A stretch of 64,000 nucleotides of DNA from assembly GCA_001464915.1 (NCBI GenBank), contig LNED01000028.1, positions 1 through 64,000 on the forward strand, given 5' to 3'. The DNA is from Sphingomonadales bacterium Ga0077531 (GTDB lineage Bacteria; Pseudomonadota; Alphaproteobacteria; Sphingomonadales; Sphingomonadaceae). Shown here piece after piece: positions 1-64,000 of the stretch. The number at the start of each line of letters is the position of its first letter. Within the stretch, counting starts at the first letter, position 1. The notes below the pieces were generated by a model that did no database searches, was not told where the DNA came from, and saw nothing but the letters and a program-made list of their open reading frames with translations. Made by a program: the position numbers and the translations under genes.

Positions 1-1134
1 GAGGAGGCGGTGCGGCGGCTGCGGCAATCCGCGATCCTGCCAATCGATGTCAGCCCTGGCGCGGCGGCGGCGCCTGCGGGCGCGGTGAAACGCACGGGTA
101 AGACGCGGCAAGCGATCACCCGCGCGATTGGCGAGCTTGCGGTGCTGCTTAACGCCGGAATCGCGCTTGAACGGGCGATGACGCTGATGCTGGATTCGGT
201 TGAGGACGCAGCCTTGCGCGCGGAACTCGCCAAGATGCAGCAGGCGGTCAAGGAAGGCGCGCCGCTATCACGCACGATGACGGAACGTGCAGGCCTGTTC
301 CCGCCGATGGCCCCCGCAATGGCCGAAGCGGGTGAGGCGGACGGGAAACTTGGCGCGGCGCTCGAACGGCTGGCGGACGCGTTGCAGCGGGATGATGATC
401 TGCGCAGCCTGATCGTGACCGCGATGATCTATCCGATCATCCTCGTGGTGCTGTCGGTGGCGGTGATTGCGATGATGCTATTGTTCGTGGTGCCACAGTT
501 CGAAAGCCTGTTTGCTGGCGCTGCTGACCGTCTGCCCGCCGCCTCGCGCTTTATTATGCAGGCGAGCCAGACCCTACGCTCAGATGGCTGGTGGATTGTG
601 CTGGTGCTGATTGCCGCAGGGCTGGGCGTGCGCCAGATGCTGCGCCAGCCGCAGGCTCGCGCCGCGCGGGATCGCTGGATTCTGGGCGTGCCGCAAATCG
701 GATCGCTCGTGCGGGCGGCTGAAACCGCGCGTTTTGCGAGGACGCTTGGAGTTTTAGTGGAAGGCGGTGTGGCGCTGCCCTCGGCAACGCTGCTGGCGGG
801 CCGCTCCATCGGCAACACCCACATGGCCGCCGCGGTGCGGGACGTGGCCGGCGGCATGAAGGAAGGCGGCGGATTGACCGCGCCCCTCGCCGCCGCCGAC
901 ATCTTCCCGAAGAAGGCGATCGGCTTCTTTCGCACCGGAGAGGAAACCTCGGAACTGGGGCTGATGCTCATCCGGCTCGCCGATGTGCTTGATCGTGACG
1001 TCAAGATTCAATTGCAGCGGCTAGTCGGTTTGCTTACTCCTGCAATCACCGTGATTTTGGGGGCGGTGGTTGCGACGATTATTGCTGCTATCATGGCCGC
1101 AATTCTCGGTTTCAACGATCTGGCACTGGTATGA
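1..1134 (+). CDS. gspF: Type II secretion inner-membrane protein GspF (5' truncated)
   Basis: Platform protein of the type II secretion system, which sits in the inner membrane and links the assembly ATPase to the pseudopilus. The reading frame is open to the first base, and GspF proteins normally have an N-terminal stretch ahead of the segment seen here, so the gene starts outside the window; a GTG at position 10 is probably internal. About 377 residues are visible. Two cytoplasmic GspF domains are separated by a hydrophobic pair (around nt 409-500 and 580-640), with a last membrane helix near the C-terminus. Its TGA overlaps the gspG ATG (ATGA). gspE should lie just upstream of the window. 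Confidence 0.93.
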   Translation, partial: EEAVRRLRQSAILPIDVSPGAAAAPAGAVKRTGKTRQAITRAIGELAVLLNAGIALERAMTLMLDSVEDAALRAELAKMQQAVKEGAPLSRTMTERAGLFPPMAPAMAEAGEADGKLGAALERLADALQRDDDLRSLIVTAMIYPIILVVLSVAVIAMMLLFVVPQFESLFAGAADRLPAASRFIMQASQTLRSDGWWIVLVLIAAGLGVRQMLRQPQARAARDRWILGVPQIGSLVRAAETARFARTLGVLVEGGVALPSATLLAGRSIGNTHMAAAVRDVAGGMKEGGGLTAPLAAADIFPKKAIGFFRTGEETSELGLMLIRLADVLDRDVKIQLQRLVGLLTPAITVILGAVVATIIAAIMAAILGFNDLALV

Positions 1135-1571
1135 TGATGAATCAGAAGCTTTTGGCGAAGCGGCGCAAATCGGCAGGGTTCACCCTGCTTGAACTGTTGG
1201 TCGTGCTGGCGATCCTCGGGTTGCTGGCGGCGATCGTCGGGCCGCAGGTGATCAAGTATCTCGGCAGCTCGAAAACCCAGACCGCCACTGTGCAGGTCAA
1301 GAACATTGCCGCCGGGCTGGAACTGTTCCGACTGGACGCGGGCCGTTATCCGACGCCAGATGAAGGTTTGCAGGCGCTGATGGCGCAGCCGGCCGATGTG
1401 CCGATCTGGAATGGGCCGTACATGGGTCAAGCAAGCGGGCTGGTTGATCCATGGGGCAATCCCTATCGCTTCAAGACGCCGGGCGATCATGGCGAGATTG
1501 ATGTGTTTTCGTTCGGCTCGGACAATGCCGTTGGCGGCACGGGCGAGGCAAAAGATGTCGGGAACTGGTAG
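1131..1571 (+). CDS. gspG: Major pseudopilin GspG
   Basis: Major subunit of the periplasmic pseudopilus that pushes folded substrates through the secretin. It has a short basic leader and then the prepilin cleavage site G|FTLLELLVVLAILGLL, with Glu at mature position 5 and a long hydrophobic helix. The C-terminal half carries the GspG signatures DPWGNPY and FSFGSDN with a run of Asp/Gly residues like the calcium-binding loop of the family. Length (146 aa) is normal. The ATG overlaps the gspF stop, and the end overlaps the start of gspH by 17 nt. The substrate for leader removal by GspO (9019-9798). Confidence 0.96.
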   Translation: MMMNQKLLAKRRKSAGFTLLELLVVLAILGLLAAIVGPQVIKYLGSSKTQTATVQVKNIAAGLELFRLDAGRYPTPDEGLQALMAQPADVPIWNGPYMGQASGLVDPWGNPYRFKTPGDHGEIDVFSFGSDNAVGGTGEAKDVGNW

Positions 1572-2028
1572 CCCTATCAGTCCTTCAGGCAGTCCCCGGC
1601 AGCGCATGACAGGATTTACGCTGATCGAGATGCTGGTGACGCTGGCGGTGGCCGGGTTGATTGCCGGGATCGCGTTTCCGCGGGTGCAGAACAGCATGAC
1701 CGCTATGGAATTCCGCATGGGCGCAGGGCAGGTGACCGAAGCATTGCACGCGGCCCGGGCCGAGGCGATCCGGACAGGCGAACCGGTGCGCTTTGCGCTC
1801 GAAGGGCGCACGCTGGTGATCGGCAACGGTGCGCCAATCGCGTTACCGGAGTCTGTCACTGTGACTGCAGGGCAGGACGTACCAATATCCTTTTACCCCG
1901 ATGGAACGGCAGAACCTGCGCTCTATCGCATCGGTTCACGCGGCAGCGGAGCCGGTAGCGACAGTGCGCGCGAACGGCGCATCACCGTGTTCGGCAGCAC
2001 GGGATACATCGCGGAATCCGGTCAGTGA
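1555..2028 (+). CDS. gspH: Minor pseudopilin GspH
   Basis: Minor pseudopilin. The prepilin motif G|FTLIEMLVTLAVAGLIAG is followed by a small globular domain typical of GspH/FimT. I chose the ATG at 1555, inside the end of gspG, because it gives a 20-residue leader ending RMTG ahead of the cleavage site and has a GAGG-like Shine-Dalgarno sequence upstream. The next ATG at 1606 would leave only a three-residue leader. The product is 157 aa. The stop overlaps the GTG start of gspI (GTGA). Confidence 0.9.
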   Translation: MSGTGSPISPSGSPRQRMTGFTLIEMLVTLAVAGLIAGIAFPRVQNSMTAMEFRMGAGQVTEALHAARAEAIRTGEPVRFALEGRTLVIGNGAPIALPESVTVTAGQDVPISFYPDGTAEPALYRIGSRGSGAGSDSARERRITVFGSTGYIAESGQ

Positions 2029-2417
2029 CCAAGGCGGGGGGGCAACATCATCGGCGCAAGCGGGATCGGGGTTTCACTCTGCCCGAGGCTTTGGTGGCCT
2101 CCGCCATTGTCGCTGCCATGCTTGGGGTAACGCTCAACGTGGTGCAGAACAATGCTCGCGCTGCGCGAATCAACGAAGAACGCCGCGCCGCATTGCTCGT
2201 GGCGCAATCTCAACTGGCGGTGGCCGAGGTGGCGGTACCGGGACGCTTTGCAACGCGCGAAGGGCGCAGCGGCACCATCGGCTGGCAATTGCGGATTGAG
2301 CCGTATCGCGGCGGGTTCTCTAGCCCAGCGCTCGATCAAATAACCGTAACGGCTGGCACGGGGCCTTCGGGCCAACCGCTGATAGAACTGAGCACGTTGC
2401 GGGTGGGAACACCATGA
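2025..2417 (+). CDS. gspI: Minor pseudopilin GspI
   Basis: Minor pseudopilin of the tip complex (GspI-J-K). The basic leader ends RDRG and is followed by FTLPEALVASAIVAAMLG, with Glu at mature position 5. The start is a GTG overlapping the gspH stop. The 130-residue length and the position between H and J fit GspI. The end overlaps gspJ by 4 nt (ATGA), implying translational coupling. Confidence 0.9.
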   Translation: MTKAGGQHHRRKRDRGFTLPEALVASAIVAAMLGVTLNVVQNNARAARINEERRAALLVAQSQLAVAEVAVPGRFATREGRSGTIGWQLRIEPYRGGFSSPALDQITVTAGTGPSGQPLIELSTLRVGTP

Positions 2418-3109
2418 GCGCGAGCCCACGCCGCCCCGCACGGCCTGTTGCCGAGGCAGGCTTTACCCTGATCGAGCTGTTGGTCAGCCTTGCAATTGTC
2501 GCGGTGCTGGCAGGCATGGTGCTGGCGGGCGCGCAGCTGGGCTTTCAGACCGCCGCACAGGCTCGGACGCGCGGGGTCGGCAATGCTTCGATCATCACCA
2601 GCCAAGCCGTCTTGCGCGACCGGATCGAAGCACTGGTGCCGGCCACCCGGTTCGAATTTGATCGCCCGATTGCGGACGTTCGCGGTGAAGGCACGATTGT
2701 CAGCTTCTTCGCCCCGGCCCCTCCGGCAGAGCGACCTGCCAGCCTGATGCGCTATCGCCTGATCCGCAGCAATGCTGGCGAACTGGTGCTCTATTCACTG
2801 CGGGACACCACAGCCGGGATTAATCCCTATGCGCCGGGGCAGGCGGGCTGGACACCGCAGGTGCTGCTAACCAATGTTGAACGGATTGAGCTCGCTTATT
2901 TCGGCAATCGGCCGGGGGAAGCCGGACGCGAATGGCGCAGTTCTTGGATTGAACGCGGCAACCCGCCCGAGTTGGTACGTATCCGGGTGACCTTTTTCGA
3001 AGGAGACCGGCGGCAATGGCCCGATCTGATCATCCGGCCTGCGCCGACAGTGAACGCGGCGTGCAACCTTGATCCGTTCACCGGGCAATGTTCGGGGGAC
3101 GCGGCATGA
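2414..3109 (+). CDS. gspJ: Minor pseudopilin GspJ
   Basis: Minor pseudopilin of the tip complex. The leader ends EAG and is followed by FTLIELLVSLAIVAVLAG; the body is long for a pseudopilin (231 aa in total), as expected for GspJ. Two C-terminal cysteines, in AACNLD and GQCSGD, could form a disulfide in the periplasm. It overlaps gspI and gspL by 4 nt on each side. Confidence 0.92.
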   Translation: MSASPRRPARPVAEAGFTLIELLVSLAIVAVLAGMVLAGAQLGFQTAAQARTRGVGNASIITSQAVLRDRIEALVPATRFEFDRPIADVRGEGTIVSFFAPAPPAERPASLMRYRLIRSNAGELVLYSLRDTTAGINPYAPGQAGWTPQVLLTNVERIELAYFGNRPGEAGREWRSSWIERGNPPELVRIRVTFFEGDRRQWPDLIIRPAPTVNAACNLDPFTGQCSGDAA

Positions 3110-4167
3110 TCCGCACCGGCACTCTGCTCGATATGAATATGGCCGATCTCGGTAGTGCGCTGCGCAGTGGGTGGGACTGGTGGACTGATGAATTGGCTCG
3201 GTTGGTGCCCGAACGCTGGCAAGCACGCGAAAAGGCGTTGTCTGGCCCGTTGGCCGAATTTGATGATGCCGGGCAATTGTGGTTTGACGGTGCTCCGCTT
3301 GAGCCGGTGGCTGAAAGTACTCGCCGCCGGTTGATGCACGTGCTGCTACCAACCGGCGCGGTGATGGCGCGCTCGGCGATGCTGCCGCGTCTTGCCAGCC
3401 GTGATCTGGCGCGAATGGTCGCCCTGGAACTTGACCGCTTGTTGCCATTCCCAGCCGGAACCGCGATTGCGGCGGCGCGGGTGATCCCGGATGCGGGCGG
3501 TGCTGGACACACCAAAGCGCCCACGCTCGTCGCCGGGATGCCGTTGGCGCGTGCCGTGGCATTGGTCGAAACCGCGCGTGCCGCCGGGGTCGAGCCGCTC
3601 AGCCTGACCTGGCGCAGCCTGGATGACAGCGCCGCCACGATTGACTTGCTGCCGGCATTGGTCGCCACTGGCCACATTGCTCCGCGCCGTGATGGCCGCG
3701 CGTTTTGGTGGGGACTGGTCGCTGCGCTGTTCATCGTCAACATTGGCCTGATGATCTGGCGCGACGTCGCCGCCACCAACGCCTTTGCCGAAGAAGTGGC
3801 CGAGCAGCAGGCGGCCAGCACCGCCGCGCGCACGATTGCCGCGCGGATCGGTAGCGAAGCGAGTTTACGCAAAGCCTTGGTTACCGAACGGGCCGCGCAT
3901 AATCCGCTTGAGCTGCTGTCACTGACCACCGGCGCGCTGCCGCAAGGCGCATGGGTGCAGCGTTATGCCTGGACGCCCGAGACGCTTCGGCTGACTGGAT
4001 ACAAGACACCTGGCAGCGATGTTCAGGCGGCGCTGCGGCGCACTGGCAAGTTCGCTTCGCTCCAGACCAGCGTATCCGATCCCACGGCCGAAGGCGGGGG
4101 CGGGCAGCCGTTCGATGTCACGGCGGCCTTGGCTGGGTCCACCGCGAAGAACGGCGGGCCGCAATGA
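3106..4167 (+). CDS. gspL: Type II secretion inner-membrane protein GspL
   Basis: Assembly-platform component that connects the cytoplasmic ATPase with the pseudopilus. About 200 cytoplasmic residues precede a single membrane helix (around residues 200-222, FWWGLVAALFIVNIGLMIW) and a periplasmic PilN/ferredoxin-like part. The ATG at 3106 overlaps the gspJ stop (ATGA) and is preferred to an ATG 18 nt upstream. At 353 aa it is slightly short for GspL. It is followed directly by gspM, the usual partner. The family call rests on topology and gene order more than on sharp motifs. Confidence 0.85.
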   Translation: MIRTGTLLDMNMADLGSALRSGWDWWTDELARLVPERWQAREKALSGPLAEFDDAGQLWFDGAPLEPVAESTRRRLMHVLLPTGAVMARSAMLPRLASRDLARMVALELDRLLPFPAGTAIAAARVIPDAGGAGHTKAPTLVAGMPLARAVALVETARAAGVEPLSLTWRSLDDSAATIDLLPALVATGHIAPRRDGRAFWWGLVAALFIVNIGLMIWRDVAATNAFAEEVAEQQAASTAARTIAARIGSEASLRKALVTERAAHNPLELLSLTTGALPQGAWVQRYAWTPETLRLTGYKTPGSDVQAALRRTGKFASLQTSVSDPTAEGGGGQPFDVTAALAGSTAKNGGPQ

Positions 4168-4718
4168 CCAGCCTGTCCGACCGCGAACGCCGCTTGGTGG
4201 CAATCCTGATCCTGATCGCGTTGATTGCGCTGGGGTGGCTCGCCGTCGTCTCTCCGATCCTGTCAGGATTTGAAACTCGCGCGGCTGAGCGTGAGCGGCT
4301 GGCGCTGGTGCAGGCGAGCAATGAACGCTTGATCGACAACGTAGCGCGCTTGCGGCGAACGGCGGAGGCACAAAGAGCCAACAGGACAAGGTTCCATCTG
4401 ATCGCTCCCACGCCTGAGGCCGCGTCCGAACAGCTCAAGGACCGCGTCTCGGCGCTCATCGGCGAGGCAGGCGGTGAAGTGCGCGCCTTGCAGGATGTCG
4501 AGACCGCCCAAGGCCGGATCGAACTCAGGATCGAGGCACGAGTAGGCGGGGCGCAGCTCGCCCGCTTGCTCGAACGCTTGCAGAATGCCGAGCCGCTGCT
4601 GATTATGCGCTCGTTGTCCGTATCCGCCCCCGGCGCTCTCGGTGCTGAGCCTTCCGCCCCTTCGTCCCGCAATCTGGATATCCGGCTTGATGTTGCAGCC
4701 TCGCATTCCCCGGCCTGA
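4164..4718 (+). CDS. gspM: Type II secretion inner-membrane protein GspM
   Basis: Bitopic partner of GspL. The protein has a short cytoplasmic head, one membrane helix (RLVAILILIALIALGWLAVV), a coiled-coil-like Arg/Glu-rich segment and a compact C-terminal ferredoxin-like domain. The length (184 aa) is typical. The ATG overlaps the gspL stop (ATGA). The 3' end overlaps the next gene by 29 nt. Confidence 0.85.
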   Translation: MTSLSDRERRLVAILILIALIALGWLAVVSPILSGFETRAAERERLALVQASNERLIDNVARLRRTAEAQRANRTRFHLIAPTPEAASEQLKDRVSALIGEAGGEVRALQDVETAQGRIELRIEARVGGAQLARLLERLQNAEPLLIMRSLSVSAPGALGAEPSAPSSRNLDIRLDVAASHSPA

Positions 4719-5250
4719 ACGCGCCGAAGGCACGGTGCTGGCAGCACTGCTGGTGGCGCTGCTGGCGCTGCTGGTGGTTGTACAATTTGTGCTGCCACAA
4801 GACCGGCCCGCAGTGCCCGATGTGCCGCCCGCCGCGCTGCGCGCTGGCCCGGCGCAGATTGGCGCGGTGAGCGCTGATCCGGTGCTGGCGCGGCGTTCGA
4901 TCTTTCAAGCCACCCGCATCGCCGTTGCCGGCACCGCTGGCGTCGGGGCACCGGGCGGCCCGCTCGACGGTGCGATCCCTGCCGGGATCGTGCGGGTACG
5001 CGGCGCTGCCCGATTGGTGCTGCAGACGCCCGATGGCAAAAGCGTGACGCTGCGACCCGGCCAATCGTGGCAAGGTTGGCGGCTGGTCAGCATCGGCCGC
5101 GACGATGTGCGCTTCCGGCGCGGGGGTGAGAGCGTCACGCTCGGCCTTGGCGCCAATGACAGCTTTTCATATCCCGAATATGCGCCGATACCCTATGACC
5201 CGCGTGGGCCCGACAATGGGTATCGGCCCAATCAGGCAGACGAACAATGA
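4690..5250 (+). CDS. GspC/GspN-like inner-membrane protein of type II secretion
   Basis: Single-pass membrane protein just before the secretin gene. After about 12 cytoplasmic residues there is one helix (VLAALLVALLALLVVVQFVL), a Pro/Ala-rich linker, and a C-terminal beta domain resembling the homology region of GspC/PilP (GIVRVRGAARLVLQTPDGKS, then LRPGQSWQGWRLVSIG). That domain contacts the secretin N0 domain in known systems. I chose the ATG at 4690; an upstream in-frame ATG at 4642 lies deep in gspM. GspC and the short alphaproteobacterial GspN are hard to tell apart here, so I give no symbol. The stop overlaps the gspD start. Confidence 0.75.
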   Translation: MLQPRIPRPERAEGTVLAALLVALLALLVVVQFVLPQDRPAVPDVPPAALRAGPAQIGAVSADPVLARRSIFQATRIAVAGTAGVGAPGGPLDGAIPAGIVRVRGAARLVLQTPDGKSVTLRPGQSWQGWRLVSIGRDDVRFRRGGESVTLGLGANDSFSYPEYAPIPYDPRGPDNGYRPNQADEQ

Positions 5251-7373
5251 TGAGTCATCTTCGCCAGCACGTTTTGCAGCGCACTTTGTGCGTTGGCGCG
5301 GTGTTGTTGAGCGCCGCCCCGGTCATGGCGCAGACGGTGCCCGACGATCCGGCGCGGGCCGGGCAGACGGTGGATACCACCATTGTCGAGGGTGAAGAGC
5401 GCCCACCAGTGGTTGCGCAACCGACTCCTGTGTTGGTGCGAGGCGGGGATATTGCGCTCAATTTCCCAGAAGCCGATGTGCGCGTTGTTGCCCAAGCGGT
5501 GCTGGGCGATCTGCTCGATATGGAATACACCGTGGCCACGGGCGTTTCAGGCCCGGTCAGCGCAGTCACTGCCCGCCCGATCAGCCGGGATTCTGTGCTG
5601 CCGTTCCTGGAAGATGCCTTTGCCATTGGCGGGTTTGCGCTCGTGCTGGATGGCGGCCGCGCAAGGATCGAATCAATCCAGCAGGGCATGAGCAGCGGCA
5701 TCGCTTCGCCCGATACGCCCGGCTTCGGCACGGAATTGCTGCAATTGCAGTTCGTCAACGCCGATCAGATGCGCGCGCTGATATCACCCATTCTGCCCAA
5801 TGTGGTGTCCGTCTCCGACCCTTCGCGCAATATCCTGCTGCTGCGTGGCTCATCAGGCCAGCGGGCGAGCGCGCGCGACCTGCTTCAGCAGTTTGATGTC
5901 AACTGGCTGCGCAATATGAGCTTTGCGCTGATCGTGCCCAAACGGACCGATGCGCGAGTGATCGTGCCCGAGCTTGAAAAGCTGATCAACGCACCCGATT
6001 CCCCGACCCGCGATTTGGTGCGCATTATCTCGATGGACAAACTCAACGGCATTCTCGCGATCAGCCGTCAGCGGCAATATCTTGATGATGTGAACCGTTG
6101 GATCGAAATCCTCGACCGGCAGGGCCAGAACAACGAGCCGCGCCTGTTCGTTTACCGCGTGCAGAACAGCCGCTCACGCGATCTTGCCCGCACCCTGAAC
6201 CGCGCATTCGGGCGCGGCGGAAACGAGACCGAGCAAGTAGAGCAGCAGCAGGCTGCCTTTGCCGATTCCGGTGCGCCTGATGGTGCCACACAGACCGGAG
6301 GACGAGCTGGATCTGGGCAGCAGCGAGGCAGCGGGTTTGGCGGTGGCAGCTTTGGCAGCGGCAATGGCCTCGGCGGCGGTAGCAGCACCGCACAGGGGCA
6401 AAGCCGCAGCAGTTCCGGTTCCAATCAGACGGGCGACGACAGCGGCGGCTCTGGCGGGTTTGGCAATGTCGGGGTGCAAATCTCCAGCGATGATACCAAC
6501 AACGCCATCCTCGTGTTCGGCACCCCGCGCGAATATGCGGTGGTTGAAGAGGCGCTGCGCAAGCTCGACGTGCCGCCGCTGCAGGTTCTGATCGAAGCCG
6601 CGATCACCGAAGTCAGTTTGACCGATGACCTGCGATACGGGCTGCAATGGAACTTCGTGCAGGGCAATGAAAGCGCGGCGCTGACGGAATCTACCTCCGG
6701 CACCAATCTGGTCCGCGATGTGCCGGGCTTTTCGTTCCTGTTCGGCAATACGGGCAGCCTGTCGGGCGTGCTCAATGCGCTGGAAGGCAAGACCAAGGTC
6801 AATGTCGTCTCCGCGCCGAAACTATTGGTGATCAACAACCAGACTGCGAATTTGCAGGTTGGCAATCAGGTGCCGGTGCTCACCCAGAGCTCAACTGCGA
6901 CCATCGGCGACAACTCACCGGTGATCAATGGGATCGAATATCGCGATACCGGCGTGATCCTCAACATCACCCCGCGCGTGAACAGCAGCGGATTGGTGCT
7001 GCTCGATATTTCGCAGGAGGTCAGCGACGTCTTGTCGTCGCGCGCGTCCGGATCTGGGATTGATTCCCCGGTGATCTCTACCCGCAAGGTCAGCACCAGC
7101 GTGGCTGTGCAGGATGGCGAAGTGCTGGCGCTGGGCGGGTTGATCCGCAACGTTCAGACACGTGACAAGACCGGGATCCCGTTCCTTTCGCAAATACCGG
7201 TCATCGGCGCGCTGTTCGGTCGGCAGGTTGAGGAAAATGACAAGATCGAACTGGTGATCCTGCTCAAACCCCGGGTGATCCGCACGGTCGATGATGCCCG
7301 CGCCGTAACTGAAGAATTGCGCAACAAGATCCGCTCCCTTGAGCCGTTTTCAACCACTGGGGACATCCCCTGA
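5247..7373 (+). CDS. gspD: Type II secretion outer-membrane secretin GspD
   Basis: Outer-membrane channel of the type II system. A signal peptide ends around APVMAQ. N0 follows (about residues 65-135), then N1-N3 repeats, with N3 interrupted by an unusually long Gly/Ser/Gln-rich loop (about residues 350-400), then the C-terminal secretin domain with VQDGEVLALGGLI and the terminal membrane-insertion segment. The length (708 aa) is normal. No lipobox is seen, so targeting may be pilotin-independent. ATGA overlap with the upstream gene; the stop overlaps the likely non-AUG start of gspK. Confidence 0.96.
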   Translation: MMSHLRQHVLQRTLCVGAVLLSAAPVMAQTVPDDPARAGQTVDTTIVEGEERPPVVAQPTPVLVRGGDIALNFPEADVRVVAQAVLGDLLDMEYTVATGVSGPVSAVTARPISRDSVLPFLEDAFAIGGFALVLDGGRARIESIQQGMSSGIASPDTPGFGTELLQLQFVNADQMRALISPILPNVVSVSDPSRNILLLRGSSGQRASARDLLQQFDVNWLRNMSFALIVPKRTDARVIVPELEKLINAPDSPTRDLVRIISMDKLNGILAISRQRQYLDDVNRWIEILDRQGQNNEPRLFVYRVQNSRSRDLARTLNRAFGRGGNETEQVEQQQAAFADSGAPDGATQTGGRAGSGQQRGSGFGGGSFGSGNGLGGGSSTAQGQSRSSSGSNQTGDDSGGSGGFGNVGVQISSDDTNNAILVFGTPREYAVVEEALRKLDVPPLQVLIEAAITEVSLTDDLRYGLQWNFVQGNESAALTESTSGTNLVRDVPGFSFLFGNTGSLSGVLNALEGKTKVNVVSAPKLLVINNQTANLQVGNQVPVLTQSSTATIGDNSPVINGIEYRDTGVILNITPRVNSSGLVLLDISQEVSDVLSSRASGSGIDSPVISTRKVSTSVAVQDGEVLALGGLIRNVQTRDKTGIPFLSQIPVIGALFGRQVEENDKIELVILLKPRVIRTVDDARAVTEELRNKIRSLEPFSTTGDIP

Positions 7374-8236
7374 TCGCACCCGCGCCTCAAGACAGGGGCG
7401 GTCGGCAGAATGGCTTTGCCCTGGTGGTCGCTGTGGCGAGCCTCGCGGTGTTGGCGCTGTTGGCGCTGACGATGATTGAGGCGACGCGCGGATCGACCCG
7501 TTCAGCCCGCGCCGAGCTTGACCGTGCGCGACTGAGCGCGGCGGCGAACGCCGGGATTGTGCTGGCGGTGCAGGGGTTGAGCCAAGCAAGCAATGCGCGC
7601 CGGTGGCAGCCCGATGGACGGCTGCGCGAGGTCGAATTTGCAGGCGCCACGCTTGAAATCCGGATTGAAGACGAGCTTGCCAAGGTGCCACTCAATCTGA
7701 TTGGCGAGGAGCAGGCAGAGGCTCTGCTAGCCGAATTCGGATTGCAAGGCGCGGAGCTTGAAACCGCCCGCGACGCATTCCTCGATTGGCGTGATCGTGA
7801 TGACTTTCCGCAGCCGCGTGGACGTGAGCGGGACAGTTATGCGCGCGACAATATCCAGCCGCGCGATGGGCCATTGCGCAGCAATGGTGAACTTGCCGCA
7901 ATCCCCGCAATCGGTCCGGCGCTGGCGGCGCGGATGGATCCGTTTGTGACTGTGTTTGCCACCGGCAACGTGCGCTTTGCCGAGCAACGCGCTACCCCGC
8001 TGGCGCAGCGGGTCATGACCGAGCGGGTTTTCGCAGAGTCCGTCAACGGCGTGGCCGTGCGCGAGGGTGGGTTAGCCCCGGAAGATACTGGGCGCGTCGA
8101 TGACGGGGTAACCGGGCGGCCGCTCAGGATCATTGTCCGGGCGCGCGGCGCTGATGGCTCAGCCGCGCGGCGCAATGTGGTAATCGAACTGACAGAAAAT
8201 CCGCAGCGCCCCTACGTGGTCAGGGCCAGAGACTAA
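7370..8236 (+). CDS. gspK: Minor pseudopilin GspK, probable CTG start
   Basis: Largest minor pseudopilin, capping the tip of the pseudopilus. The prepilin site is RQNG|FALVVAVASLAVLALL. The Glu normally at mature position 5 is absent (Val), which is a GspK trait. The body contains the helical region and LNLIGEEQAEALL, as in the family. No ATG, GTG or TTG lies upstream of the cleavage site in this frame; the first GTG (7424) would remove the leader and the first residues of the helix. The CTG at 7370 overlaps the gspD stop as CTGA, mirroring the ATGA/GTGA junctions of the operon, and gives a 15-residue leader (288 aa in total). Confidence 0.85.
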   Translation: MIAPAPQDRGGRQNGFALVVAVASLAVLALLALTMIEATRGSTRSARAELDRARLSAAANAGIVLAVQGLSQASNARRWQPDGRLREVEFAGATLEIRIEDELAKVPLNLIGEEQAEALLAEFGLQGAELETARDAFLDWRDRDDFPQPRGRERDSYARDNIQPRDGPLRSNGELAAIPAIGPALAARMDPFVTVFATGNVRFAEQRATPLAQRVMTERVFAESVNGVAVREGGLAPEDTGRVDDGVTGRPLRIIVRARGADGSAARRNVVIELTENPQRPYVVRARD

Positions 8237-8256
8237 CCAGAGACTAAGCGCCGCGA

Positions 8257-8964
8257 TTAGCGACGGGTCTGCCCAAGGCTAAGGCCCCATGGCGCAAATT
8301 CACCGTTCTTGATCGCTGGGTTGGCGGGACGCGCGGGCGGTGGCTGGGAGGCGCGCTCGTCCGCGCTTGGTTGGCTCGCCGCCAGTGTCACGATGATTGG
8401 CGCGCCATCACCGCGCAGGGCCGCGCCGGGCGTGCGATAGAAAATATGCGTCGCGATCTGGCGCACCCGCGTCAAGCTCGGCGCCCAATACGGCGCAACA
8501 TAGTTGGCGTGGTAGTGGGTCGCGCCGCGCACATGATCCTCGGTCTGGCCTGCCAATACCCGCACCGCCACTTGCTGCGCTGCGATCAGCGCCGCAATAC
8601 TGCGCTGGCGCCGCAGCGAACCATCGCAGGTGAAGGTGAATTGGCACCCGGTGCGCCGCTGCGACCCCTGCCAAACAACGCCGCACACTGTATCGGGATA
8701 GGCTGAATGGCGAACCCGGTTGAGGATCACCTGCGCCACCGCTTCCTGTCCAGCGAGCGGTTCGAACCCGGCTTCGTAAGTGATCGCCAGCGCGAGGCAT
8801 TGCATGGCGGCTGCGGGACTTTCGGAGCCTAGCGAGGGAGGGAGAAACTGCGCAGGGGCTTGCCAATCGGCCAACGCTGGCGATTGCGCTGAGGCCGCGC
8901 CGGACACACCTGCCCCTGCCGCGAGCGCAGCAGCCATCATCAGGCGAGACAAGACTTGGTGCAT
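8257..8964 (-). CDS. SleB-type cell wall hydrolase (Hydrolase_2)
   Basis: Exported peptidoglycan hydrolase of the SleB/CwlJ family, which cleaves cortex-like or vegetative peptidoglycan as a lytic enzyme. A signal peptide ends near AASAQ. The catalytic domain contains ITYEAGFEPLAGQEAVAQVI, with the family Glu in YEA, then ILNRVRHSAYPDTVCGVVWQ and the CQFTFTCDG segment. I prefer the ATG at 8964; a TTG 12 nt upstream is also in frame. It converges on gspK with a 20-nt gap. Its position between T2SS genes suggests, without proof, a role in making room for the secretion apparatus. Confidence 0.88.
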   Translation of the reverse strand: MHQVLSRLMMAAALAAGAGVSGAASAQSPALADWQAPAQFLPPSLGSESPAAAMQCLALAITYEAGFEPLAGQEAVAQVILNRVRHSAYPDTVCGVVWQGSQRRTGCQFTFTCDGSLRRQRSIAALIAAQQVAVRVLAGQTEDHVRGATHYHANYVAPYWAPSLTRVRQIATHIFYRTPGAALRGDGAPIIVTLAASQPSADERASQPPPARPANPAIKNGEFAPWGLSLGQTRR

Positions 8965-9018
8965 TGGTTCGAACAACCCCCCGGCTTGGCGCGAACCTGA
9001 ACCACAGATTGGACGGCG

Positions 9019-9798
9019 TCAATTGCTCTTGCCAAACCCACCGACCAGAAAGATCACCCAGGCGGCCGCAGCCAGCAGCGTGCCAAGCGGCAGGGCGGTA
9101 TCGCTTGCGACCGGACGGCGTGCCAGCAGCATGACCAGCGCCGCCACCATCCCGGTCAAGCTTGCACCAATCACCGCGCCGATCGCTCCCATCGGCCCGA
9201 TCCACAGGCCGATCGCGCCGAGCAGCGGCGGATCGCCGCCGCCCATTCCGTCACGCCCGCGCAGCATCCGATACCCGCGCGCGACGCTCCACAGCATCAC
9301 AAAGCCAAGCGCGCCGCCCGCCAGCGCAGTCCACAGCGGTGTGAGGCTCGCCACCTGCCAGCTGCGCCACGCCGCAAACCCCGCGCCGCTGACCGCCAGC
9401 AACGCCACCAGGCCGCGCGGCAACCATAAATGGCGTACATCGATCATGCCGAGCAGCAGCAACTGCCATCCAAAGGCCATGGCTGGAACGGCCAGCCCCA
9501 CAGGCGCGAGCAGCACCGATACCGCTCCGATCAGCGCAGCCGCCGCCTCGCAACCCGGCTGCCACCCCCCGATTGGTGCACTGCACGACCGGCACCGACC
9601 GCGCAGCATCGCCCACGACAGCAGCGGTACCAGATCGCGCGGACTGATCGCAGTGCCGCAGCTGTCGCACGCTGATCGCCCAGTCAGGATCGTGCGATCT
9701 TCGGGCAAGCGGACTAATACCGTGCCGATGAAGCTGCCAATCGCAGCGCCCACCAGACCCGCGAACAGCGCCAACAATGCGGGCGGCACGTCAGGCAT
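9019..9798 (-). CDS. gspO: Prepilin peptidase GspO (A24 family)
   Basis: Membrane aspartyl protease that removes the leader of pseudopilins, and usually N-methylates the new N-terminus. It is polytopic with a cytoplasmic zinc-binding module of two CxxC pairs (ACDSCG and CRSCSAP). The catalytic Asp residues sit in GMIDVRHLWLP and in GMGGGDPPLLGAIG, where the second motif differs from the common GxGDxK form. I use the ATG at 9798 (259 aa); a GTG at 9810 is possible. It lies apart from the gsp operon and on the other strand, but it is the only A24 enzyme here and probably processes GspG-K. Confidence 0.9.
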   Translation of the reverse strand: MPDVPPALLALFAGLVGAAIGSFIGTVLVRLPEDRTILTGRSACDSCGTAISPRDLVPLLSWAMLRGRCRSCSAPIGGWQPGCEAAAALIGAVSVLLAPVGLAVPAMAFGWQLLLLGMIDVRHLWLPRGLVALLAVSGAGFAAWRSWQVASLTPLWTALAGGALGFVMLWSVARGYRMLRGRDGMGGGDPPLLGAIGLWIGPMGAIGAVIGASLTGMVAALVMLLARRPVASDTALPLGTLLAAAAWVIFLVGGFGKSN

Positions 9799-9975
9799 GG
9801 TGCGGTCCACGCAATGCGCGCAGGTTGGTATTGTGGCGGAACGGCATGGGCGTGGTGATGATCTCCATCAGGTTGCCCCCTTGGCGGCCCGATCACTTTG
9901 CCATAGCGATGACGAGGCGATGTTGCCACGGGTTGCGGCAGTCTTCCTTGTTCATTGGGCTGGGATAATTGTTTT

Positions 9976-10001
9976 GTAACCTTTGCGTGCAGCATCCCGA
10001 A
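9976..10001 (+). promoter_or_regulatory. Probable SigF-type ECF promoter of the bufferin operon
   Basis: GTAACC at 9976-9981 and CGAA at 9998-10001 are separated by 16 nt, matching the -35 and -10 elements reported for Caulobacter sigma-F promoters. The site lies 54 nt before the bufA1 ATG, and the operon encodes its own ECF sigma factor and NrsF-type anti-sigma, so autoregulation is expected. Confidence 0.75.
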
Positions 10002-10054
10002 CACGATCATGTGCGCCGTTACGGCCACTCAGAAATTCGCAAAAGGATACAAGC

Positions 10055-10351
10055 ATGAAGTCGACCCTCGGAATCGCCGCCGCTTCATTGGCCTCGCTGG
10101 CCGCTGCATCGCTGCTCGCCACTTCGCCTGCCGTTGCGCAGAGCAAGGGCGCCAAGGAAAAGTGCTACGGCGTCTCGCTCAAGGGCAAGAATGATTGCGC
10201 CGCCGGCCCCGGCACCAGCTGCGCTGGTACTTCGACCGCAGATTATCAAGGCAATGCCTGGAAGTATGTTGCCAAGGGTGAATGCGAAAAGATGGGCGGT
10301 TCGCTCGCTGCCAAGGCTGGCAACAAAAAACCTGTTCCCCAGAAGGGCTGA
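10055..10351 (+). CDS. bufA1: Bufferin precursor peptide BufA1 (DUF2282)
   Basis: Precursor of a bufferin, a ribosomally made, post-translationally modified copper-binding peptide exported to the periplasm. The 98-aa product has a Sec signal peptide (cleavage near AVA|Q, residue 28). The mature part holds four cysteines, Cys37, 48, 56 and 77, in the family contexts EKCYGV, KNDC, SCAGTS and GECEKMGG. Such cysteines are modified by MNIO enzymes in characterised members. The ATG at 10055 has AAGGA upstream. A longer in-frame extension to 9983 would overlap the promoter and is rejected. The enzyme genes bufB and bufC follow. Confidence 0.92.
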
Positions 10352-10357
10352 AGCCCT
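10344..10357 (+). promoter_or_regulatory. Small hairpin over the bufA1 stop codon
   Basis: AGGGC-TGAA-GCCCT forms a 5-bp GC-rich stem whose loop contains the bufA1 TGA. It lies 13 nt before the bufB ATG. It could set the ratio of precursor to enzyme by stabilising or pausing the transcript; this is inference. Confidence 0.35.
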
Positions 10358-10370
10358 CGGGTCGTCCGCG

Positions 10371-11300
10371 ATGCTGGCCCATACCGCCCCATCCTGCCCA
10401 CTCCCCCTTCGGACTGGGGTGGGGCTCAAGCCGCAACATTATCCTCGCGCGCTTGAGATGGTATCGGCCGGCATCGATGACCCATCTGATGATCACGCAC
10501 ATGCGCCCACCTGGTTTGAGGTGCATCCGCAAAACTACTTTGGTGCTGGCGGCCCGCCGCACCGCTGGCTGACCGCTTTTGCGCAGGTCGCCCCGCTCAG
10601 CTTCCATTCGGTCGGGCTGTCATTGGGCAGCAGCGACGGGGTGAACCTGGCCGAGCTGGAACAGCTCGCCGCCCTGTGTGATCGCTATGCTCCGGCGATG
10701 GTGTCTGATCATCTCAGCTGGAGCGGCAGTTCCAGCAATCGCTATCCTGATCTTCTGCCAGTGCCCTATACGAGAGAGGCGCTCGATCATTTCGCCGCGC
10801 AAGTAGGCCGGGTGCAGGATCGCTTGGGCCGCACCATGCTGATCGAGAACCCCTCACGCTACCTCGCCTTTGCGGGGGACACTATGGACGAAGCTGCGTT
10901 CCTCCACGCGCTGTGCGCCCGTACCGGCTGCGGGTTGCTGCTCGACATCAACAATATCGAAGTGTCGGCGACCAATCTCGGCCTCGATGCCTATGCTATG
11001 ATTGACGCGATTGATCCCTCCTTGGTCGGTGAAGTCCATCTGGCCGGTCACGCTCGCGAAGACCACGCCCACGGGCCGCTCCTGATCGACGATCATGGAT
11101 CGGCGGTTTCGGGCGAAACATGGCAATTGTTCGAACGCTTTGTCGAGCGTGCAGGCCCCTGTCCGGTGCTGATCGAATGGGACACCAATGTCCCCGAATT
11201 TGAGGTGCTGCTGACCGAGGCCGGGGTTGCCGATGCGATCCTGCGCAGGGCAACACGCAGCCGCGAAACAATGCGAGCGAGCCTGCATGCCGTGGCTTGA
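10371..11300 (+). CDS. bufB: MNIO-family bufferin-modifying enzyme BufB (DUF692)
   Basis: Multinuclear non-heme iron-dependent oxygenase that modifies precursor cysteines. The TIM-barrel fold shows the metal-ligand segments in order: GVGLKPQHY, FEVHPQNYF, FHSVGLSLG, SDHLSW, IENPSRY, LLLDINNI, EVHLAGHA, DDHG and VLIEWDTN, supplying His, Asp, Glu and Asn ligands. I chose the ATG at 10371 (309 aa) because the domain begins about 15 residues later; upstream in-frame codons run inside bufA1. There is no strong Shine-Dalgarno sequence, so coupling to bufA1 translation is likely. The last 14 nt overlap bufC. Confidence 0.92.
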   Translation: MLAHTAPSCPLPLRTGVGLKPQHYPRALEMVSAGIDDPSDDHAHAPTWFEVHPQNYFGAGGPPHRWLTAFAQVAPLSFHSVGLSLGSSDGVNLAELEQLAALCDRYAPAMVSDHLSWSGSSSNRYPDLLPVPYTREALDHFAAQVGRVQDRLGRTMLIENPSRYLAFAGDTMDEAAFLHALCARTGCGLLLDINNIEVSATNLGLDAYAMIDAIDPSLVGEVHLAGHAREDHAHGPLLIDDHGSAVSGETWQLFERFVERAGPCPVLIEWDTNVPEFEVLLTEAGVADAILRRATRSRETMRASLHAVA

Positions 11301-12033
11301 TAAGGGCCAAAGCGCGATGATGGCGGCGCTCGATCATGGTCCTGCGCATCTGCCCGATGGCCTGTTCATCGGGTCGCCGGAGCGGGTTCTGGCTGGCATG
11401 AAAGTTCACGCGAATACCATTTCGCACGCTCGGCTGGTGGCGCTGGAAGAGACTTTTCCGCGCACCCGCGAAGCTATCGGGCATGATCGCTTCAATACCC
11501 ATTCGCGGTTATTTCTTGATCAGCCGGGGGCGGCCTCGCAGCCGCTCGCCGCAATCGGCGCGGAGTTTGACGCTTTTCTGATTGCGGCCGGCGAAGATGA
11601 TGGCGCGGCCGATCTCGCTCGGTTCGAATGGTTGTGGCTGCAATCGTATCACGCCGCCGATGCAGAGCCGCTGTTGCTTGCCGAATTGGCAGGGCTCGCG
11701 CCCGAAACCTTGCTCGAACAGGTGCTGACGTGCCACCCGGCAGCGGCGATCGCTCGGTTCGCGCCGCTGGTGCACGACCTGATCGGGGCGGAGGTGCCAG
11801 GACTGGGCGATGCCGAAGCAATCCTGATCACTCGCCCGCAAGCCGAGGTGCTTGTTACGCCCGCCAGCGATCTGATGGGCCAAGTCTTTGCGCTCGCAGA
11901 AAATCCACGCTCGATTGGTAACCTTCTTGCGCTAGGCAGCGAACCGCAGGGGGACGATGCGGAACTGGTCGATGCAGCAATGCAGGCGCTGGTGGCGCTG
12001 ATCAATGCTGGCGCGCTGATCCGCGTTAGTTGA
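11287..12033 (+). CDS. bufC: Bufferin maturation partner BufC (DUF2063)
   Basis: Partner of the MNIO enzyme, thought to recognise the precursor peptide and present it to BufB. An N-terminal helical domain includes the typical FIGSPERVLAGMKVHANTIS and ALEETFPRTREAIG region, followed by FEWLWLQSYHAAD and a C-terminal alpha/beta part. The ATG at 11287 overlaps the 3' end of bufB and gives 248 aa. The domain is often annotated as a putative DNA-binding domain; the operon context argues for the maturation role instead. Confidence 0.9.
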   Translation: MPWLDKGQSAMMAALDHGPAHLPDGLFIGSPERVLAGMKVHANTISHARLVALEETFPRTREAIGHDRFNTHSRLFLDQPGAASQPLAAIGAEFDAFLIAAGEDDGAADLARFEWLWLQSYHAADAEPLLLAELAGLAPETLLEQVLTCHPAAAIARFAPLVHDLIGAEVPGLGDAEAILITRPQAEVLVTPASDLMGQVFALAENPRSIGNLLALGSEPQGDDAELVDAAMQALVALINAGALIRVS

Positions 12034-12051
12034 CCGGGCAAGGGACACAGC

Positions 12052-12510
12052 GTGAGAGCCATTTTTCGAGCCTATGACAGTCTGATAACTGCTGTAAGCG
12101 GCCGCGCTGTGGAAGCCGTTACGCTGTTGTTCGTGCGCGTGGCGTTTGCGGGCATCTTCTGGCGTTCGGCCCGCACCAAAGTGGACGAGGGCAGTTGGCT
12201 GTCGATCAGTGACACGACCTATTTCCTGTTCGAAGAAGAATATGCTGGCCTCCCGCTGCCGAGCGATATTGCCGCGCCGCTGGCGACCTATGCCGAACAC
12301 CTGTTCCCGCTTCTGCTGGTGCTGGGCCTGTTCACGCGGTTTTCGGCGCTCGCGCTGCTGGTGATGACGATGGTGATCCAGATCTTCGTTTATCCCGAAG
12401 CGTGGTGGAGCGTGCACATGATCTGGGCGGCGTTGGCGCTGATCCTGATCGTACGCGGCAGCGGGTTGCTAAGCCTTGATGCGCTGTTGTTGAAAGCACG
12501 GCGTGCGTGA
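12052..12510 (+). CDS. DoxX-family membrane protein of the bufferin operon
   Basis: Four-helix membrane protein of the DoxX family, common in bufferin operons. Helices are visible around [39 protein letters not shown] and [12 protein letters not shown]. DoxX proteins are linked to redox or thiol chemistry at the membrane; the exact role with bufferins is not settled. The start is a GTG 18 nt after bufC. The stop overlaps the GTG start of the sigma-factor gene (GTGA), which ties its translation to regulation of the operon. Confidence 0.85.
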
Positions 12511-13031
12511 GAGCTGACGAGGCCTCGCTCGCCCGTTTGATGGCGATGTCGCAGCAAGGCGACAAGCAGGCTTATGGCGCGCTGCTGGAGGCGTGTCAGC
12601 GCTGGCTGCGCGGTTACTATGCCCGACGAATAGCGCCCGCACAGCTCGATGATCTGGTGCAGGAAACGCTGATGGCGCTGCATACCAAGCGTGCTTCGTG
12701 GGATTCCACCCGCCCGTTTTTGCCGTGGCTAGCGGCCATTGCGCGTTATCGATGGGTCGATCATCTGCGCCGTCTTTACCGGGCCGATGAAACCGCGCTC
12801 GATACCGATGTCGCGGGCCATGATGATGAGCCTGCGATTGCGGCGCGGATCACGCTCGAACGTTTGTTCAGTGTGCTGCCCGACGCGCAGGCGCGCGCAA
12901 TTGCGCTGGTAAAGATTGAAGGGCTGAGCGTTGCCGAAGCGTCGCAAGCGACCGGACAAAGCGAATCCCTTGTTAAAGTGAACATCCACCGGGGCCTGAA
13001 AAAACTGGCCCATATGATTGAGAAAGCCTGA
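12507..13031 (+). CDS. sigF: ECF sigma factor, SigF type
   Basis: Extracytoplasmic-function sigma factor. Region 2 contains [13 protein letters not shown] and [19 protein letters not shown]; region 4 contains [19 protein letters not shown] and a helix-turn-helix ending [16 protein letters not shown]. The length is 174 aa. It starts at a GTG overlapping the doxX stop and is followed 3 nt later by its NrsF-type anti-sigma. In Caulobacter, SigF controls DUF2282/DUF692 genes in response to heavy-metal or copper stress; the matching promoter at 9976 makes the same circuit likely here. Confidence 0.92.
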
Positions 13032-13034
13032 GTT

Positions 13035-13679
13035 ATGGTGCGCAATTCCGATGTTCTGATCGCAGAACTGGTCGGCAGTCTGGAACCGGTCAAGCCTTTG
13101 CGCTTTGCGCAGGGGATGGGGCTGACATTGGCTGTGGCTGCCGCGTCAATAGTCGCGGCGGTGAGCTGGTTCGGTCTGCGCGCCGATCTTCAGGTCGGGC
13201 AGGTCAATCCTGTGCACCTGATTTCGACGGGGCTGTATCTGGGTCTTGCGATTGCTGCGAGCATTACGGTGGTGGTGATGAGCCGCCCTTGCGTTGGTTC
13301 CGACCATAGCGGCTGGACCTGGGCGGCGGCGATGGCTGCGCTGTTGCCGGCTGCTGGCTTGATCGTCGGCGTGTCGGGTGGTCGTGACTTGCTGGCTGCC
13401 AGCAGTTTGGCGCATGGCATCGATTGGTTTGCCAAGGGCGGCGCAGCGTCGCTGGCGGTGTTTGCGCTGTTGGTGTGGTGGCTGCGCAAGGGCGCGCCGA
13501 CCGCGCCGGATCGCGCCGGTTTGGTGGCCGGAATCGCGGCGGGTAGCTTTGGCATTTTCGCCTTTTCGCTATCCTGCGCAGATAACGACATCGTCCACAT
13601 TGGCGTGTGGCATAGCGCGGTGGTATTGGCGATGGGCGCAATTGGCCGGGCTACTGTACCATCGCTGGTGCGTTGGTAA
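13035..13679 (+). CDS. nrsF: NrsF-type membrane anti-sigma factor (DUF1109)
   Basis: Polytopic inner-membrane anti-sigma factor with about six helices after an amphipathic N-terminal segment (DVLIAELVGSLEPVKPL) that should hold the sigma factor. Two cysteines, in VVMSRPCVGSD and FSLSCADND, lie at the loop positions where the Caulobacter NrsF cysteines are needed to sense the signal. It is 214 aa and starts 3 nt after sigF. It is the last gene of the operon. Confidence 0.9.
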   Translation: MVRNSDVLIAELVGSLEPVKPLRFAQGMGLTLAVAAASIVAAVSWFGLRADLQVGQVNPVHLISTGLYLGLAIAASITVVVMSRPCVGSDHSGWTWAAAMAALLPAAGLIVGVSGGRDLLAASSLAHGIDWFAKGGAASLAVFALLVWWLRKGAPTAPDRAGLVAGIAAGSFGIFAFSLSCADNDIVHIGVWHSAVVLAMGAIGRATVPSLVRW

Positions 13680-13699
13680 GCAGGCGTTATCGCTGCCAA

Positions 13700-13715
13700 T
13701 GTTTCACATGAAACA
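13700..13715. repeat. parS-like palindrome
   Basis: TGTTTCACATGAAACA differs at one central base from the ParB site TGTTTCACGTGAAACA. The inverted repeat extends to 9-bp arms (AATGTTTCA, TGAAACATT) around a CA centre, at 13698-13717. It lies in the convergent space between nrsF and the helicase gene, where a centromere-like site would not disturb coding. Confidence 0.55.
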
Positions 13716-13737
13716 TTGATCAAGGCAGGGGCAAGGC

Positions 13738-13780
13738 GGGTCTAGAGGGGGTCTAGCCCCCACCTAGCCGGGTCTAGCGT
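13738..13780. repeat. Imperfect 11-bp direct repeat carrying CTAG
   Basis: CTAG occurs at 13742, 13753, 13764 and 13774, that is every 10-11 bp, three times as GGTCTAG. The second copy is centred in a G5-TCTAG-C5 near-palindrome. CTAG is usually rare in proteobacteria. No function is assigned. Confidence 0.6.
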
Positions 13781-13801
13781 CTGGCTGAAAATGCCAGACG
13801 C
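13777..13801. terminator. Hairpin between convergent nrsF and helicase genes
   Basis: GCGTCTGGC and GCCAGACGC form a perfect 9-bp stem around a 7-nt A-rich loop (TGAAAAT). It could end transcription from either side, but no U-run follows on the plus strand, so intrinsic termination is uncertain. Confidence 0.5.
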
Positions 13802-13810
13802 GCCGCCCAA

Positions 13811-15610
13811 TCAGCCACGGCCCTTGGGCTTGGGTTTTCCGTGAGCAAAGGGCTTCGCCCCGCCATGCGGCTTGCCACCGGCATATGGCTTGGGGCCACC
13901 ATGCGGTTTGGCCCCGTCATGCGGTTTGGCCCTGAAAGGACGCGCCGGCGCAGGGCCGTTGGGCTTACCACGCCGGGCGTTTTCACGCGCAGCCATGCGC
14001 GGCGGCTCGTCCGAGGGAGCCATTGCTACATAGCCGCCGTTCTCTTCGCTCGACGCTGTTGCGATGATCGCTTCGGCAAATTTGCCGGCAATCGCACGCG
14101 GGATCTGGAAATAGGTCTCGGTCTGACCGATGCGGATCGCGCCGATTTCGTTGCGGGTGATGTGCCCGCGGCGGCAGATCAGCGGCATGATCCAGCGCGG
14201 ATCGGCATTCTGGCGGCGGCCGATTTCCATCTTGAACCACACCGTGTCTTCAAACCCGGCGCGATGCTTGTCCTGATGTGCGGCGCGCTGCGCGTCGACC
14301 GATTGGGCGAGCAGTTCTTCAGGTTCCGGCATGGTTGCACGGTGCGCCTGCACCAGCATCGCCGCGATTTCCTGCGGAGTGCGGCTTTCCAGCAGCTTAT
14401 CGGCCAATTCGCGGTCGCCATCGGTAACCTCGATCGGCTGCATCAGCTTCTCGAGCAATCGCACCCGGTCCTGCGCGATAATCGCATCACGATCAGGCGC
14501 GGTGATCCATTCGGCCTTGATCTTGGCGTGGTGCAGCATCGATTCAATCCGCTTGCGGCGCGGATAGGGGACGATGATGACCGCAATGCCCTTTTTGCCC
14601 GCGCGCCCGGTGCGGCCCGAACGGTGCTGAAGCGTTTCGGCATCACGCGGAATTTCGACGTGCACGACGAGGCTGAGCGAGGGAAGATCGATCCCGCGCG
14701 CAGCAACGTCAGTCGCTACGCACACCCGCGCGCGGCGATCGCGCAGCGCTTGCAGTGCCTGATTGCGTTCGGACTGCGAATGTTCGCCCGACAGCGCAAC
14801 CACGCCAAACCCGCGTTCCTGCAAGGTTGCGTGCAGATGCCGGACATTGTCGCGCGTGGCGCAGAACAGGATCGCGGTTTCCGCCTCGTGGAAGCGCAGC
14901 AGGTTGACCACCGCGTTCTCAATTTCCGAAGGCGAAACGGTGACTGCCTGATAGGCAATATCGCCGTGCCCGCGCTCGCTGCCGCCGGTCTGGATCCGCA
15001 GTGCATCGCGCTGATAACGGCGGGCCAATGCTTCGATCGGGCGCGGCATGGTGGCCGAGAACATCAGCACCCGGCGTTCCTGCGGGGTCGCGTCGAGGAT
15101 TTCCTCGAGCTCTTCGCGGAAGCCCATGTCGAGCATTTCGTCGGCTTCATCGAGCACCACCACGGCGAGCGCCGACAGGTCGAGCGCGCCGCGTTCCAGA
15201 TGATCGCGCAGGCGTCCCGGCGTGCCGACCACGATGGTCGCACCAGCGGACAGCGCGCGGCGTTCTTCCTGTGGGTTCATCCCGCCGACACAGGTGGCGA
15301 TGCGTGCCCCTGCCGCCTTGTAAAGCCATTCCAGCTCGCGGCTGACCTGCAAGGCGAGTTCGCGCGTCGGCGCAATCACCAGCGCCAGCGGCGCGCGCGG
15401 CGGCGGCACGCGCCCGTTATCGGCCAGCACCTGTGCGGCAAAGGCCAACCCGAAGGCGACCGTTTTGCCCGACCCGGTCTGCGCCGAAACCACCAGATCG
15501 CGGCCATGGGCTGCGGGCTCCAGCACGGCGTCCTGCACCGGGGTAAGGGCTTCATAGCCACGCTGGGTCAGGGCCTCGGCGAGGCCAGCGGGCAGTTCGG
15601 GAAATGGCAT
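13811..15610 (-). CDS. DEAD-box RNA helicase, DeaD/CsdA-like
   Basis: ATP-dependent RNA helicase for ribosome assembly or mRNA unwinding. Motifs in order: Q motif near the N-terminus, AQTGSGKT (motif I), APTRELALQ (Ia), TPGRL, DEADEMLDMGF (II), FSATMP (III), ATDVAARGIDLPS (V) and HRSGRTGRAGKKG (VI). After the RecA-like domains comes a DbpA-type RNA-binding domain (around WFKMEIGRRQNADPRWIMPL). The last 45 residues are a basic, low-complexity tail with repeated KPHGGAKP-like units. At 599 aa it fits the DeaD class. It starts at the ATG at 15610. Confidence 0.93.
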   Translation of the reverse strand: MPFPELPAGLAEALTQRGYEALTPVQDAVLEPAAHGRDLVVSAQTGSGKTVAFGLAFAAQVLADNGRVPPPRAPLALVIAPTRELALQVSRELEWLYKAAGARIATCVGGMNPQEERRALSAGATIVVGTPGRLRDHLERGALDLSALAVVVLDEADEMLDMGFREELEEILDATPQERRVLMFSATMPRPIEALARRYQRDALRIQTGGSERGHGDIAYQAVTVSPSEIENAVVNLLRFHEAETAILFCATRDNVRHLHATLQERGFGVVALSGEHSQSERNQALQALRDRRARVCVATDVAARGIDLPSLSLVVHVEIPRDAETLQHRSGRTGRAGKKGIAVIIVPYPRRKRIESMLHHAKIKAEWITAPDRDAIIAQDRVRLLEKLMQPIEVTDGDRELADKLLESRTPQEIAAMLVQAHRATMPEPEELLAQSVDAQRAAHQDKHRAGFEDTVWFKMEIGRRQNADPRWIMPLICRRGHITRNEIGAIRIGQTETYFQIPRAIAGKFAEAIIATASSEENGGYVAMAPSDEPPRMAARENARRGKPNGPAPARPFRAKPHDGAKPHGGPKPYAGGKPHGGAKPFAHGKPKPKGRG

Positions 15611-15784
15611 AGGAAAAGGCTTTCAGGCGGGTGCGCGCGCTGCGGTGCAGGCGGACCAAGGAATGTGAAATCGACAGAGCAAGAAGGGGCGCGTGGCCCG
15701 TTCGCCAATGCGTCGAAGCACGACCCATACACACATTTGGCTGGTTTGGCTTGCGTTTAATGCTCAGCCTTGCGCAGGCGGGTG
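15611..15784. other. Intergenic region upstream of the helicase
   Basis: This 174-nt gap lies between the helicase start and the stop of the small gene at 15785, both on the minus strand. It should hold the helicase promoter and a long 5' untranslated region of the kind cold-shock helicases have. I could not recognise a specific promoter or stable structure. Confidence 0.4.
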
Positions 15785-16048
15785 CTATTCAGGGGTGGCG
15801 GCGGCCAGCATGTCCATGAGATTGCGGGCAGCCTCGCGGTCTTCCTCGTGTTTGAAGGCAACATCGAGATCGGGCGCATCTCCCAGCACCAGCAGCAGAG
15901 TCCATAATGCAAAGCGCGGACCGCGTTCGTGTTCCATCCCGAAATCGACCCGCATCCGCTCAACCCCGGCGGGTAGCGCGGCGGGCGCAATCGTTTCAAG
16001 ATCGCGGGTGCCGAAATAGCGTTGGAGAAGATCAGCCATGTCCATCAC
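15785..16048 (-). CDS. Small hypothetical protein
   Basis: An 87-residue cytoplasmic protein I do not recognise. It lacks a signal peptide and membrane helices. The N-terminal part is short and helical (ADLLQRYFGTRDLETIAPAA), followed by a strand-like VERMRVDF, a hydrophobic FALWTLLLVLGDAP and an acidic helix ending MLAAATPE. The amino-acid make-up is balanced, unlike the Arg/Ala/Pro-rich readings in the other frames, and this supports a real gene. The ATG at 16048 or the one at 16036 could start it. It follows the tpsB gene at 16087 by 38 nt on the same strand and may be cotranscribed. Confidence 0.6.
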   Translation of the reverse strand: MMDMADLLQRYFGTRDLETIAPAALPAGVERMRVDFGMEHERGPRFALWTLLLVLGDAPDLDVAFKHEEDREAARNLMDMLAAATPE

Positions 16049-16086
16049 CGCGCCTTACGCCAGCGCGGGCAGGTCTGCAAACCGGG

Positions 16087-17733
16087 TCAGAACGACTGGA
16101 CCACCCGCAGATTGACGCGCGGCGAATTGTCGCCAGTATCGTAGCGTTCCTCGGAAAGCGGCACGGCCACTTCAAGGTCGAGATCGAGGTTGCGGGTAAT
16201 ATCAGCGCGAAAGCCCCCGCCGCTCGACGCCAGAGTGCCGCCGCCGACCCCGTCGCCAATGTTGGTCACCGTGCCGCCATCGGCAAAGGCATAAAGCTGC
16301 ACATTGCGCACCGCGCCGAGCGCGTCGGGCCAGTCATACCGCAGCTCGCCCACCCCGGCGATACCCTGATCGCCAACGCGCTGGGCGAAGTCATACCCGC
16401 GCAGGAAGGCATTGCCGCCCAGCGCATAGCTTTCGCCGATCAGGAGCGGCGCCGTAGAGAATTGTCCGTTTGCCGCCAACGACACGCTAACCCGCGGCGC
16501 AATCCCGCGCCGCCAATTGAGCCACCATGACAAAGTGGTGAAATCGGGCGGGGCATCGTCGCGGGACGCAAGCGGATCGGCAAGCGCGGTTGCGCCTAGG
16601 ATATCGAAGCCTTGGCTTACAGTCGCGCGCCCCTGCAAGGTGCCGCCTGCCAGCGGGCCGAAGCCATACAAGCCGACCCGTGCGAGGACGATCCGGTCTT
16701 CCCGCGCAAGCGTGCCAAAGCTGTCTTGCCGCAGGTTCTGCACCTCGCCGCTCGCTTCAAGCCACAGGCTGCGTTTCTGCGTGCGCAGCAGCGGATGGCG
16801 CATGCGGATGCCACCCTGCCACGCTTCTCCCTGCAATTCGCGGTCGGCAAGGTAGGCGCCGGGTTCGGTTTGCGAATAGGAACCATACAGCCCGACCTGC
16901 GTGCCGCTGGCGTTGACGATGACGCTGTAACGCGCACTGAAAAACGCCAGCTCATCAGGATCGAGCGGTGTCATCGAATAGCTGAGATCCACCCGGTCGC
17001 GCGGGGAGATTAGCCCGTTGGCATCCAGATCAATCCGCGCGCGCACGGGGCCGACCGGGCGAGTGCCGTCGGTGGAGATGAGTACCGAGCCGCTGAAATC
17101 CTCGCGCCGGGCATCTACCACGAGCACGCGGGACTTGCCGTCGCCTTCGAACCGGGTGGAGCGAACCCACACGCCCGGCAGGTCATCGGCCAGCAGCACT
17201 GCACGCTGCAAGGCGCTGGCCGTTAGGGGGCGTTGGCCAACCAGGGTTTCCAACTGCGTGCGGATCGCCGGATCGTCCGACCCTTCGACCCGCACCGCAT
17301 CAATCCGGCCTTCATCGACCTCAACCCGCAGCATGCCACCGACCAGCGCCTGCTGCGGAATCCATGCTGTGGCGAGGATCAAGCCGCGTTGACGGGCATG
17401 CTCGGCCACGGCGTCGGTCAAGCGGCGCAGATCCGCCCGGTCAAGGTTGCGCCCGGCATAGGGTTCAATCACAGCGGCAAAATCGCTGCGGGGGAGCGTT
17501 TCCAGCCCGTCGATCACAATCGATCCGACATTAAGAGCGGCTGTCCCTTGCGGGGCGACCGGCATATCCAGCACCGGTTGGAATTCGATCCGCACTGCCT
17601 CGTCCACCGGGGCCAGTGGACGATCACGCTCAGCCTGCTGCGCGGGATTCGTCCGGTCGAGCGCATCCTGCGCCGCCAGTCCATGACCGGCGAGCAGGAA
17701 TGGCCCCAACCCGATGAATTTAATCCAACGCAA
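16087..17733 (-). CDS. TpsB-type outer-membrane transporter (ShlB/FhaC family)
   Basis: Two-partner secretion transporter of the Omp85 superfamily. A signal peptide (ending near GLAAQ) is followed by POTRA-like strands (about residues 65-220: ALNVGSIVIDGLETLP and GMLRVEVDEGRIDAVRVEG), then a 16-stranded barrel with the family signature LGGNAFLRGYDF and a terminal Phe (VVQSF). The start is a TTG preceded by AGGGGAAAG. It is 548 aa. No TpsA passenger lies next to it; the divergent gene at 17872 encodes a FecR-domain protein with a long Gly/Asn/Pro tail that could be its client or its regulator. Confidence 0.9.
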   Translation of the reverse strand: MRWIKFIGLGPFLLAGHGLAAQDALDRTNPAQQAERDRPLAPVDEAVRIEFQPVLDMPVAPQGTAALNVGSIVIDGLETLPRSDFAAVIEPYAGRNLDRADLRRLTDAVAEHARQRGLILATAWIPQQALVGGMLRVEVDEGRIDAVRVEGSDDPAIRTQLETLVGQRPLTASALQRAVLLADDLPGVWVRSTRFEGDGKSRVLVVDARREDFSGSVLISTDGTRPVGPVRARIDLDANGLISPRDRVDLSYSMTPLDPDELAFFSARYSVIVNASGTQVGLYGSYSQTEPGAYLADRELQGEAWQGGIRMRHPLLRTQKRSLWLEASGEVQNLRQDSFGTLAREDRIVLARVGLYGFGPLAGGTLQGRATVSQGFDILGATALADPLASRDDAPPDFTTLSWWLNWRRGIAPRVSVSLAANGQFSTAPLLIGESYALGGNAFLRGYDFAQRVGDQGIAGVGELRYDWPDALGAVRNVQLYAFADGGTVTNIGDGVGGGTLASSGGGFRADITRNLDLDLEVAVPLSEERYDTGDNSPRVNLRVVQSF

Positions 17734-17871
17734 AACGTGGCTTTCCCCTGAGAATCGCAGATTGGCCTAGCGTCAAATGGTTAAGCAAAACTCAGTGGAA
17801 GGTTTTCTTTACCATGCCCGTCAACGCAGTCTGCGGACTCGTTAAGCTATTAGGCAGGCAAGGAGCTTTTT
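17734..17871. promoter_or_regulatory. Divergent promoter region
   Basis: This 138-nt region separates tpsB (minus) from the FecR-domain gene (plus) and must hold both promoters. An AAGGAG Shine-Dalgarno sequence lies 7 nt before the plus-strand ATG. No palindromic operator is evident. Confidence 0.5.
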
Positions 17872-19341
17872 ATGCGTAACCTGTCACGCCTTCTTCTGCC
17901 GCTTTTACTGCTGCTGTTCAGCGGTGCGCCTGCATTGGCGCAAACTGCTGGCTGGACGATCAGTGAAGCCAAGGGTTCAGTGCTGGTGATCGATAGCCGC
18001 GGCGAACGTGCGGCCAGCGTTGGACTTGCCATAACGCCCGGCGCGACCGTGCGCACCAAGGCGCAATCGAGCGCCGTGCTGGTGCGCGGGCGCGAATTCG
18101 TGACGCTGCGTCAGAATGCCCAGATCCGCATTCCGCAAGTCACGTCCGAAAAATCGATCATCCAGATCATTCAGGATTATGGCAGCGCGCTATTCAAAAT
18201 CGGCAAGCAGGCCGATCCGCATTTCGGCGTTGAAACGCCCTATCTTGCGGCTGTGGTCAAGGGCACGACCTTTATCATTGCGGTCGGCGCGGACGGCGCG
18301 ACCTTGCAGGTCACCGAAGGCGCGGTTGAAGCATCGACGCCCGATGGCGGCGCGCGTGAGCTGATCCTGCCCGGCGCAGTCGCGATGGTGGCAGCGGGCG
18401 ATACGATGCGGCTGGTGATTGAGGGCGAGGGACGCAAGGTGATCGATTCGCCCGCGCGGCCTGCCAGCGGCCCCGCCGCCACTCCGGCACCTACTGTGTC
18501 TTCCTCTGCCGCAGGCGCAGCCTCAGTTCGGGGCGAAAACCGGGTTGATGCGGCGGTGGTCAGCAGCCCCAGCGATGTGCGCAATTACACCGGCGGCTTT
18601 GCCTCGGGCGAGGTAGCGGTGCTGGCCGGGGTGGTCGTCGCCGATAACAGCGTGCGCGGCGCCGCGCCGCCGTTCAATACCGATGGCGGCGGAATTGGCA
18701 ACGGCAACGGCGATGGCACCCCACCTGCGGAGCCGGGCAACGGCAACGGCGGCGGCACCCCGCCTGCGGAGCCGGGCAATGGCAATGGCAATGGCAACGG
18801 CAACGGCAATGGCCCAACGCCGCCAGTCGATGAGCCTGGGCCCCCAGTGGACGTCCCTGGCCCTCCTGTTGATGCAGGTCCGCCAGCAGACGTAGGGCCG
18901 CCTGATGACATTCCAGGTCCGCCAGCCAATGTCCCCGGTCCGCCAGACAACGCTCCCGGCCCGCCTGATGGCGTGCCGGGTCCGCCCGTTGATGTCGGCC
19001 CTCCCATTGACGTAGGCCCGCCCGACGATTTGCCGGAGCCCCCCGGCGGTGATGACGACGTCGGCGATGACGATGACGGCGGCAATGGTGACGACGATGA
19101 CGGCGGAAACGGCAACGGCAACGGCAACAACGGCAATGGCAACGGCAATGGCGGCGGCAACGGCACCGGTGACGAGGGCAGCGGCAACGACGATGGCGGC
19201 AACGACAATGGCAATGGTGGCGGCAACGATGGCAGACTGAATATCCGCGTTGGCATTGGCGCGGATGGCATCGAGGCAGGGCTCTCGGCCCGCGATGCGA
19301 TGGCCGATCCGTCGGGCCGCGATCTGTCGATCCAGCCCTGA
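17872..19341 (+). CDS. Secreted FecR-domain protein with low-complexity tail
   Basis: Exported 489-aa protein. A clear Sec signal peptide (to about residue 23, PALAQ) precedes a FecR domain at about residues 45-150 (GATVRTKAQSSAVLVRGREF, TPYLAAVVKGTTFIIAVGAD). FecR domains are beta-rich modules found in cell-surface signalling and binding proteins. From about residue 273 to 454 the sequence is Gly-Asn and Gly-Pro-Pro repeats with acidic blocks. A short ordered-looking C-terminus follows (NIRVGIGADGIEAGLSARDA). It sits 18 nt before a CHASE2-EAL gene and probably acts as its periplasmic partner, a pairing repeated at 58890-61680. Confidence 0.85.
   Translation: MRNLSRLLLPLLLLLFSGAPALAQTAGWTISEAKGSVLVIDSRGERAASVGLAITPGATVRTKAQSSAVLVRGREFVTLRQNAQIRIPQVTSEKSIIQIIQDYGSALFKIGKQADPHFGVETPYLAAVVKGTTFIIAVGADGATLQVTEGAVEASTPDGGARELILPGAVAMVAAGDTMRLVIEGEGRKVIDSPARPASGPAATPAPTVSSSAAGAASVRGENRVDAAVVSSPSDVRNYTGGFASGEVAVLAGVVVADNSVRGAAPPFNTDGGGIGNGNGDGTPPAEPGNGNGGGTPPAEPGNGNGNGNGNGNGPTPPVDEPGPPVDVPGPPVDAGPPADVGPPDDIPGPPANVPGPPDNAPGPPDGVPGPPVDVGPPIDVGPPDDLPEPPGGDDDVGDDDDGGNGDDDDGGNGNGNGNNGNGNGNGGGNGTGDEGSGNDDGGNDNGNGGGNDGRLNIRVGIGADGIEAGLSARDAMADPSGRDLSIQP
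18691..19233 (+). repeat. Low-complexity coding repeats (GN, GPPxDV, D/G runs)
   Basis: Within the FecR-domain gene: first Gly-Asn runs with two copies of TPPAEPGNGNG, then about a dozen Gly-Pro-Pro units of the type GPPVDV/GPPDDI, then acidic D4-GGNG blocks and further Gly-Asn runs. The acidic Gly-rich blocks resemble calcium-binding repeats only loosely. Such tracts are prone to length variation. Confidence 0.85.
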
Positions 19342-19359
19342 TTTAGCCAGCACCCGCGC

Positions 19360-21678
19360 GTGACACCTTTGCGGTTATCTTTGCCGGACGTGCCAGATAC
19401 GTTCTTGCTGCGGATCGCGGCGACGCTGTTCGTGGCTGTGCTGGTGGCGTTGGCTGCTGTCACTGGTTCATTTCGCCCGATCGAACACCGGCTCGACGAA
19501 CTGACTTTCGCCGCGCTCGAACGGGATGCCAGCGGGCAGGTGCACGTGGTCGAAATGGACGCCGCCAGCATGGCCGCGATCCAGAGCTGGCCGTGGCCGC
19601 GCGATCACTATGCGCGGGTGGTTAAGCAGCTTGATGCCGCAGGCGTCCGTTCAATCAGCTTTGACGTCGATTTCTCGGGCAGTTCGGATCCGGCGCGCGA
19701 TCAGGAGTTCGGCGCGGCGATTGCGGCGGCCAACGCGCCGGTAGCGCTCCCTACATTTTCCCAGAACGCAGGCTTTCGCGCCGGACGCCAGCTGGACTCG
19801 CTCCCCATCGCGCCGCTGCGCGAGTCCGCACACCTCGCCTCGGTCTCGGTTGCGCCCGATCCCGATGGCTTTGTGCGCCGGATGAAGATGGGCACCGTCA
19901 CCGGCAATTTGGCCCGCCCATCAATCGCGGCCTTTGTCGCCGGGCGCGCGGGCACGGTGGGGGAGAGTTTTCCGATTGATTTCGCAGTCGATCCCACCAC
20001 GATCCCGCGCCACAGCTTTATCGCGATTGAACGTGGGATGTTCCAGCCCGGCGCGCTCAAGGACAAGGACGTCATTATCGGCGCGACCGCCATCGAAAAT
20101 GGCGATCGTTATCCGGTGCCGCGTCACGGCGTTATCCCGGGCGTGATCGTGCAGGTGATGGCGGCTGAAACGCTGAGCGATGCGGTGCCCACATATGGCG
20201 GCTGGACGGCGCCGCTGGTGGGTGCAATTCTGCTATCCCTGTTGGTAGCGTCGTCGCGGCGTCGGCTGGCGGTGGTGCAGCGTGCCGCCGCGAGTGCGGC
20301 TCTCATCGTTCTGCTATGGCTGGGTGCCAAGACGATCGGCGCAATCTGGTTTGAGATCGTCCCGGCGCTGGCATTGGTGGGAGCGACCGCGCTGCTTAGG
20401 CTGGCCATCCTGACCCACCTTTACGCGGTGCAACAAAAGCGGATCGACGCCGAAAGCGGCTTGCCCAACCGGCTGGCTTTGGATGCGCGGCGGATCACCA
20501 ACGAGGATCGCTATGTCATCGCTGCCCAGATCGATGATTTCGACGCGCTCAAACTGGCGGTGGGGTCGCAATATGTTGGCGAATTGCTGCGGCGGCTGGT
20601 CGAACGGTTGCAGGTGACAGCGTCTGCCACCACAATCTACCGCATCGAAGATCGTATGCTGGTGTGGAGCACGCCGCTCGAAATCAGTGAGGTTGAACCG
20701 CTGATGTCGGGCCTGCGGGCGATCATGCGCAGCCCGTTTGAAGTGGCCGGGCGCAGGCTTGGCGTGTCGCTCACCTTCGGGGTCGCCGCTGCTGAAAGCG
20801 TCGGGGCCGCGTCCAACGCGGCCCACGCGGCCAGCCTCGCGCGCCGTTCGGGCAAGCCATGGCGGCTGCATTCCGATGGTGCGGGCGAGGCCGCGGCACA
20901 GCAATTCTCGCTGCTGGGTGAGCTTGATGATGCCCTGCGCGAAGGCAATATCACGGTGCTGTATCAGCCCAAAATCAACCTCGCCACGGGACGGATCGAC
21001 GCCGCTGAAGCGCTGGTGCGCTGGCGCCACCCGGTGCGCGGGATGCTGCCGCCCGATTGTTTTATTCCGGTAATTGAGGAAGCCGGCCGGATCGACGATC
21101 TGACGCTGGAGGTGCTGGCGCAATCGATCAGAGCGATGCGCGCGTGGTGCGTTCAGGGGCTGGTGATCGGGGTTGCGGTGAATATTTCGGCCGGATTGCT
21201 GGCGTCTGACAGCTTTGCCGCCAAGGCGCTGGCATTGATCGCGCGCTCCGGGGTTCCGGCAAACCGGCTGACGTTCGAAGTGACGGAGAGCGCACAGTTT
21301 GAAGATTCGGACAAAGCGGTCGCCATGCTCCAACAGTTCCGCGCCGCCGGTCTCCAGATTTCGATGGATGATTATGGCACTGGGCAGTCGACGCTCAACT
21401 ATCTCAAGCTGCTGCCTTTGACCGAGCTGAAAATCGACCGCAGCTTTGTCCAGCACGCGCATATCGACAAGGGCGATGCGATGCTGGTGCGTTCGACGGT
21501 GCAGCTGGCCCACGAATTGGGCTACAAAGTCGTGGCCGAAGGGATTGAGGATGCTGCTTGCCTTGCGTTCCTGAAGACGATCGGCTGCGACTATGCGCAG
21601 GGATATTTCGTCGGACGGCCATTGACGGCGGCGGATCTGGCAGCGTTGGTCAATCGTTCCGCCGATATTGCTGCATAA
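19360..21678 (+). CDS. CHASE2 sensor with degenerate GGDEF and intact EAL domain
   Basis: Membrane-bound c-di-GMP phosphodiesterase. After an N-terminal helix comes a periplasmic CHASE2 domain (about residues 35-275; WPWPRDHYARVV, GVRSISFDVDFS), then three membrane helices (about 280-370), a GGDEF-fold domain and a C-terminal EAL domain. The GGDEF signature is replaced by RIEDR, so cyclase activity is unlikely. The EAL domain keeps E550 (EALVRWRHP), NISA, EVTES, D670-D671 (DDYGTGQS), LKIDRSF, EGIED and AQGYFVGRP, so it should hydrolyse c-di-GMP. The start is a GTG. It ends 3 nt from the convergent gene at 21682. Confidence 0.93.
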   Translation: MTPLRLSLPDVPDTFLLRIAATLFVAVLVALAAVTGSFRPIEHRLDELTFAALERDASGQVHVVEMDAASMAAIQSWPWPRDHYARVVKQLDAAGVRSISFDVDFSGSSDPARDQEFGAAIAAANAPVALPTFSQNAGFRAGRQLDSLPIAPLRESAHLASVSVAPDPDGFVRRMKMGTVTGNLARPSIAAFVAGRAGTVGESFPIDFAVDPTTIPRHSFIAIERGMFQPGALKDKDVIIGATAIENGDRYPVPRHGVIPGVIVQVMAAETLSDAVPTYGGWTAPLVGAILLSLLVASSRRRLAVVQRAAASAALIVLLWLGAKTIGAIWFEIVPALALVGATALLRLAILTHLYAVQQKRIDAESGLPNRLALDARRITNEDRYVIAAQIDDFDALKLAVGSQYVGELLRRLVERLQVTASATTIYRIEDRMLVWSTPLEISEVEPLMSGLRAIMRSPFEVAGRRLGVSLTFGVAAAESVGAASNAAHAASLARRSGKPWRLHSDGAGEAAAQQFSLLGELDDALREGNITVLYQPKINLATGRIDAAEALVRWRHPVRGMLPPDCFIPVIEEAGRIDDLTLEVLAQSIRAMRAWCVQGLVIGVAVNISAGLLASDSFAAKALALIARSGVPANRLTFEVTESAQFEDSDKAVAMLQQFRAAGLQISMDDYGTGQSTLNYLKLLPLTELKIDRSFVQHAHIDKGDAMLVRSTVQLAHELGYKVVAEGIEDAACLAFLKTIGCDYAQGYFVGRPLTAADLAALVNRSADIAA

Positions 21679-21681
21679 GGG

Positions 21682-22665
21682 CTAACTTACCAGCAGTTCG
21701 GAAAGCGGAAGACGTGCGGGCGCAAAGCCTGTGCCGCTGCGCCGCCCGATGCGGAATGCGCTGACGAGGCGGCGATTGCCACCGATGCTGTGGTCACGGG
21801 ACAGGGCGACGGCGGTTTCGGGATGATCGGCCAGCGCGGCGAGGACATTGCCGCCCATCCCGGCCGCGTCGATCTCCAACCACAGGCGGTGGAACGCGCG
21901 CCCGCTTTCGAACGGGTCTTCCTCGGCAGCGCGGTGGAACAGCACGAGTCCGGCGGCGTGGGCAAAGCCCTTGGCCTCAGCCAGCAGTGCGGGCGCAAGG
22001 CCGATGGCAGCGAGCGGGCGGAAAAATGGGCCGAGCACGGCGCCGGCGGCGGTCGCTTCGAGCGACGATAGCTGCATCGCGGCGGCGTTCAGCCCATCGC
22101 GCGCCCAATCGGGGTGGCTTGGTTTCAGGCGCATCCAGTGGGTGAGTTCAGCGCGAAAGCCTTTGCCGCGCATGATCGCATAGCTCGCCCGGTCGTAAGC
22201 GGCGGCGATGGCTGTGATCGCGGCGGGATCGGTGATGACGGTGCGATCTGTGCCCGCGAGGGCAGCAGCGGCGGTACGGTCGGCGGGCGAGGGCGGCAGG
22301 AAGGCACCGCGCCACGACGCACGCTTTGCCAGAACCGGTAGCAGCGGATCGGGCGATGCGCCGGGGGTGAAGGTCAGGCGGGCGATCTGATCCAGCGCGC
22401 CGTGCGTGTCCGACAATCGCTCCACTTGCGTCGTCAGCCCTTCGCCCGAGGCGGCAATCGCCAGCCCTTCGGTCGCCGCGCCAAGGCTGATCGCGGCGTC
22501 ATGCCCGCGCGGGTCGCCGACCGCCAGACGCCGCGCCGGGTCCTCCAGCAGCACCAGCGTATCGCCATCAATCCGCCAGCGCGCAGGCTGCACGTTGTGG
22601 ACGCTGGGCGAGGCGAGCGCGGCTTCGACCAGCCGAGTGAGCAGCGCGCTCATGCCCCCGCTCAT
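21682..22665 (-). CDS. Nitroreductase-fold protein of the E1-like operon
   Basis: FMN-dependent nitroreductase-like protein. The N-terminal VEAALASPSVHNVQPARWRI matches the FMN-binding opening of the family; later parts are long and divergent (327 aa). The ATG at 22665 overlaps the upstream stop (ATGA); a longer extension runs inside the neighbouring gene. It is the last gene of a five-gene operon with a ThiF/E1-like enzyme. Nitroreductase-fold enzymes beside E1-like enzymes can act as oxidases of cyclised or adenylated intermediates. The actual substrate here is unknown. Confidence 0.75.
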   Translation of the reverse strand: MSGGMSALLTRLVEAALASPSVHNVQPARWRIDGDTLVLLEDPARRLAVGDPRGHDAAISLGAATEGLAIAASGEGLTTQVERLSDTHGALDQIARLTFTPGASPDPLLPVLAKRASWRGAFLPPSPADRTAAAALAGTDRTVITDPAAITAIAAAYDRASYAIMRGKGFRAELTHWMRLKPSHPDWARDGLNAAAMQLSSLEATAAGAVLGPFFRPLAAIGLAPALLAEAKGFAHAAGLVLFHRAAEEDPFESGRAFHRLWLEIDAAGMGGNVLAALADHPETAVALSRDHSIGGNRRLVSAFRIGRRSGTGFAPARLPLSELLVS

Positions 22666-23768
22666 TTCAGGCCTTTGCGAAACAGGTGGAGCTTGTGCAG
22701 ACTGCGTCCGCCAAGCTTTTCGACCTGTCGCAAGCTCGCAGGGTTCTCGTCCGCGATCCAAGTCCCGCCGACCGTCTCGTACCCCGCCGCCTTCACCCGG
22801 CCGAGCGTATGCGCGATCATCGCGCCCATGATCCCCTGACTATGCGCCGCGCGCGCGACTGAATAGAAGATCAGCACCGCGCGCTTGCGGTTCATGCGAT
22901 ATCGCAGAAAATGCCACGGGGTGGTGATGCCGAAGCGCGACCGGGTCGCCTTCAGGAACCCGTTGAGGTCAGGGATCGCAATGATCACCCCCACCGGCTC
23001 GCCATCGCGTTTCAGCACCGATGACAGGCGCGGGTCGAGGATCGTGCTGAGTTCCCCCGCCTGAAACTGGAATTCGTCGGGCGTCAGCGGCACGAACATC
23101 GGGTTGTCGTAAAACCCGTCATTCAGCAGCAGCCGCGCTTCTTCCATACGTTCGGGGAAGGTCGATTGCTTGATCGGCGCGAATTCAAACCGCGCCGGGT
23201 CGAGCGGGGGCACGGGGACGTTGGCTTTGGTCAGGTCGACCTCAAAGGTGGTCATCGGGAAGTATGGCGCGAACCCCGCCGCCTCCAGCATACCCGGCAA
23301 CCACGGCGCGCCAACGATCATGTCGGTGTAGGCCGCCTCACCAAACCCGCCGGTCATCACCCCGCATTGCTGCATCGCGGTGAGGTTGAAGTTGCCGACC
23401 AGCTCCTCGGCCCCTTGCTCGCGCGCGAATCTTTCTGCTGCTTCGAGCAGCATCCGGCCGGCCTCAGCGTCATCGGCGCAATCGAAGAACCCGAATTGCG
23501 CGCGGTTCCAGCCCCACCGCTCGTTCGAGGCGCGGTGCATATGCGCGATGATCCGGCCCACTGGCTTGCCGCCGCGATTCACCGTCCAGAACCGATAGGG
23601 GTTGCCCGCCAGCCACAGCGGGTTCTTGGCCGGGTCGAGCATCTTCATGATGTCACCCTTCAACGGCGAGACATAGCCGACGCTGTCGGGATAGGCGTTG
23701 AATGGCGCGTCAAAGAACGCCTTCGGGTCGCCTTCATGCAAGGTCAGGGCGTGTAGGCTCAGGGTCAT
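22662..23768 (-). CDS. GNAT-fold acyltransferase-like protein (YghO-like)
   Basis: 368-residue cytoplasmic protein that appears to contain two GNAT-like halves. The first includes GKPVGRIIAHMH and a FGFFDCADDAEAGRMLLEAA segment; the second has GEPVGVIIAIPDLN followed by RAVLIFYSVARAAHSQGIMG, which lies where GNAT proteins bind acyl-CoA, and ends GGTWIADENPASLRQVEKLG, typical of the last GNAT motif. The ATG overlaps the stop of the membrane-protein gene. The acyl donor and acceptor are unknown; the E1-like and nitroreductase neighbours suggest a small-molecule or peptide modification pathway. Confidence 0.75.
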   Translation of the reverse strand: MTLSLHALTLHEGDPKAFFDAPFNAYPDSVGYVSPLKGDIMKMLDPAKNPLWLAGNPYRFWTVNRGGKPVGRIIAHMHRASNERWGWNRAQFGFFDCADDAEAGRMLLEAAERFAREQGAEELVGNFNLTAMQQCGVMTGGFGEAAYTDMIVGAPWLPGMLEAAGFAPYFPMTTFEVDLTKANVPVPPLDPARFEFAPIKQSTFPERMEEARLLLNDGFYDNPMFVPLTPDEFQFQAGELSTILDPRLSSVLKRDGEPVGVIIAIPDLNGFLKATRSRFGITTPWHFLRYRMNRKRAVLIFYSVARAAHSQGIMGAMIAHTLGRVKAAGYETVGGTWIADENPASLRQVEKLGGRSLHKLHLFRKGLK

Positions 23769-24901
23769 GGGGCACGCTCCAGCAGCCGAGCGACAATGGT
23801 GAGTTCGCTCGTCAGGCGATCCTGATTGAGCGCGCCGCCCGATATGGCGAGGAAGCGCGGCGGGTGCTGCGAGAGGCGAAGCAAGTGGCTCGCCCCGTAA
23901 CGGCTGAGCAATTCCCGCGCTGCGCCGGTGAGGGTGTCGATCGCGCCGCCTTCAGCCGCACACACCACCGACTTGGCGGCGAGCGCGGCGATCAGATCAT
24001 CGGGCAGGTCAGCCAGTGTCGCAGCGGTCACCGGCACGCCGCTGGCAAGCAAGGGATGCGCGGCGAGGATCGCGGCTTCCTCGTGTCCTGCCTTGGCGAT
24101 GGGGGGGAGCAGGCCTTCCGCGCGGCTGGCCGGATCGGCGAAGCGTTCGACCAGCAGCGCCAGCGCCGCCGCGCCCGCCGCCGTCGCTGACAGCGCCAGC
24201 GTCACCGGGTCGGCGGCACCCATCAGCTTGGCTCCCAGTGCGACGATCCCGCCAGCGCCAGCGATGATCACAATGTCGCCCAGCAATCGCAGCGGCCGGC
24301 TTGCCTCTCCCGCCAATCGCGAACAGGCGAGCACGAACACTAGCGCCGCAAACGGCCCACCGCGAAACGGCAGGTCGGGGAACAATCGCGCGAAATCGGT
24401 CGCCAGCAGCGGTACCGCCAGCGCAAAAGCCAGCGCAAGCATATCGACCGCGCGCCGCTCCGCCAGGGAAACCGCGCTGCGCTGGCTGACGAGATGCACT
24501 AGCAGCGCCGCCATCACCGCCGCCTGAAACAGCGCCAGTGCGATGATCGCTGCGCCCGTCCACACGATGCCAAAGGTGACGGCGAGCACCGAAAACCCGA
24601 TGGCTCCGAACAGCGCCAGCAGCTTGAGCCAGCGCGGGGCATGGCGGCGAACCAGCTCCTCCGCCAGCCGCAAGGTGGCGAGCGGCAGCCACGCGGCAAC
24701 CACCATCGTAAAGGCGACGAAGAATGGCGAGGGCAGGGCGAAGTTCGCCAGGCGCAAGCCCAGCAGCAGCGCAATCAACGTCAGCAGCAGCTGCAAATGC
24801 CCTGCCACCCCGCCGCCGCGCGCAGCCGCCGCCACGCCCGCGCGCGCCACCAGCGCGGCAAGCAGGCCAATGGCGGTCAGCAGGGCGCCAATCGCGGTCA
24901 T
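23765..24901 (-). CDS. Multi-pass membrane protein with soluble C-terminal domain
   Basis: 378-residue protein I do not recognise. About ten hydrophobic helices fill the first 250 residues (for example AIGALLTAIGLLAALVARAG and IVIIAGAGGIVALGAKLMG). A soluble domain of about 125 residues follows (PIAKAGHEEAAILAAHPLLA, LLSRYGASHLLRLSQHPPRF). It overlaps both neighbours by 4 nt (ATGA), so it is made with the E1-like enzyme and the GNAT protein. It may anchor the pathway at the membrane or move its product. Confidence 0.7.
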   Translation of the reverse strand: MTAIGALLTAIGLLAALVARAGVAAAARGGGVAGHLQLLLTLIALLLGLRLANFALPSPFFVAFTMVVAAWLPLATLRLAEELVRRHAPRWLKLLALFGAIGFSVLAVTFGIVWTGAAIIALALFQAAVMAALLVHLVSQRSAVSLAERRAVDMLALAFALAVPLLATDFARLFPDLPFRGGPFAALVFVLACSRLAGEASRPLRLLGDIVIIAGAGGIVALGAKLMGAADPVTLALSATAAGAAALALLVERFADPASRAEGLLPPIAKAGHEEAAILAAHPLLASGVPVTAATLADLPDDLIAALAAKSVVCAAEGGAIDTLTGAARELLSRYGASHLLRLSQHPPRFLAISGGALNQDRLTSELTIVARLLERAP

Positions 24902-25782
24902 GCCAGCAGCTTTTCCATAAAACGCCGCACCAGCAACCGCTTGGCGAAAGCGAGCGGGGCGGGCAGCGGGCGTTCCACCTTCATCGCGTGGGCATTGAAG
25001 AAATAGCCGCGATAATCCGCGCCGCCGGGCCGGGCGAGGATCACCCGGATCGCTTCCTCCGCCATCAGCGTGCCCGCCATCGTCACCATCGTCGAAAAGC
25101 TGAAGCGTGACCGCTTGCCCGATGCAACTTCGCCCGCGACGTCCAGATCGACATATTTGTGGCTGGAGGAATGGACGAGGACGTATTCAATCTCGCGCAT
25201 CAGGCATTCCACGCCCATGTCCTTGGTAATGTCCTGCCACGGCACGCCAATGGTGGGATAGCCAAGCCGTTCTTCCAGCCGGGGATCGCCCGGACGCACC
25301 ACCGTGACCGAGGGCAGGGGCGAGGCATAGGCATCGATCAGCGTGCGGCCATGCGTGCGGCATTGACGGTAATATTCCGCGCCTGCCGCCGCATCATCGG
25401 TGCCGTTGATCGCCACATCGACGCGCGGGAGGATGTCCGGCAGCTGATTCGTCCACTCGCGGCCAAACACCTCGATCTGCAATTCAGGGTTGAGTTCCAG
25501 CGCCAGCCGCGCGGCGGCCTCGGCCTTTTGTTCGCCGATGGTGTCGGCCCGGCAGAACAGCTGGCGGTTGAGATTCGATACTTCGAACAAGTCGATATCC
25601 GCAATCACGAAACGGCCCACGCCGGCGCGCACCAAGGCCATAAACGCCGCGCCCCCCATCCCGCCGACGCCGGGGATGAACACGCAGGCCTCGCGCAGGC
25701 GGGCCTGCTCCGCCTCGGTCACAAAGCCGCGATTGCGGGTGGTCATTTCGGTGTAGCTGAATGGGGTCATGGTCGTGCTCAC
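24898..25782 (-). CDS. ThiF/MoeB/HesA-family E1-like adenylating enzyme
   Basis: E1-like enzyme that adenylates a carboxylate, typically the C-terminus of a small protein or peptide. The Rossmann core shows GVGGMGGAAF (nucleotide loop), ADIDLFEVSNLNRQLF (Asp, Asn-Arg and Gln contacts), EQKAEAAARLALELNPE (the conserved Lys) and NGTDDAAAGAEYYRQC. The CxxC zinc pairs of ThiF/MoeB are missing. The GTG at 25782 overlaps the upstream stop (GTGA); an ATG at 25770 is the alternative. No ubiquitin-like protein is encoded nearby, so the target could be a small acid or a peptide. Confidence 0.87.
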   Translation of the reverse strand: MSTTMTPFSYTEMTTRNRGFVTEAEQARLREACVFIPGVGGMGGAAFMALVRAGVGRFVIADIDLFEVSNLNRQLFCRADTIGEQKAEAAARLALELNPELQIEVFGREWTNQLPDILPRVDVAINGTDDAAAGAEYYRQCRTHGRTLIDAYASPLPSVTVVRPGDPRLEERLGYPTIGVPWQDITKDMGVECLMREIEYVLVHSSSHKYVDLDVAGEVASGKRSRFSFSTMVTMAGTLMAEEAIRVILARPGGADYRGYFFNAHAMKVERPLPAPLAFAKRLLVRRFMEKLLA

Positions 25783-26720
25783 GTTCTGGCCCTCAGTCGG
25801 CCATAGGGACGGGCGGAATCCAGCCACTGGATCAACGGCACCAGCAGCGCGCCGGTCAGGAGCAGCACGCCTTGCAAGGCAAGCAGCGGCAGCGCGCTGC
25901 GAGGCACGCTGCGCGACAGGAAGCGGCCGCCTGCGGCCAGATCAAGCGCGCCGATTTGCAACACATCATCGCCGCGCGCGTAATCGAGCTGCGCTTCGCA
26001 ATAGGCATTGAAGTCGTCGCGCCGATGTTTGGCGGCGACATCGAAGGTCTTCTTCAGATTGTCCGACCCGCCGGTATAGGCGTTGGTGATCACCTGCCTG
26101 TCCGCATCATAGCCGGCATCCGCGCCCACGCCGAACGCCGCGCGGTGCTGGCGCATGATCTGGTGCGCCAGATGGCGGTGGGTGAAGGATTGCGGTGTCG
26201 TCGCTTGCGCGGGGAAGACGTTGCTGAACGTCTCGGCCACCATGCCCACCACGGCGGGCACCTGCGTGACGCTGCTGATCCACAGCGGACGCATCCCCTG
26301 GCGCAGGAACAGCGCAAAGCAGGTGAGGCCATAGAGGATCCAGCTCAGCCCCCCGCTCCGTTCCGCCGGATCGACCATCACGAGGCCGAGATGCAGCACC
26401 GCCGCGCGCTCGCCCCCTTGGATCACATCGAGCAAGGGCATGGCGTTGAAAGCGACCGGCTGGCCGTCTGACGTGCGGGTGACCAGCGTGATGACGCTGC
26501 GATCCCACGCCGCGCCGTCATCGGCAAACAGGCCATAATCGAGCATTGCACCGCCAAGGCAGGTGCGCACCACGCTTTCGCATTGCTGTTTGAGGGTCGC
26601 GAGCGCGCTGTCTGCCAACGTCGCGCCGGGACGCTCGACGATCCACACCCGATATTCGCGGCTGGCGTTAAAGCTGACCGAGAGCGTGTCGCCAGCCATC
26701 GCCTTGAAGACATGAAACAC
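25779..26720 (-). CDS. GNAT-like protein heading the E1-like operon
   Basis: 313-residue protein with weak resemblance to acyltransferases of the GNAT/acyl-homoserine-lactone-synthase fold: a middle segment VLHLGLVMVDPAERSGGLSW resembles the acyl-CoA-binding motif, preceded by RSVITLVTRTSDGQPVAFNA. The C-terminus has a hydrophobic segment (LPLLALQGVLLLTGALLVPL) that could bind the membrane. It starts at a GTG (26720) or an ATG seven codons later. It is the first gene of the five-gene operon. The family call is tentative. Confidence 0.6.
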   Translation of the reverse strand: MFHVFKAMAGDTLSVSFNASREYRVWIVERPGATLADSALATLKQQCESVVRTCLGGAMLDYGLFADDGAAWDRSVITLVTRTSDGQPVAFNAMPLLDVIQGGERAAVLHLGLVMVDPAERSGGLSWILYGLTCFALFLRQGMRPLWISSVTQVPAVVGMVAETFSNVFPAQATTPQSFTHRHLAHQIMRQHRAAFGVGADAGYDADRQVITNAYTGGSDNLKKTFDVAAKHRRDDFNAYCEAQLDYARGDDVLQIGALDLAAGGRFLSRSVPRSALPLLALQGVLLLTGALLVPLIQWLDSARPYGRLRART

Positions 26721-26819
26721 GTGTGCGGCCCCATCGGCATTGCGCCTGCGCCGGAATCTAACGCAAAGTGGTTAAAGGACAATGCCTGTCTGGTGCGCCG
26801 GTCAGGTTCGCGGCGAGCG
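26721..26819. promoter_or_regulatory. Likely promoter region of the E1-like operon
   Basis: A 99-nt gap between the stop of the lacI-type gene and the GTG at 26720, both on the minus strand. It either carries the promoter of the five-gene operon or a read-through linker. No strong hairpin followed by U residues is visible. Confidence 0.35.
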
Positions 26820-27845
26820 TCACGCCGTCTGCCGCACCACCAGTTGCGGAGGCAGGACAAGGCTTTCGGTCTGCTCCCCCGCCAGCCGTCGCAGCAACAG
26901 ATCGACCAGCCCGCGCGCACCCGCTGCGATATCCTGCCGCACTGTGGTGAGCGGCGGGACGGTTTGCTGGGCGATGGGCAGATCATCGAACCCGACCAGC
27001 TTGATGTCGTCCGGCACGGCCACCCCGCGTTCCCGCAGCGCGGTGAGGCACAGCGCGGCGAGCGTGTCGGTGGCGGCGAAAATCCCATCGATCCGGCCAT
27101 CGGTGGCGGCCAGATGCCCGGCGATTTCCTCGCTTGCGCGCTCGGGCGAGAGGTGCGTGGGAAGGGCGATGATCGGAGCAAGGCCCATTTTCTGCGCCAC
27201 ATCCCGCGCGCCAGCAAACCGCGCGGCGAATTCAATCGCGGTGGTATCGCCAAGGAACGCGAGCCGCTTTGCTCCGGCGGCGATCAGGCGTTCGGCCGCC
27301 ATCCGTCCGCCGAGCCGATTGTCGGTGCCGACCACACAATGCCGCTGGCCTTCGGTGTGGTTGCCCCACACCACCATCGGCCCGTAACCATCGGCTACAT
27401 CTTCGATCCGGTCGAACTGATCCGACTGGCCGATCACGATCACCCCGTCGATCATGCCCGATCCGATGAAGCGGTCGAGCCAATCGGCGTCGCTTTCCGG
27501 CACCACGCGGCGCAGCATCAGATCGTATCCCTGCCGCGTCAGCTCGTCAGCCAGAAAGCCGAGCAAGGTCATGAAGAAGCTGTCGGAAATCTGCTGGCGC
27601 GTATCGTGGCCGAGCGGGATCACCACGCCGATCACGCCGGTTTTCTGGCGCCGCAGTCCGCTCGCCATCTGGTTGGGGCGGAAACCGTGTTCGCGGGCGA
27701 GTTCCTCGATCTTCTCGCGGGTCTTGGTGTTGACCAGGCTCTTGCCCGCCAGCGCGCGCGACACGGTGCCGGGAGAGACTCCCGCCAGCCGCGCCAGATC
27801 GGTAATCGTGCGCACCGATCCGCGCGTTGACTTGTCGTCGTTCAT
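26820..27845 (-). CDS. LacI-family regulator of the sucrose locus (SuxR-like)
   Basis: Transcriptional repressor of 341 aa. An N-terminal helix-turn-helix (ITDLARLAGVSPGTVSRAL, then hinge helix ASGLRRQ) is followed by a periplasmic-binding-protein-like effector domain (GVIGVVIPLGHD, VVGTDNRLGGRMAAERLIAA, DGIFAATDTLAALCL, VPDDIKLVGFDDLPIA). The ATG at 27845 lies 2 nt after the stop of the MFS gene, so the two form an operon and the regulator is probably autoregulated. The two palindromes at 29255 and 29279 are its expected operators, and a disaccharide or its product is the expected effector. Confidence 0.9.
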   Translation of the reverse strand: MNDDKSTRGSVRTITDLARLAGVSPGTVSRALAGKSLVNTKTREKIEELAREHGFRPNQMASGLRRQKTGVIGVVIPLGHDTRQQISDSFFMTLLGFLADELTRQGYDLMLRRVVPESDADWLDRFIGSGMIDGVIVIGQSDQFDRIEDVADGYGPMVVWGNHTEGQRHCVVGTDNRLGGRMAAERLIAAGAKRLAFLGDTTAIEFAARFAGARDVAQKMGLAPIIALPTHLSPERASEEIAGHLAATDGRIDGIFAATDTLAALCLTALRERGVAVPDDIKLVGFDDLPIAQQTVPPLTTVRQDIAAGARGLVDLLLRRLAGEQTESLVLPPQLVVRQTA

Positions 27846-27847
27846 GC

Positions 27848-29176
27848 CTAGCCCGTTACCAGTCCCTGTTCGCGCGGGGCGCGGTGCCCGGCATCGACCA
27901 GCAGCGTAGCCACAGCGCCCGCCAGCATCAAGATGCCCCCCAGCATCAGCACATTGCGGGGATCGCCGCCCAACAGCGGGCGATAGATCAGCGGCATGGT
28001 GAGTGTCTGGATCAGCATCGGGATGACGATGAACAGGTTGAAGATGCCCATATAAATCCCGTTGCGCGCAGGCGGGATGCAATCGGCGAGCATGACATAG
28101 GTGTTGCCCATCATCCCGGCCCAGCCGATCCCGATACCCAGCATAAGCACGAATAGCGCCGCCGGCGTGCTCGCGCCGGGGATAAGCAGCATGGCGATCC
28201 CTGATGCGGTCAGGCACACGGCATGCACCCGGCGCGCGCCGATCCGGGCCACCACCGGGATCAACACCAGCGCGCCGAGGAACGCGACGAAGTTATACAG
28301 CGCGCCCGCCTGCTGCGTGGTGAGCGTCGCCTCACGGAAGGCGGCGCTGGCCGGATCGCTGGTATTGTACATCGTGCGCCCGACGGCGAAGGTGATGTAC
28401 TGCCAGTAAGCGAACATCGCATACCATTGGCACAGCATCGCACCCGCCAACTGCTTCATCGGGCGCGGCATATCGCGGATCGCGCTCCCGATTTCAGCAA
28501 AGGTGGCGCGCACGGTGAGCGGTTTGGCTTCCAGTTCGGCCTTTTCGGTCTCTGACAAAGGCAGTTCGGGCACCCGGAATACCGACCACACAATGGTCGA
28601 GATCGACAGGATCGCCCCGATCACGAACGCGATCCGCACAATCACCGGAATGCCGTTGGCATCGAGCACATCGCGCGCCACAAACGCAGTCAGCAGGCTC
28701 GGCGCGAGATAGGACAGCGTCTGCGCAAGGCCGGTAAAGGCGCTCTGCGTCAGGAACCCGACCGACCGCTGGCTCGCCGCAAGCCGATCCGCCACATAGG
28801 CGCGGTACGGCTCCATCGTGATGTTGTTGCCCGCATCCAGGATCCACAGCAGCGATGCGGCCATCAACAGCGTGCTCGAATAGGGCATTGCGAACAGACT
28901 GAGCGTGCAAATCACCGCGCCGATCAGGAAATAGGGCGTGCGGCGCCCCAGTCGGGTGTTCGTCCGATCGCTCATCGCGCCGACAATCGGTTGGATGATC
29001 AGCCCGGTCATCGGGCCTGCCAGCCATAACAGCGGCATGGTCGCCTCATCCGCGCCAAGGAAGCCGTAGATCGGCCCCATATTGGCCTGTTGCAGCCCGA
29101 AACTGAACTGTAAGCCGAAGAAGCCGATGTTCATTTCGATGATTCGCAGCAGCGAAAGCCGAGGCTTTTCCGTCAT
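27848..29176 (-). CDS. MFS sugar transporter, probably sucrose (SuxC-like)
   Basis: Twelve-helix major facilitator of the glycoside/SLC45-like type. Signatures: NIGFFGLQFSFGLQQANMGP, the loop GAMSDRTNTRLGRRTPYFL between helices 2 and 3, and WILDAGNNITMEPYRAYVAD. The ATG at 29176 gives 442 aa; the 28 extra residues upstream are Arg/Lys-rich and run into the operator region. It should carry sucrose across the inner membrane after uptake by the divergent TonB-dependent receptor. Confidence 0.87.
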   Translation of the reverse strand: MTEKPRLSLLRIIEMNIGFFGLQFSFGLQQANMGPIYGFLGADEATMPLLWLAGPMTGLIIQPIVGAMSDRTNTRLGRRTPYFLIGAVICTLSLFAMPYSSTLLMAASLLWILDAGNNITMEPYRAYVADRLAASQRSVGFLTQSAFTGLAQTLSYLAPSLLTAFVARDVLDANGIPVIVRIAFVIGAILSISTIVWSVFRVPELPLSETEKAELEAKPLTVRATFAEIGSAIRDMPRPMKQLAGAMLCQWYAMFAYWQYITFAVGRTMYNTSDPASAAFREATLTTQQAGALYNFVAFLGALVLIPVVARIGARRVHAVCLTASGIAMLLIPGASTPAALFVLMLGIGIGWAGMMGNTYVMLADCIPPARNGIYMGIFNLFIVIPMLIQTLTMPLIYRPLLGGDPRNVLMLGGILMLAGAVATLLVDAGHRAPREQGLVTG

Positions 29177-29254
29177 GTGGCGCCTTTTCCGATCCTGTCC
29201 CTTGCGCTGGTCTTTGCCGCGCTGTGACTTGGAGGTGACATGTTTCAGTGTAAT

Positions 29255-29270
29255 TTGCAAACGTTTGCAA
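29255..29270. promoter_or_regulatory. LacI-family operator 1
   Basis: TTGCAAACGTTTGCAA is a perfect 16-bp palindrome with the central CG typical of LacI-family sites. It lies in the divergent region between the MFS gene (29176) and the receptor gene (29354). Confidence 0.85.
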
Positions 29271-29278
29271 TTTTCCTA

Positions 29279-29294
29279 TTGCAAACGTTTGCAA
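29279..29294. promoter_or_regulatory. LacI-family operator 2
   Basis: A second identical copy of TTGCAAACGTTTGCAA, centred 24 bp from the first. Two copies suggest cooperative binding controlling both divergent promoters. Confidence 0.85.
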
Positions 29295-29353
29295 GAACGT
29301 TACCCCTTGCGTCGTCGTCGCCAGAGAAGCGCGAGTTCGAGAGGAGAATACCC

Positions 29354-31819
29354 ATGAAACTGCGTACCGCGCTTTGCGCAAGCGCCGCCCTGTGCGGCTT
29401 TATCGCCCCAGCTTTTGCTCAGGATAACGCCGCTGGCGATTCGGTTGATACCGAAGGCAATGAAATCATCGTCACCGCCGTGGCGCGCGGTCAGAACCGG
29501 ATCGAAAGCTCCGTTTCGGTCAGCACCATCGGTGCCGAAACGCTCACCAACCTTGCTGCGCCGTCCTCGGCTGACCTTATTCGCCAGATTCCCGGCATCC
29601 GTTCGGAAGCGTCGGGCGGCGAAGGCAACGCCAACATCGCGGTGCGCGGCATTCCGGTCTCGACCGGCGGTGCGCGTTACATCCAGTTGCAGGAAGATGG
29701 CCTGCCGATCCTCGAATTCGGCGACATCATCTTCGGCAATGCCGACAACTTCCTGCGTGCTGACCGTTCGGTCGCTCGGGTCGAAGCGGTGCGCGGTGGT
29801 TCAGCCTCGACCTTTGCATCGAACGCGCCGGGCGCAGTCATCAACTTCATCTCCAAGACGGGCGAGCAGGAAGGCGGCGCTATCCAAGGCAGCGTCGGGC
29901 TCGATTTCGAAAGCTACCGCCTCGATTTCGATTACGGCGCGCCGCTGGCTGACGATCTTTATTTCCACGTCGGCGGTTTCTACCGCACCGGTGAAGGCCC
30001 GCGCGACATTGGCTACAACGGCTATGATGGCGGCCAGATCAAGGCCAACATCACCAAGGAATTTGACGGCGGCTACATCCGCTTCACCGGCAAGTATCTC
30101 GACGACAAGACCCCGACCATCCTGCCGCAGCCGGTGTTCGTTGGCGGCACCAATTCCAGCCCCGATTACAACGCCATTCCCGGCTTCGATCCGCGCACGG
30201 ACTCGCTCTACAGCCCGTTCCTGACCCCGCAGGTCACGCTCGATGGCGGCAACAACCCCACCAGCTTTGATTTCCGCGACGGGTTGTCGGTGCAAAGCAA
30301 AGCCTTCGGCGTGGAGGCCGAAATCGACGTAGGCGGCGGGTGGACGCTGACCAACCGGTTCCGGTTTGCCGACAATTCGGGCAGCTTCCAGTCGCCTTTC
30401 CCGGCGGGTGCAGGCTCGGCCCAGTCGATTGCCGACGGCATTGGCGGCGCGGGTTCGACAATCGAATTCGCCAGCGGCCCGAACACCGGCGATGTCGCCA
30501 ATGCGGCCAATATCGGCGGCAATGGCTTGCTGGCCAATGTCGTGGTGTTCAACGTCCGTTTGAACAGCCTCGACAATGTCACCAACGATTTCCGCGTGAA
30601 CAAGCAGTTCGATTTCGGCGGCGGTTCGGCCAATTTCACCACCGGTTTCTACCTGTCGCGCCAGTCGATCAACACCGATTGGCTGTGGACGAGCCACGTC
30701 CAGACCGTGCAGGGCGATGGGCAGGCCGTGCTGGTTGATATCCGCGATGCTGAAGGCGATCTTGTCACGCAGAACGGCACCGTCGGTTTCAGCGCCAGCT
30801 TCTTCGGCAATTGCTGCCGCCGGAACTATAACGTCGATTACAGCACCTACGCGCCATTCGCCTCGCTCTCGCTGGAGCTGGACAAGCTGACGCTCGATGC
30901 CTCGATCCGTTATGACTACGGCGATGCCAGCGGCACGATCACCGGATCGGACAGCGGGTTTGGCACCGGCATTTCGGAATTCGATTTCGACAATGATGGT
31001 AACATCAGCCCGGCTGAAGAACTGACCGCAGTCCTCCCGCTCGGCAATGCCCGTCCGGTGAACTACGACTTCAACTACTTCAGCTTCTCGCTCGGTGCGA
31101 ACTACCTGCTGACCGATGATCTGGGCGTGTTCGCACGTTACAGTCAGGGCGGCCGTCACACCGCCGATCGCAGCCTGTTCTCGCCTGCAGTCAGCACCAC
31201 CGACGGCAGTCTGCCGGGCGGTGATGCGGGCGTGGTCGCAACCGTCGATCAGCTGGAAGCGGGTCTGAAGTATCAGGCCAATGGCCTGTCGCTGTTCGCC
31301 ACCGGGTTCTTCGCCAAGACGGCGGAAACCAACGTCGAGCTCGCCCCGCTGGAACTGTTCGACACCGAATACGAAGCTTACGGCGTCGAACTCGAAGGTG
31401 CCTATCGCACCGGGCCGTTCAGCCTGACTGCGGGCGTGACCTGGACCGATGCGGAAATCGTCGATGCGCTGGATATTACCACCATTGGCAACACTCCGCG
31501 CCGTCAGGCCGATTTTGTCTATCAGGCAACGGCGCAATACGAAGCTGACCAGTTCACACTGGGCGCGAACATCGTCGGCACCACCGACAGCTTCACGCAG
31601 GACAGCAACCAGCTGGAACTGCCCGCCTTTGCGCAGGTCAACGCCTTCCTCGCCTTCCGCCCGATTGACCGGGTTGAGGTCGGACTGAATGCGCAGAACC
31701 TGTTCAACGTGTCGGGCTTTACCGAGGCAGAAGAAGGTTCGATCCCGGGCAACGGCATTGTGCGCGCGCGCTCGATCGCTGGCCGGACGGTACTCGCATC
31801 GGTGCGGTTCGACTTTTAA
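29354..31819 (+). CDS. TonB-dependent outer-membrane receptor, probably sucrose (SuxA-like)
   Basis: Outer-membrane active transporter of 821 aa. A signal peptide ends at AFAQ. A TonB box-like segment (NEIIVTAVARGQ) precedes the plug domain (SADLIRQIPGIRSEASGG, NIAVRGIPVSTGGARYIQLQ, VEAVRGGSASTFASNAPGAV). A 22-strand barrel follows and ends with an aromatic residue (ASVRFDF). The ATG at 29354 has GAGGAGA upstream. Twin LacI operators lie in its promoter and a strong terminator after its end. Substrate assignment comes from the adjacent MFS carrier, GH68 enzyme and fructokinase. Confidence 0.9.
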   Translation: MKLRTALCASAALCGFIAPAFAQDNAAGDSVDTEGNEIIVTAVARGQNRIESSVSVSTIGAETLTNLAAPSSADLIRQIPGIRSEASGGEGNANIAVRGIPVSTGGARYIQLQEDGLPILEFGDIIFGNADNFLRADRSVARVEAVRGGSASTFASNAPGAVINFISKTGEQEGGAIQGSVGLDFESYRLDFDYGAPLADDLYFHVGGFYRTGEGPRDIGYNGYDGGQIKANITKEFDGGYIRFTGKYLDDKTPTILPQPVFVGGTNSSPDYNAIPGFDPRTDSLYSPFLTPQVTLDGGNNPTSFDFRDGLSVQSKAFGVEAEIDVGGGWTLTNRFRFADNSGSFQSPFPAGAGSAQSIADGIGGAGSTIEFASGPNTGDVANAANIGGNGLLANVVVFNVRLNSLDNVTNDFRVNKQFDFGGGSANFTTGFYLSRQSINTDWLWTSHVQTVQGDGQAVLVDIRDAEGDLVTQNGTVGFSASFFGNCCRRNYNVDYSTYAPFASLSLELDKLTLDASIRYDYGDASGTITGSDSGFGTGISEFDFDNDGNISPAEELTAVLPLGNARPVNYDFNYFSFSLGANYLLTDDLGVFARYSQGGRHTADRSLFSPAVSTTDGSLPGGDAGVVATVDQLEAGLKYQANGLSLFATGFFAKTAETNVELAPLELFDTEYEAYGVELEGAYRTGPFSLTAGVTWTDAEIVDALDITTIGNTPRRQADFVYQATAQYEADQFTLGANIVGTTDSFTQDSNQLELPAFAQVNAFLAFRPIDRVEVGLNAQNLFNVSGFTEAEEGSIPGNGIVRARSIAGRTVLASVRFDF

Positions 31820-31838
31820 GAACCCGCCAATGCATCAG

Positions 31839-31875
31839 GGCTGGCCGCCATCCCCCCGGCGGCCAGCCTGTTTTT
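31839..31875 (+). terminator. Rho-independent terminator after the receptor gene
   Basis: GGCTGGCCGCC and GGCGGCCAGCC form a perfect 11-bp stem around an 8-nt C-rich loop, followed by TGTTTTT. It sits 19 nt after the receptor stop and separates it, at least partly, from the GH68 gene. Confidence 0.92.
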
Positions 31876-31904
31876 CATTTGCTGAATTGGGATAGACAGC
31901 TGCC

Positions 31905-32990
31905 ATGACCACCGCCTGGACCGGGGATCACGTGCGCCGGATTGCACCGGGAGCAGCGGCGACTATTCCGCCGATCATCGCGCCTGATCGTTCACGGTTG
32001 GAACCGGGGCGGCTCTATTGGGATATGTGGCCGGTGCAGGATGCGCACGGTGCGCGTGCCGTTGTTGCCGGGCGCGAGCTGTGGATGGCGCTGACTGCGC
32101 CGGATCGCGGCGATCCGGGGCTGCGGCATTTTGAAGCGAAAATCCATTTGTTGGAGCGGCGCGCGGATGGTTGGATCGACCTTGGTCCGGTGTTGCCCGA
32201 TTTTGCCGTGCCATACGAACGCGAATGGGCCGGGTCAGCGCTGCTCGATTACGGCGTGCTGACGCTGTTCTTCACCGCTGCCGGAACGTCCACCAAGGCA
32301 GGCGGCTATCAGCAAGAATTGTGGCAGGCCAAGGCGACCCTCGGCCCGGACGGGCTGCCGCAGGAGTGGTCGTTTCCTGCTCCGCTGATTGATGGCTACG
32401 CCCCGCATTACATGCCCGCTGACGCGCATGATGGTGAGCCGGGCAGGATCAAGGCATTCCGCGATCCGGCCTATTTCCGCGATCCTGCTGACGGCTCGGA
32501 ATATCTCGCTTTTACCGCATCACTGGCCGGATCGGATTCGCCTTTCAACGGCGCATTCGGATTGGCGGTTAGAGGCCCGCTAGGGTGGGTCTTGGCCCCG
32601 CCTTGCCTGCATGCAGAGGGCGTGAACAACGAATTAGAGCGCGCTCATCTGGTGTTTCACGGGAAACATTACTACGCTTTCTGGTCAACGCAGACGGGCA
32701 CTTTCGCGCCCGATCTGCGGCATGCGCCGGGGGGCTTGTACGGGATGGTGGCGGATCACTTGCGCGGCGAATGGCGGCCGCTGAACGGCACCGGATTGGT
32801 GCTGGCGAACCCGGCAGACCGGCCCTTGCAGACCTATAGCTGGTTCGTGGATGCCAGCCTGACCGTGTGCAGTTTTGTCGATATGTTGCCAGATGGCACG
32901 TTTGGCGGGGTGCCTGCGCCGCTGCTGCAACTGGAGCTTGATGGCGACCGAGCAAGCGTGCGCGCCTTGGCACCGGAGCAAGCGGGCTGA
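31905..32990 (+). CDS. Intracellular GH68 family enzyme (sucrose-splitting)
   Basis: Glycoside hydrolase family 68 (levansucrase/beta-fructofuranosidase), five-bladed beta-propeller. The catalytic triad is visible: nucleophile Asp40 in YWDMWPVQ, transition-state stabiliser Asp187 in AFRDPAYF, and acid/base Glu245 in ELERAHLVF. At 361 aa it is shorter than most levansucrases and has no signal peptide, so it should act in the cytoplasm, mainly hydrolysing imported sucrose to glucose and fructose. It overlaps the fructokinase start by 1 nt (TGATG). The parS-like 16-mer at 32653 lies inside it. Confidence 0.88.
   Translation: MTTAWTGDHVRRIAPGAAATIPPIIAPDRSRLEPGRLYWDMWPVQDAHGARAVVAGRELWMALTAPDRGDPGLRHFEAKIHLLERRADGWIDLGPVLPDFAVPYEREWAGSALLDYGVLTLFFTAAGTSTKAGGYQQELWQAKATLGPDGLPQEWSFPAPLIDGYAPHYMPADAHDGEPGRIKAFRDPAYFRDPADGSEYLAFTASLAGSDSPFNGAFGLAVRGPLGWVLAPPCLHAEGVNNELERAHLVFHGKHYYAFWSTQTGTFAPDLRHAPGGLYGMVADHLRGEWRPLNGTGLVLANPADRPLQTYSWFVDASLTVCSFVDMLPDGTFGGVPAPLLQLELDGDRASVRALAPEQAG
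32653..32668. repeat. Second parS-like 16-mer, inside the GH68 gene
   Basis: TGTTTCACGGGAAACA differs from TGTTTCACGTGAAACA at one central base, a different position from the change at 13700-13715. It encodes part of LVFHGKHY, so coding constraint could explain it. Confidence 0.45.
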
Positions 32991-33841
32991 TGCTTGGCGG
33001 GATTGAGGCAGGGGGCACCAAATTCGTGCTTGCCGCCGGGCCTTCGCCGCGCGAAATCACCGCTCGCCACACGATCCCGACCCGCGATCCGGAGACTACC
33101 TTGGCCGAGGCCGCCGCATGGTTTGCAGGGCTAGGCCAGATCACTGCATTGGGCATCGGCAGCTTTGGCCCGGTTGATCTTGACCCAGCCTCCGTCACCT
33201 GGGGCCGGATCACCAATACCCCAAAACCGGGCTGGGCTGACTGCGACATTGCCGGGTTTTTTATGGACAGGCTGGGCGTGCCGGTGGGGTTTGATACCGA
33301 CGTGAACGCCGCCGCCTTGGCCGAATTTGCCGCATCGGGAGGGGCAGTGGGCAGCCTTGCCTACCTCACCATCGGCACCGGGATTGGCGGCGGATTGGTG
33401 CTGGATGGCCAGCCCGTCCACGGCATCGCGCACCCTGAGATGGGGCACATCTACCCGCGCCGCCATGCCGATGACCGCGACTTTCCTGGCACTTGCCCGC
33501 ACCACGGCGATTGCCTGGAAGGACTTGCCAGCGGCCCAGCGATTATCGCGCATTGGGGTGCATCGCTCTCACATTTGCCTGCGGATCACCCGGCCCACGC
33601 AGTCATCGCCGATTACATCGCGCAGGCTTGCCACATGCTATTTGCCAGCGTCGCGGTCGGCGAGATCGTCATCGGCGGCGGAGTGGCAAACACGCCCGGA
33701 CTGGTTGAGCGGGTCGCGTCGAGGGCGCGCGAACTCGACGCCGGCTACCTGCCGGGCGGGACGCGCCACAAGATCATCCGCCCACGGCTGGGCGATAATG
33801 CCGGGATCACCGGTGCGCTGATGCTGGCCGAAAAGGCTTAG
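32990..33841 (+). CDS. ROK-family fructokinase
   Basis: Phosphorylates cytoplasmic fructose to fructose 6-phosphate. Motifs: MLGGIEAGGTKFVLA (phosphate loop), IGTGIGGGLVLDG, HPEMGHIYPRR, and the zinc-binding CPHHGDCLEGLASGPAI of ROK fructokinases, then IVIGGGVANTPGL. The 283-aa length is typical. The ATG overlaps the GH68 stop by 1 nt. Its TAG overlaps the TAA of the convergent eda gene by 4 nt. It completes the sucrose-splitting step by trapping fructose. Confidence 0.92.
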   Translation: MLGGIEAGGTKFVLAAGPSPREITARHTIPTRDPETTLAEAAAWFAGLGQITALGIGSFGPVDLDPASVTWGRITNTPKPGWADCDIAGFFMDRLGVPVGFDTDVNAAALAEFAASGGAVGSLAYLTIGTGIGGGLVLDGQPVHGIAHPEMGHIYPRRHADDRDFPGTCPHHGDCLEGLASGPAIIAHWGASLSHLPADHPAHAVIADYIAQACHMLFASVAVGEIVIGGGVANTPGLVERVASRARELDAGYLPGGTRHKIIRPRLGDNAGITGALMLAEKA

Positions 33842-34449
33842 CGCAAACCGCAGGCGGCGCGGGCCATCGCCTCGATGTTTGCCTTGTCAGGCGCACCCTT
33901 GGGCGAAACCCAGCTGCCGCCCACGCACAGCACCGGATCGAACGCGAGCCATTCCGCCGCATTATCCGGCCCGATCCCGCCAGTGGGGCAGAACCGGCAC
34001 TGCCCGAACGGCGCAGCGAGCGCCTTCAATGCGGGCAATCCCCCTGCCGCCATCGCCGGGAAGAACTTGAACCGTTCCAGCCCCATGTCGAGCCCGCGCA
34101 TGATGTCGCCCGCATTGGCGATGCCGGGCAGGAACGGCACGCCGCTGGCAATCGCCGCCTTGCCCAGTGGCTCTGTCAGGCCGGGGGAGACGATAAATTC
34201 GCTCCCCGCCGCCAGTGCCGCGTCCAGCTCGCGCGCGTTGGTGACTGTTCCCGCGCCGACAATCGCGCCGGGGACAGCCTTCATCGCGGTGATCGCATCC
34301 AGCGCGGCCGGGGTGCGCAAGGTGACTTCGAGCACCCGCAACCCGCCCGCCACCAGCGCTTCGGCCAGCGGGACAGCGTGGGCGACATCGTCGATCACGA
34401 TCACCGGGATCACCGGGGCGGTCCGCATCAATTCGTCAATCGTGGCCAT
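33838..34449 (-). CDS. eda: KDPG aldolase
   Basis: 2-Keto-3-deoxy-6-phosphogluconate aldolase, final enzyme of the Entner-Doudoroff pathway, giving pyruvate and glyceraldehyde 3-phosphate. Class I features: LRVLEVTLRTPAAL (catalytic Glu), VGAGTV, FIVSPGL and the Schiff-base Lys in RFKFFPA, then FCPTGGIGPDNA. The length (203 aa) is normal. It starts 2 nt after edd, so zwf-edd-eda form an operon. Confidence 0.95.
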   Translation of the reverse strand: MATIDELMRTAPVIPVIVIDDVAHAVPLAEALVAGGLRVLEVTLRTPAALDAITAMKAVPGAIVGAGTVTNARELDAALAAGSEFIVSPGLTEPLGKAAIASGVPFLPGIANAGDIMRGLDMGLERFKFFPAMAAGGLPALKALAAPFGQCRFCPTGGIGPDNAAEWLAFDPVLCVGGSWVSPKGAPDKANIEAMARAACGLR

Positions 34450-34451
34450 TT

Positions 34452-36263
34452 TTACATCCCTCCGCTGGCGAGCATTGCGCTGGCGCCCTGTTCCGCTCCG
34501 TCGGCCAGATGGCGGAACATGCCGAACAATTCGCGCCCCGTGCCGAAGTCTGGTCGCGGATCAGGCGCGGGGTCGCGCGTTGTGAGATCGGCAGTGGTGT
34601 TGAGATCACCCGTAACCGCGCAAAGCCTGATCACATCGCCATCCCGCAACCGCGCCAACGGCCCTCCGCCGAGGGCTTCGGGGGTGCAATGGATCGCTGC
34701 GGGCACCTTGCCGCTCGCGCCCGACATGCGGCCATCGGTGACCAGCGCAACGCGGAACCCGCGATCCTGCAACACGCCGAGCGGCGGGGTCAGCTTGTGG
34801 AGTTCGGGCATCCCATTGGCGCGTGGCCCCTGGAAGCGCACGACGACGACAACGTCGCGGTCAAGCTCACCCGCCTTGAACGCGGCGGCGACGCTGGCCT
34901 GATCCTCAAACACCCGGCACGGCGCTTCGATCGTCCAGCGTTCGTGATCGACCGCCGAGGTCTTGAAGCACGCGCGGCCCAGATTGCCGGTCAGCAGGCG
35001 CATGCCGCCATCGGGCTTGAACGGATCGCTGACCGGGCGGAGCATTTCGGGATCGCCCGCAGCGCCAACCTCGCGCCACACCAGCGTGTCGCCTTCCAGC
35101 CCCGGTTCGCGCGCGTAATCGCTGAAATCCCCGCCCCCCACGGTGAGGATGTCCGGATGGGCCAACCCGGCTTCGAGCAGCTCGCCGATCACATAGCCCA
35201 TGCCGCCCGCGCTGTGGAACTGGTTCACATCGCCCGAGCCATTGGGATAGACCTGCGCGATGAGCGGGACGGCGTGCGAGAGCTCCGAGAGGTCGTCCCA
35301 GTCGAAGATCACGCCCGCCGCTCGTGCCATCGCGGGCAGGTGGATCGCGTGGTTGGTCGATCCGCCGGTCGCCAGCAGGCCAACCGCGGCGTTGATAATC
35401 GCCTTTTCATCCACGCACAGGCCGAGCGGGCGGTAGTCATCGCTCTTGCGTCCGATGGCAGCGACGCGGTGCACCGCCTCGCGGTCAAGCGCCTGACGCA
35501 GCTGCGTGCCGGGCTGGATGAAGGCGCTGCCCGGAATGTGCAACCCCATCATCTCCATCATCATCTGGTTCGAATTGGCGGTGCCGAAGAAGGTGCAGGT
35601 ACCGGGCGAATGGTAACTCGCCATCTCGCTCGCCAGCAATTCGGCGCGGGTCGCCTTCCCCTCGGCATAAAGCTGGCGGATGCGCTGCTTTTCCTTGTTG
35701 GGAATGCCGGTGGGCATCGGGCCTGATGGCACAAAGATGGTCGGAAGGTGGCCAAACCGCAGGGCGCCCATCAGCAGCCCCGGGACGATCTTGTCGCAAA
35801 TGCCGAGCATCAGCGCGCCATCATACATCGCATGGCTGAGCGCCACCGCCGTCGACAACGCGATCACATCGCGGCTGAACAGCGACAGCTCCATCCCTGT
35901 CTCGCCCTGCGTTACCCCGTCGCACATTGCGGGCGTGCCGCCAGCGACCTGCGCAGTGGCGCCGATTTCGCGGGCGTAGATTTTCAGGCGATCAGGGTAG
36001 CGGCCATAGGGCTGGTGGGCCGAAAGCATGTCGTTGTAACTGGTGACAATCCCGATATTCGCGCCCCGGCCAGTGACCAATGCGGCTTGATCCTCCACCG
36101 CGCCCGCATAGGCATGAGCGAGATTCGAGCACGATACCGCGCTGCGCTCGCCCATATTGTCGCCTTCGCGGGTGATGAGATCGAGATAGGCGGCGCGGCT
36201 GGCGCGTGAGTTTTCGACGACGCGTTGCGTCACCCGGTGCAGTGTGTCGTTCAGGCTATTCAT
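34452..36263 (-). CDS. edd: 6-phosphogluconate dehydratase
   Basis: Iron-sulfur dehydratase converting 6-phosphogluconate to KDPG. Conserved segments include [51 protein letters not shown] and [20 protein letters not shown], holding the cysteines of the iron-sulfur cluster, and [18 protein letters not shown]. It is 603 aa, as usual. The ATG overlaps the zwf stop by 8 nt. No gluconolactonase gene is present between zwf and edd, so that step is encoded elsewhere or left to spontaneous hydrolysis. Confidence 0.96.
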
Positions 36264-37695
36264 GCCACGTCACTCCGTCTCGTTCGGCCAGCGCAATCGC
36301 CGTGCTCGGCCCCCAGCTGCCCGCGGTGTAGGTCTTGGGGGTTAGCCCCTCCGTCTCCCACCCGGCGCGGATCGCATCGATCCAGTCCCACTGCGCTTCG
36401 ACCTCGTCTCGGCGCACGAACAGGGTCTGATCGCCCTCGACCAGATCGAGCAGTAGGCGTTCATAGGCGATCCGCCGCACAGCGCCGCTGAAGGCATCCT
36501 GCATCGCGATATTGAGCGGCACTTGCCGCAACCGGATGCCTTCACGGTCAAGCCCCGGCACCTTGGCCATCAGCGACAGGGTGATGTTTTCTTCGGGCTG
36601 GATGCCGATGACGAGCCGGTTGGGCTGCATCGTCGCGCCTTTTCCCGCAAAAATTGAGTGCGGCACGCAGCGGAACTGGATGATGATTTCGGTCACGCGC
36701 TTGGGCAGGCGCTTGCCAGTGCGCAGGTAAAACGGCACGCCCTTCCAGCGCCAATTATCGACATGGGCCTTGATCGCGACGAAGGTTTCGGTGTCGCTGT
36801 CTTTGCCCAGCTCCTCATCATAGCCCGGCACCGCTGCGCCATTGATTGCGCCCGCGCGGTATTGACCAGTAACGGTCTCCCCAGCGGCGACCGGACGAAG
36901 TGCGCGCAGCACTTTCACCTTCTCATCGCGCACGGCAGTCGCATCGAAATGCGCAGGCGGCTCCATCGCCACCAGCGCGAGCAGTTGCAGCATATGGTTC
37001 TGCACCATGTCGCGGATCGCGCCGGCATCGTCGTAGAACGCGACGCGCCCTTCGAGGCCCACGGTTTCCGCCACGGTGATCTGCACATGATCGATGTGCG
37101 CTGCGTTCCACAGCGGTTCGAACATCAGGTTGGCGAACCGCAGCGCCAGCAGGTTCTGCACCGTCTCCTTGCCGAGATAGTGGTCGATCCGGAAAATGCG
37201 GCTTTCTGGAAAGGCACCCGCGACCGCGTCATTAATCTCGCAGCTGGAGGCGAGATCGGTGCCGAGCGGCTTTTCAAGGCACATCCGCACATTCTCACCC
37301 GTCAGCCCAGCGGATTGCAGCCCCTTGATCGTGGGTTCAAACAGGCTCGGCGCGGTCGAGAGGAAGATGGCGAGGCCGCGCGAAGGCTCTCCGACCTTGG
37401 CGGCGAGATCGGCGTAACCTTCGAGCGTGGTCGCATCCAGCGTCTGGTAGGCGAGCCGGTTGAGGAATTCCGCCATCCGTCCGCGCCGTTCTGCGGGGAG
37501 ATATTTCTCCAGCGCCGCACGGGCGAAATTGCGGTATTCGCTGTCGGACATGCTGCTGCGGGCAGTGCCGATGATCTTGAGGTCAGGCGCGAGCAAGCCG
37601 TCCGCATCAAGCGCGAACAGGCTCGGCAACAGCATCCGCTGGGCAAGGTCGCCGGTGGCTCCGAACAGCAGCAGGCGGTCAGCGGTGAAGCTCAT
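36256..37695 (-). CDS. zwf: Glucose-6-phosphate 1-dehydrogenase
   Basis: First enzyme of the Entner-Doudoroff and oxidative pentose phosphate routes. The NAD(P)-binding loop is [19 protein letters not shown]; the family signature [15 protein letters not shown] contains the catalytic His region; [14 protein letters not shown] and [16 protein letters not shown] follow. It is 479 aa. The upstream region carries the 15-mer shared with glk (37759-37773). First gene of zwf-edd-eda. Confidence 0.96.
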
Positions 37696-37758
37696 GCAGG
37701 TGGCCCCTTCTTGGCGTGCGCTCTACCTACGCGCGCACGCCCCAGCCTGCCACCCCGG

Positions 37759-37773
37759 CGCATACTTATTCAA
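37759..37773 (-). promoter_or_regulatory. Conserved 15-mer upstream of zwf
   Basis: On the coding strand of zwf it reads TTGAATAAGTATGCG and ends 63 nt before the start codon. The same 15 bases lie 62 nt before glk (44107-44121). It is AT-rich in GC-rich surroundings and could be a promoter element or an activator/repressor site. Confidence 0.6.
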
Positions 37774-37798
37774 GCGCGAAGCTGTCAGGCCGAGCGGG

Positions 37799-39088
37799 TC
37801 ACGCGGGTTTTCTGGCGAAGATCCCGAACCCGGCGATGATGGCATAGCAAGCCGCGGGCAGCACCAGCGCAAAGGCGAGGCTGGTGGCGTCCGCGAGCGC
37901 CGCATACATCGGCGGAATTATCGCCCCGCCGCAGATTGCGACGTTGATGATGCCCGATCCATCGGCGGCGCGCGGGCCGAGCTTCTCACAGGCCAGACTG
38001 AAGATCGTCGGGAACATGATCGCATTCATCAGACCCACCGCCAGCAGCGAATAGCCCGCGACAGCGCCGGTTGAATTTGCCGAGATGGCAATCAACGTAA
38101 TCGCCCCAGCAGCAACCGCTGCCAGCGTCAGGCCGGGGCTGACCATGCGTAGCACGGCCGAACCAATGAACCGCCCGATCAACGCGCCGCCCCAATATAG
38201 CGAAATCAGCTTGCCCGCGCTCTGTTCGGGCAGGTTCAGCACCTCGGCCTGCATCAGGTAGTTGACGATAAAGCTGCCAATCGCGACTTCCGCGCCGACA
38301 TAGAGAAAAATGCACGCAGCCCCGTAACCGAACCGGGGGCGTTTCAGTAGCGCGAGGCCTTCGGCAAGGCTGGTCTGTTCGTGCTTTTCGCCTTTTAACC
38401 GGTTGCGGAACAGCCAGACGACGCCTGCGACCACTGCCAATGCTGCTGCGAGGCCGAGATAGCCGTTTACAATCGCCTGACTCTCGGCAGTGCGATAGGC
38501 GGTAAGTTCAGCGCCCGACAATTCGGCGGCGGTCACCCCGGCAAGCCCGCCAAGGATTAGGATCGCGCCAAAATAGGGAAAAATCGTGGTGCCGAGCGAA
38601 TTGAACGCTTGCGCGAAGGTGAGGCGGCTATGCGTGGTGCTGACGGGCCCCAGCACGCTGATCAGCGGATTGGCGACAATCTGTACCAGCACCACGCCAG
38701 TGGCGAGGATGAAATAGGCCAGCAGGAACATCGGGAAGGCCGCGGTTTGGCTTGCTGGGATGAACAGCAGGCAGCCAGCCATCATCGCCAGCAATCCCGC
38801 CACCGCGCCGCGCATATAACCGAGCTTCTTGACCAACCGCGCGCCGGGAATGCCGACCACGGCATAGGCGATGAAGAACCAGAACTGCACCAAGCTCGCC
38901 TCGAAAAAACTGAGCGTGAACAGCTCTTTGAGCTTGGGGATGATCACATCGTTGAGGCTGGTGATTCCCCCGAAGATGAAGAATAGCGCGAAGACGAAAT
39001 AGTTGAGCCCCGGTGCATCGACTTGCGGCGCGTCGCTCGCGCCGCTGCCCATGCCCTCTGCCGCGCCCACACCCGGTGCCATTGCCAT
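37799..39088 (-). CDS. FucP/GluP-type MFS sugar transporter
   Basis: Proton-coupled hexose transporter, probably for glucose or galactose. Twelve helices; family traits include FALFFIFGGITSLNDVIIPK, FFIAYAVVGIPGARLVKKLG, GVVLVQIVANPLISVLGP and SRLTFAQAFNSLGTTIFPYFG. The N-terminus before the first helix is Gly/Ala-rich, so the true start may be one of the later in-frame codons; I keep the ATG at 39088. It diverges from a LacI-family gene, with an operator between them, and lies next to the Entner-Doudoroff operon. Confidence 0.88.
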   Translation of the reverse strand: MAMAPGVGAAEGMGSGASDAPQVDAPGLNYFVFALFFIFGGITSLNDVIIPKLKELFTLSFFEASLVQFWFFIAYAVVGIPGARLVKKLGYMRGAVAGLLAMMAGCLLFIPASQTAAFPMFLLAYFILATGVVLVQIVANPLISVLGPVSTTHSRLTFAQAFNSLGTTIFPYFGAILILGGLAGVTAAELSGAELTAYRTAESQAIVNGYLGLAAALAVVAGVVWLFRNRLKGEKHEQTSLAEGLALLKRPRFGYGAACIFLYVGAEVAIGSFIVNYLMQAEVLNLPEQSAGKLISLYWGGALIGRFIGSAVLRMVSPGLTLAAVAAGAITLIAISANSTGAVAGYSLLAVGLMNAIMFPTIFSLACEKLGPRAADGSGIINVAICGGAIIPPMYAALADATSLAFALVLPAACYAIIAGFGIFARKPA

Positions 39089-39116
39089 TTCGCTCTCTCC
39101 CCGTTGCGCTTATATC

Positions 39117-39130
39117 TGCGAACGTTCACA
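39117..39130. promoter_or_regulatory. LacI-family operator between fucP-like and lacI-like genes
   Basis: TGCGAACGTTCACA contains the perfect palindrome GAACGTTC with partly matching flanks. The central CG and the position between the divergent carrier gene and the regulator gene at 39240 fit a LacI-family operator. Confidence 0.65.
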
Positions 39131-39239
39131 ATCCGCGCGCTCCGCCTGATTTGCAAGACCCCCGCGCACAAATCCAGTGCGAATAGCAATGCAGGCGCGG
39201 CTTGCGCGGGGGTGGCAACCCGCCCTAGAAGCCTCAGCC

Positions 39240-40268
39240 ATGAGCGGGGGATCACGCAGAAGGCCGACATCATTCGATGTGGCGGAACGGGCCGGTGTCA
39301 GCCAGCCGACCGTCAGCCGTGCGCTGTCCGGCTCCCCCGCGATTGCCGAGGCGACCCGGCGCAAGGTGATCGAGGCGGCCGAGGCGCTCGGATACTTCGT
39401 CGATGAACGTGCCGCGCGGCTGCGGCGGGGTTCGACCGGAACGCTCGCGGTTGTGGTGATCTGCCGCGAGGGCGACAGCGCCGCCAGCATCAATCCGTTC
39501 GCCTATGCTTTGCTCGGCTCCGTCTGCGTGGCGGCGTCGGAACGCGGGTTTGAAACGCTGGTCAGCTTTCAGGCCAGCCCCGAAGCCTTCTTCGGCCACT
39601 ATCAGGAACAGGGCCGCGCCGATGGCTTGGTCGTGATCGGCACCACCACCAACGCGCCCGCTTGGGAGCATTTCCGCGCGCTTGATAGCGAGGGGCGCAG
39701 AGTCGCCTATTGGGGATCGCCGCATGACGAGCTTGACTGGGTGCGGTCAGACAATCACGCGGCGGGCAGGCTCGCGGTCGAGCACCTGCTGGCCGCCGGC
39801 TATCGCCGCCCGTGCTTCCTCGGCGCGCTGAATACCCCGCAGGTGCAGTTTACCGAACGGTATGAAGGCTATGCTGAAGCGATGCGCGCTGCCGGACTGG
39901 AGCCGTGCCTTGCCCCCACCGTCAACGCCGCCACCCGCGAAGAAGAAGGCCGCCGCGCTGCGCGCCGCTTGATCGAGCGGGGGGAGGACATCGATGCGGT
40001 GTTCGCCGCTTGCGATGCGATGGCGCTGGGCGCGCTCGAAGCCTTTGCCGCCGCAGACGTCACCGTGCCGCGCGATATGGGGGTGATAGGCTTCGATGAT
40101 CTGGTCGCAGGCCGGTTCAGCCGCCCGCCGCTGACCACGATAGCCCCCGATCCAGCTGAGGCTGGCGCGGCGCTGGTTGAGGCGGTGCTGGATGATAGCG
40201 ATGCCATGGCGAGGCGGCGCGTGCCAGTGTCGCTGATCGTACGGGATAGCACTTTGCGGGCTGGTTAA
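39240..40268 (+). CDS. LacI-family transcriptional regulator
   Basis: Regulator of 342 aa. The helix-turn-helix is FDVAERAGVSQPTVSRALSG, followed by the hinge helix (AARLRRG) and a sugar-binding effector domain (RVAYWGSPHDELDWVRSDNH, HLLAAGYRRPCFLG, DAVFAACDAMALGALEAFAA, IGFDDLVAGRFSRPPLTTI). The ATG at 39240 is chosen over an upstream ATG because it starts just ahead of the DNA-binding domain. It probably controls the divergent hexose carrier and perhaps glk. Confidence 0.9.
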   Translation: MSGGSRRRPTSFDVAERAGVSQPTVSRALSGSPAIAEATRRKVIEAAEALGYFVDERAARLRRGSTGTLAVVVICREGDSAASINPFAYALLGSVCVAASERGFETLVSFQASPEAFFGHYQEQGRADGLVVIGTTTNAPAWEHFRALDSEGRRVAYWGSPHDELDWVRSDNHAAGRLAVEHLLAAGYRRPCFLGALNTPQVQFTERYEGYAEAMRAAGLEPCLAPTVNAATREEEGRRAARRLIERGEDIDAVFAACDAMALGALEAFAAADVTVPRDMGVIGFDDLVAGRFSRPPLTTIAPDPAEAGAALVEAVLDDSDAMARRRVPVSLIVRDSTLRAG

Positions 40269-40277
40269 CCCCGCACG

Positions 40278-43040
40278 TCACCCATGCGCGCCGAACTCAT
40301 TGGCAATTGCGGTACTGATCCTGAGCGAGAGCGCATGGGCGCGGGCGATGGGCGTGAGGCAGTCGCGCTCAATCGCGCCGTAACCTTCCTCGCCGCCGTC
40401 AGGATAGTCGGACGCCTCATCCAGCGGGAAATCGCGCGGGCCGGGGATGCGCACCGGGAAGGCGCGGCGCAGCAGTGCCAGCGCCTCGTCCACTCGCAAG
40501 GTCAGCACCATTTCGATCACGTCGCCCCGGCTGATATCGTTGGCGCGGCTGAACGCGGGGACGGATACGATCTTGAGGAACATGTGCTGGAGCAACGCCA
40601 GCCGCAACGCCTGCAATACGCCAATCCGGCGGCGGACATGCTCGCGTGTGGGGTCTGGCACATCATCGGGGATCAGGTCGGTCAATCGGTGCAGCTTCAG
40701 CGCATCGATCCGCAGGCGTGAGGCCAGACGGCGGAACACGCCGGTGCGGTCATCCCCGACCAGATATTCGGCCAGCGCCGCGCACGCCCCAGCCAGATGG
40801 TCTTCGGTTCCGCGATAGGTGCGGCTCGCCCAATAGGCCGAATTGAACAGCTCGCCGAAAGCCGCCACGGTTTTGATGCTGGCGAGGCCGTTGGCAGCCT
40901 TCAACAGCCGCAAAATCTGCCGTCCGCGTGCGCTATCGGTCAGCAGCGCAGCGATTTCTTCGCGATTGGCGTCTGCCGCGCTGCCGATCCCGGCGATGAC
41001 GTTGACTGGGTAGCCGAGCTGCTGAAGGATCGCATTGTGCGGGATCGCGCGGATCTGGCGCAGGCTCATCTCGCGGTCGGCATTGATGTCGGATTGGCGG
41101 CGCGAAACGCGGCTGCCGGTGGGGTTCAAGAGGCCCAGCCCGAAGGCTGTCACCGCGCGGGCATAGGTGCGGCTGGCGAGGTGATCGCCCTGATGCTCCT
41201 TGATCGCGCGGTAGAAATCCAGGCTGATGTCGGTGCGGTGGTAAAACGGATCGGCGGGCGCGGCGAGATCGGTTTCGGCCGGGCGCAACTCTGCGATGCG
41301 CGAGAGCGTGGCGAGCGCCAGTTCGGGCGTCGCAAAGAACAGATAGCCATCGCCGCCCTGAAAGCTGACCTCAGGCTCCAGCCGGATGCCCGCCCGCGCA
41401 AACCGCCGCCTCGCCCACGGGGAGAGCGGCCATTCCAGGCGGTCGCTGAAGCTCGCCGGATGCGCGCCGCGCCCCATGCTTTCGCCGTGGGTGTTGAAGA
41501 CGAGCGCGGCGACATCGCCCAGCCCGTTGGCTGCCATCGCTTCGGCCAAGCGGCCTTGCAGGCGTTCAATCGCTAGACTGGCGGGAATCTGTCCGACGAA
41601 ACGCCCGGCGTCTGAGAAACCCGTCTGCACCGCGACCCTGCCGCGCACCCGCGCATAGGCACGGTAGGCAGGCTCGGCCAGCAGCGCGTCGAGGAACCGA
41701 CCGCCGTGCTCCAATGCCGCTTCGGTCTCGAACAGCGGCGAGACATCGACCTTGCCCTCCACTCCGAACAACTTGGCGAAATAGAGCGCGGCGAGGACGG
41801 TGGCAGGCTGTTCGCATTCTGCCACCAGCATCCGGATCGGCGCATCGGAATCGATATGTTTGAGGATCTGCGCCATCGCGATGAACTGCCGGATCGCGGT
41901 TGAGCTTTCGGTGGCGAGCGCGGCAAAATTGGTGCGCAGCGGCCTTGCCTCGTCCACCATTGCGCGCAGCGTGGCGAGTGCGCTTTTGCTGGCGAGTTCG
42001 ATCGTAGTGCCATCAGCCAAGCGGCGGCGGATCGCGTTGTGGAGCTGTTTGGCGTTCACCCGGAAATGGATCCAGCCCATCCCCAGCCCATCGGCGCGCA
42101 TCGCGGCGGCCAGCGTAAGCAGGCGGATGGCCCGGTCGGGCGCGGCGGTTTCTGCCTCGGTTTCCAGCGCGGTGATCAGCGGGGTAAGCGTCAGCAGGTT
42201 GTCGGGGCTGTGGGTGGTCAGCCGGTTGGCGGCCCGTGCCAGTGCCTCGGCGCTCGACAAATCGCCCGCGAAATCCTCGGCGCGCGCTTTGGCAAAGGCA
42301 CAAGCGGGTTGCAGGGTGCGGAGCAGCGGATGGGCGGGGTCGATCACTTCGAGGCTGGCGGTATAGCGCGCCAACCGCTCGGCTTTTTCGGTCAAGCGGA
42401 ACCCGATCGAGGTGTGCCAGCCGATATCGGTGCGCCCGTCCATGTCATACCCGACCCAGCTCGCAAAACGGAACGGCAGCGGGCGCAGCTTGCGCCAATC
42501 ATCGGGCCAGCGGGCCTGCGCTTCGGCGAGCAAGCGCGCCACAATCACATCGCGCGCATCCTGCGCCTGCGCCATCGCGTCCATCGCCGCGCGATGTTCG
42601 TGGTCAAGCGTGACGGCGGAGCGTTCGGCACTGGCAGCGCAAGCGGCATCGTCCACGTCTGCGTTAGACGACGCTGCGGAGGCCACCGCTTTGGCCTGTG
42701 CTGGTGTGAGCAGGAATGTCGGATGGGCGGTGAACACAGCGTGCAATTGCGGGCGTTCCCAGCGCGCGCGGAAGGTGTCGAAATCCTCCTCGTCACCCAC
42801 CATCGGCGCTGAGACGGCAGGCGGAGCTAGCAGGGTGCGCAGCTTGTTCGCCCGCGCCTTCAGCCCATCGCATTCTAGTTCCGTCACCAGCCCGGTCAGA
42901 TCGTCCAAGCTGAGATCGCCCCCTTCCAGCGCGCGGGACAGGTCGAGCGACAGCTGGAACACCGGGTTGAACAGCGGGGTTTCGCGGGTGCGCTGATGGA
43001 GCTCGCCCAGCCGGGCTTCGCAATCGGCGACGGTCTTCAT
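40278..43040 (-). CDS. Divergent phosphoenolpyruvate carboxylase-like protein
   Basis: A 920-aa protein with the overall layout of PEP carboxylase. The first active-site segment is AVFTAHPTFLLT. The canonical loop FHGRGGxxGRGG is replaced by NTHGESMGRGAHP, which keeps a His and one Arg but loses the Arg next to the His and is about two residues shorter. The segment usually reading GYSDS(G/N)KD is GFSDAGRF, and the C-terminal substrate and allosteric motifs are not evident. Activity as PEP carboxylase is therefore uncertain. The ATG overlaps the glk stop (ATGA), so it is made with glucokinase. Confidence 0.75.
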   Translation of the reverse strand: MKTVADCEARLGELHQRTRETPLFNPVFQLSLDLSRALEGGDLSLDDLTGLVTELECDGLKARANKLRTLLAPPAVSAPMVGDEEDFDTFRARWERPQLHAVFTAHPTFLLTPAQAKAVASAASSNADVDDAACAASAERSAVTLDHEHRAAMDAMAQAQDARDVIVARLLAEAQARWPDDWRKLRPLPFRFASWVGYDMDGRTDIGWHTSIGFRLTEKAERLARYTASLEVIDPAHPLLRTLQPACAFAKARAEDFAGDLSSAEALARAANRLTTHSPDNLLTLTPLITALETEAETAAPDRAIRLLTLAAAMRADGLGMGWIHFRVNAKQLHNAIRRRLADGTTIELASKSALATLRAMVDEARPLRTNFAALATESSTAIRQFIAMAQILKHIDSDAPIRMLVAECEQPATVLAALYFAKLFGVEGKVDVSPLFETEAALEHGGRFLDALLAEPAYRAYARVRGRVAVQTGFSDAGRFVGQIPASLAIERLQGRLAEAMAANGLGDVAALVFNTHGESMGRGAHPASFSDRLEWPLSPWARRRFARAGIRLEPEVSFQGGDGYLFFATPELALATLSRIAELRPAETDLAAPADPFYHRTDISLDFYRAIKEHQGDHLASRTYARAVTAFGLGLLNPTGSRVSRRQSDINADREMSLRQIRAIPHNAILQQLGYPVNVIAGIGSAADANREEIAALLTDSARGRQILRLLKAANGLASIKTVAAFGELFNSAYWASRTYRGTEDHLAGACAALAEYLVGDDRTGVFRRLASRLRIDALKLHRLTDLIPDDVPDPTREHVRRRIGVLQALRLALLQHMFLKIVSVPAFSRANDISRGDVIEMVLTLRVDEALALLRRAFPVRIPGPRDFPLDEASDYPDGGEEGYGAIERDCLTPIARAHALSLRISTAIANEFGAHG

Positions 43041-44044
43041 GCCGCGTCCCCATGTTCGGCCGCGAATGCCGCCGCCGCGCCAAACAGGCCGGGCTGCGGG
43101 TGAACGATCAGCTTGACCGGGATGTTCGCCATCAGGGTTTCAAATCGCCCCTTGGCCTTGAACCGTTCGGCGAATCCCGATGCGAGCAGGCTGTCACGGA
43201 TGCGATAGCCGAGGCCCCCGGCGATCACCACGCCCGCAAACCCGCCCTGCGCCAAGGCAAGGTCGCCCGCGACTGACCCTAGCGATAGGCAGAACCGGTC
43301 AACCGCCGCTGCCGCCAGACTGTCTTCGCCGCTAGTGCCAAGGTTCCAGATTTCGATCGCGTCACGCTCTGGCTCGGTGCGCTGTTCCATCGCGGCGAGC
43401 GCCTGATAGATATCGACGATGCCGGGACCTGCCACCACGCGTTCCACCGACACCCGGTTGTGGCGGCGGCGCAGACGGGCGAGGATCGCGTCTTCGATGG
43501 TGTCCAATGGGGCGAAATCGATATGCCCGCCCTCGGTTGCCTGCACGCGGTATTGGGTGCCGGAACGCCATAGGTGTGCGACGCCCAGCCCGGTGCCGGG
43601 GCCGATTACGCTGATCGTGCCATCACGGCCCAGCGGCGCGTCCGGCCCGGCAAGATGCAGGAACTGGCTATCGTCAGCCCGCGCCACTGCATGGGCCACG
43701 GCGGCGAAATCATTGACGAGGGTGAACCGCTCCACCCCGAGCTTCTCATTGATGAGCGCCGGGCGGATGATCCACGGGTTATTGGTAAAGCGGATCACCG
43801 AGGCAAGGTTGCCGGGGCTGCCGACCGGCCCGGCAATCGCCATGCTGACAGCGGGGGGAAGCGTGCCGCCCTTTCGGTCGCGGAAAGCCTCCCACGCGGT
43901 CTGAAAGCTGGCGTGATCGGCGGTGTGGAGCGTTTCGGGTTCGTCGAGGCTGATTGCGCCATCAACGCCGATGCTCGCAATCGCAAAGCGGGCATGGGTG
44001 CCGCCGATATCGACCACCACCAGATCTGACATCAGATCGCGCAT
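43037..44044 (-). CDS. glk: Glucokinase
   Basis: ATP-dependent glucokinase of the bacterial Glk family. Motifs: LVVVDIGGTHARFAIA (phosphate 1), FTLVNDFAAVAHAV (catalytic Asp), VIGPGTGLGVAHL (phosphate 2), EGGHIDFAP, and VVIAGGLGYR (adenosine). It is 335 aa from the ATG at 44044; an ATG at 44032 is also possible. It forms glucose 6-phosphate for Zwf. The 15-mer shared with zwf lies upstream at nearly the same distance, which favours the 44044 start. Confidence 0.94.
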   Translation of the reverse strand: MRDLMSDLVVVDIGGTHARFAIASIGVDGAISLDEPETLHTADHASFQTAWEAFRDRKGGTLPPAVSMAIAGPVGSPGNLASVIRFTNNPWIIRPALINEKLGVERFTLVNDFAAVAHAVARADDSQFLHLAGPDAPLGRDGTISVIGPGTGLGVAHLWRSGTQYRVQATEGGHIDFAPLDTIEDAILARLRRRHNRVSVERVVAGPGIVDIYQALAAMEQRTEPERDAIEIWNLGTSGEDSLAAAAVDRFCLSLGSVAGDLALAQGGFAGVVIAGGLGYRIRDSLLASGFAERFKAKGRFETLMANIPVKLIVHPQPGLFGAAAAFAAEHGDAA

Positions 44045-44106
44045 ATTCGTCTCCCCGCCTACGTTGGCGAGGGTGTTAGCAGGCGGCGCGCGGAAATCCC
44101 ACGCGC

Positions 44107-44121
44107 CGCATACTTATTCAA
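44107..44121 (-). promoter_or_regulatory. Conserved 15-mer upstream of glk
   Basis: Identical to the site before zwf (TTGAATAAGTATGCG on the glk coding strand), 62 nt before the glk ATG at 44044. It sits in the 89-nt gap between the S46 peptidase stop and glk. Confidence 0.6.
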
Positions 44122-44133
44122 ATGGGATGGGGC

Positions 44134-46272
44134 CTATTCGGCAGTGACGCCCATTTCCTTGAGCAGGCGGTCAGCCCCATCGACCTTTTCCATCGTCCAC
44201 AGCATGAAGCGGCTGTCGACGTGGATCGTGCGGTTGATTTTGGGATCATACATCCAGTCCGACACCACGCCTTCGATTGTGCCGTCGAACGCCAGACCGA
44301 CAAATTCGCCGCGCGCGTTGAGTGTCGAGGAACCCGAGTTGCCGTTGGTGATATCCACCGTCGAAAGGAAGTCGACCGGCAGCGTGCCGAGTTCGGGCGC
44401 GACATAGCGGCCGTAATCCTTGGCCTTGATGAGCTCGATCATCTTGTCGGGCGCATCAAATTCGCCGCGGCCGGTATGCTTGGCGACGATGCCTTCGGCG
44501 GTTGTGAACGGCGTCCATGCCTGCCCATCAACCGCCTTGCCGGTCACCTTGCCATAGGTGAATCGTAGCGAGCCATTGGCGTCGGGGTACATGGTCTTGC
44601 CCTGTGACGCGGCATAGGCGAGGCGCGCTTCCATGACCTTGGAGCGGGCCTTTTGGACTTCGCCCGAACGAGCTTTTTCTTCGGCTTCCCCGGTCATGGC
44701 TTCGTCAAACGTGGCGACCGCAAGCTGAATGAACGGATCATTCGATGCCTTGAAATCGGCGACCGATTTGCCCATCCATTCGAGCCGTTTGGCCGTGTCG
44801 CCCAGTTCGGTGCCGGCATAGAACGATGCCAGATCGCGGCCTTCCATGAAGGCATCGAAGCTTTTGTTGCGGTCGCCTGCATCAAGGGTCCGGTATTCCG
44901 CGATGCCGTCTTCCCACAATGCCTTGTCGATATCGGCGACATAGCGGCGCTCGATCCGCTGCATGCCCTGCGTCAGGAAGGCGCGGTCACGCTCCTGATA
45001 ACCCGGCTCACGCATCTTGTCGGGCTTGGCCTGTTCGTTAGCCCAGCGATACAGTTGGCGGGCGGCCCCATAAAGCTGCCCGCGCGTCAGCATCCCGCGC
45101 TTGGCATCGGCGAGCGACACAGCGTTGCTTTCGAGCACCAAGCGGTCAAGCTCTGCCAGCGCCGGGCCATATTGTGCCTGCCGCTTGGGATCGGCATCGA
45201 CCCATGCCCGGAACGCCGCTTCTTCGGCGGCCTTCTTGTCGATCAACGAAATGGCATCGGCCCCGGCCATCTGCCCGGCGATCTTCTTTTCGTAGTTCTC
45301 AATGCCCTGCAACGTGGCTGCATAGGCGATGGTCGCCGCCTGCTTGCCCGCAGTCAGCGCGTCGATATTGTTGCCATACTCGGTCAACATGGCTTGCTGA
45401 TAGGGGTAGAGTTCTTCGTAATAGAACCGCGCTTCTTCGGCGGTGCGCAGGCGTTCGGTGGTGCCGGGGAAGCCTGCGACCATGATGAAATCACCGTCCT
45501 TCACGCCCTGCTTGGCGATGGGGAGGAAGGCCTTGGGCTTGAACGGCACGTTATCCTTGCTGAACGCAGTCGACGAACCGTCGGGCGCAACATAGGCGCG
45601 GTAGAAGGCGAAATCGCCGGTGTGGCGCGGCCACTGCCAGTTGTCCTTTTCCCCGCCAAAATTCCCGACCCCGCCGGCGGGTGCATAGACCAGCCGAACG
45701 TCCTTGATTTCAAGCTGCTGCTGCAACCAATATTGCTGCCCACCGAAATAGGCGCGCACATCGCAGCGGCGGTTGGCCTGCTTTTCGCATGCTTCGATCA
45801 GCGCGGTGCGGTTGGCTTGCAGCCGGTCATAACGCGCGCGGCCTTCCAGCTTGTCGGCGCCCTTGAGCATCGCGGCGGATACATCGCGCAGATCTTCGAT
45901 CACGTAGATGCGGCTGCCGGGCGCGGCGGGCAATTCATCACCAAGCGTCGCGGCGAGGAAGCCGTTGGTCAGGTAATCCGCTTCGGGCGAGGAATTGTAT
46001 TGCAGCGATCCGGCGACGCAGTGGTGGTTCGTGGCCACCAGGCCTTGCGGCGATAGGAACGCGGCCGAACAGCCACCGAGCGAAGCAATCGCGGTCAGCG
46101 GCGGGCGTTGCAGGTCGCCCAACGTGGTCGGATCGAGTTCGAGGCCTGCCTGCTTCATCGCATCGGCAATCGCGCCGGTCTGGCTTGGCAGCCACATGCC
46201 TTCATCGGCGCTGGCGGCGGCGGGTGCGCAAAGCATCAGGGCGCTGGCCCCGGCGAGCAGGAAGTTCTTCAT
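44134..46272 (-). CDS. S46 family dipeptidyl-peptidase (DPP7-like)
   Basis: Periplasmic or surface serine exopeptidase that removes dipeptides from peptides. A signal peptide ends near AAASADEG. The chymotrypsin-like halves show LVATNHHCVAGSLQ (catalytic His), a long helical insertion, and TNGNSGSSTLNARGEFVGLA (catalytic Ser). The next residues FDGTIEGVV carry Gly where the acid-specific DPP11 has Arg, pointing to DPP7-like specificity for hydrophobic residues. I use the ATG at 46272 (712 aa), since the extension upstream has no signal-like character. Confidence 0.9.
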   Translation of the reverse strand: MKNFLLAGASALMLCAPAAASADEGMWLPSQTGAIADAMKQAGLELDPTTLGDLQRPPLTAIASLGGCSAAFLSPQGLVATNHHCVAGSLQYNSSPEADYLTNGFLAATLGDELPAAPGSRIYVIEDLRDVSAAMLKGADKLEGRARYDRLQANRTALIEACEKQANRRCDVRAYFGGQQYWLQQQLEIKDVRLVYAPAGGVGNFGGEKDNWQWPRHTGDFAFYRAYVAPDGSSTAFSKDNVPFKPKAFLPIAKQGVKDGDFIMVAGFPGTTERLRTAEEARFYYEELYPYQQAMLTEYGNNIDALTAGKQAATIAYAATLQGIENYEKKIAGQMAGADAISLIDKKAAEEAAFRAWVDADPKRQAQYGPALAELDRLVLESNAVSLADAKRGMLTRGQLYGAARQLYRWANEQAKPDKMREPGYQERDRAFLTQGMQRIERRYVADIDKALWEDGIAEYRTLDAGDRNKSFDAFMEGRDLASFYAGTELGDTAKRLEWMGKSVADFKASNDPFIQLAVATFDEAMTGEAEEKARSGEVQKARSKVMEARLAYAASQGKTMYPDANGSLRFTYGKVTGKAVDGQAWTPFTTAEGIVAKHTGRGEFDAPDKMIELIKAKDYGRYVAPELGTLPVDFLSTVDITNGNSGSSTLNARGEFVGLAFDGTIEGVVSDWMYDPKINRTIHVDSRFMLWTMEKVDGADRLLKEMGVTAE

Positions 46273-46454
46273 GGCTGCAATCCCTTTGGTCTGACGCCGC
46301 AGGCCCAGCGGGGCAAGCGGCGGGAGTATGTTTGCCCGGTGCGGGCGAATGGCGGCTGTTAGGACACTTCGCTGCATTCTGAAAAGATGGAATTTGCCGG
46401 ATCGACGAACGACTTTTCCTCGCAGGTCAACGGCGCGCGCAAATGGTTCTTGCG
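46273..46454. other. Divergent intergenic region, peptidase side
   Basis: The region upstream of the S46 peptidase gene should contain its promoter. I recognise no clear -35/-10 pair or palindrome until the Fur-like box at 46455. Confidence 0.4.
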
Positions 46455-46467
46455 AATGATTATCATT
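46455..46467. promoter_or_regulatory. Fur-like iron box
   Basis: AATGATTATCATT is a perfect 6-1-6 inverted repeat matching the core of the Fur consensus. It lies 50 nt before the lipoprotein ATG and 182 nt before the peptidase start, so the lipoprotein is the likely iron-controlled gene. Confidence 0.75.
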
Positions 46468-46517
46468 TCCGCCATGAGGCACGCCAATCTGACTTATCAC
46501 ACAAAGGACAATCGCCG

Positions 46518-47387
46518 ATGAACAGCACCCTCAAGCTCTGGACGCAGCTCGGCCTTGGCACGGCGCTGGCCGGGGGGATGCTGGCTGCGTGTGGCGGTGA
46601 ATCCGGGGGAGAAGGCGGCGAAGGGGCTGGCACGCAGGCGGTCGCTTCAGGCGAAAGCGGCGCGGCGGGCGGCGAGGGTGAAGCTGGCGCAGGCGGCGAA
46701 GGGGCCGGCGGCGAAGCAGCAGGTGGTGAAGGCGAAGGCGGAGTTGCCGTTGGCGATGCGGGCACTGATCCTGTCGCCTATGGGATCGCGCTGGCCGTGA
46801 CCGAAGCCCACGTTGTCGCCGCACGCGATGCCTATGCGGCGGGCAAAAAGGACGCGGCGGCGGAAATGTTCGCGCACCCCGCTTCTGAAGTGCTGGTGGA
46901 AATGGACCCGGTGTTTGCCAAGTTGGGCGTTGCTGATTTCAAGCCGCTGCTGACCGATGCCGCGACCGCCGCTGCCGAAGGCAAAAGCGTCGCCGAGGTT
47001 GGCAAGGCCTATGACAAGATCATCGCCGCACTGCGCGCTGCGGCGGCCAAGGGGCCCGATAATGGCGCAACCGATGCCAAGGTGGCCGCAGGCGTGATCG
47101 CCGATCAGATCGAACGGGCGAGCGCGATGTACCGTATCATCGCCAAGGATGACCGCTACGAAGCCTATCTCGACGGATATGGCTTTGCTAAGGTCGCAGC
47201 GAGTGGGTTTGCGACGTCCGGCGCGGCGATCAAGGCAGAAAATCCCGCGCTCCATTCTCGCATCGCTGAGGCGCTCGGCGTATTGAAGCAGGCCTACCCT
47301 GCCGCTACTCGCCCGGCCAAGCTGGCAGTGGAGCAAGGTGCGCTGTCCGCCGCTTCATCCAAGGTGATGCTCGCCGCAGGAAGCTGA
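46518..47387 (+). CDS. Putative iron-regulated helical lipoprotein
   Basis: A 289-aa lipoprotein I cannot assign to a named family. The signal ends in the lipobox LAAC (Cys25), followed by about 50 residues of Gly/Glu/Ala repeats (GGEGGEGAG, GGEGEGG) as a flexible tether. The rest (DPVAYGIALAVTEAHVVAAR to the end) is helical, resembling imelysin/EfeO-like iron-uptake lipoproteins in general style only. The ATG at 46518 has AAGGA upstream. The Fur-like box 50 nt upstream supports a role in iron acquisition or iron stress. Confidence 0.75.
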   Translation: MNSTLKLWTQLGLGTALAGGMLAACGGESGGEGGEGAGTQAVASGESGAAGGEGEAGAGGEGAGGEAAGGEGEGGVAVGDAGTDPVAYGIALAVTEAHVVAARDAYAAGKKDAAAEMFAHPASEVLVEMDPVFAKLGVADFKPLLTDAATAAAEGKSVAEVGKAYDKIIAALRAAAAKGPDNGATDAKVAAGVIADQIERASAMYRIIAKDDRYEAYLDGYGFAKVAASGFATSGAAIKAENPALHSRIAEALGVLKQAYPAATRPAKLAVEQGALSAASSKVMLAAGS

Positions 47388-47540
47388 GCCACGCTGCGCC
47401 CGCGCGCCGCCAATGCGCATAGCCAATCTTGGCCCATATTTGTGCAAATGCGACAAAGTGCCCGGCATGGGGGCATAAAATCGTTTGCGCGCTTGTCTTT
47501 GAGGGTGGGGCGAGTAGGCTTTCTAACTACGAGGGGTCGT

Positions 47541-47588
47541 GGGTTTTGAGACGGGAATAGGCGCATAAGCGCCAGAAGCTCAAAGCCT
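47541..47588 (+). ncRNA. Candidate structured leader element upstream of tpsB
   Basis: GGGTTTTGAG (47541-47550) pairs with CTCAAAGCCT (47579-47588) over 10 bp counting two G-U pairs. Inside are an asymmetric internal loop and an apical hairpin GGCGC-ATAA-GCGCC (47560-47573). No known riboswitch consensus fits, so the call rests on structure alone. Confidence 0.45.
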
Positions 47589-47609
47589 TAGAATACAAGC
47601 GGATTGCAA

Positions 47610-47634
47610 CGGGCTGCGCATACTGCGGTGCCCG
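47610..47634 (+). promoter_or_regulatory. Second leader hairpin before tpsB
   Basis: CGGGC (47610-47614) pairs with GCCCG (47630-47634); after a 2x2 internal loop, CGCA pairs with TGCG around a TAC loop. No U-run follows directly, although GGGTAAAAACGTTTT comes soon after. It could be an attenuator or a translation control element. Confidence 0.4.
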
Positions 47635-47763
47635 GGTAAAAACGTTTTGGGGGGAAATTTGCGGCACACTCAGCTCAGCCAGCATTGCGTGCGGCGTGAA
47701 AGCGCGGCGGCGCGTGTTCGACCAGCCCTGTTGCTGCCAACGCAGTTTCTGTCACTCCGGGCC

Positions 47764-49548
47764 ATGGCGCGCGGCCTGGCATCGGCGTTGGCGCTTGGCA
47801 CATGTCTGGTCGGGCTTGATCAGGCCGCCCATGCGCAGCAAGCGCCGATCACTCCTCCGACCAGAAGCGACCTGATCCCGCCGGACACGCAGCGCCGTGA
47901 TGATCGCAGTGTCACGCTGACCGTGGATGGTGACTTTGAGCGCGCGCCATGCGCGCTCGACCGGCCGGAATTCGCTGACATCCGCTTCACCGTGGCCGGA
48001 GCGCAGTTCAACGGGCTCGACCGGGTGCCGGGCCTGTCGCTCGATGCGGCCTGGGCTGATTATCGCGGGCGCGAGCTGCCGGTGTCCGTGCTGTGCGACA
48101 TCCGCGCCGAAGCGAACGCGATCCTGCGGCGGCAGGGCTATCTCGCCACGGTCGAAATCCCCGAACAAAGCCTGTCCGACGGCATCCCCGATTTCACCGT
48201 GGTGTTCGGAAAGCTGACAGCAGTGCGGGTGCGCGGCGATGCAGGGCCTTCGGAAAAGATCGTTGCGGGCTATCTCGAAAAGCTGACGCAGGCGGACGTG
48301 TTCAACACCAACACCGCCGAACGCTATTTGCTGCTGGCTGACGATCTGCCGGGGATGGATGTGCGCCTGTCGCTGCGTCCGGCAGCGGGCGGCGCGCCGG
48401 GCGATCTGGTCGGCGAAGTGGCAGTGCTGCGGACGCGCGGGATGATCGATCTCAACGTGCAGAATTTCGGATCTGAGGCACTGGGCCGGTTCGGCGGGGT
48501 GCTGCGCGGTGAGATTTATGATCTGACCGGGCTGGGTGACCGCACGTCGGTGGCATTGTTCAGCACGCTTGAATTCCGTGAACAGCACACGCTGCAAATC
48601 GGCCATGATTTCCGGGTTGGGAGCGAAGGGCTGCGCTTGGGGGGGCAGTTCACTTACAGCACCGCCAATCCTTCGGCCGCGCTGCCCGGCTTCAATGTCG
48701 AGGCGGAAACGATCTTCGCCAGCATCTTTGCCAGCTACCCCTTGGTGCGCACCCGCCGCCACAGTGTGTTCGCCGATGCCGGGTTCGACTACGCCGATCA
48801 GGAAGTCGAGCTCAACAATTTCGGCCTGACCGAAGATCGGGTGCGGATGCTGTTCGCGCGGGTCGCGGGCGAATGGACCGATCAGCAATCGGTGCTGCGC
48901 GCCGGGGGCTATAGCCCGTTCGAGCCAAAGCTGCGGCTGCGGTATGGGGTTGAGGCGCGCCATGGACTAGACGTGTTCGATGGCAGCCCCGATTGCCGCG
49001 CCAACCTGCTCGCCTGTCTGGTCGGCGGCATGATCCCGCCCAGCCGGATCGAGGCTGATCCGACGCCGTTCCTCGTCCGGCTCAACGCCGATATCGAATA
49101 CCGGCCCACCCCGCTGCTGGCGTTCTCGCTTGAAACGCAGGCGCAGGTCACGGGCGATGCGTTGCCCGCGTTCGAGGAAATCGCCGCGGGCAGTTTCTCG
49201 GTCGGGCGCGGGTATGATCCGGGCGCGGTTCTGGGCGATAGCGGCATCCTGAGCGCGTTTGAACTGCGGTATGGCACGCTGGTGCCCGCAACCATCAGCG
49301 GGTTCGCTTTCCAGCCCTATGTCTTCACCGATGTCGCCTTTGTCTGGAACGAAGACCCCAGCCGCCAGCCCGGCAATCCCGACCGGTTGTGGTCGGCTGG
49401 CGGCGGTTTGCGCATGGCGTGGGGATCGGGCCTGCAAAGCGATGTGCTGATTGCCGTCCCGCTGGAACGGCCTGATCTGGCTGCGACCAAAGGCGATGTC
49501 CGCTTCATGTTTACCCTGACCGCCCGCCTGTTCCCGTGGAGATACTGA
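47764..49548 (+). CDS. TpsB-type outer-membrane transporter for the adjacent TpsA
   Basis: Two-partner secretion transporter (ShlB/HecB family). From the ATG at 47764 there is a signal peptide (ending QAAHAQQ), a Pro/Arg/Asp-rich linker, POTRA-like domains (DIRFTVAGAQFNGLDRVPG, then IPDFTVVFGKLTAVRVRGD) and a barrel with GSFSVGRGYDPGAVLG as the family loop signature, ending with a terminal aromatic residue (FPWRY). Upstream in-frame TTG/GTG codons could add up to 39 residues, giving an unusually long signal region. It precedes tpsA by 1 nt, as expected for a transporter-passenger pair. Confidence 0.9.
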   Translation: MARGLASALALGTCLVGLDQAAHAQQAPITPPTRSDLIPPDTQRRDDRSVTLTVDGDFERAPCALDRPEFADIRFTVAGAQFNGLDRVPGLSLDAAWADYRGRELPVSVLCDIRAEANAILRRQGYLATVEIPEQSLSDGIPDFTVVFGKLTAVRVRGDAGPSEKIVAGYLEKLTQADVFNTNTAERYLLLADDLPGMDVRLSLRPAAGGAPGDLVGEVAVLRTRGMIDLNVQNFGSEALGRFGGVLRGEIYDLTGLGDRTSVALFSTLEFREQHTLQIGHDFRVGSEGLRLGGQFTYSTANPSAALPGFNVEAETIFASIFASYPLVRTRRHSVFADAGFDYADQEVELNNFGLTEDRVRMLFARVAGEWTDQQSVLRAGGYSPFEPKLRLRYGVEARHGLDVFDGSPDCRANLLACLVGGMIPPSRIEADPTPFLVRLNADIEYRPTPLLAFSLETQAQVTGDALPAFEEIAAGSFSVGRGYDPGAVLGDSGILSAFELRYGTLVPATISGFAFQPYVFTDVAFVWNEDPSRQPGNPDRLWSAGGGLRMAWGSGLQSDVLIAVPLERPDLAATKGDVRFMFTLTARLFPWRY

Positions 49549-49549
49549 G

Positions 49550-52500
49550 ATGATCTGTTCGAACCGGAACCGTTCACGATTGCTGCTTGGCTGCGGCAGT
49601 GCCGCACTGGCTTTGGCGCTGACTTTCGCCCCGCAACGGGCCGCAGCGCAGGCGATCAATGCCGAAGGCAACGTGATCGACGGTGTGGCCTTTTTTGACA
49701 ATCCCGGCGCGGGCCAAACAACGATTGATGTCGTCACTCCGACCACGGTGATTGACTGGCAGCCGTTCGAAGATGTGAACGGTGATGCGCTGACGTTCCT
49801 GCCCGCTGGCAATACGGTGACATTCCAGTCTGGGCAGCTGGCGAATTTTGCAGTGCTCAATCGCATTCTGCCGTCCACCAACAACAACATCGCCGTGATC
49901 AACGGCAACGTGATTTCGCAGATTACGCAGGTGTCTGGTGCCCCGATGACTGGCGGAACTGTGGCGTTTTATTCGCCCACCGGCATCTTGATCGGCAGCA
50001 CGGCAACGTTTGATGTCGGCAGCCTGCTGCTGACCACGCTCGACACGACCCCGGAAAGTTTTGCGAACTTTTTCAATGGCGGCAACCTCAACCTTGCGGC
50101 TGCCCCTGGTTCGACCGCCCGGATTCAGATCGATCCCGGCGCGCAGATTTCCGCGCTGGCAGAAAATTCGTTCTTCGCAGTCGTCGCCGCCGATGTCGAA
50201 ATGCTCGGCACCGCGCGGATCAATGGCAGCCACGCCTATGTTGCGGGCGAGGTGGTCAACCTGTCGCTATCGAACGGGTTGTTCAGCATCTCGATCCCGG
50301 TAGGCACGGCAGCTTCGGGAGAGGTGGTAACGCTCAACGGTGATGTCGGCGGCCCTTCGAGCACCGGGGTGGGCGACAATCACATCATCTACGCCGTGGC
50401 GCGCGCCTCGGCTGATCCAATCAGCATGCTATTCAGCGGCAATCTCGGCTTTGATCCGGCGCAGAGCGCCGGCATCGTCAATGGCGAGATCATTCTGGCA
50501 GCCAATTACAATGTGTCCGGGCGGAACGTGGACAGCGGCTCGATCACGCAAGGGATCGATGCTGTGTTCCGCGGCACCAGCGCCACCAGCGATGTGCGCG
50601 CAGACATTACACTTGAAGATTTTACCGCCCGATCAAGCGTGCTGGCGATCGGCACCGGACAGACCATCGCGCGCGGTAATAGCAGCGTGGCGGGCAACCT
50701 GCTGCTGGTGGGCCGCGATGTGGCAGCCGTTGAAGCGACTGGCGACGATCTGTTTGAAGTCACCGGCGATGTCCTCATCGATGCGCGCGATTACGGGGTG
50801 GTCAGCTCTAGTCTGCAAACACTTGATGCAATCAACGCCACCGGCGGCACGGCACGAATCCTGTCAGAAGCTGGCGCAACCGTGCGCATCAACGGCAATG
50901 CGCTGGTCACCGCAGAGGCGTTTGGCGGTGCAGAGGATATCAGCGGCATTGCTGGCAGTTCGGAGGGCGGGACAGCTGAAATCGTTGCGGCTGGCGGCGA
51001 CGTAACGATCACCGGCCTTACTAATGTGCGGGCATCGGCATTCGGCACCAATCTCGATTTTATCCGCACCGGCGCGACTGCGCGTGGCGGCATGGCCCGT
51101 GTTACGGTCAGCGGCGGCGGCAGCGCGACGTTTGACCAAGATTTGCTGATAACGGCCATCGGTTCGGGTGCGGATAGCGATGTTTTCAGCCCATCGACCG
51201 GGTCGGATTCGTTTGGCGGCACTGCGCTGCTATCGATTACCGGCGCAGGCATGGTCGATATTGGTGGTAACGCTGTGCTGAACGCAAGCGCCTTTGCGCG
51301 CGGGGCTAACGCGGCAAGCGGTGGTGCACTGGCTGACGCGGGCGAAGCGGCGGTTTCGGTTGACGGATCGGGCACCATCACAATCGACGGCGATCTCGAT
51401 CTTGTTGCCACCGCCATCGCCGGTGACAATGGCGGCGGGCAGGGCGGGCAGGGCGGTCAGGCGCTGGGCGGCGCGGCGCGGGCGATCACAGTGAATGGCA
51501 ACGGCCAGATCACGGTTGTCGGAGATTTTTCGGCCTTGGCCGATGCGCGCGGCGGTAACGGCACCAGCGGCGGCGATGCTTTTGGCGGGGTTGCCGGGGC
51601 CAATGCGATCAATGGCACCATTGACTTGCAGCAACTTGCCACCGCCGATGCCTCTGCTTTCGGAGGCAGTGCTGCGTTCGGGTTTGGCGGTAATGGCGGG
51701 ATCGGGCGGGGCGGTAATGCCTTCTTCCAAGCCAACGGCACCGCGGCGCAGCAAGCCACCTTGATGATTGGCGGCGATGCCGAAGTGTTTGCCACCGGCA
51801 GCGGCGGTGACGGCGGCAGCAGCGATGGATCGGCGATTGCCGCCGGGCGCGGCGGCGATGGTTTTGGCGGCGATTTCGGCACTCCCAATCAGGCTGACCC
51901 CAATTTCACCAGCGGTGCCTTTTTGTTGGCGAGCGGTGACTACGGCACGATCAGCGTCGCCGGCACGGCGACCCTCGATGCCAGCGGCTTTGGCGGTTTT
52001 GGCGGCAGCGCGGCTGGGCCTTTGACCGGCGGGCGCGGCGGCGATGGCTTTGGCGGCTTGGCGCAGGCGGGCCTCGCCTTGCTCGGCGGGCCGGGAACAG
52101 TTGGCGGCGGTTCGGCCACGTTTGGCGATCTGTTTGTCGACGCCAATGGCCGCGGCGGTGATGGCGGGATTGACGGCCAGATTGATGCCGTCGTCGGCCT
52201 TGGCGGCAATGGCGTTGGCGGCGGCGCGCTCGTCACTGTGCGCGCGGGCGACGTTACGGCGGGTCTGGTGCAGTTGAGCGCGCTCGGCCTTGGCGGCGTG
52301 GGCAATGATGGCGGCATGGGCAGCGGCGGCACTGCCGGAGTATTGGGCGGCCAGAATGGCAGCTTCACCGCAACCGGGATCGATTTGTTCGCTGGCGGAA
52401 TTGGTGGATTTTCCGATGCCGGGCGCGGGGGCGATGGTTTGGGCGGAACCGCCGCGATTGAAGGCGACGGGATCACTGTCATCGTCAATGGCAATGTCAC

Positions 52501-55500
52501 AGCCGATGCCAGCGGGCTTGGCGGATCGCTGGAAGATGGGGCTGGCGGCAATGGCAATGGCGGTGAGGCCTATATCGGGATCATCACCAATACGCCGGGC
52601 ACGATCACGGTCACCGGCCATGCGCGCGTCATCGCCAATGGCCAGGGCGGCGATAGCCTGACGAATTTCGCTGCGGGCAATGGTCAAGGCGGAATGGCCT
52701 ATATCCAGTCGCAAGGCAGCAGCACCATTACGCTGGGATCAGCGCAGGCGATTGCAATCGGCCAAGGCGGTTCTGCGGCGCTTCACCAAGGTGGACAGGG
52801 CAATGGCGGCACCGCCGAATTGCGCAGCCTTGGTACTGGCAGCCGCCTCATCATTCAGCGCAACGTGCCGGCCGACCTTGCCTCGGCAACGGGCGACGGC
52901 GCACTGTTGAATGCCAGCGGCATCGGCGCTGCTACCAATGGCGGAAACGGCATTGGCGGCGGCGGGAGAGGTGGCCAGATCGGCATTCTGGCACAAGGTG
53001 GCGGCAGCATCGCCTTGCCTACCGATCCACTGGGCGACCCCAATAGCGTTGGCGCGATCCAGTTGATCGCGCGCGGGATTGGCGGCGGGTCTTCGGTTGA
53101 AGGCGGCACAGGCGGCTTTGGCCGTGCCGGGGGCGGCTTGATCGAGGCTGACGGCGGCACGATCATCATGGGCGACACGATTTTCACGGTGTTTGGTCAA
53201 GGCGGGTCTAGCCTCGTTTCAACCAGCAACATCACCGGTGGCAATGCCTTTGGCGGTCAGCGCCGGATCCGCGTGCTCAATGGCGGCGAAGCGACCTTGG
53301 CGTTGCTCGGCGGCACAACGGGCACGCGCGGCGGCGATGGATCGGGCACTGGCAATGGCGGCGATGTGTTTTCCGGCCGTACGGAGGTCGAACTCACCGG
53401 CGGCACGCTGAACATCATCGGCGTGCTCGACCTGAATGATCAGAACCGCGGCGGCGATGGCGCTAATGGCGGCAATGCGTTTGGCGGTGGCGAAGGCGGC
53501 GGGGTCAGCTTTGTTGCCACCGATTCGACCATCACTGTGACGCCTGATGCCAGCGGGTTGGCGGGGATTACCATGGGCGGTACATTCCGTGGCGGTGATG
53601 GAGTGGCGGCGGGCGGCAATGCATTCGCGCAGCCAGTCACGTTTACGCTGACCAATACCGATCTTCTGGGCGGCTATCTGCGGATCACTCCACTGGCACA
53701 GGGGGGCAATGTGTTCGGCGGCGCTGGCCAGGGCGGCAATGCAACCGGCAGCGGTGTTTTTGTCACCATCACGGATTCGACGGTCAATCTGGTCGACGAC
53801 AATCTGATCACAGCCAATGCCGAAGCCGGCAATGGCGGCATCGGCCCAGGTAGCATTGGCGGTTCTGCGATGAGCGGCGGGGCCACGCTTTCGCTCAACA
53901 ACAGTGCGGTCACGATTGCGCCGGGGACGACAGCGGATGCCCGATTGACGGTGCAATCCTTGGCCGTCGCCGGAAGCGGTATGCAGGTCGGCAACGCGAC
54001 GGCCAGCGTGGCCCGATTGGCAATCGACAATTCATCGCTCCAAACCGGTCAGCTGTTGGTTGAGGGTGCGTCCACAGCGTTTTCAAACATGTCCGGCGCG
54101 CGCGGCGGCAGGGCGATATCGAGCTTGGCCGAAGTAACGGTCGCAGGCGCATCGCAGCTGAATGTCACAGGTTTCCTAACTGTGGGCAGCAACGCCTTCA
54201 CCTCGGCCGGGGGAGTCGCTGAAGGCGGGTTGTCATCGTTCACCGTTGCAGTTGGCAGCCAGGCCGTGATCAATGCTGGCGAGTTGAGCCTGATTGCCGA
54301 TGGTTCGGGCAGCGACGATCCGCTTGGCAACTTGGCGGGCCAATTCGTGCTCGACGTGCTTGGCGGCAATATCAATGCGGGCAACCTGTTCGCCTCGGCG
54401 CGTGGGGGTTCGGTTTCCGACGTTTTTGGCCCGTCGCGGCTTGTCGCGCGCAGCGGCAATATCAATGTGGCCGGGAGCCTGTTCGCTGAGGTGCAGGGCG
54501 ACCTTTCGATCCAGACCGGACAGGGCGGGATCATCGGCGCGCTGCGATCGGCAGCGACAACCACCAATGTCCAGATCAGATCGGAAGGCGTGATAGAGAT
54601 TGCGGGCGACAACAACGCCGTGGCGGGCCTTGGCGGCGATGTGATCAATCTGGCTGCGCGTGAGATCGATATTACAGCTGGAGCGCGAATTGGGGCCAAC
54701 CGGGTGTTTATCACCTCGCTCAACCAAGCGGCGACCGCCATTCTTGGCGGCACCACCGAAGGCAGCGGCTTCTCCCTGACTTCCGATGAATTGAGCCGGA
54801 TCAGCGCGCGCGAGCTGGGTATCGCCGTGCCGAACCTGAACTTCAGCAATGATCCCAACCTGCCCGATCTGCTGGTGCGCGACCTGTCGCTGACGGGAAC
54901 CGGGAGCAATGGCTTTGCGCTGGTGCAGATCTTCGCGGGCAGCGATGCCGCCGATGGCATTGTCAGGTTCGAAGGCACGCTCACCTACGCCAATGCTGGC
55001 GCGGATGATCTGCTGGAAATCGACGCGGGACGGATCGAGATTGTCACGCCGGGCGGCATTCGAGTCACCGATGCCAATGGTGCGCCGGGCGGCAATCTGG
55101 CGCTCAACGCTGACAATATCTGGGTGGCGGATGCGGCGACAATCACGCAGTTGCAGGGCAACCGCAACTTCGCCGGGCGCGATGCACTACTGGCGGTGGC
55201 AGCAACCGGCAGCAACGATCCGCTTGGCAATGTCCGCGCGGGCGGGGTGACCGTCAACGTCCGGGAAAGCCTGCTCGTGCGCAACACCGGGACTGCCTTT
55301 GCGGGCGGGGGCATCCTGATCGGCGGAGGTATCTTGTCGATCGTTTCGTCTGGCGGCAGTCAGTCGGGATCAAGCCCGCAGCTTGACGTGTTCGCCTATG
55401 GCCGCCGCCAAACCGCGCCGGGCACCTTTGTCGTTGGCGAGGCGTTTTTTGACGAGGTGAACTTCAACCGCGTCAGCCCCGGCAGCAGCCTTTACCTTGA

Positions 55501-55807
55501 TGCCAGCGCCTTCAACGATTGCGTGATCAACACCGGCGTATGTCCGCAGGCGCCCGAACCGCCGGAGCCAGAGGTTGAAGCGCCGCCGCAGATCAACAAT
55601 CCGACGTTGTTCGATGGCCCGATTAACATCGGCGGCACCCCGCAGACGGGCGAAGGTGACGAGGAGGATCGCTTTGGCATCGACTTCCCCGAACAACCCG
55701 AAGCACCGCTCATCACCGAAGACCCGCTGCTTGATGATCCTGTCACAAGCGGGGGCGATGCATCGGTGTATGGCACGGGCGCGACGCCGCCTGTAGGAGG
55801 CAAGTGA
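49550..55807 (+). CDS. Giant Gly-rich TpsA exoprotein (haemagglutination-activity domain)
   Basis: Secreted 2085-aa passenger of two-partner secretion. A signal peptide (to about residue 34) precedes the TPS domain (about 55-290), with FYSPTGILIGSTATFDVGSL standing for the NPNGI-type motif. The long body consists of short beta-strand repeats broken by Gly-rich turns (GRGGDGFGG, GGNGGIGRGGNAFF), as expected for a right-handed beta-helix fibre. Near the end Cys1991 and Cys1998 (NDCVINTGVCPQ) are the only cysteines of the mature protein, followed by an acidic Pro-rich tail. It probably is a surface adhesin or matrix fibre anchored through its C-terminus. Confidence 0.93.
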   Translation: MICSNRNRSRLLLGCGSAALALALTFAPQRAAAQAINAEGNVIDGVAFFDNPGAGQTTIDVVTPTTVIDWQPFEDVNGDALTFLPAGNTVTFQSGQLANFAVLNRILPSTNNNIAVINGNVISQITQVSGAPMTGGTVAFYSPTGILIGSTATFDVGSLLLTTLDTTPESFANFFNGGNLNLAAAPGSTARIQIDPGAQISALAENSFFAVVAADVEMLGTARINGSHAYVAGEVVNLSLSNGLFSISIPVGTAASGEVVTLNGDVGGPSSTGVGDNHIIYAVARASADPISMLFSGNLGFDPAQSAGIVNGEIILAANYNVSGRNVDSGSITQGIDAVFRGTSATSDVRADITLEDFTARSSVLAIGTGQTIARGNSSVAGNLLLVGRDVAAVEATGDDLFEVTGDVLIDARDYGVVSSSLQTLDAINATGGTARILSEAGATVRINGNALVTAEAFGGAEDISGIAGSSEGGTAEIVAAGGDVTITGLTNVRASAFGTNLDFIRTGATARGGMARVTVSGGGSATFDQDLLITAIGSGADSDVFSPSTGSDSFGGTALLSITGAGMVDIGGNAVLNASAFARGANAASGGALADAGEAAVSVDGSGTITIDGDLDLVATAIAGDNGGGQGGQGGQALGGAARAITVNGNGQITVVGDFSALADARGGNGTSGGDAFGGVAGANAINGTIDLQQLATADASAFGGSAAFGFGGNGGIGRGGNAFFQANGTAAQQATLMIGGDAEVFATGSGGDGGSSDGSAIAAGRGGDGFGGDFGTPNQADPNFTSGAFLLASGDYGTISVAGTATLDASGFGGFGGSAAGPLTGGRGGDGFGGLAQAGLALLGGPGTVGGGSATFGDLFVDANGRGGDGGIDGQIDAVVGLGGNGVGGGALVTVRAGDVTAGLVQLSALGLGGVGNDGGMGSGGTAGVLGGQNGSFTATGIDLFAGGIGGFSDAGRGGDGLGGTAAIEGDGITVIVNGNVTADASGLGGSLEDGAGGNGNGGEAYIGIITNTPGTITVTGHARVIANGQGGDSLTNFAAGNGQGGMAYIQSQGSSTITLGSAQAIAIGQGGSAALHQGGQGNGGTAELRSLGTGSRLIIQRNVPADLASATGDGALLNASGIGAATNGGNGIGGGGRGGQIGILAQGGGSIALPTDPLGDPNSVGAIQLIARGIGGGSSVEGGTGGFGRAGGGLIEADGGTIIMGDTIFTVFGQGGSSLVSTSNITGGNAFGGQRRIRVLNGGEATLALLGGTTGTRGGDGSGTGNGGDVFSGRTEVELTGGTLNIIGVLDLNDQNRGGDGANGGNAFGGGEGGGVSFVATDSTITVTPDASGLAGITMGGTFRGGDGVAAGGNAFAQPVTFTLTNTDLLGGYLRITPLAQGGNVFGGAGQGGNATGSGVFVTITDSTVNLVDDNLITANAEAGNGGIGPGSIGGSAMSGGATLSLNNSAVTIAPGTTADARLTVQSLAVAGSGMQVGNATASVARLAIDNSSLQTGQLLVEGASTAFSNMSGARGGRAISSLAEVTVAGASQLNVTGFLTVGSNAFTSAGGVAEGGLSSFTVAVGSQAVINAGELSLIADGSGSDDPLGNLAGQFVLDVLGGNINAGNLFASARGGSVSDVFGPSRLVARSGNINVAGSLFAEVQGDLSIQTGQGGIIGALRSAATTTNVQIRSEGVIEIAGDNNAVAGLGGDVINLAAREIDITAGARIGANRVFITSLNQAATAILGGTTEGSGFSLTSDELSRISARELGIAVPNLNFSNDPNLPDLLVRDLSLTGTGSNGFALVQIFAGSDAADGIVRFEGTLTYANAGADDLLEIDAGRIEIVTPGGIRVTDANGAPGGNLALNADNIWVADAATITQLQGNRNFAGRDALLAVAATGSNDPLGNVRAGGVTVNVRESLLVRNTGTAFAGGGILIGGGILSIVSSGGSQSGSSPQLDVFAYGRRQTAPGTFVVGEAFFDEVNFNRVSPGSSLYLDASAFNDCVINTGVCPQAPEPPEPEVEAPPQINNPTLFDGPINIGGTPQTGEGDEEDRFGIDFPEQPEAPLITEDPLLDDPVTSGGDASVYGTGATPPVGGK

Positions 55808-55808
55808 G

Positions 55809-58800
55809 ATGACGCTGCGCCGCAACGCCGCCCGCCTGATTGTGTCCTCCGCCACCGCGCTGGGGCTGGCGGCGATGCTTATCGCCGTTCCCGGCGCAGC
55901 GCGGACAAAGGCCGTTACCAGCCTTAGCCTGCGCGACACGTTTCCCATCGGATCGAACGGGTTGTGCGAAGCCCAAATCCTCGTGCCGGAACCGGGGGCA
56001 GGGCTGTTCGACCGGCGTTATTCGGTGATCTGCCGCGATGCCGCCGCGCCAGTTGGCACGCTATGGGTGGTCAAGGCCAAGCCCGAAGATGCCGCGCCTT
56101 CGCGCTTCGCCGGGGCGGATGCGACCTGCACGCCGGGCGCTGCGACTGCCAGTGAATTGCCCGGGCTCCCCGCGGCGCAGCGCTTGTCATGTTCGCGCGG
56201 GGATTCAATCCTGCGCACCGATCTGCTGATCGGCAACCGCGGCGGGCGCACCTATGCAGCTAGCGGCCTGTCTGCCTATGGCAAAGCGCTGGAGCTTGGC
56301 ATTGCCTCGCTCGCCAGTGACGAAGTCGTGCCCGGCAACGTCGAAATCCCGCTCACCAGCACCACCGATGCGCTCGCCTTTGCGCGCCAACAGGCTGAAG
56401 CGATCGCCGCCGATCAGGCGCTGGTCGAAGCGTACCGCCGCAGCAATGCAGGCAATTTCGCTGAAGCGGCGGAGTTTTTTGCGGTATCCTCCGGCGCGTT
56501 GTTGGGAACTGGCGCTGCCGAAGCGCGGCTGAACGAGGCGCTCCAGCAGTCGAACCTCGGAAACTTCAACGAAGCGCGCCGGCTGTTGGTTGCCAGCCGC
56601 GCGGCCAGCGCGACCAGTCCGCTGCTCGCCCGATTGCAGCGCAATTTTGAGGGTATGGACGCGCTCAACCGGCGCAAGGCGGGTGATGCTCTGGCGATCC
56701 TCGATACCCCGCTGGCAATCGAATTTGCTGATGGAGATGCGATCCGCACGCTAACCATCGGCCCCGCGCTCGCCGGGCAATTGGCGAGCGAGAGCGGACG
56801 GATCACGAGCGAATATTCGCTGAGCTTGACCCCGCTGGAACGCGCGCAGTTGCTTGATGGTCAGCACGCCTATCTCAAGGCAACGGCCCTGCGTCTGCTT
56901 GGCCGGGGCGATGAAGGTGCGAGCCTGCTGCGCTCCGCCGAAGCTGCCTTCGCAGATGTGCGCGGCGGGCGTGTGGTCTCGGTCGCATGGCTGCGTGCGC
57001 AGGTGCTGAGCGAGCTGGCGCAGGTGGCCGAGCGCGGCGGGCGCGTGGCTGAGGCAGAAGGTCTGCACAGTCAGGGCATTGCGCTGCTGGCCTCGTCCTA
57101 TCCGGGATCACCTGCATTCGACAGCGCGCGGGCGCAGCTCGCCGGGCTGTATGCCCGCAACGGGCGGCAGGGCGAGGCGTTGACGATCTATCGCGCAATC
57201 GTGAGTGAGGCCAAGGGCCGCGCGCTGCCATCGCTGCGCGGCTTGATGACGCCCTATTTCGCGCTGTTGATCGAAGGCGATGCGGCTGGTGGCGCTACAG
57301 CCGCGACTGATGTGTTTGCGGCGAGCCAATTGCTCAGTCGCCCCGGACTTGCGCAGACGCAAGCAGCGCTCGCCCGCGAATTGTCGGGCGGCAGTGACGA
57401 GGCGTCGCAGCTGTTCCGCACCGCCACCAATCTGGGGCGTTCGATTGAGCAATTGCGGGTGGCGCTGCTTGAACTTGAAGCCGCGCCCGAAGCCAGCAGT
57501 GGCCAAACCGCGCAGATCGCCGAGCGGCGCGGGCGGCTCGACCAATTGCAGCAGCAACAGGCCGAAGTGCTACAAAAGCTGGCGACCTATCCGCGCTATC
57601 GGGCGGTCGCAGGCGAAGCGATTGCGCTGCCGGAATTGCAGGCGATCCTTGGCGAGGGTGAGGCTTATGTGAAGCTCGTCACGCTCGACCGGGATGCCTA
57701 CGTGGTTTACGCGACCCGCACCGAGGCGATGACATGGCGCGCCGATGCAACGCCCGCGCAGCTCGACAGTCTGGTGGGCCAGATCCGCGAAAGCATTGCG
57801 GTGGTCGAAGGCGGGCAGGTGCTGACCTATCCGTTCGATATCGCCCGCGCGCGTGAACTATATGTCCGCCTGTTCGCACCAGTGGCCGACCGATTGCCCA
57901 AGGCGCAGCACATTGTGTTTGAACCCGATGGCGCGCTGCTCAAGTTGCCGATTAACTTGCTGGTGACCGACGATGCCAGCGTCTCCGCCTACAACGCTCG
58001 GATGGCGGGGCGTGATGCGGATGAGTATGATTTTCGCGGCACAGCGTGGCTGGGGCGCAGTGCGCAGATCAGCACATCGGTCGCCGCATCGGCGTTCCGC
58101 GATGTGCGCGCCGCGCGACCTTCGGACGGGACACGCGCCTATCTCGGCCTCGGTGAAAATGCGCCGGTCGGCAATGGTTCGGCGGGTGCATCGCGCACGC
58201 GGGCTGCGCTGGAAAGCGGGGAGCGGTGCCAGTGGTCGCCCAATATCTGGGCCAATCCGATCAAGGCGGATGAACTGCGGTCAGCCGCGTCGCGGTTTGG
58301 CGGCGGCGGGCGGGTGCTGACGGGCGCGGACTTCACCGACAGCGCGATCATGGGGCTGAACGATCTGAGTGAATACCGCATCCTGCACTTCGCCACCCAC
58401 GGCCTCGTCACCGCGCCGCAGCCCGAATGTCCGCCGCGCCCGGCGCTGCTGACCAGTTTCGATGTGGGTGAGGGGTCTGACGGCCTGCTCAGCTTTGCCG
58501 AGATTTTCGGGCTCCGGATCGACGCCGATCTGGTGATCTTGTCGGCCTGCGATACGGCCGGCAGCGCCACTGTGGGCGCAACGCGCGAAGCCGGTATCAC
58601 TGGCGGCGGAGAGTTCGCGCTGGACGGATTGGTGCGTGCGTTCGTTGGTGCAGGCGGGCGCACCGTGCTGGCGAGCCATTGGCCGGTGCCGGATGATTTC
58701 GACGCGACCGGGCGGCTGATCGGCGGACTGTTTGCTGCCAATGGCCAGGCCACGGCAGGCGCGCTGCAATCGTCGCAACGGTTGCTGATGGACGATGCCG

Positions 58801-58871
58801 AGACTTCGCATCCGTTCTACTGGTCAGCCTTTGCGGTGGTGGGTGATGGCGCCGCGCGCCTGACCCGCTGA
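55809..58871 (+). CDS. Exported TPR-like/CHAT (caspase-like) protein
   Basis: 1020-aa protein with a signal peptide (to about residue 31-35), a middle region of TPR-like helical repeats (about 205-560), a coiled stretch (QIAERRGRLDQLQQQQAEVL) and a C-terminal CHAT domain. The catalytic dyad is intact: His864 in ILHFATHGLV and Cys914 in VILSACDTAG. CHAT domains are separase/caspase-like proteases; most studied ones are cytoplasmic, so an exported one is notable. It starts 1 nt after tpsA and could process or control the exoprotein in the periplasm or at the surface. Confidence 0.92.
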   Translation: MTLRRNAARLIVSSATALGLAAMLIAVPGAARTKAVTSLSLRDTFPIGSNGLCEAQILVPEPGAGLFDRRYSVICRDAAAPVGTLWVVKAKPEDAAPSRFAGADATCTPGAATASELPGLPAAQRLSCSRGDSILRTDLLIGNRGGRTYAASGLSAYGKALELGIASLASDEVVPGNVEIPLTSTTDALAFARQQAEAIAADQALVEAYRRSNAGNFAEAAEFFAVSSGALLGTGAAEARLNEALQQSNLGNFNEARRLLVASRAASATSPLLARLQRNFEGMDALNRRKAGDALAILDTPLAIEFADGDAIRTLTIGPALAGQLASESGRITSEYSLSLTPLERAQLLDGQHAYLKATALRLLGRGDEGASLLRSAEAAFADVRGGRVVSVAWLRAQVLSELAQVAERGGRVAEAEGLHSQGIALLASSYPGSPAFDSARAQLAGLYARNGRQGEALTIYRAIVSEAKGRALPSLRGLMTPYFALLIEGDAAGGATAATDVFAASQLLSRPGLAQTQAALARELSGGSDEASQLFRTATNLGRSIEQLRVALLELEAAPEASSGQTAQIAERRGRLDQLQQQQAEVLQKLATYPRYRAVAGEAIALPELQAILGEGEAYVKLVTLDRDAYVVYATRTEAMTWRADATPAQLDSLVGQIRESIAVVEGGQVLTYPFDIARARELYVRLFAPVADRLPKAQHIVFEPDGALLKLPINLLVTDDASVSAYNARMAGRDADEYDFRGTAWLGRSAQISTSVAASAFRDVRAARPSDGTRAYLGLGENAPVGNGSAGASRTRAALESGERCQWSPNIWANPIKADELRSAASRFGGGGRVLTGADFTDSAIMGLNDLSEYRILHFATHGLVTAPQPECPPRPALLTSFDVGEGSDGLLSFAEIFGLRIDADLVILSACDTAGSATVGATREAGITGGGEFALDGLVRAFVGAGGRTVLASHWPVPDDFDATGRLIGGLFAANGQATAGALQSSQRLLMDDAETSHPFYWSAFAVVGDGAARLTR

Positions 58872-58889
58872 CGGGAAGGCGCGCGCGTA

Positions 58890-60947
58890 ATGAATGCAAC
58901 GCCAGACCGCACGCCATCGCGGCTCGGCTGGATCGCGCGCGGCTGGCGCAATGTGCGCGAGGCGGGCGGAGTGCAGCTCGCCGCGACGCTGGTGGTGCTG
59001 TGCGCGGCGCTGTTCATCGCGCGGTTCAGCTGGGTGCTACCCGACGGCGAAGTGCCCACACCGCTGACCGGGGAGGCCGAGCGGGCGCTGTATGACCTGC
59101 GCGCCTATTACGCCGCCGATCTGGTCGAGCAGGACGACCGGGTGGTGCTGGTGGTTTATACCGATCAGACGCTGATCGCCGCGCGCAAACGCTCCCCGCT
59201 CGACCGGGGCCTACTCGCACGCACGCTGACCACGCTGGACGGGATGGGCGCCAAAGCGATCGGGATCGATATCCTGTTCGATCAGCCGCAGGATGAAGAC
59301 CCCGAACTGATCGCAGCCCTGCGCGGGATGAAGACCCCGGTGGCGGTCGCTTACGCCAATGTTGCCACCAATCAGGACGATGTGGTCTACGAACAGCAGC
59401 AATATCTTGAGGAGTTTCAGGCGCAACTGGCAGGCAGCAAAGCCCGGCCTGCCAGTATCCGGCTCGACAACACCTTTGGCGCGACGCGGGTGTGGCCAAG
59501 TATCGTGGAAGGCCTGCCGCCGCTGTTGGGCCGTGCGATGCTGGATGATGCAGGCGTGGCGGCGCCTCGCTTTAACGGATACGAAGGCGCGCTCGATTAC
59601 CGGCGCCCCAAATTTGTCGACGCGCCGCTGTTCGCCTCGCTCCAGATTGATCTGCTGGCCGACTCCGATCCCGAAGTGCTGCCGTTTCTAGCCGAGCAGA
59701 TTGCGGGCAAATATGTGCTGATCGGCGGCGATATTGTCGATTATGACCGGGTGGAAACGACCTTCACCTCGATCAATGGCGAAGTGCCCCCAGGTCTGGC
59801 TGTCCATGCCGAGATTATCGCGCAGATGCTCGACAACCGCGTGCTTGAGCCTGTCCCGCAATGGGCGCTGTGGGCGATGGCGGTGCTGGTTGTGCTGAGC
59901 GCCGCGCTGACCGCGCTGCTCGAATGGCAGGCACGGCGGTTAGCGCCGCTGGTGGTGCTGCTGTTCGTGGGCTTTGTCGGTATCCCATTGCTGCTGCAAT
60001 TGCGGAACGTCGATACCTATGGTCTGCCCGCAGTCGGCTGGCTAGTTGGCTGGATCATCGCCTTCGCCGCCGTGACTGCCGCCGCGCGCGCATCGGGCGC
60101 GGTGCAGCGCAATTTTGCCGCCAGCGCGCTGGGCAAATACATCCCGCGCGATATTGCCCAGGCGATTATCGACAAGCCCGAATTGCTTTCCCTCGGGGGG
60201 GAAAAACGCGCGATCTTTGTGCTGTTCAGCGATCTGGAGGGCTTCACCAAGATGAGCCACGCGATTGCGCCGGAAATGGTGGCAAAGCTGCTCAACCGCT
60301 ATCTCGATATGCTGAGCCAAGTGGTGCTCGATCATGGCGGCGTGATCGACAAGTTTGTCGGCGATGCGGTGGTGGCGTTTTGGGGCGCGCCGATTTCGCG
60401 GCCTGATGATGGGATGCGCGCTGCCAAGGCTGGCTATGCGATCTGGCAGGCCGGCGAGGCTTTCCGGCGCGAAGTGGCGGCGATGGATCCGAACCTGCCC
60501 CCCATCGGCAAGACCCGCGTCGGCCTGCATTACGGCGAGGCGGTGATCGGCAATTTCGGCGGTGCGACTCGGATCCAATACACCGCGCTCGGCGATTCGA
60601 TGAACACCGCCGCGCGGTTGGAGGCTGCGAACAAAGCGCTCGATTCCGCCGTGATGGCGAGCCGCGAATTTGCCGAAGCCTCTGGGCTCGATTGGTGGCG
60701 GGCGATGGGCCGGGTCCAGCTGCGCGGGCGAGCGAGGCCGGTCGATCTGTTTGAACCCGCGCCCGAATTTCCGTTAGACGACCGCAGGCAACTGGCCGAA
60801 GCTTGCGCGCTTGCCACAGATGACCGCGAAAGCGCGCGCATGATGGTTGAGGTAGTCGCGGCTCGCCACCCAAATGATTCAGCGCTAGGCAATCTTGCCC
60901 GGCGCATGCAGGCTACGGACGAGGGAGGAACCTATGTTCTCGGATAG
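58890..60947 (+). CDS. CHASE2-class III adenylate cyclase
   Basis: Membrane receptor-cyclase of 685 aa. One N-terminal helix leads to a periplasmic CHASE2 domain (about residues 55-320; DRVVLVVYTDQTL, GAKAIGIDILFDQP), three membrane helices (about 325-400), then the cyclase domain. Canonical catalytic residues are present: metal-binding Asp448 (FSDLEGF) and Asp492 (KFVGDAVVAF), adenine-specifying Lys488 and Asp569 (TALGDSMNTAARL), and transition-state Asn572 and Arg576. It should form cAMP in response to a periplasmic cue. It follows the CHAT gene by 18 nt and overlaps the next gene by 14 nt. Confidence 0.93.
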   Translation: MNATPDRTPSRLGWIARGWRNVREAGGVQLAATLVVLCAALFIARFSWVLPDGEVPTPLTGEAERALYDLRAYYAADLVEQDDRVVLVVYTDQTLIAARKRSPLDRGLLARTLTTLDGMGAKAIGIDILFDQPQDEDPELIAALRGMKTPVAVAYANVATNQDDVVYEQQQYLEEFQAQLAGSKARPASIRLDNTFGATRVWPSIVEGLPPLLGRAMLDDAGVAAPRFNGYEGALDYRRPKFVDAPLFASLQIDLLADSDPEVLPFLAEQIAGKYVLIGGDIVDYDRVETTFTSINGEVPPGLAVHAEIIAQMLDNRVLEPVPQWALWAMAVLVVLSAALTALLEWQARRLAPLVVLLFVGFVGIPLLLQLRNVDTYGLPAVGWLVGWIIAFAAVTAAARASGAVQRNFAASALGKYIPRDIAQAIIDKPELLSLGGEKRAIFVLFSDLEGFTKMSHAIAPEMVAKLLNRYLDMLSQVVLDHGGVIDKFVGDAVVAFWGAPISRPDDGMRAAKAGYAIWQAGEAFRREVAAMDPNLPPIGKTRVGLHYGEAVIGNFGGATRIQYTALGDSMNTAARLEAANKALDSAVMASREFAEASGLDWWRAMGRVQLRGRARPVDLFEPAPEFPLDDRRQLAEACALATDDRESARMMVEVVAARHPNDSALGNLARRMQATDEGGTYVLG

Positions 60948-61680
60948 ATTGAAAGCACGCTTTGCCGGATTGGCATTGGCAGGCGCAGCGCTGGCTTTGC
61001 CGGTGGCAGGCATCGCGGGGGTTGTGGTCAAATCGACCGGGCCATCAGCGTCGACCTACAAGGTTGGCACCAAGCTGGAAGATGCTGCCACAATCACGTT
61101 GAAGGCAGGCGACGTGGTGACCGTGCTCACCGCCGAAGGCACCCGCGTGATCAAGGGCGCGGGCACGTTCCGCGTCGGTGATCGGCCGCAGGTTGCCTCT
61201 GACCGTTTCGCCTCTTTGACCCGCAGACGCGCCGCCACCCGCGTGCGCACCGGGGCCGTACGTGCGCCCGAAGATGATGCCGTGACTAACCCCAGCCTGT
61301 GGTATGTCGATGTCACGCGATCCGGCACGATCTGCCTCTATGATCTTGCCACTGTGCGGTTGTGGCGTCCGGGCACGGCAGGGACTTCGACCTATCGCAT
61401 CAGCGGCGATGGCAACGACGCGCAGGCCGAAGTCACCTTTGACGACACGGTCACCGTCGCGGCGCTCGACCCTGCGCGCCTGCCAATTGCCGAGGGAGCA
61501 CCCTACATGATCACCGCGCCCGATGGATCGACATCGGCGCAGATCAACTTCGTGCTGCTGGGCGAAGATTACGAAGCGCCTGACGCATTGGCGGAAGCGC
61601 TGATCGCCAAGGGGTGCAGCGTTCAGCTCGAATCGCTCGCCACCAGCCTTGAAGCGTCTGCCGAGGCGGTCGGCGGCTAA
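60934..61680 (+). CDS. Small exported FecR-like protein
   Basis: 248-aa exported protein with an N-terminal signal or anchor (FAGLALAGAALALPVAGIAG). The first mature part (YKVGTKLEDAATITLKAGDV, TRVIKGAGTFRVGD) looks like the beta-barrel of a short FecR or SH3-like domain; the rest is beta-rich with one Cys pair region (GTICLYD, KGCSVQLES). The ATG at 60934, with GGGAGGA upstream, overlaps the cyclase gene by 14 nt. The tight coupling suggests that it binds the CHASE2 domain in the periplasm. The family call is tentative. Confidence 0.7.
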   Translation: MFSDRLKARFAGLALAGAALALPVAGIAGVVVKSTGPSASTYKVGTKLEDAATITLKAGDVVTVLTAEGTRVIKGAGTFRVGDRPQVASDRFASLTRRRAATRVRTGAVRAPEDDAVTNPSLWYVDVTRSGTICLYDLATVRLWRPGTAGTSTYRISGDGNDAQAEVTFDDTVTVAALDPARLPIAEGAPYMITAPDGSTSAQINFVLLGEDYEAPDALAEALIAKGCSVQLESLATSLEASAEAVGG

Positions 61681-61876
61681 TCCAAGCGGGGGGTTAGGGC
61701 GGATAAGCGGTTGCATCCACGACCCAAGCTTGGGACAAGGAGCGCGGGCAGCCTAGGGGGAGTCGGCAGACGGGACGACTTTTCCTGACGCGGCTCTACA
61801 AGCGCCGATATTGCAGGCTTGCTAGCCTGTATACGCTCGGCGCTTGCTGGCGGGACAGCATCTCGGGGGGGATGGC
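61681..61876 (+). promoter_or_regulatory. Intergenic region with structured leader before the cytochrome gene
   Basis: This 196-nt gap carries the nested hairpin at 61801-61844 and a GGGGGGG ribosome-binding stretch before the ATG at 61877. The break in gene overlap suggests a separate promoter for the cytochrome and lipoprotein genes, or an attenuator inside one operon. Confidence 0.5.
61801..61844 (+). promoter_or_regulatory. Nested hairpin 33 nt before the cytochrome gene
   Basis: Outer arms AGCGCCGA (61801-61808) and TCGGCGCT (61837-61844) are perfectly complementary; inside them CAGGCT-TGCT-AGCCTG (61814-61829) forms a second perfect 6-bp stem. No U-run follows, so a leader or processing element is more likely than a terminator. 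Confidence 0.5.
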
Positions 61877-63262
61877 ATGAGGGGAGTTCTGGCGAATTGG
61901 ATCGCGGGCCTGATGCGCAGGCCGCAACTGATCCGCGTCTTCGCCGTGCTCGGTCTCGCGGCGCTCTACCCGGCATCGGGCGCGATCGGTAATCCGACCT
62001 TCGAAGGCGTGGCAAGCTGCGCCGGATCGACCTGCCACGGCCGCGCCGAAGGCAATGGCGCAGTGGTGCGGCAGGATGAAATCGCGACCTGGCAGGAACC
62101 GTCCTCGCCCAGCGGTGCGCATAGCCGCGCCTATGCCGTGCTCGGCGGACGGCGCGGGCAGCAGATCGCGGCGAGCCTTGGCCTTGGCAATGCGCAGGCG
62201 GCTCCGGCGTGTCTGGGTTGCCATTCGACCTATGCGCCCGCTGGACAACGCGGGGCAAAATTCGCGCTTGGCGATGGGGTCGGCTGCGAAAGCTGCCACG
62301 GCGCATCAGGTGGCAGCTGGTTGGCGGAACACTATGCTCTGCCCGCCACCCATGCCTCGAACATCGCAGCGGGGCTGACCGCGCTCGACAATGCGAAAAC
62401 GCGGGCGAATGTATGCCTCGATTGCCATTACGGATCGTCCAAGCCGGGGCAGTTCCTTACCCATTCGATGATGGCGGCGGGCCACCCGCGCATCTCGTTC
62501 GAGCTCGACCTGTTCAGCGCGCTCCAGCAACACCACAATATCGACGGCGATTACACCGCGCGAAAGGCTGCGCCCAACGCGGTGCGGTTCTGGGCGGTGG
62601 GTCAGGCCGAGGCGGTGCGCCGCGCCACCACGCTGTTCGCGCAGCCAAAGTTCGCGATGGAAGGCGCGTTTCCGCAGCTCACCTTCTACGACTGCCATTC
62701 GTGCCACCGGACGATCACCGATGGCCCGCAGCGCAAGCTGACGTTCGAGACCAATCCCTCCCGCCCCATACCGTTCGGCAACCCACCCTTCAATGATGAG
62801 AACATCATCATGCTCTCTGCCGTCGCAGGGGCCTTGGTGCCGGGTGAGGCGGCGGCGTTTCAGGCCGCCAGCCGCGATTTCCACCGGGCAATGGGGCAAG
62901 GGCCGGGTGAGGCTCGCGCGGCCGCGCAGGCGCTGGCGGGCCGCGCAGGCGCACTTGCCGATGCGCTGTCTGGCCGCGCCTATGCCAATGCCGATGCCTT
63001 TCGGGTGATCGCGATCATCGCGGGCGAGGCGACCACGCCGCGCTTTACCGACTATGCCGGATCGGTGCAGGCGGTGATGGCGATCGACACGCTGCTGAAC
63101 GCGCTGGTCAGCGAAGGGCGCGTGACCACAGGCGCCGCTGCGGGCATCCGCGCCGATATTGCGCGCGCCTACAAAGCGGTGGACGAGCCCAATGCTTACC
63201 GCCCCGCCGATTTCCGCATTGCGCTGAAATCGGCAGCGGGCGCGATTGGCAGGCTGCAATAG
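61877..63262 (+). CDS. Multiheme cytochrome c
   Basis: Exported 461-aa cytochrome, resembling the cytochrome c554 type. An N-terminal hydrophobic segment (VFAVLGLAALYPASGAIG) acts as signal or anchor. Heme sites in order: one CX4CH (CAGSTCHG) and four CXXCH (CLGCHS, CESCHG, CLDCHY, CHSCHR), so four or five covalent hemes. Extra histidines (QQHHN, GHPRISFELD) may be distal ligands. The C-terminal 150 residues are helical without heme motifs. The ATG at 61877 follows a G-rich ribosome-binding site. It is followed 2 nt later by a HbpS-like lipoprotein gene. Confidence 0.88.
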   Translation: MRGVLANWIAGLMRRPQLIRVFAVLGLAALYPASGAIGNPTFEGVASCAGSTCHGRAEGNGAVVRQDEIATWQEPSSPSGAHSRAYAVLGGRRGQQIAASLGLGNAQAAPACLGCHSTYAPAGQRGAKFALGDGVGCESCHGASGGSWLAEHYALPATHASNIAAGLTALDNAKTRANVCLDCHYGSSKPGQFLTHSMMAAGHPRISFELDLFSALQQHHNIDGDYTARKAAPNAVRFWAVGQAEAVRRATTLFAQPKFAMEGAFPQLTFYDCHSCHRTITDGPQRKLTFETNPSRPIPFGNPPFNDENIIMLSAVAGALVPGEAAAFQAASRDFHRAMGQGPGEARAAAQALAGRAGALADALSGRAYANADAFRVIAIIAGEATTPRFTDYAGSVQAVMAIDTLLNALVSEGRVTTGAAAGIRADIARAYKAVDEPNAYRPADFRIALKSAAGAIGRLQ

Positions 63263-63264
63263 CA

Positions 63265-64000
63265 ATGCGCAGGGGGGCGACATTCTGGCTTGCGGTTAGC
63301 GCGCTGGCGCTCGCGTCCTGCGGGGGTAGCGGCCCGCCTAGCAATGGCGGGGCCACCGGCGGCGGGCCAACGCCCACGCCCACACCGCCGCCCGTGGGTC
63401 AGGTGTTCAACGTGCCTGCTGCCGAAAGCCTCAGCACAGGCGAAGTCGGTTCGATCATCGCTCAGGCAGCGGCGGAAGCCCGCGCGCGCAATGTTGCCGC
63501 GACCATTGCGGTGACCGACCGGGTCGGCAATGTCCTTGCCGTGTTTGCCATGCCGGGCGCAGGCGCGACGGCGGTCATCCCCTCGGCCCCGGACGGCACC
63601 ATCCGCGATGCGCAAGGCCTCACCGTTCCCAGCGCCGCTGCCGCCATCGCCAAGGCGATCACCGGCGCGTATCTTTCAAGCGGCGGGAACGCCTTTTCCA
63701 GCCGCACGGCGAGCTTCATCGTGCAGGAACATTTCCCGCCTGCACCGACCACTGTGGGGCTGGAAAGCGGGCCATTGTTCGGGGTCCAGTTCAGCCAACT
63801 GCCGTGCAGCGATCTCGCCGCGCGGGCGAGCGACGGGTTGATCGGGCCCAAGCGCTCGCCGCTCGGCCTGTCGGCGGATGCCGGGGGCTTCCCGCTGTAT
63901 CAGAACGGCGTGGTCGTCGGCGGGGTGGGGGTGATTGCCGACGGGGTCTACGGCTTCGATCCCAACGTGCTCGACCGTGATGCCGATGTGGACGAGGCGA
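63265..64000 (+). CDS. HbpS/GlcG-like lipoprotein (3' truncated by window end)
   Basis: The first 245 codons of a lipoprotein are visible; the frame is open at the window end. The lipobox is LASC (about residue 19), followed by a Gly/Thr/Pro-rich tether. The body matches the HbpS/GlcG (DUF336) fold: EVGSIIAQAAAEARARNVAA, then TIAVTDRVGNVLAVFAMPGA, AAAIAKAITGAYLSSGGNAF and an extended C-terminal part (GVVVGGVGVIADGVYG). HbpS-type proteins bind heme or act as extracellular redox sensors. Neighbouring a multiheme cytochrome, it may handle heme or sense redox state. Confidence 0.8.
   Translation, partial: MRRGATFWLAVSALALASCGGSGPPSNGGATGGGPTPTPTPPPVGQVFNVPAAESLSTGEVGSIIAQAAAEARARNVAATIAVTDRVGNVLAVFAMPGAGATAVIPSAPDGTIRDAQGLTVPSAAAAIAKAITGAYLSSGGNAFSSRTASFIVQEHFPPAPTTVGLESGPLFGVQFSQLPCSDLAARASDGLIGPKRSPLGLSADAGGFPLYQNGVVVGGVGVIADGVYGFDPNVLDRDADVDEA

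Follow-up and report, generated by a model that had tools for sequence, protein, structure and literature searches.

Organisation of the locus

In a Sphingomonadales genome, a two-partner secretion (TPS) pair and a CHAT protease preceded by a signal peptide lie side by side with a CHASE2 cyclase and a multiheme cytochrome; do they work together, and on what? The question was raised by positions 47541..64000 of the window, i.e. the whole stretch of 64,000 nucleotides that was analysed. To our knowledge, CHAT proteins are widespread in bacteria and natural substrates are known for few of them. The answer favoured here, with a rough probability of 0.55, is that they form a system dedicated to exoprotein processing and sensing. 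The following features were assigned, with all signal peptides judged by eye.

47764..49548, + strand: TpsB, ShlB/FhaC-type transporter (Pfam ShlB 1e-11, POTRA_2 2.3e-5)
49550..55807, + strand: TpsA, 2085-aa Gly/Ala-rich exoprotein with signal peptide and a divergent N-terminal TPS-like domain
55733..55771, + strand: C-terminal tail motif of TpsA, DDPVTSGGDASVY, residues 2062-2074 of 2085
55809..58871, + strand: TPR-CHAT protein with signal peptide, His864/Cys914 and six further conserved Cys (Pfam CHAT 7.2e-47)
57846-58847, + strand: CHAT domain of the TPR-CHAT protein
58890..60947, + strand: CHASE2 class III nucleotide cyclase (Pfam CHASE2 5.5e-26, Guanylate_cyc 2.2e-12)
60934..61680, + strand: small partner of the cyclase, with signal peptide and two invariant Cys; its ATG at 60934 overlaps the cyclase by 14 nt
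61844..63262, + strand: cytochrome c554-like protein with four CXXCH and one CX4CH (Pfam Cytochrome_C554 3.3e-12)
63265..64000, + strand, truncated where the window ends: HbpS-like lipoprotein with a lipobox recognised by eye (Pfam HbpS-like 1e-06)

The reading frame of TpsB is open from a TTG at 47647, and the ATG at 47764 ahead of the signal peptide was preferred by eye. The ORF coordinates bear out the order TpsB-TpsA-CHAT-cyclase-small protein and the intergenic distances of 1, 1, 18 and -14 nt that were read in the initial annotation. A promoter and terminator scan gave nothing above shuffled sequences. The genes fall into three modules, namely M1 (TpsB-TpsA-CHAT), M2 (CHASE2 cyclase and small partner) and M3 (cytochrome, HbpS-like lipoprotein, putative barrel and 10-heme protein).

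The cytochrome and the HbpS-like gene do follow M2 as originally described; they form a separate, co-occurring module that continues outside the window. M3 runs on along the contig to about 71173; the HbpS-like lipoprotein has 649 aa in full, and the further genes encode a putative barrel of 613 aa and a multiheme protein of 1373 aa in which CXXCH occurs 10 times. A PDB sequence search with the multiheme protein was empty. Porin-cytochrome electron conduits of the Mtr type combine an outer-membrane barrel with periplasmic and surface multiheme cytochromes, and M3 has two multiheme proteins and a putative barrel. This putative barrel matched nothing in Pfam and its structure model is too poor to be used (pLDDT 36); any such role of M3 is putative. 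No literature on Porphyrobacter multiheme cytochromes was found.

Domains of the secretion, protease and cyclase proteins

TpsB reached 45.3 bits with Pfam ShlB (cut-off 22.7) and 24.6 bits with POTRA_2 (cut-off 24) and is thus a transporter of the ShlB/FhaC type with a POTRA domain. The TpsA of the window gave no Pfam TPS match and 17.6 bits with TIGR01901, under the cut-off of 29.1. Among five CHAT-linked TpsA relatives, Pfam TPS scored 30.6 and 25.9 bits in two, both under the cut-off of 33.5. The putative secretion domain of TpsA is divergent. As in systems of the FHA/FhaC and ShlA/ShlB type, a TpsB with POTRA and ShlB domains adjoins a giant TpsA; unlike there, the TPS domain stays below cut-off, a CHAT protease lies in the operon and TpsA ends in a conserved tail. 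FHA is processed by other proteases.

The CHAT domain scored 160.6 bits (Pfam cut-off 24). The catalytic residues named at the outset are all in place, H864 and C914 in CHAT as well as D448, K488, D492, D569, N572 and R576 in the cyclase, where they presumably serve in metal and adenine binding. H864 and C914 are invariant in 22/22 aligned relatives. The other six Cys of the window CHAT are conserved in 21 or 22 of 22, with the lone gap outside a shorter locus match, and this conservation fits an oxidising compartment. An apparent fusion of CHAT to something new in one relative is explained by a stretch of N in that record.

In both profile (E 3.3e-6) and fold, the TPR region of the CHAT protein gave a match to the TPR of kinesin light chain, which binds W- or Y-acidic peptides. 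With an AlphaFold model of the protein, Foldseek returned 8d9g, 9hn0 and 8rot at low query-normalised TM-scores of 0.22-0.32. The TPR-CHAT proteases Craspase Csx29 and separase, and also the anti-sigma factor DdvA, share TPR and CHAT with a His/Cys pair, whereas the protein described here has in addition a signal peptide, a Cys conservation fitting disulfides and linkage to TPS genes. The Craspase TPR-CHAT protein is described as an RNA-activated protease.

The cyclase has hydrophobic segments at about 24-52 and 318-400 on either side of CHASE2 by hydropathy. A PDB search gave cyclase matches, and CHASE2 and a cyclase domain with the metal and adenine residues are present. Its small partner accompanies it in 27/27 genomes. 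The label 'FecR-like' first given to this partner is unsupported by Pfam: FecR (PF04773) matched neither the single protein nor the 19 aligned members (E<=1), and the only PF04773 match of the own genome is a different gene at 18046-18330.

The TpsA tail

CHAT-linked TpsA proteins share the C-terminal consensus D-[DE]-P-[VI]-[TSA]-[GS]-x-G-[ND]-x-x-L-[WY], entire or as a variant in 59/59. The regular expression matched in the last 60-70 aa of 53 of them, four are variants recognised by eye and two carry the motif farther from the end; the tails of L187 and L197 were excluded because a wrong ORF had been picked upstream of CHAT. The tail mostly sits on an acidic or proline-rich linker, and the motif is often acidic and mostly ends in W or Y. 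This conserved C-terminal tail of TpsA is new here, and no literature on TpsA tails was found.

In its strict form the motif matched 24/25 tails of the order set and 31/50000 shuffled tails. It matched 0/11 TpsA tails from CHAT-less loci, a comparison in which tail loss and divergence are confounded since these controls are more distant relatives of this TpsA. Among the controls, a looser expression matched 1/11 tails and the strict form occurred elsewhere in the protein in 1/11. One control row (L122) was dropped as its TpsA is CHAT-linked, and 8/19 other loci were dropped because a complete ORF of >=1000 aa, i.e. at least 1000 aa, did not follow TpsB. At class level, the strict core was found in 7/14 tails, the loose core in 10/14 and neither in 4/14, against a background of 37 and 158 of 3275 ORFs.

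A tail profile gave matches at E<=1e-3 in 23/24 CHAT genomes and 0/123 others, but it was built from 22 of the same CHAT-linked tails and matches these by construction, so the rarity elsewhere is the sole independent part of this result. At E<=0.1 it also matched in 12/123 genomes without this CHAT. It missed the distant CHAT-TPS systems of three genomes (G025, G059 and G133). As TpsA and CHAT are neighbours, joint inheritance of tail and protease is partly expected.

The tail is not confined to TpsA. In 3/10 genomes of one genus, that of genome G122, a small protein of exported type (export by eye) terminates in it as well, so that at least two kinds of such protein have this conserved C-terminal motif. 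The three small proteins share a common gene neighbourhood, CHAT is present in all three genomes, and the TPS, cyclase and partner queries had no match in the fetched 13-18 kb around them. Two further genomes of the genus (G434 and G437), both fragmented assemblies, have CHAT and gave no tail match.

Distribution across genomes

The system is conserved among Porphyrobacter/Erythrobacter relatives. This CHAT (E<1e-100) was found in 24/147 genomes of the order, and TpsB and TpsA adjoin it at all 25 loci, in several arrangements; of the initially expected conservation of gene order in relatives, the gene content was kept and the order permuted. Of 80 named CHAT loci, 72 have TpsB (69) or a TpsA-like ORF (3), and in the remaining eight the sequence stops within 1.3 kb upstream of CHAT. 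Among 18 CHAT loci fetched at class level, TpsB was present in 11 and a giant ORF running off the edge and ending at CHAT in five; cyclase and partner were also present at 8/18. Contrary to the initial refuting condition of CHAT genes being as frequent without TPS genes, this CHAT subfamily was not found apart from them in the order set and the named loci wherever the flanks were visible. Remote CHAT loci differ, with the TPS proteins of the window unmatched in 11/11 fetched (L062-L072).

The cyclase ortholog occurs in the same 24 CHAT genomes plus one (G120), and for 16/25 cyclases the gene is not within the CHAT locus that was fetched. CHAT and cyclase are thus jointly present or absent even when unlinked, with one exception in 147 genomes (Fisher 1e-26, a value that ignores relatedness), and their presence and absence shift together within several genera. 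This near-complete co-occurrence supports the suggested link between TPS exoprotein, CHAT with signal peptide and CHASE2 cyclase. The genome G120 has cyclase and partner, with neither CHAT nor TpsB matched, and G025 has CHAT-TPS, with neither cyclase nor partner orthologs matched.

Proposed function

A short shared tail that is rare in the searched genomes without the protease points to a processing step dedicated to the tail and coupled to a cAMP sensor. In the most likely reading, the TpsA tail is recognised and probably cut by CHAT, and M2 passes a report to the inside as cAMP. The giant TpsA would be exported through TpsB, and the periplasmic TPR-CHAT cysteine protease would recognise its tail, probably docked on the TPR region. 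Cleavage in or close to the tail would then release, mature or anchor the exoprotein, and the CHASE2 cyclase with its small partner would monitor tail processing or the envelope state and report it as cAMP. Judged by sequence, the TPS-CHAT-cyclase-partner set is conserved as a unit with an intact His/Cys dyad; periplasmic location, docking, cleavage, anchoring or release, signal and cAMP output are what we infer. The initial reading is partly supported by this, with TpsA proteolysis, a signal from assembly state or redox and the cAMP output as its predicted elements. If true, two-partner secretion would here have a C-terminal processing enzyme of its own. The conserved tail is in any case a concrete candidate site for a CHAT protease, and the set provides CHASE2 domains with a candidate input.

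A more specific version, which we regard as tentative, sees in the CHAT proteases a sortase-like system that would sort two-partner-secreted proteins by a C-terminal signal, with the cyclase reporting substrate flow. G-[ND]-x-x-L-[WY] would be the sorting signal common to TpsA and the small exported proteins, and the caspase-like enzyme would cut at the tail, perhaps after Asn or Asp, or transfer the protein to an anchor. Examples of clan CD proteases that work on C-terminal signals are PorU of T9SS and GPI8, to which the favoured processing model is also akin. The likeness, namely that an enzyme of caspase-like fold would use a C-terminal signal, is one of proposed function, and cleavage or transfer is predicted.

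The tail might instead be an activating ligand. TpsA stalled in the periplasm would bind the CHAT TPR, the protease would act elsewhere, e.g. on the cyclase partner, and the system would be a sensor of envelope stress or secretion status with cAMP output. The kinesin light chain-like TPR, the often acidic and mostly W/Y-ended tail, the precedent of Craspase and the co-occurrence of cyclase and partner with CHAT even when unlinked agree with this. That the small exported-type protein bears the same tail, although TPS, cyclase and partner had no match in the 13-18 kb fetched around it, is odd for a secretion-stall sensor, and we consider this rather unlikely. It is improbable that the tail serves to stop or anchor TpsA within TpsB, with CHAT just a general protease that happens to be encoded in the operon. 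HMW1 is tethered by its C-terminus in its TpsB, and TPS and CHAT genes are adjacent here; yet the tail is shared by a protein with no TpsB match nearby, CHAT-less TPS systems lack its strict form (0/11), and CHAT, cyclase and partner track one another across genomes. Least probable is that independent genes of unshared function co-travel on genomic islands or chromids, as the patchy distribution, the variable gene order and a 952-kb Sphingobium plasmid record bearing the set would allow, since cyclase and CHAT go together though unlinked (16/25 cyclases, one of them that of G120 without CHAT), change jointly within several genera and are linked again elsewhere in the class.

Related systems

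The initial annotation knew of no described system of this composition. In agreement with this, joint searches of an open-access library found no paper on the combination, but CHASE2 proteins with FecR-domain partners are already in print. PMC9239204 has clusters of a CHASE2 cyclase and a FecR-domain partner in Campylobacterota, and PMC5192318 has a CHASE2 kinase with a LysM/FecR protein in Burkholderia and calls the signals of CHASE2 domains unknown. The shared trait is that a small extracytoplasmic partner adjoins a CHASE2 sensor, whereas the partner described here has no Pfam FecR match and TPS and CHAT are linked to it.

An annotated TPS gene was not found at a Pseudosulfitobacter plasmid CHAT locus, nor was a TPS gene at three cyanobacterial plasmid CHAT loci, for which the annotation table is incomplete. 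One protein at the cyanobacterial plasmid loci combines CHASE2 with a CHAT match below cut-off.

Conserved gene set and identity of the partner protein

The genes for two-partner secretion (TPS), CHAT protease-like protein and CHASE2 cyclase form a real, conserved system that offers a new, testable handle. Order and spacing of its five genes (gaps of 1, 1, 18 and -14 nt) were read from the sequence as the initial annotation had given them, and the catalytic residues it had named in CHAT and cyclase were present. In Pfam, TpsB matched ShlB and POTRA_2, the third protein CHAT, the fourth CHASE2 and Guanylate_cyc, and the last two window genes Cytochrome_C554 and HbpS-like, respectively. The label "FecR-like" for the fifth protein, here called the partner, found no support in Pfam. 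The protein had no match in Pfam or NCBIfam, FecR was absent among the Pfam families matched by 19 aligned family members, and the single FecR match of the window's own genome lies at another place within the window. All signal peptides were called by eye. Upstream of TpsB, 44134-47387 contains an S46 peptidase (-) and a Gly/Glu-rich lipoprotein-like protein (+); the latter is also found upstream in genome G143.

Linkage of CHAT to two-partner secretion

With the window CHAT (P0003) as query, matches at E<1e-100 were obtained in 24 of 147 Sphingomonadales genomes (order set), at 25 loci. TpsB and TpsA adjoined CHAT in all 25, in the orders TpsB-TpsA-CHAT, CHAT-TpsB-TpsA or CHAT-cyclase-partner-TpsB-TpsA. 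Three distant CHAT proteins (~28-31% identity; G025, G059, G133) were likewise accompanied by a TpsB match and a giant ORF. Remote CHAT places of the order set were sampled as well: none of the eleven fetched loci L062-L072 matched the window TpsB or TpsA, and the CHAT fragments L057 and L061 had no TPS match. Judged by L062-L072, the TPS-CHAT link seems limited to this portion of the CHAT proteins.

Among the best 80 of 565 named relatives, mostly Sphingomonadales, TpsB was found at 69 loci and a TpsA-like ORF at three more; at the other eight, the contig ends ≤1.3 kb upstream. The closest of these 80 share 74-81% CHAT identity and place the window in the Porphyrobacter/Erythrobacter group. 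Within the class Alphaproteobacteria, 18 of 34 further CHAT places were fetched, mostly top-scoring ones. TpsB was present in 11 (once on the opposite strand), a giant ORF entered from the fetched edge and ended at CHAT in five, and two had neither; in one of these, L257, a contig end truncates an ORF of 516 aa. Cyclase and partner were present in eight of the 18. One CHAT-TPS locus, L197, comes from a MAG titled Biocath_Alpha_32, which is of interest in light of the multiheme module.

Co-occurrence of cyclase and partner

Cyclase orthologs (E<1e-150) were detected in 25 of 147 genomes, namely all 24 CHAT genomes and G120, and lay outside the fetched CHAT locus in 16 of 25. The partner occurred in the same 25 genomes plus G059 and G133, which carry the distant CHAT together with a partner and a cyclase. 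TpsB matched in 51 genomes; none of the 24 lacking a TPS-linked CHAT had a cyclase ortholog, and two of them (G019, G105) gave a distant CHASE2-cyclase match. In genera g1, g5, g6 and g15, CHAT and cyclase were both present or both absent, varying among genomes, as in g12 except for G120. Fisher values were ~1e-26 with genomes treated as unrelated. The cyclase would signal through cAMP. G120 encodes cyclase and partner (L106:8201-11000) with no CHAT or TpsB match; this pair is possibly the remnant of a lost system.

The cytochrome module

Module M3, which may have a role in the system, comprises the cytochrome and the HbpS-like lipoprotein, whose gene runs past the window end, followed outside the window by a 613-aa protein that by eye looks like a barrel and a 1373-aa protein carrying 10 CXXCH motifs. 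An AlphaFold model of the putative barrel was too poor for use. The 1373-aa protein was found in 25 of 147 genomes, including 21 of the 24 with CHAT (the other three belong to one genus) and G019, G059, G105 and G133, which lack this CHAT. Six of the 16 unlinked cyclase pairs (L094-L099) begin a run cyclase-partner-cytochrome-HbpS-barrel-multiheme. A Sphingobium plasmid (L208:15004-33066) carries CHAT-cyclase-partner-TpsB-TpsA-cytochrome-HbpS-barrel as a single run, confirmed by tblastn, so that TPS-CHAT, cyclase-partner and at least part of M3 are contiguous. From these arrangements, the same gene content therefore recurs in different orders. In the L208 annotation, all but CHAT are hypothetical and TpsA is split into two overlapping CDS.

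A conserved TpsA tail

TpsA ranges from 1838 to 7554 aa and distant pairs align in N-terminal parts only; despite this divergence, the motif D-[DE]-P-[VI]-[TSA]-[GS]-x-G-[ND]-x-x-L-[WY] is retained at the C-terminus. A regex for the tail matched in the last 60-70 aa of 53 of 59 CHAT-linked TpsA (25 from the order set and 34 from named loci, of which L145, at least, repeats a genome of the order set). Variants were seen by eye in G110, L136, L174 and L180 (partial), and in L164 and L207 the tail lies further inside, ahead of a low-complexity extension. A strict form occurred in 24 of 25 order-set tails, and shuffling these tails produced it in 31 of 50000 cases. It occurred in none of 11 complete CHAT-less TpsA tails; one of these 11 proteins has it elsewhere, and one tail has a looser form.

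A 26-column profile, made from 22 of the same CHAT-linked tails, was searched against the 147 genomes in six frames. It matched 23 of 24 CHAT genomes versus 0 of 123 others at E<=1e-3, and 24 of 24 versus one (G061, a 47-aa frame) at E<=0.01; at E<=0.1, 12 of the 123 matched. Across 289 class genomes, three matched at E<=1e-3 (G000, G012 and G175, the last at 8.5e-4). The distant systems of G025, G059 and G133 were not detected by the profile; by eye, TpsA ends in ..NPLVGRGNEGLIL.. in G025 and ..SLAGNPAGM in G059. Of 14 class-level tails, seven have the strict G-N core (..SGNEGLWGVGLP, ..WGNEALWQ, ..SGNEALWDAG..), three the loose form (..NTGKDALW..), and L256, L257, L259 and L260 neither. The background was 37 (strict) and 158 (loose) of 3275 mechanical ORFs, a self-overlapping set that contains TpsA genes.

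A second tail-bearing protein

In G122, one additional profile match falls in a small ORF in which a signal peptide was recognised by eye and which contains ..TIDDPVIGFGNEALW.. as well as a proline-rich stretch; the gene is present at the same place in G435 and G440 (3/10 genomes of this genus):

L210:8517-9251, small tail-bearing gene of G122 (profile match)
L245 and L246, near the middle, reverse strand, other copies (profile match)

Its flanks, by eye, are cytochrome-oxidase assembly-like genes on one side and, on the other, a gene resembling threonine synthase. Queries with the TPS, cyclase and partner proteins gave no match in any of the three stretches. CHAT matched at E<1e-200 in eight of the ten genomes of the genus, these three among them; G436 has a partial match. 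G432, the sole genome without a CHAT match, has no tail match either; G434 and G437 have CHAT and no tail match, and both assemblies are fragmented. Since two kinds of predicted exported protein carry it, the tail appears to behave as a recognition signal, and the small proline-rich protein may be a second CHAT substrate.

Features of the CHAT protein

H864 and C914 were invariant in 22 of 22 aligned CHAT proteins. Of six further Cys, three were kept in 22/22 and three in 21/22, the gap being a single row from a shorter locus match; this conservation fits three disulfides in a predicted exported enzyme. An AlphaFold model (pLDDT 76) matched the DdvA anti-sigma factor, Craspase TPR-CHAT and separase in Foldseek with query-normalised TM-scores of 0.22-0.32. 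In a profile search, the TPR part matched kinesin light chains, whose TPR binds W- or Y-acidic peptides; the TpsA tail resembles these. PorU and GPI8, both clan CD enzymes, act on signals at a C-terminus. We infer that the tail would dock to a presumably periplasmic CHAT and be cleaved, with anchoring or release of TpsA.

Related gene combinations

In exact-term searches of open-access literature, no paper combined the CHAT domain with either two-partner secretion or hemagglutinin, and none paired CHASE2 and two-partner secretion. Excerpts of published work describe gene clusters in which CHASE2 adenylate cyclases accompany a phosphodiesterase, a FecR-domain and a TPR protein (PMC9239204), a biofilm operon with a CHASE2 kinase and a LysM/FecR protein (PMC5192318), Sinorhizobium cyclases (PMC5498481) and CHAT near ECF54 sigma factors (PMC8999054). 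The window holds a second set at 16087-21678:

within 16087-21678, - strand, TpsB-like ShlB protein
17872-19341, + strand, FecR-domain protein (Pfam)
19360-21678, + strand, CHASE2-GGDEF-EAL protein

CHASE2, FecR and a TPS-type transporter therefore occur together again, here with c-di-GMP domains. In a Tolypothrix plasmid protein (L265:6295-8754), a single chain contains CHASE2 together with a CHAT match below cut-off; its gene lies in a cluster with genes for CHAT, caspase and DUF1822 proteins.
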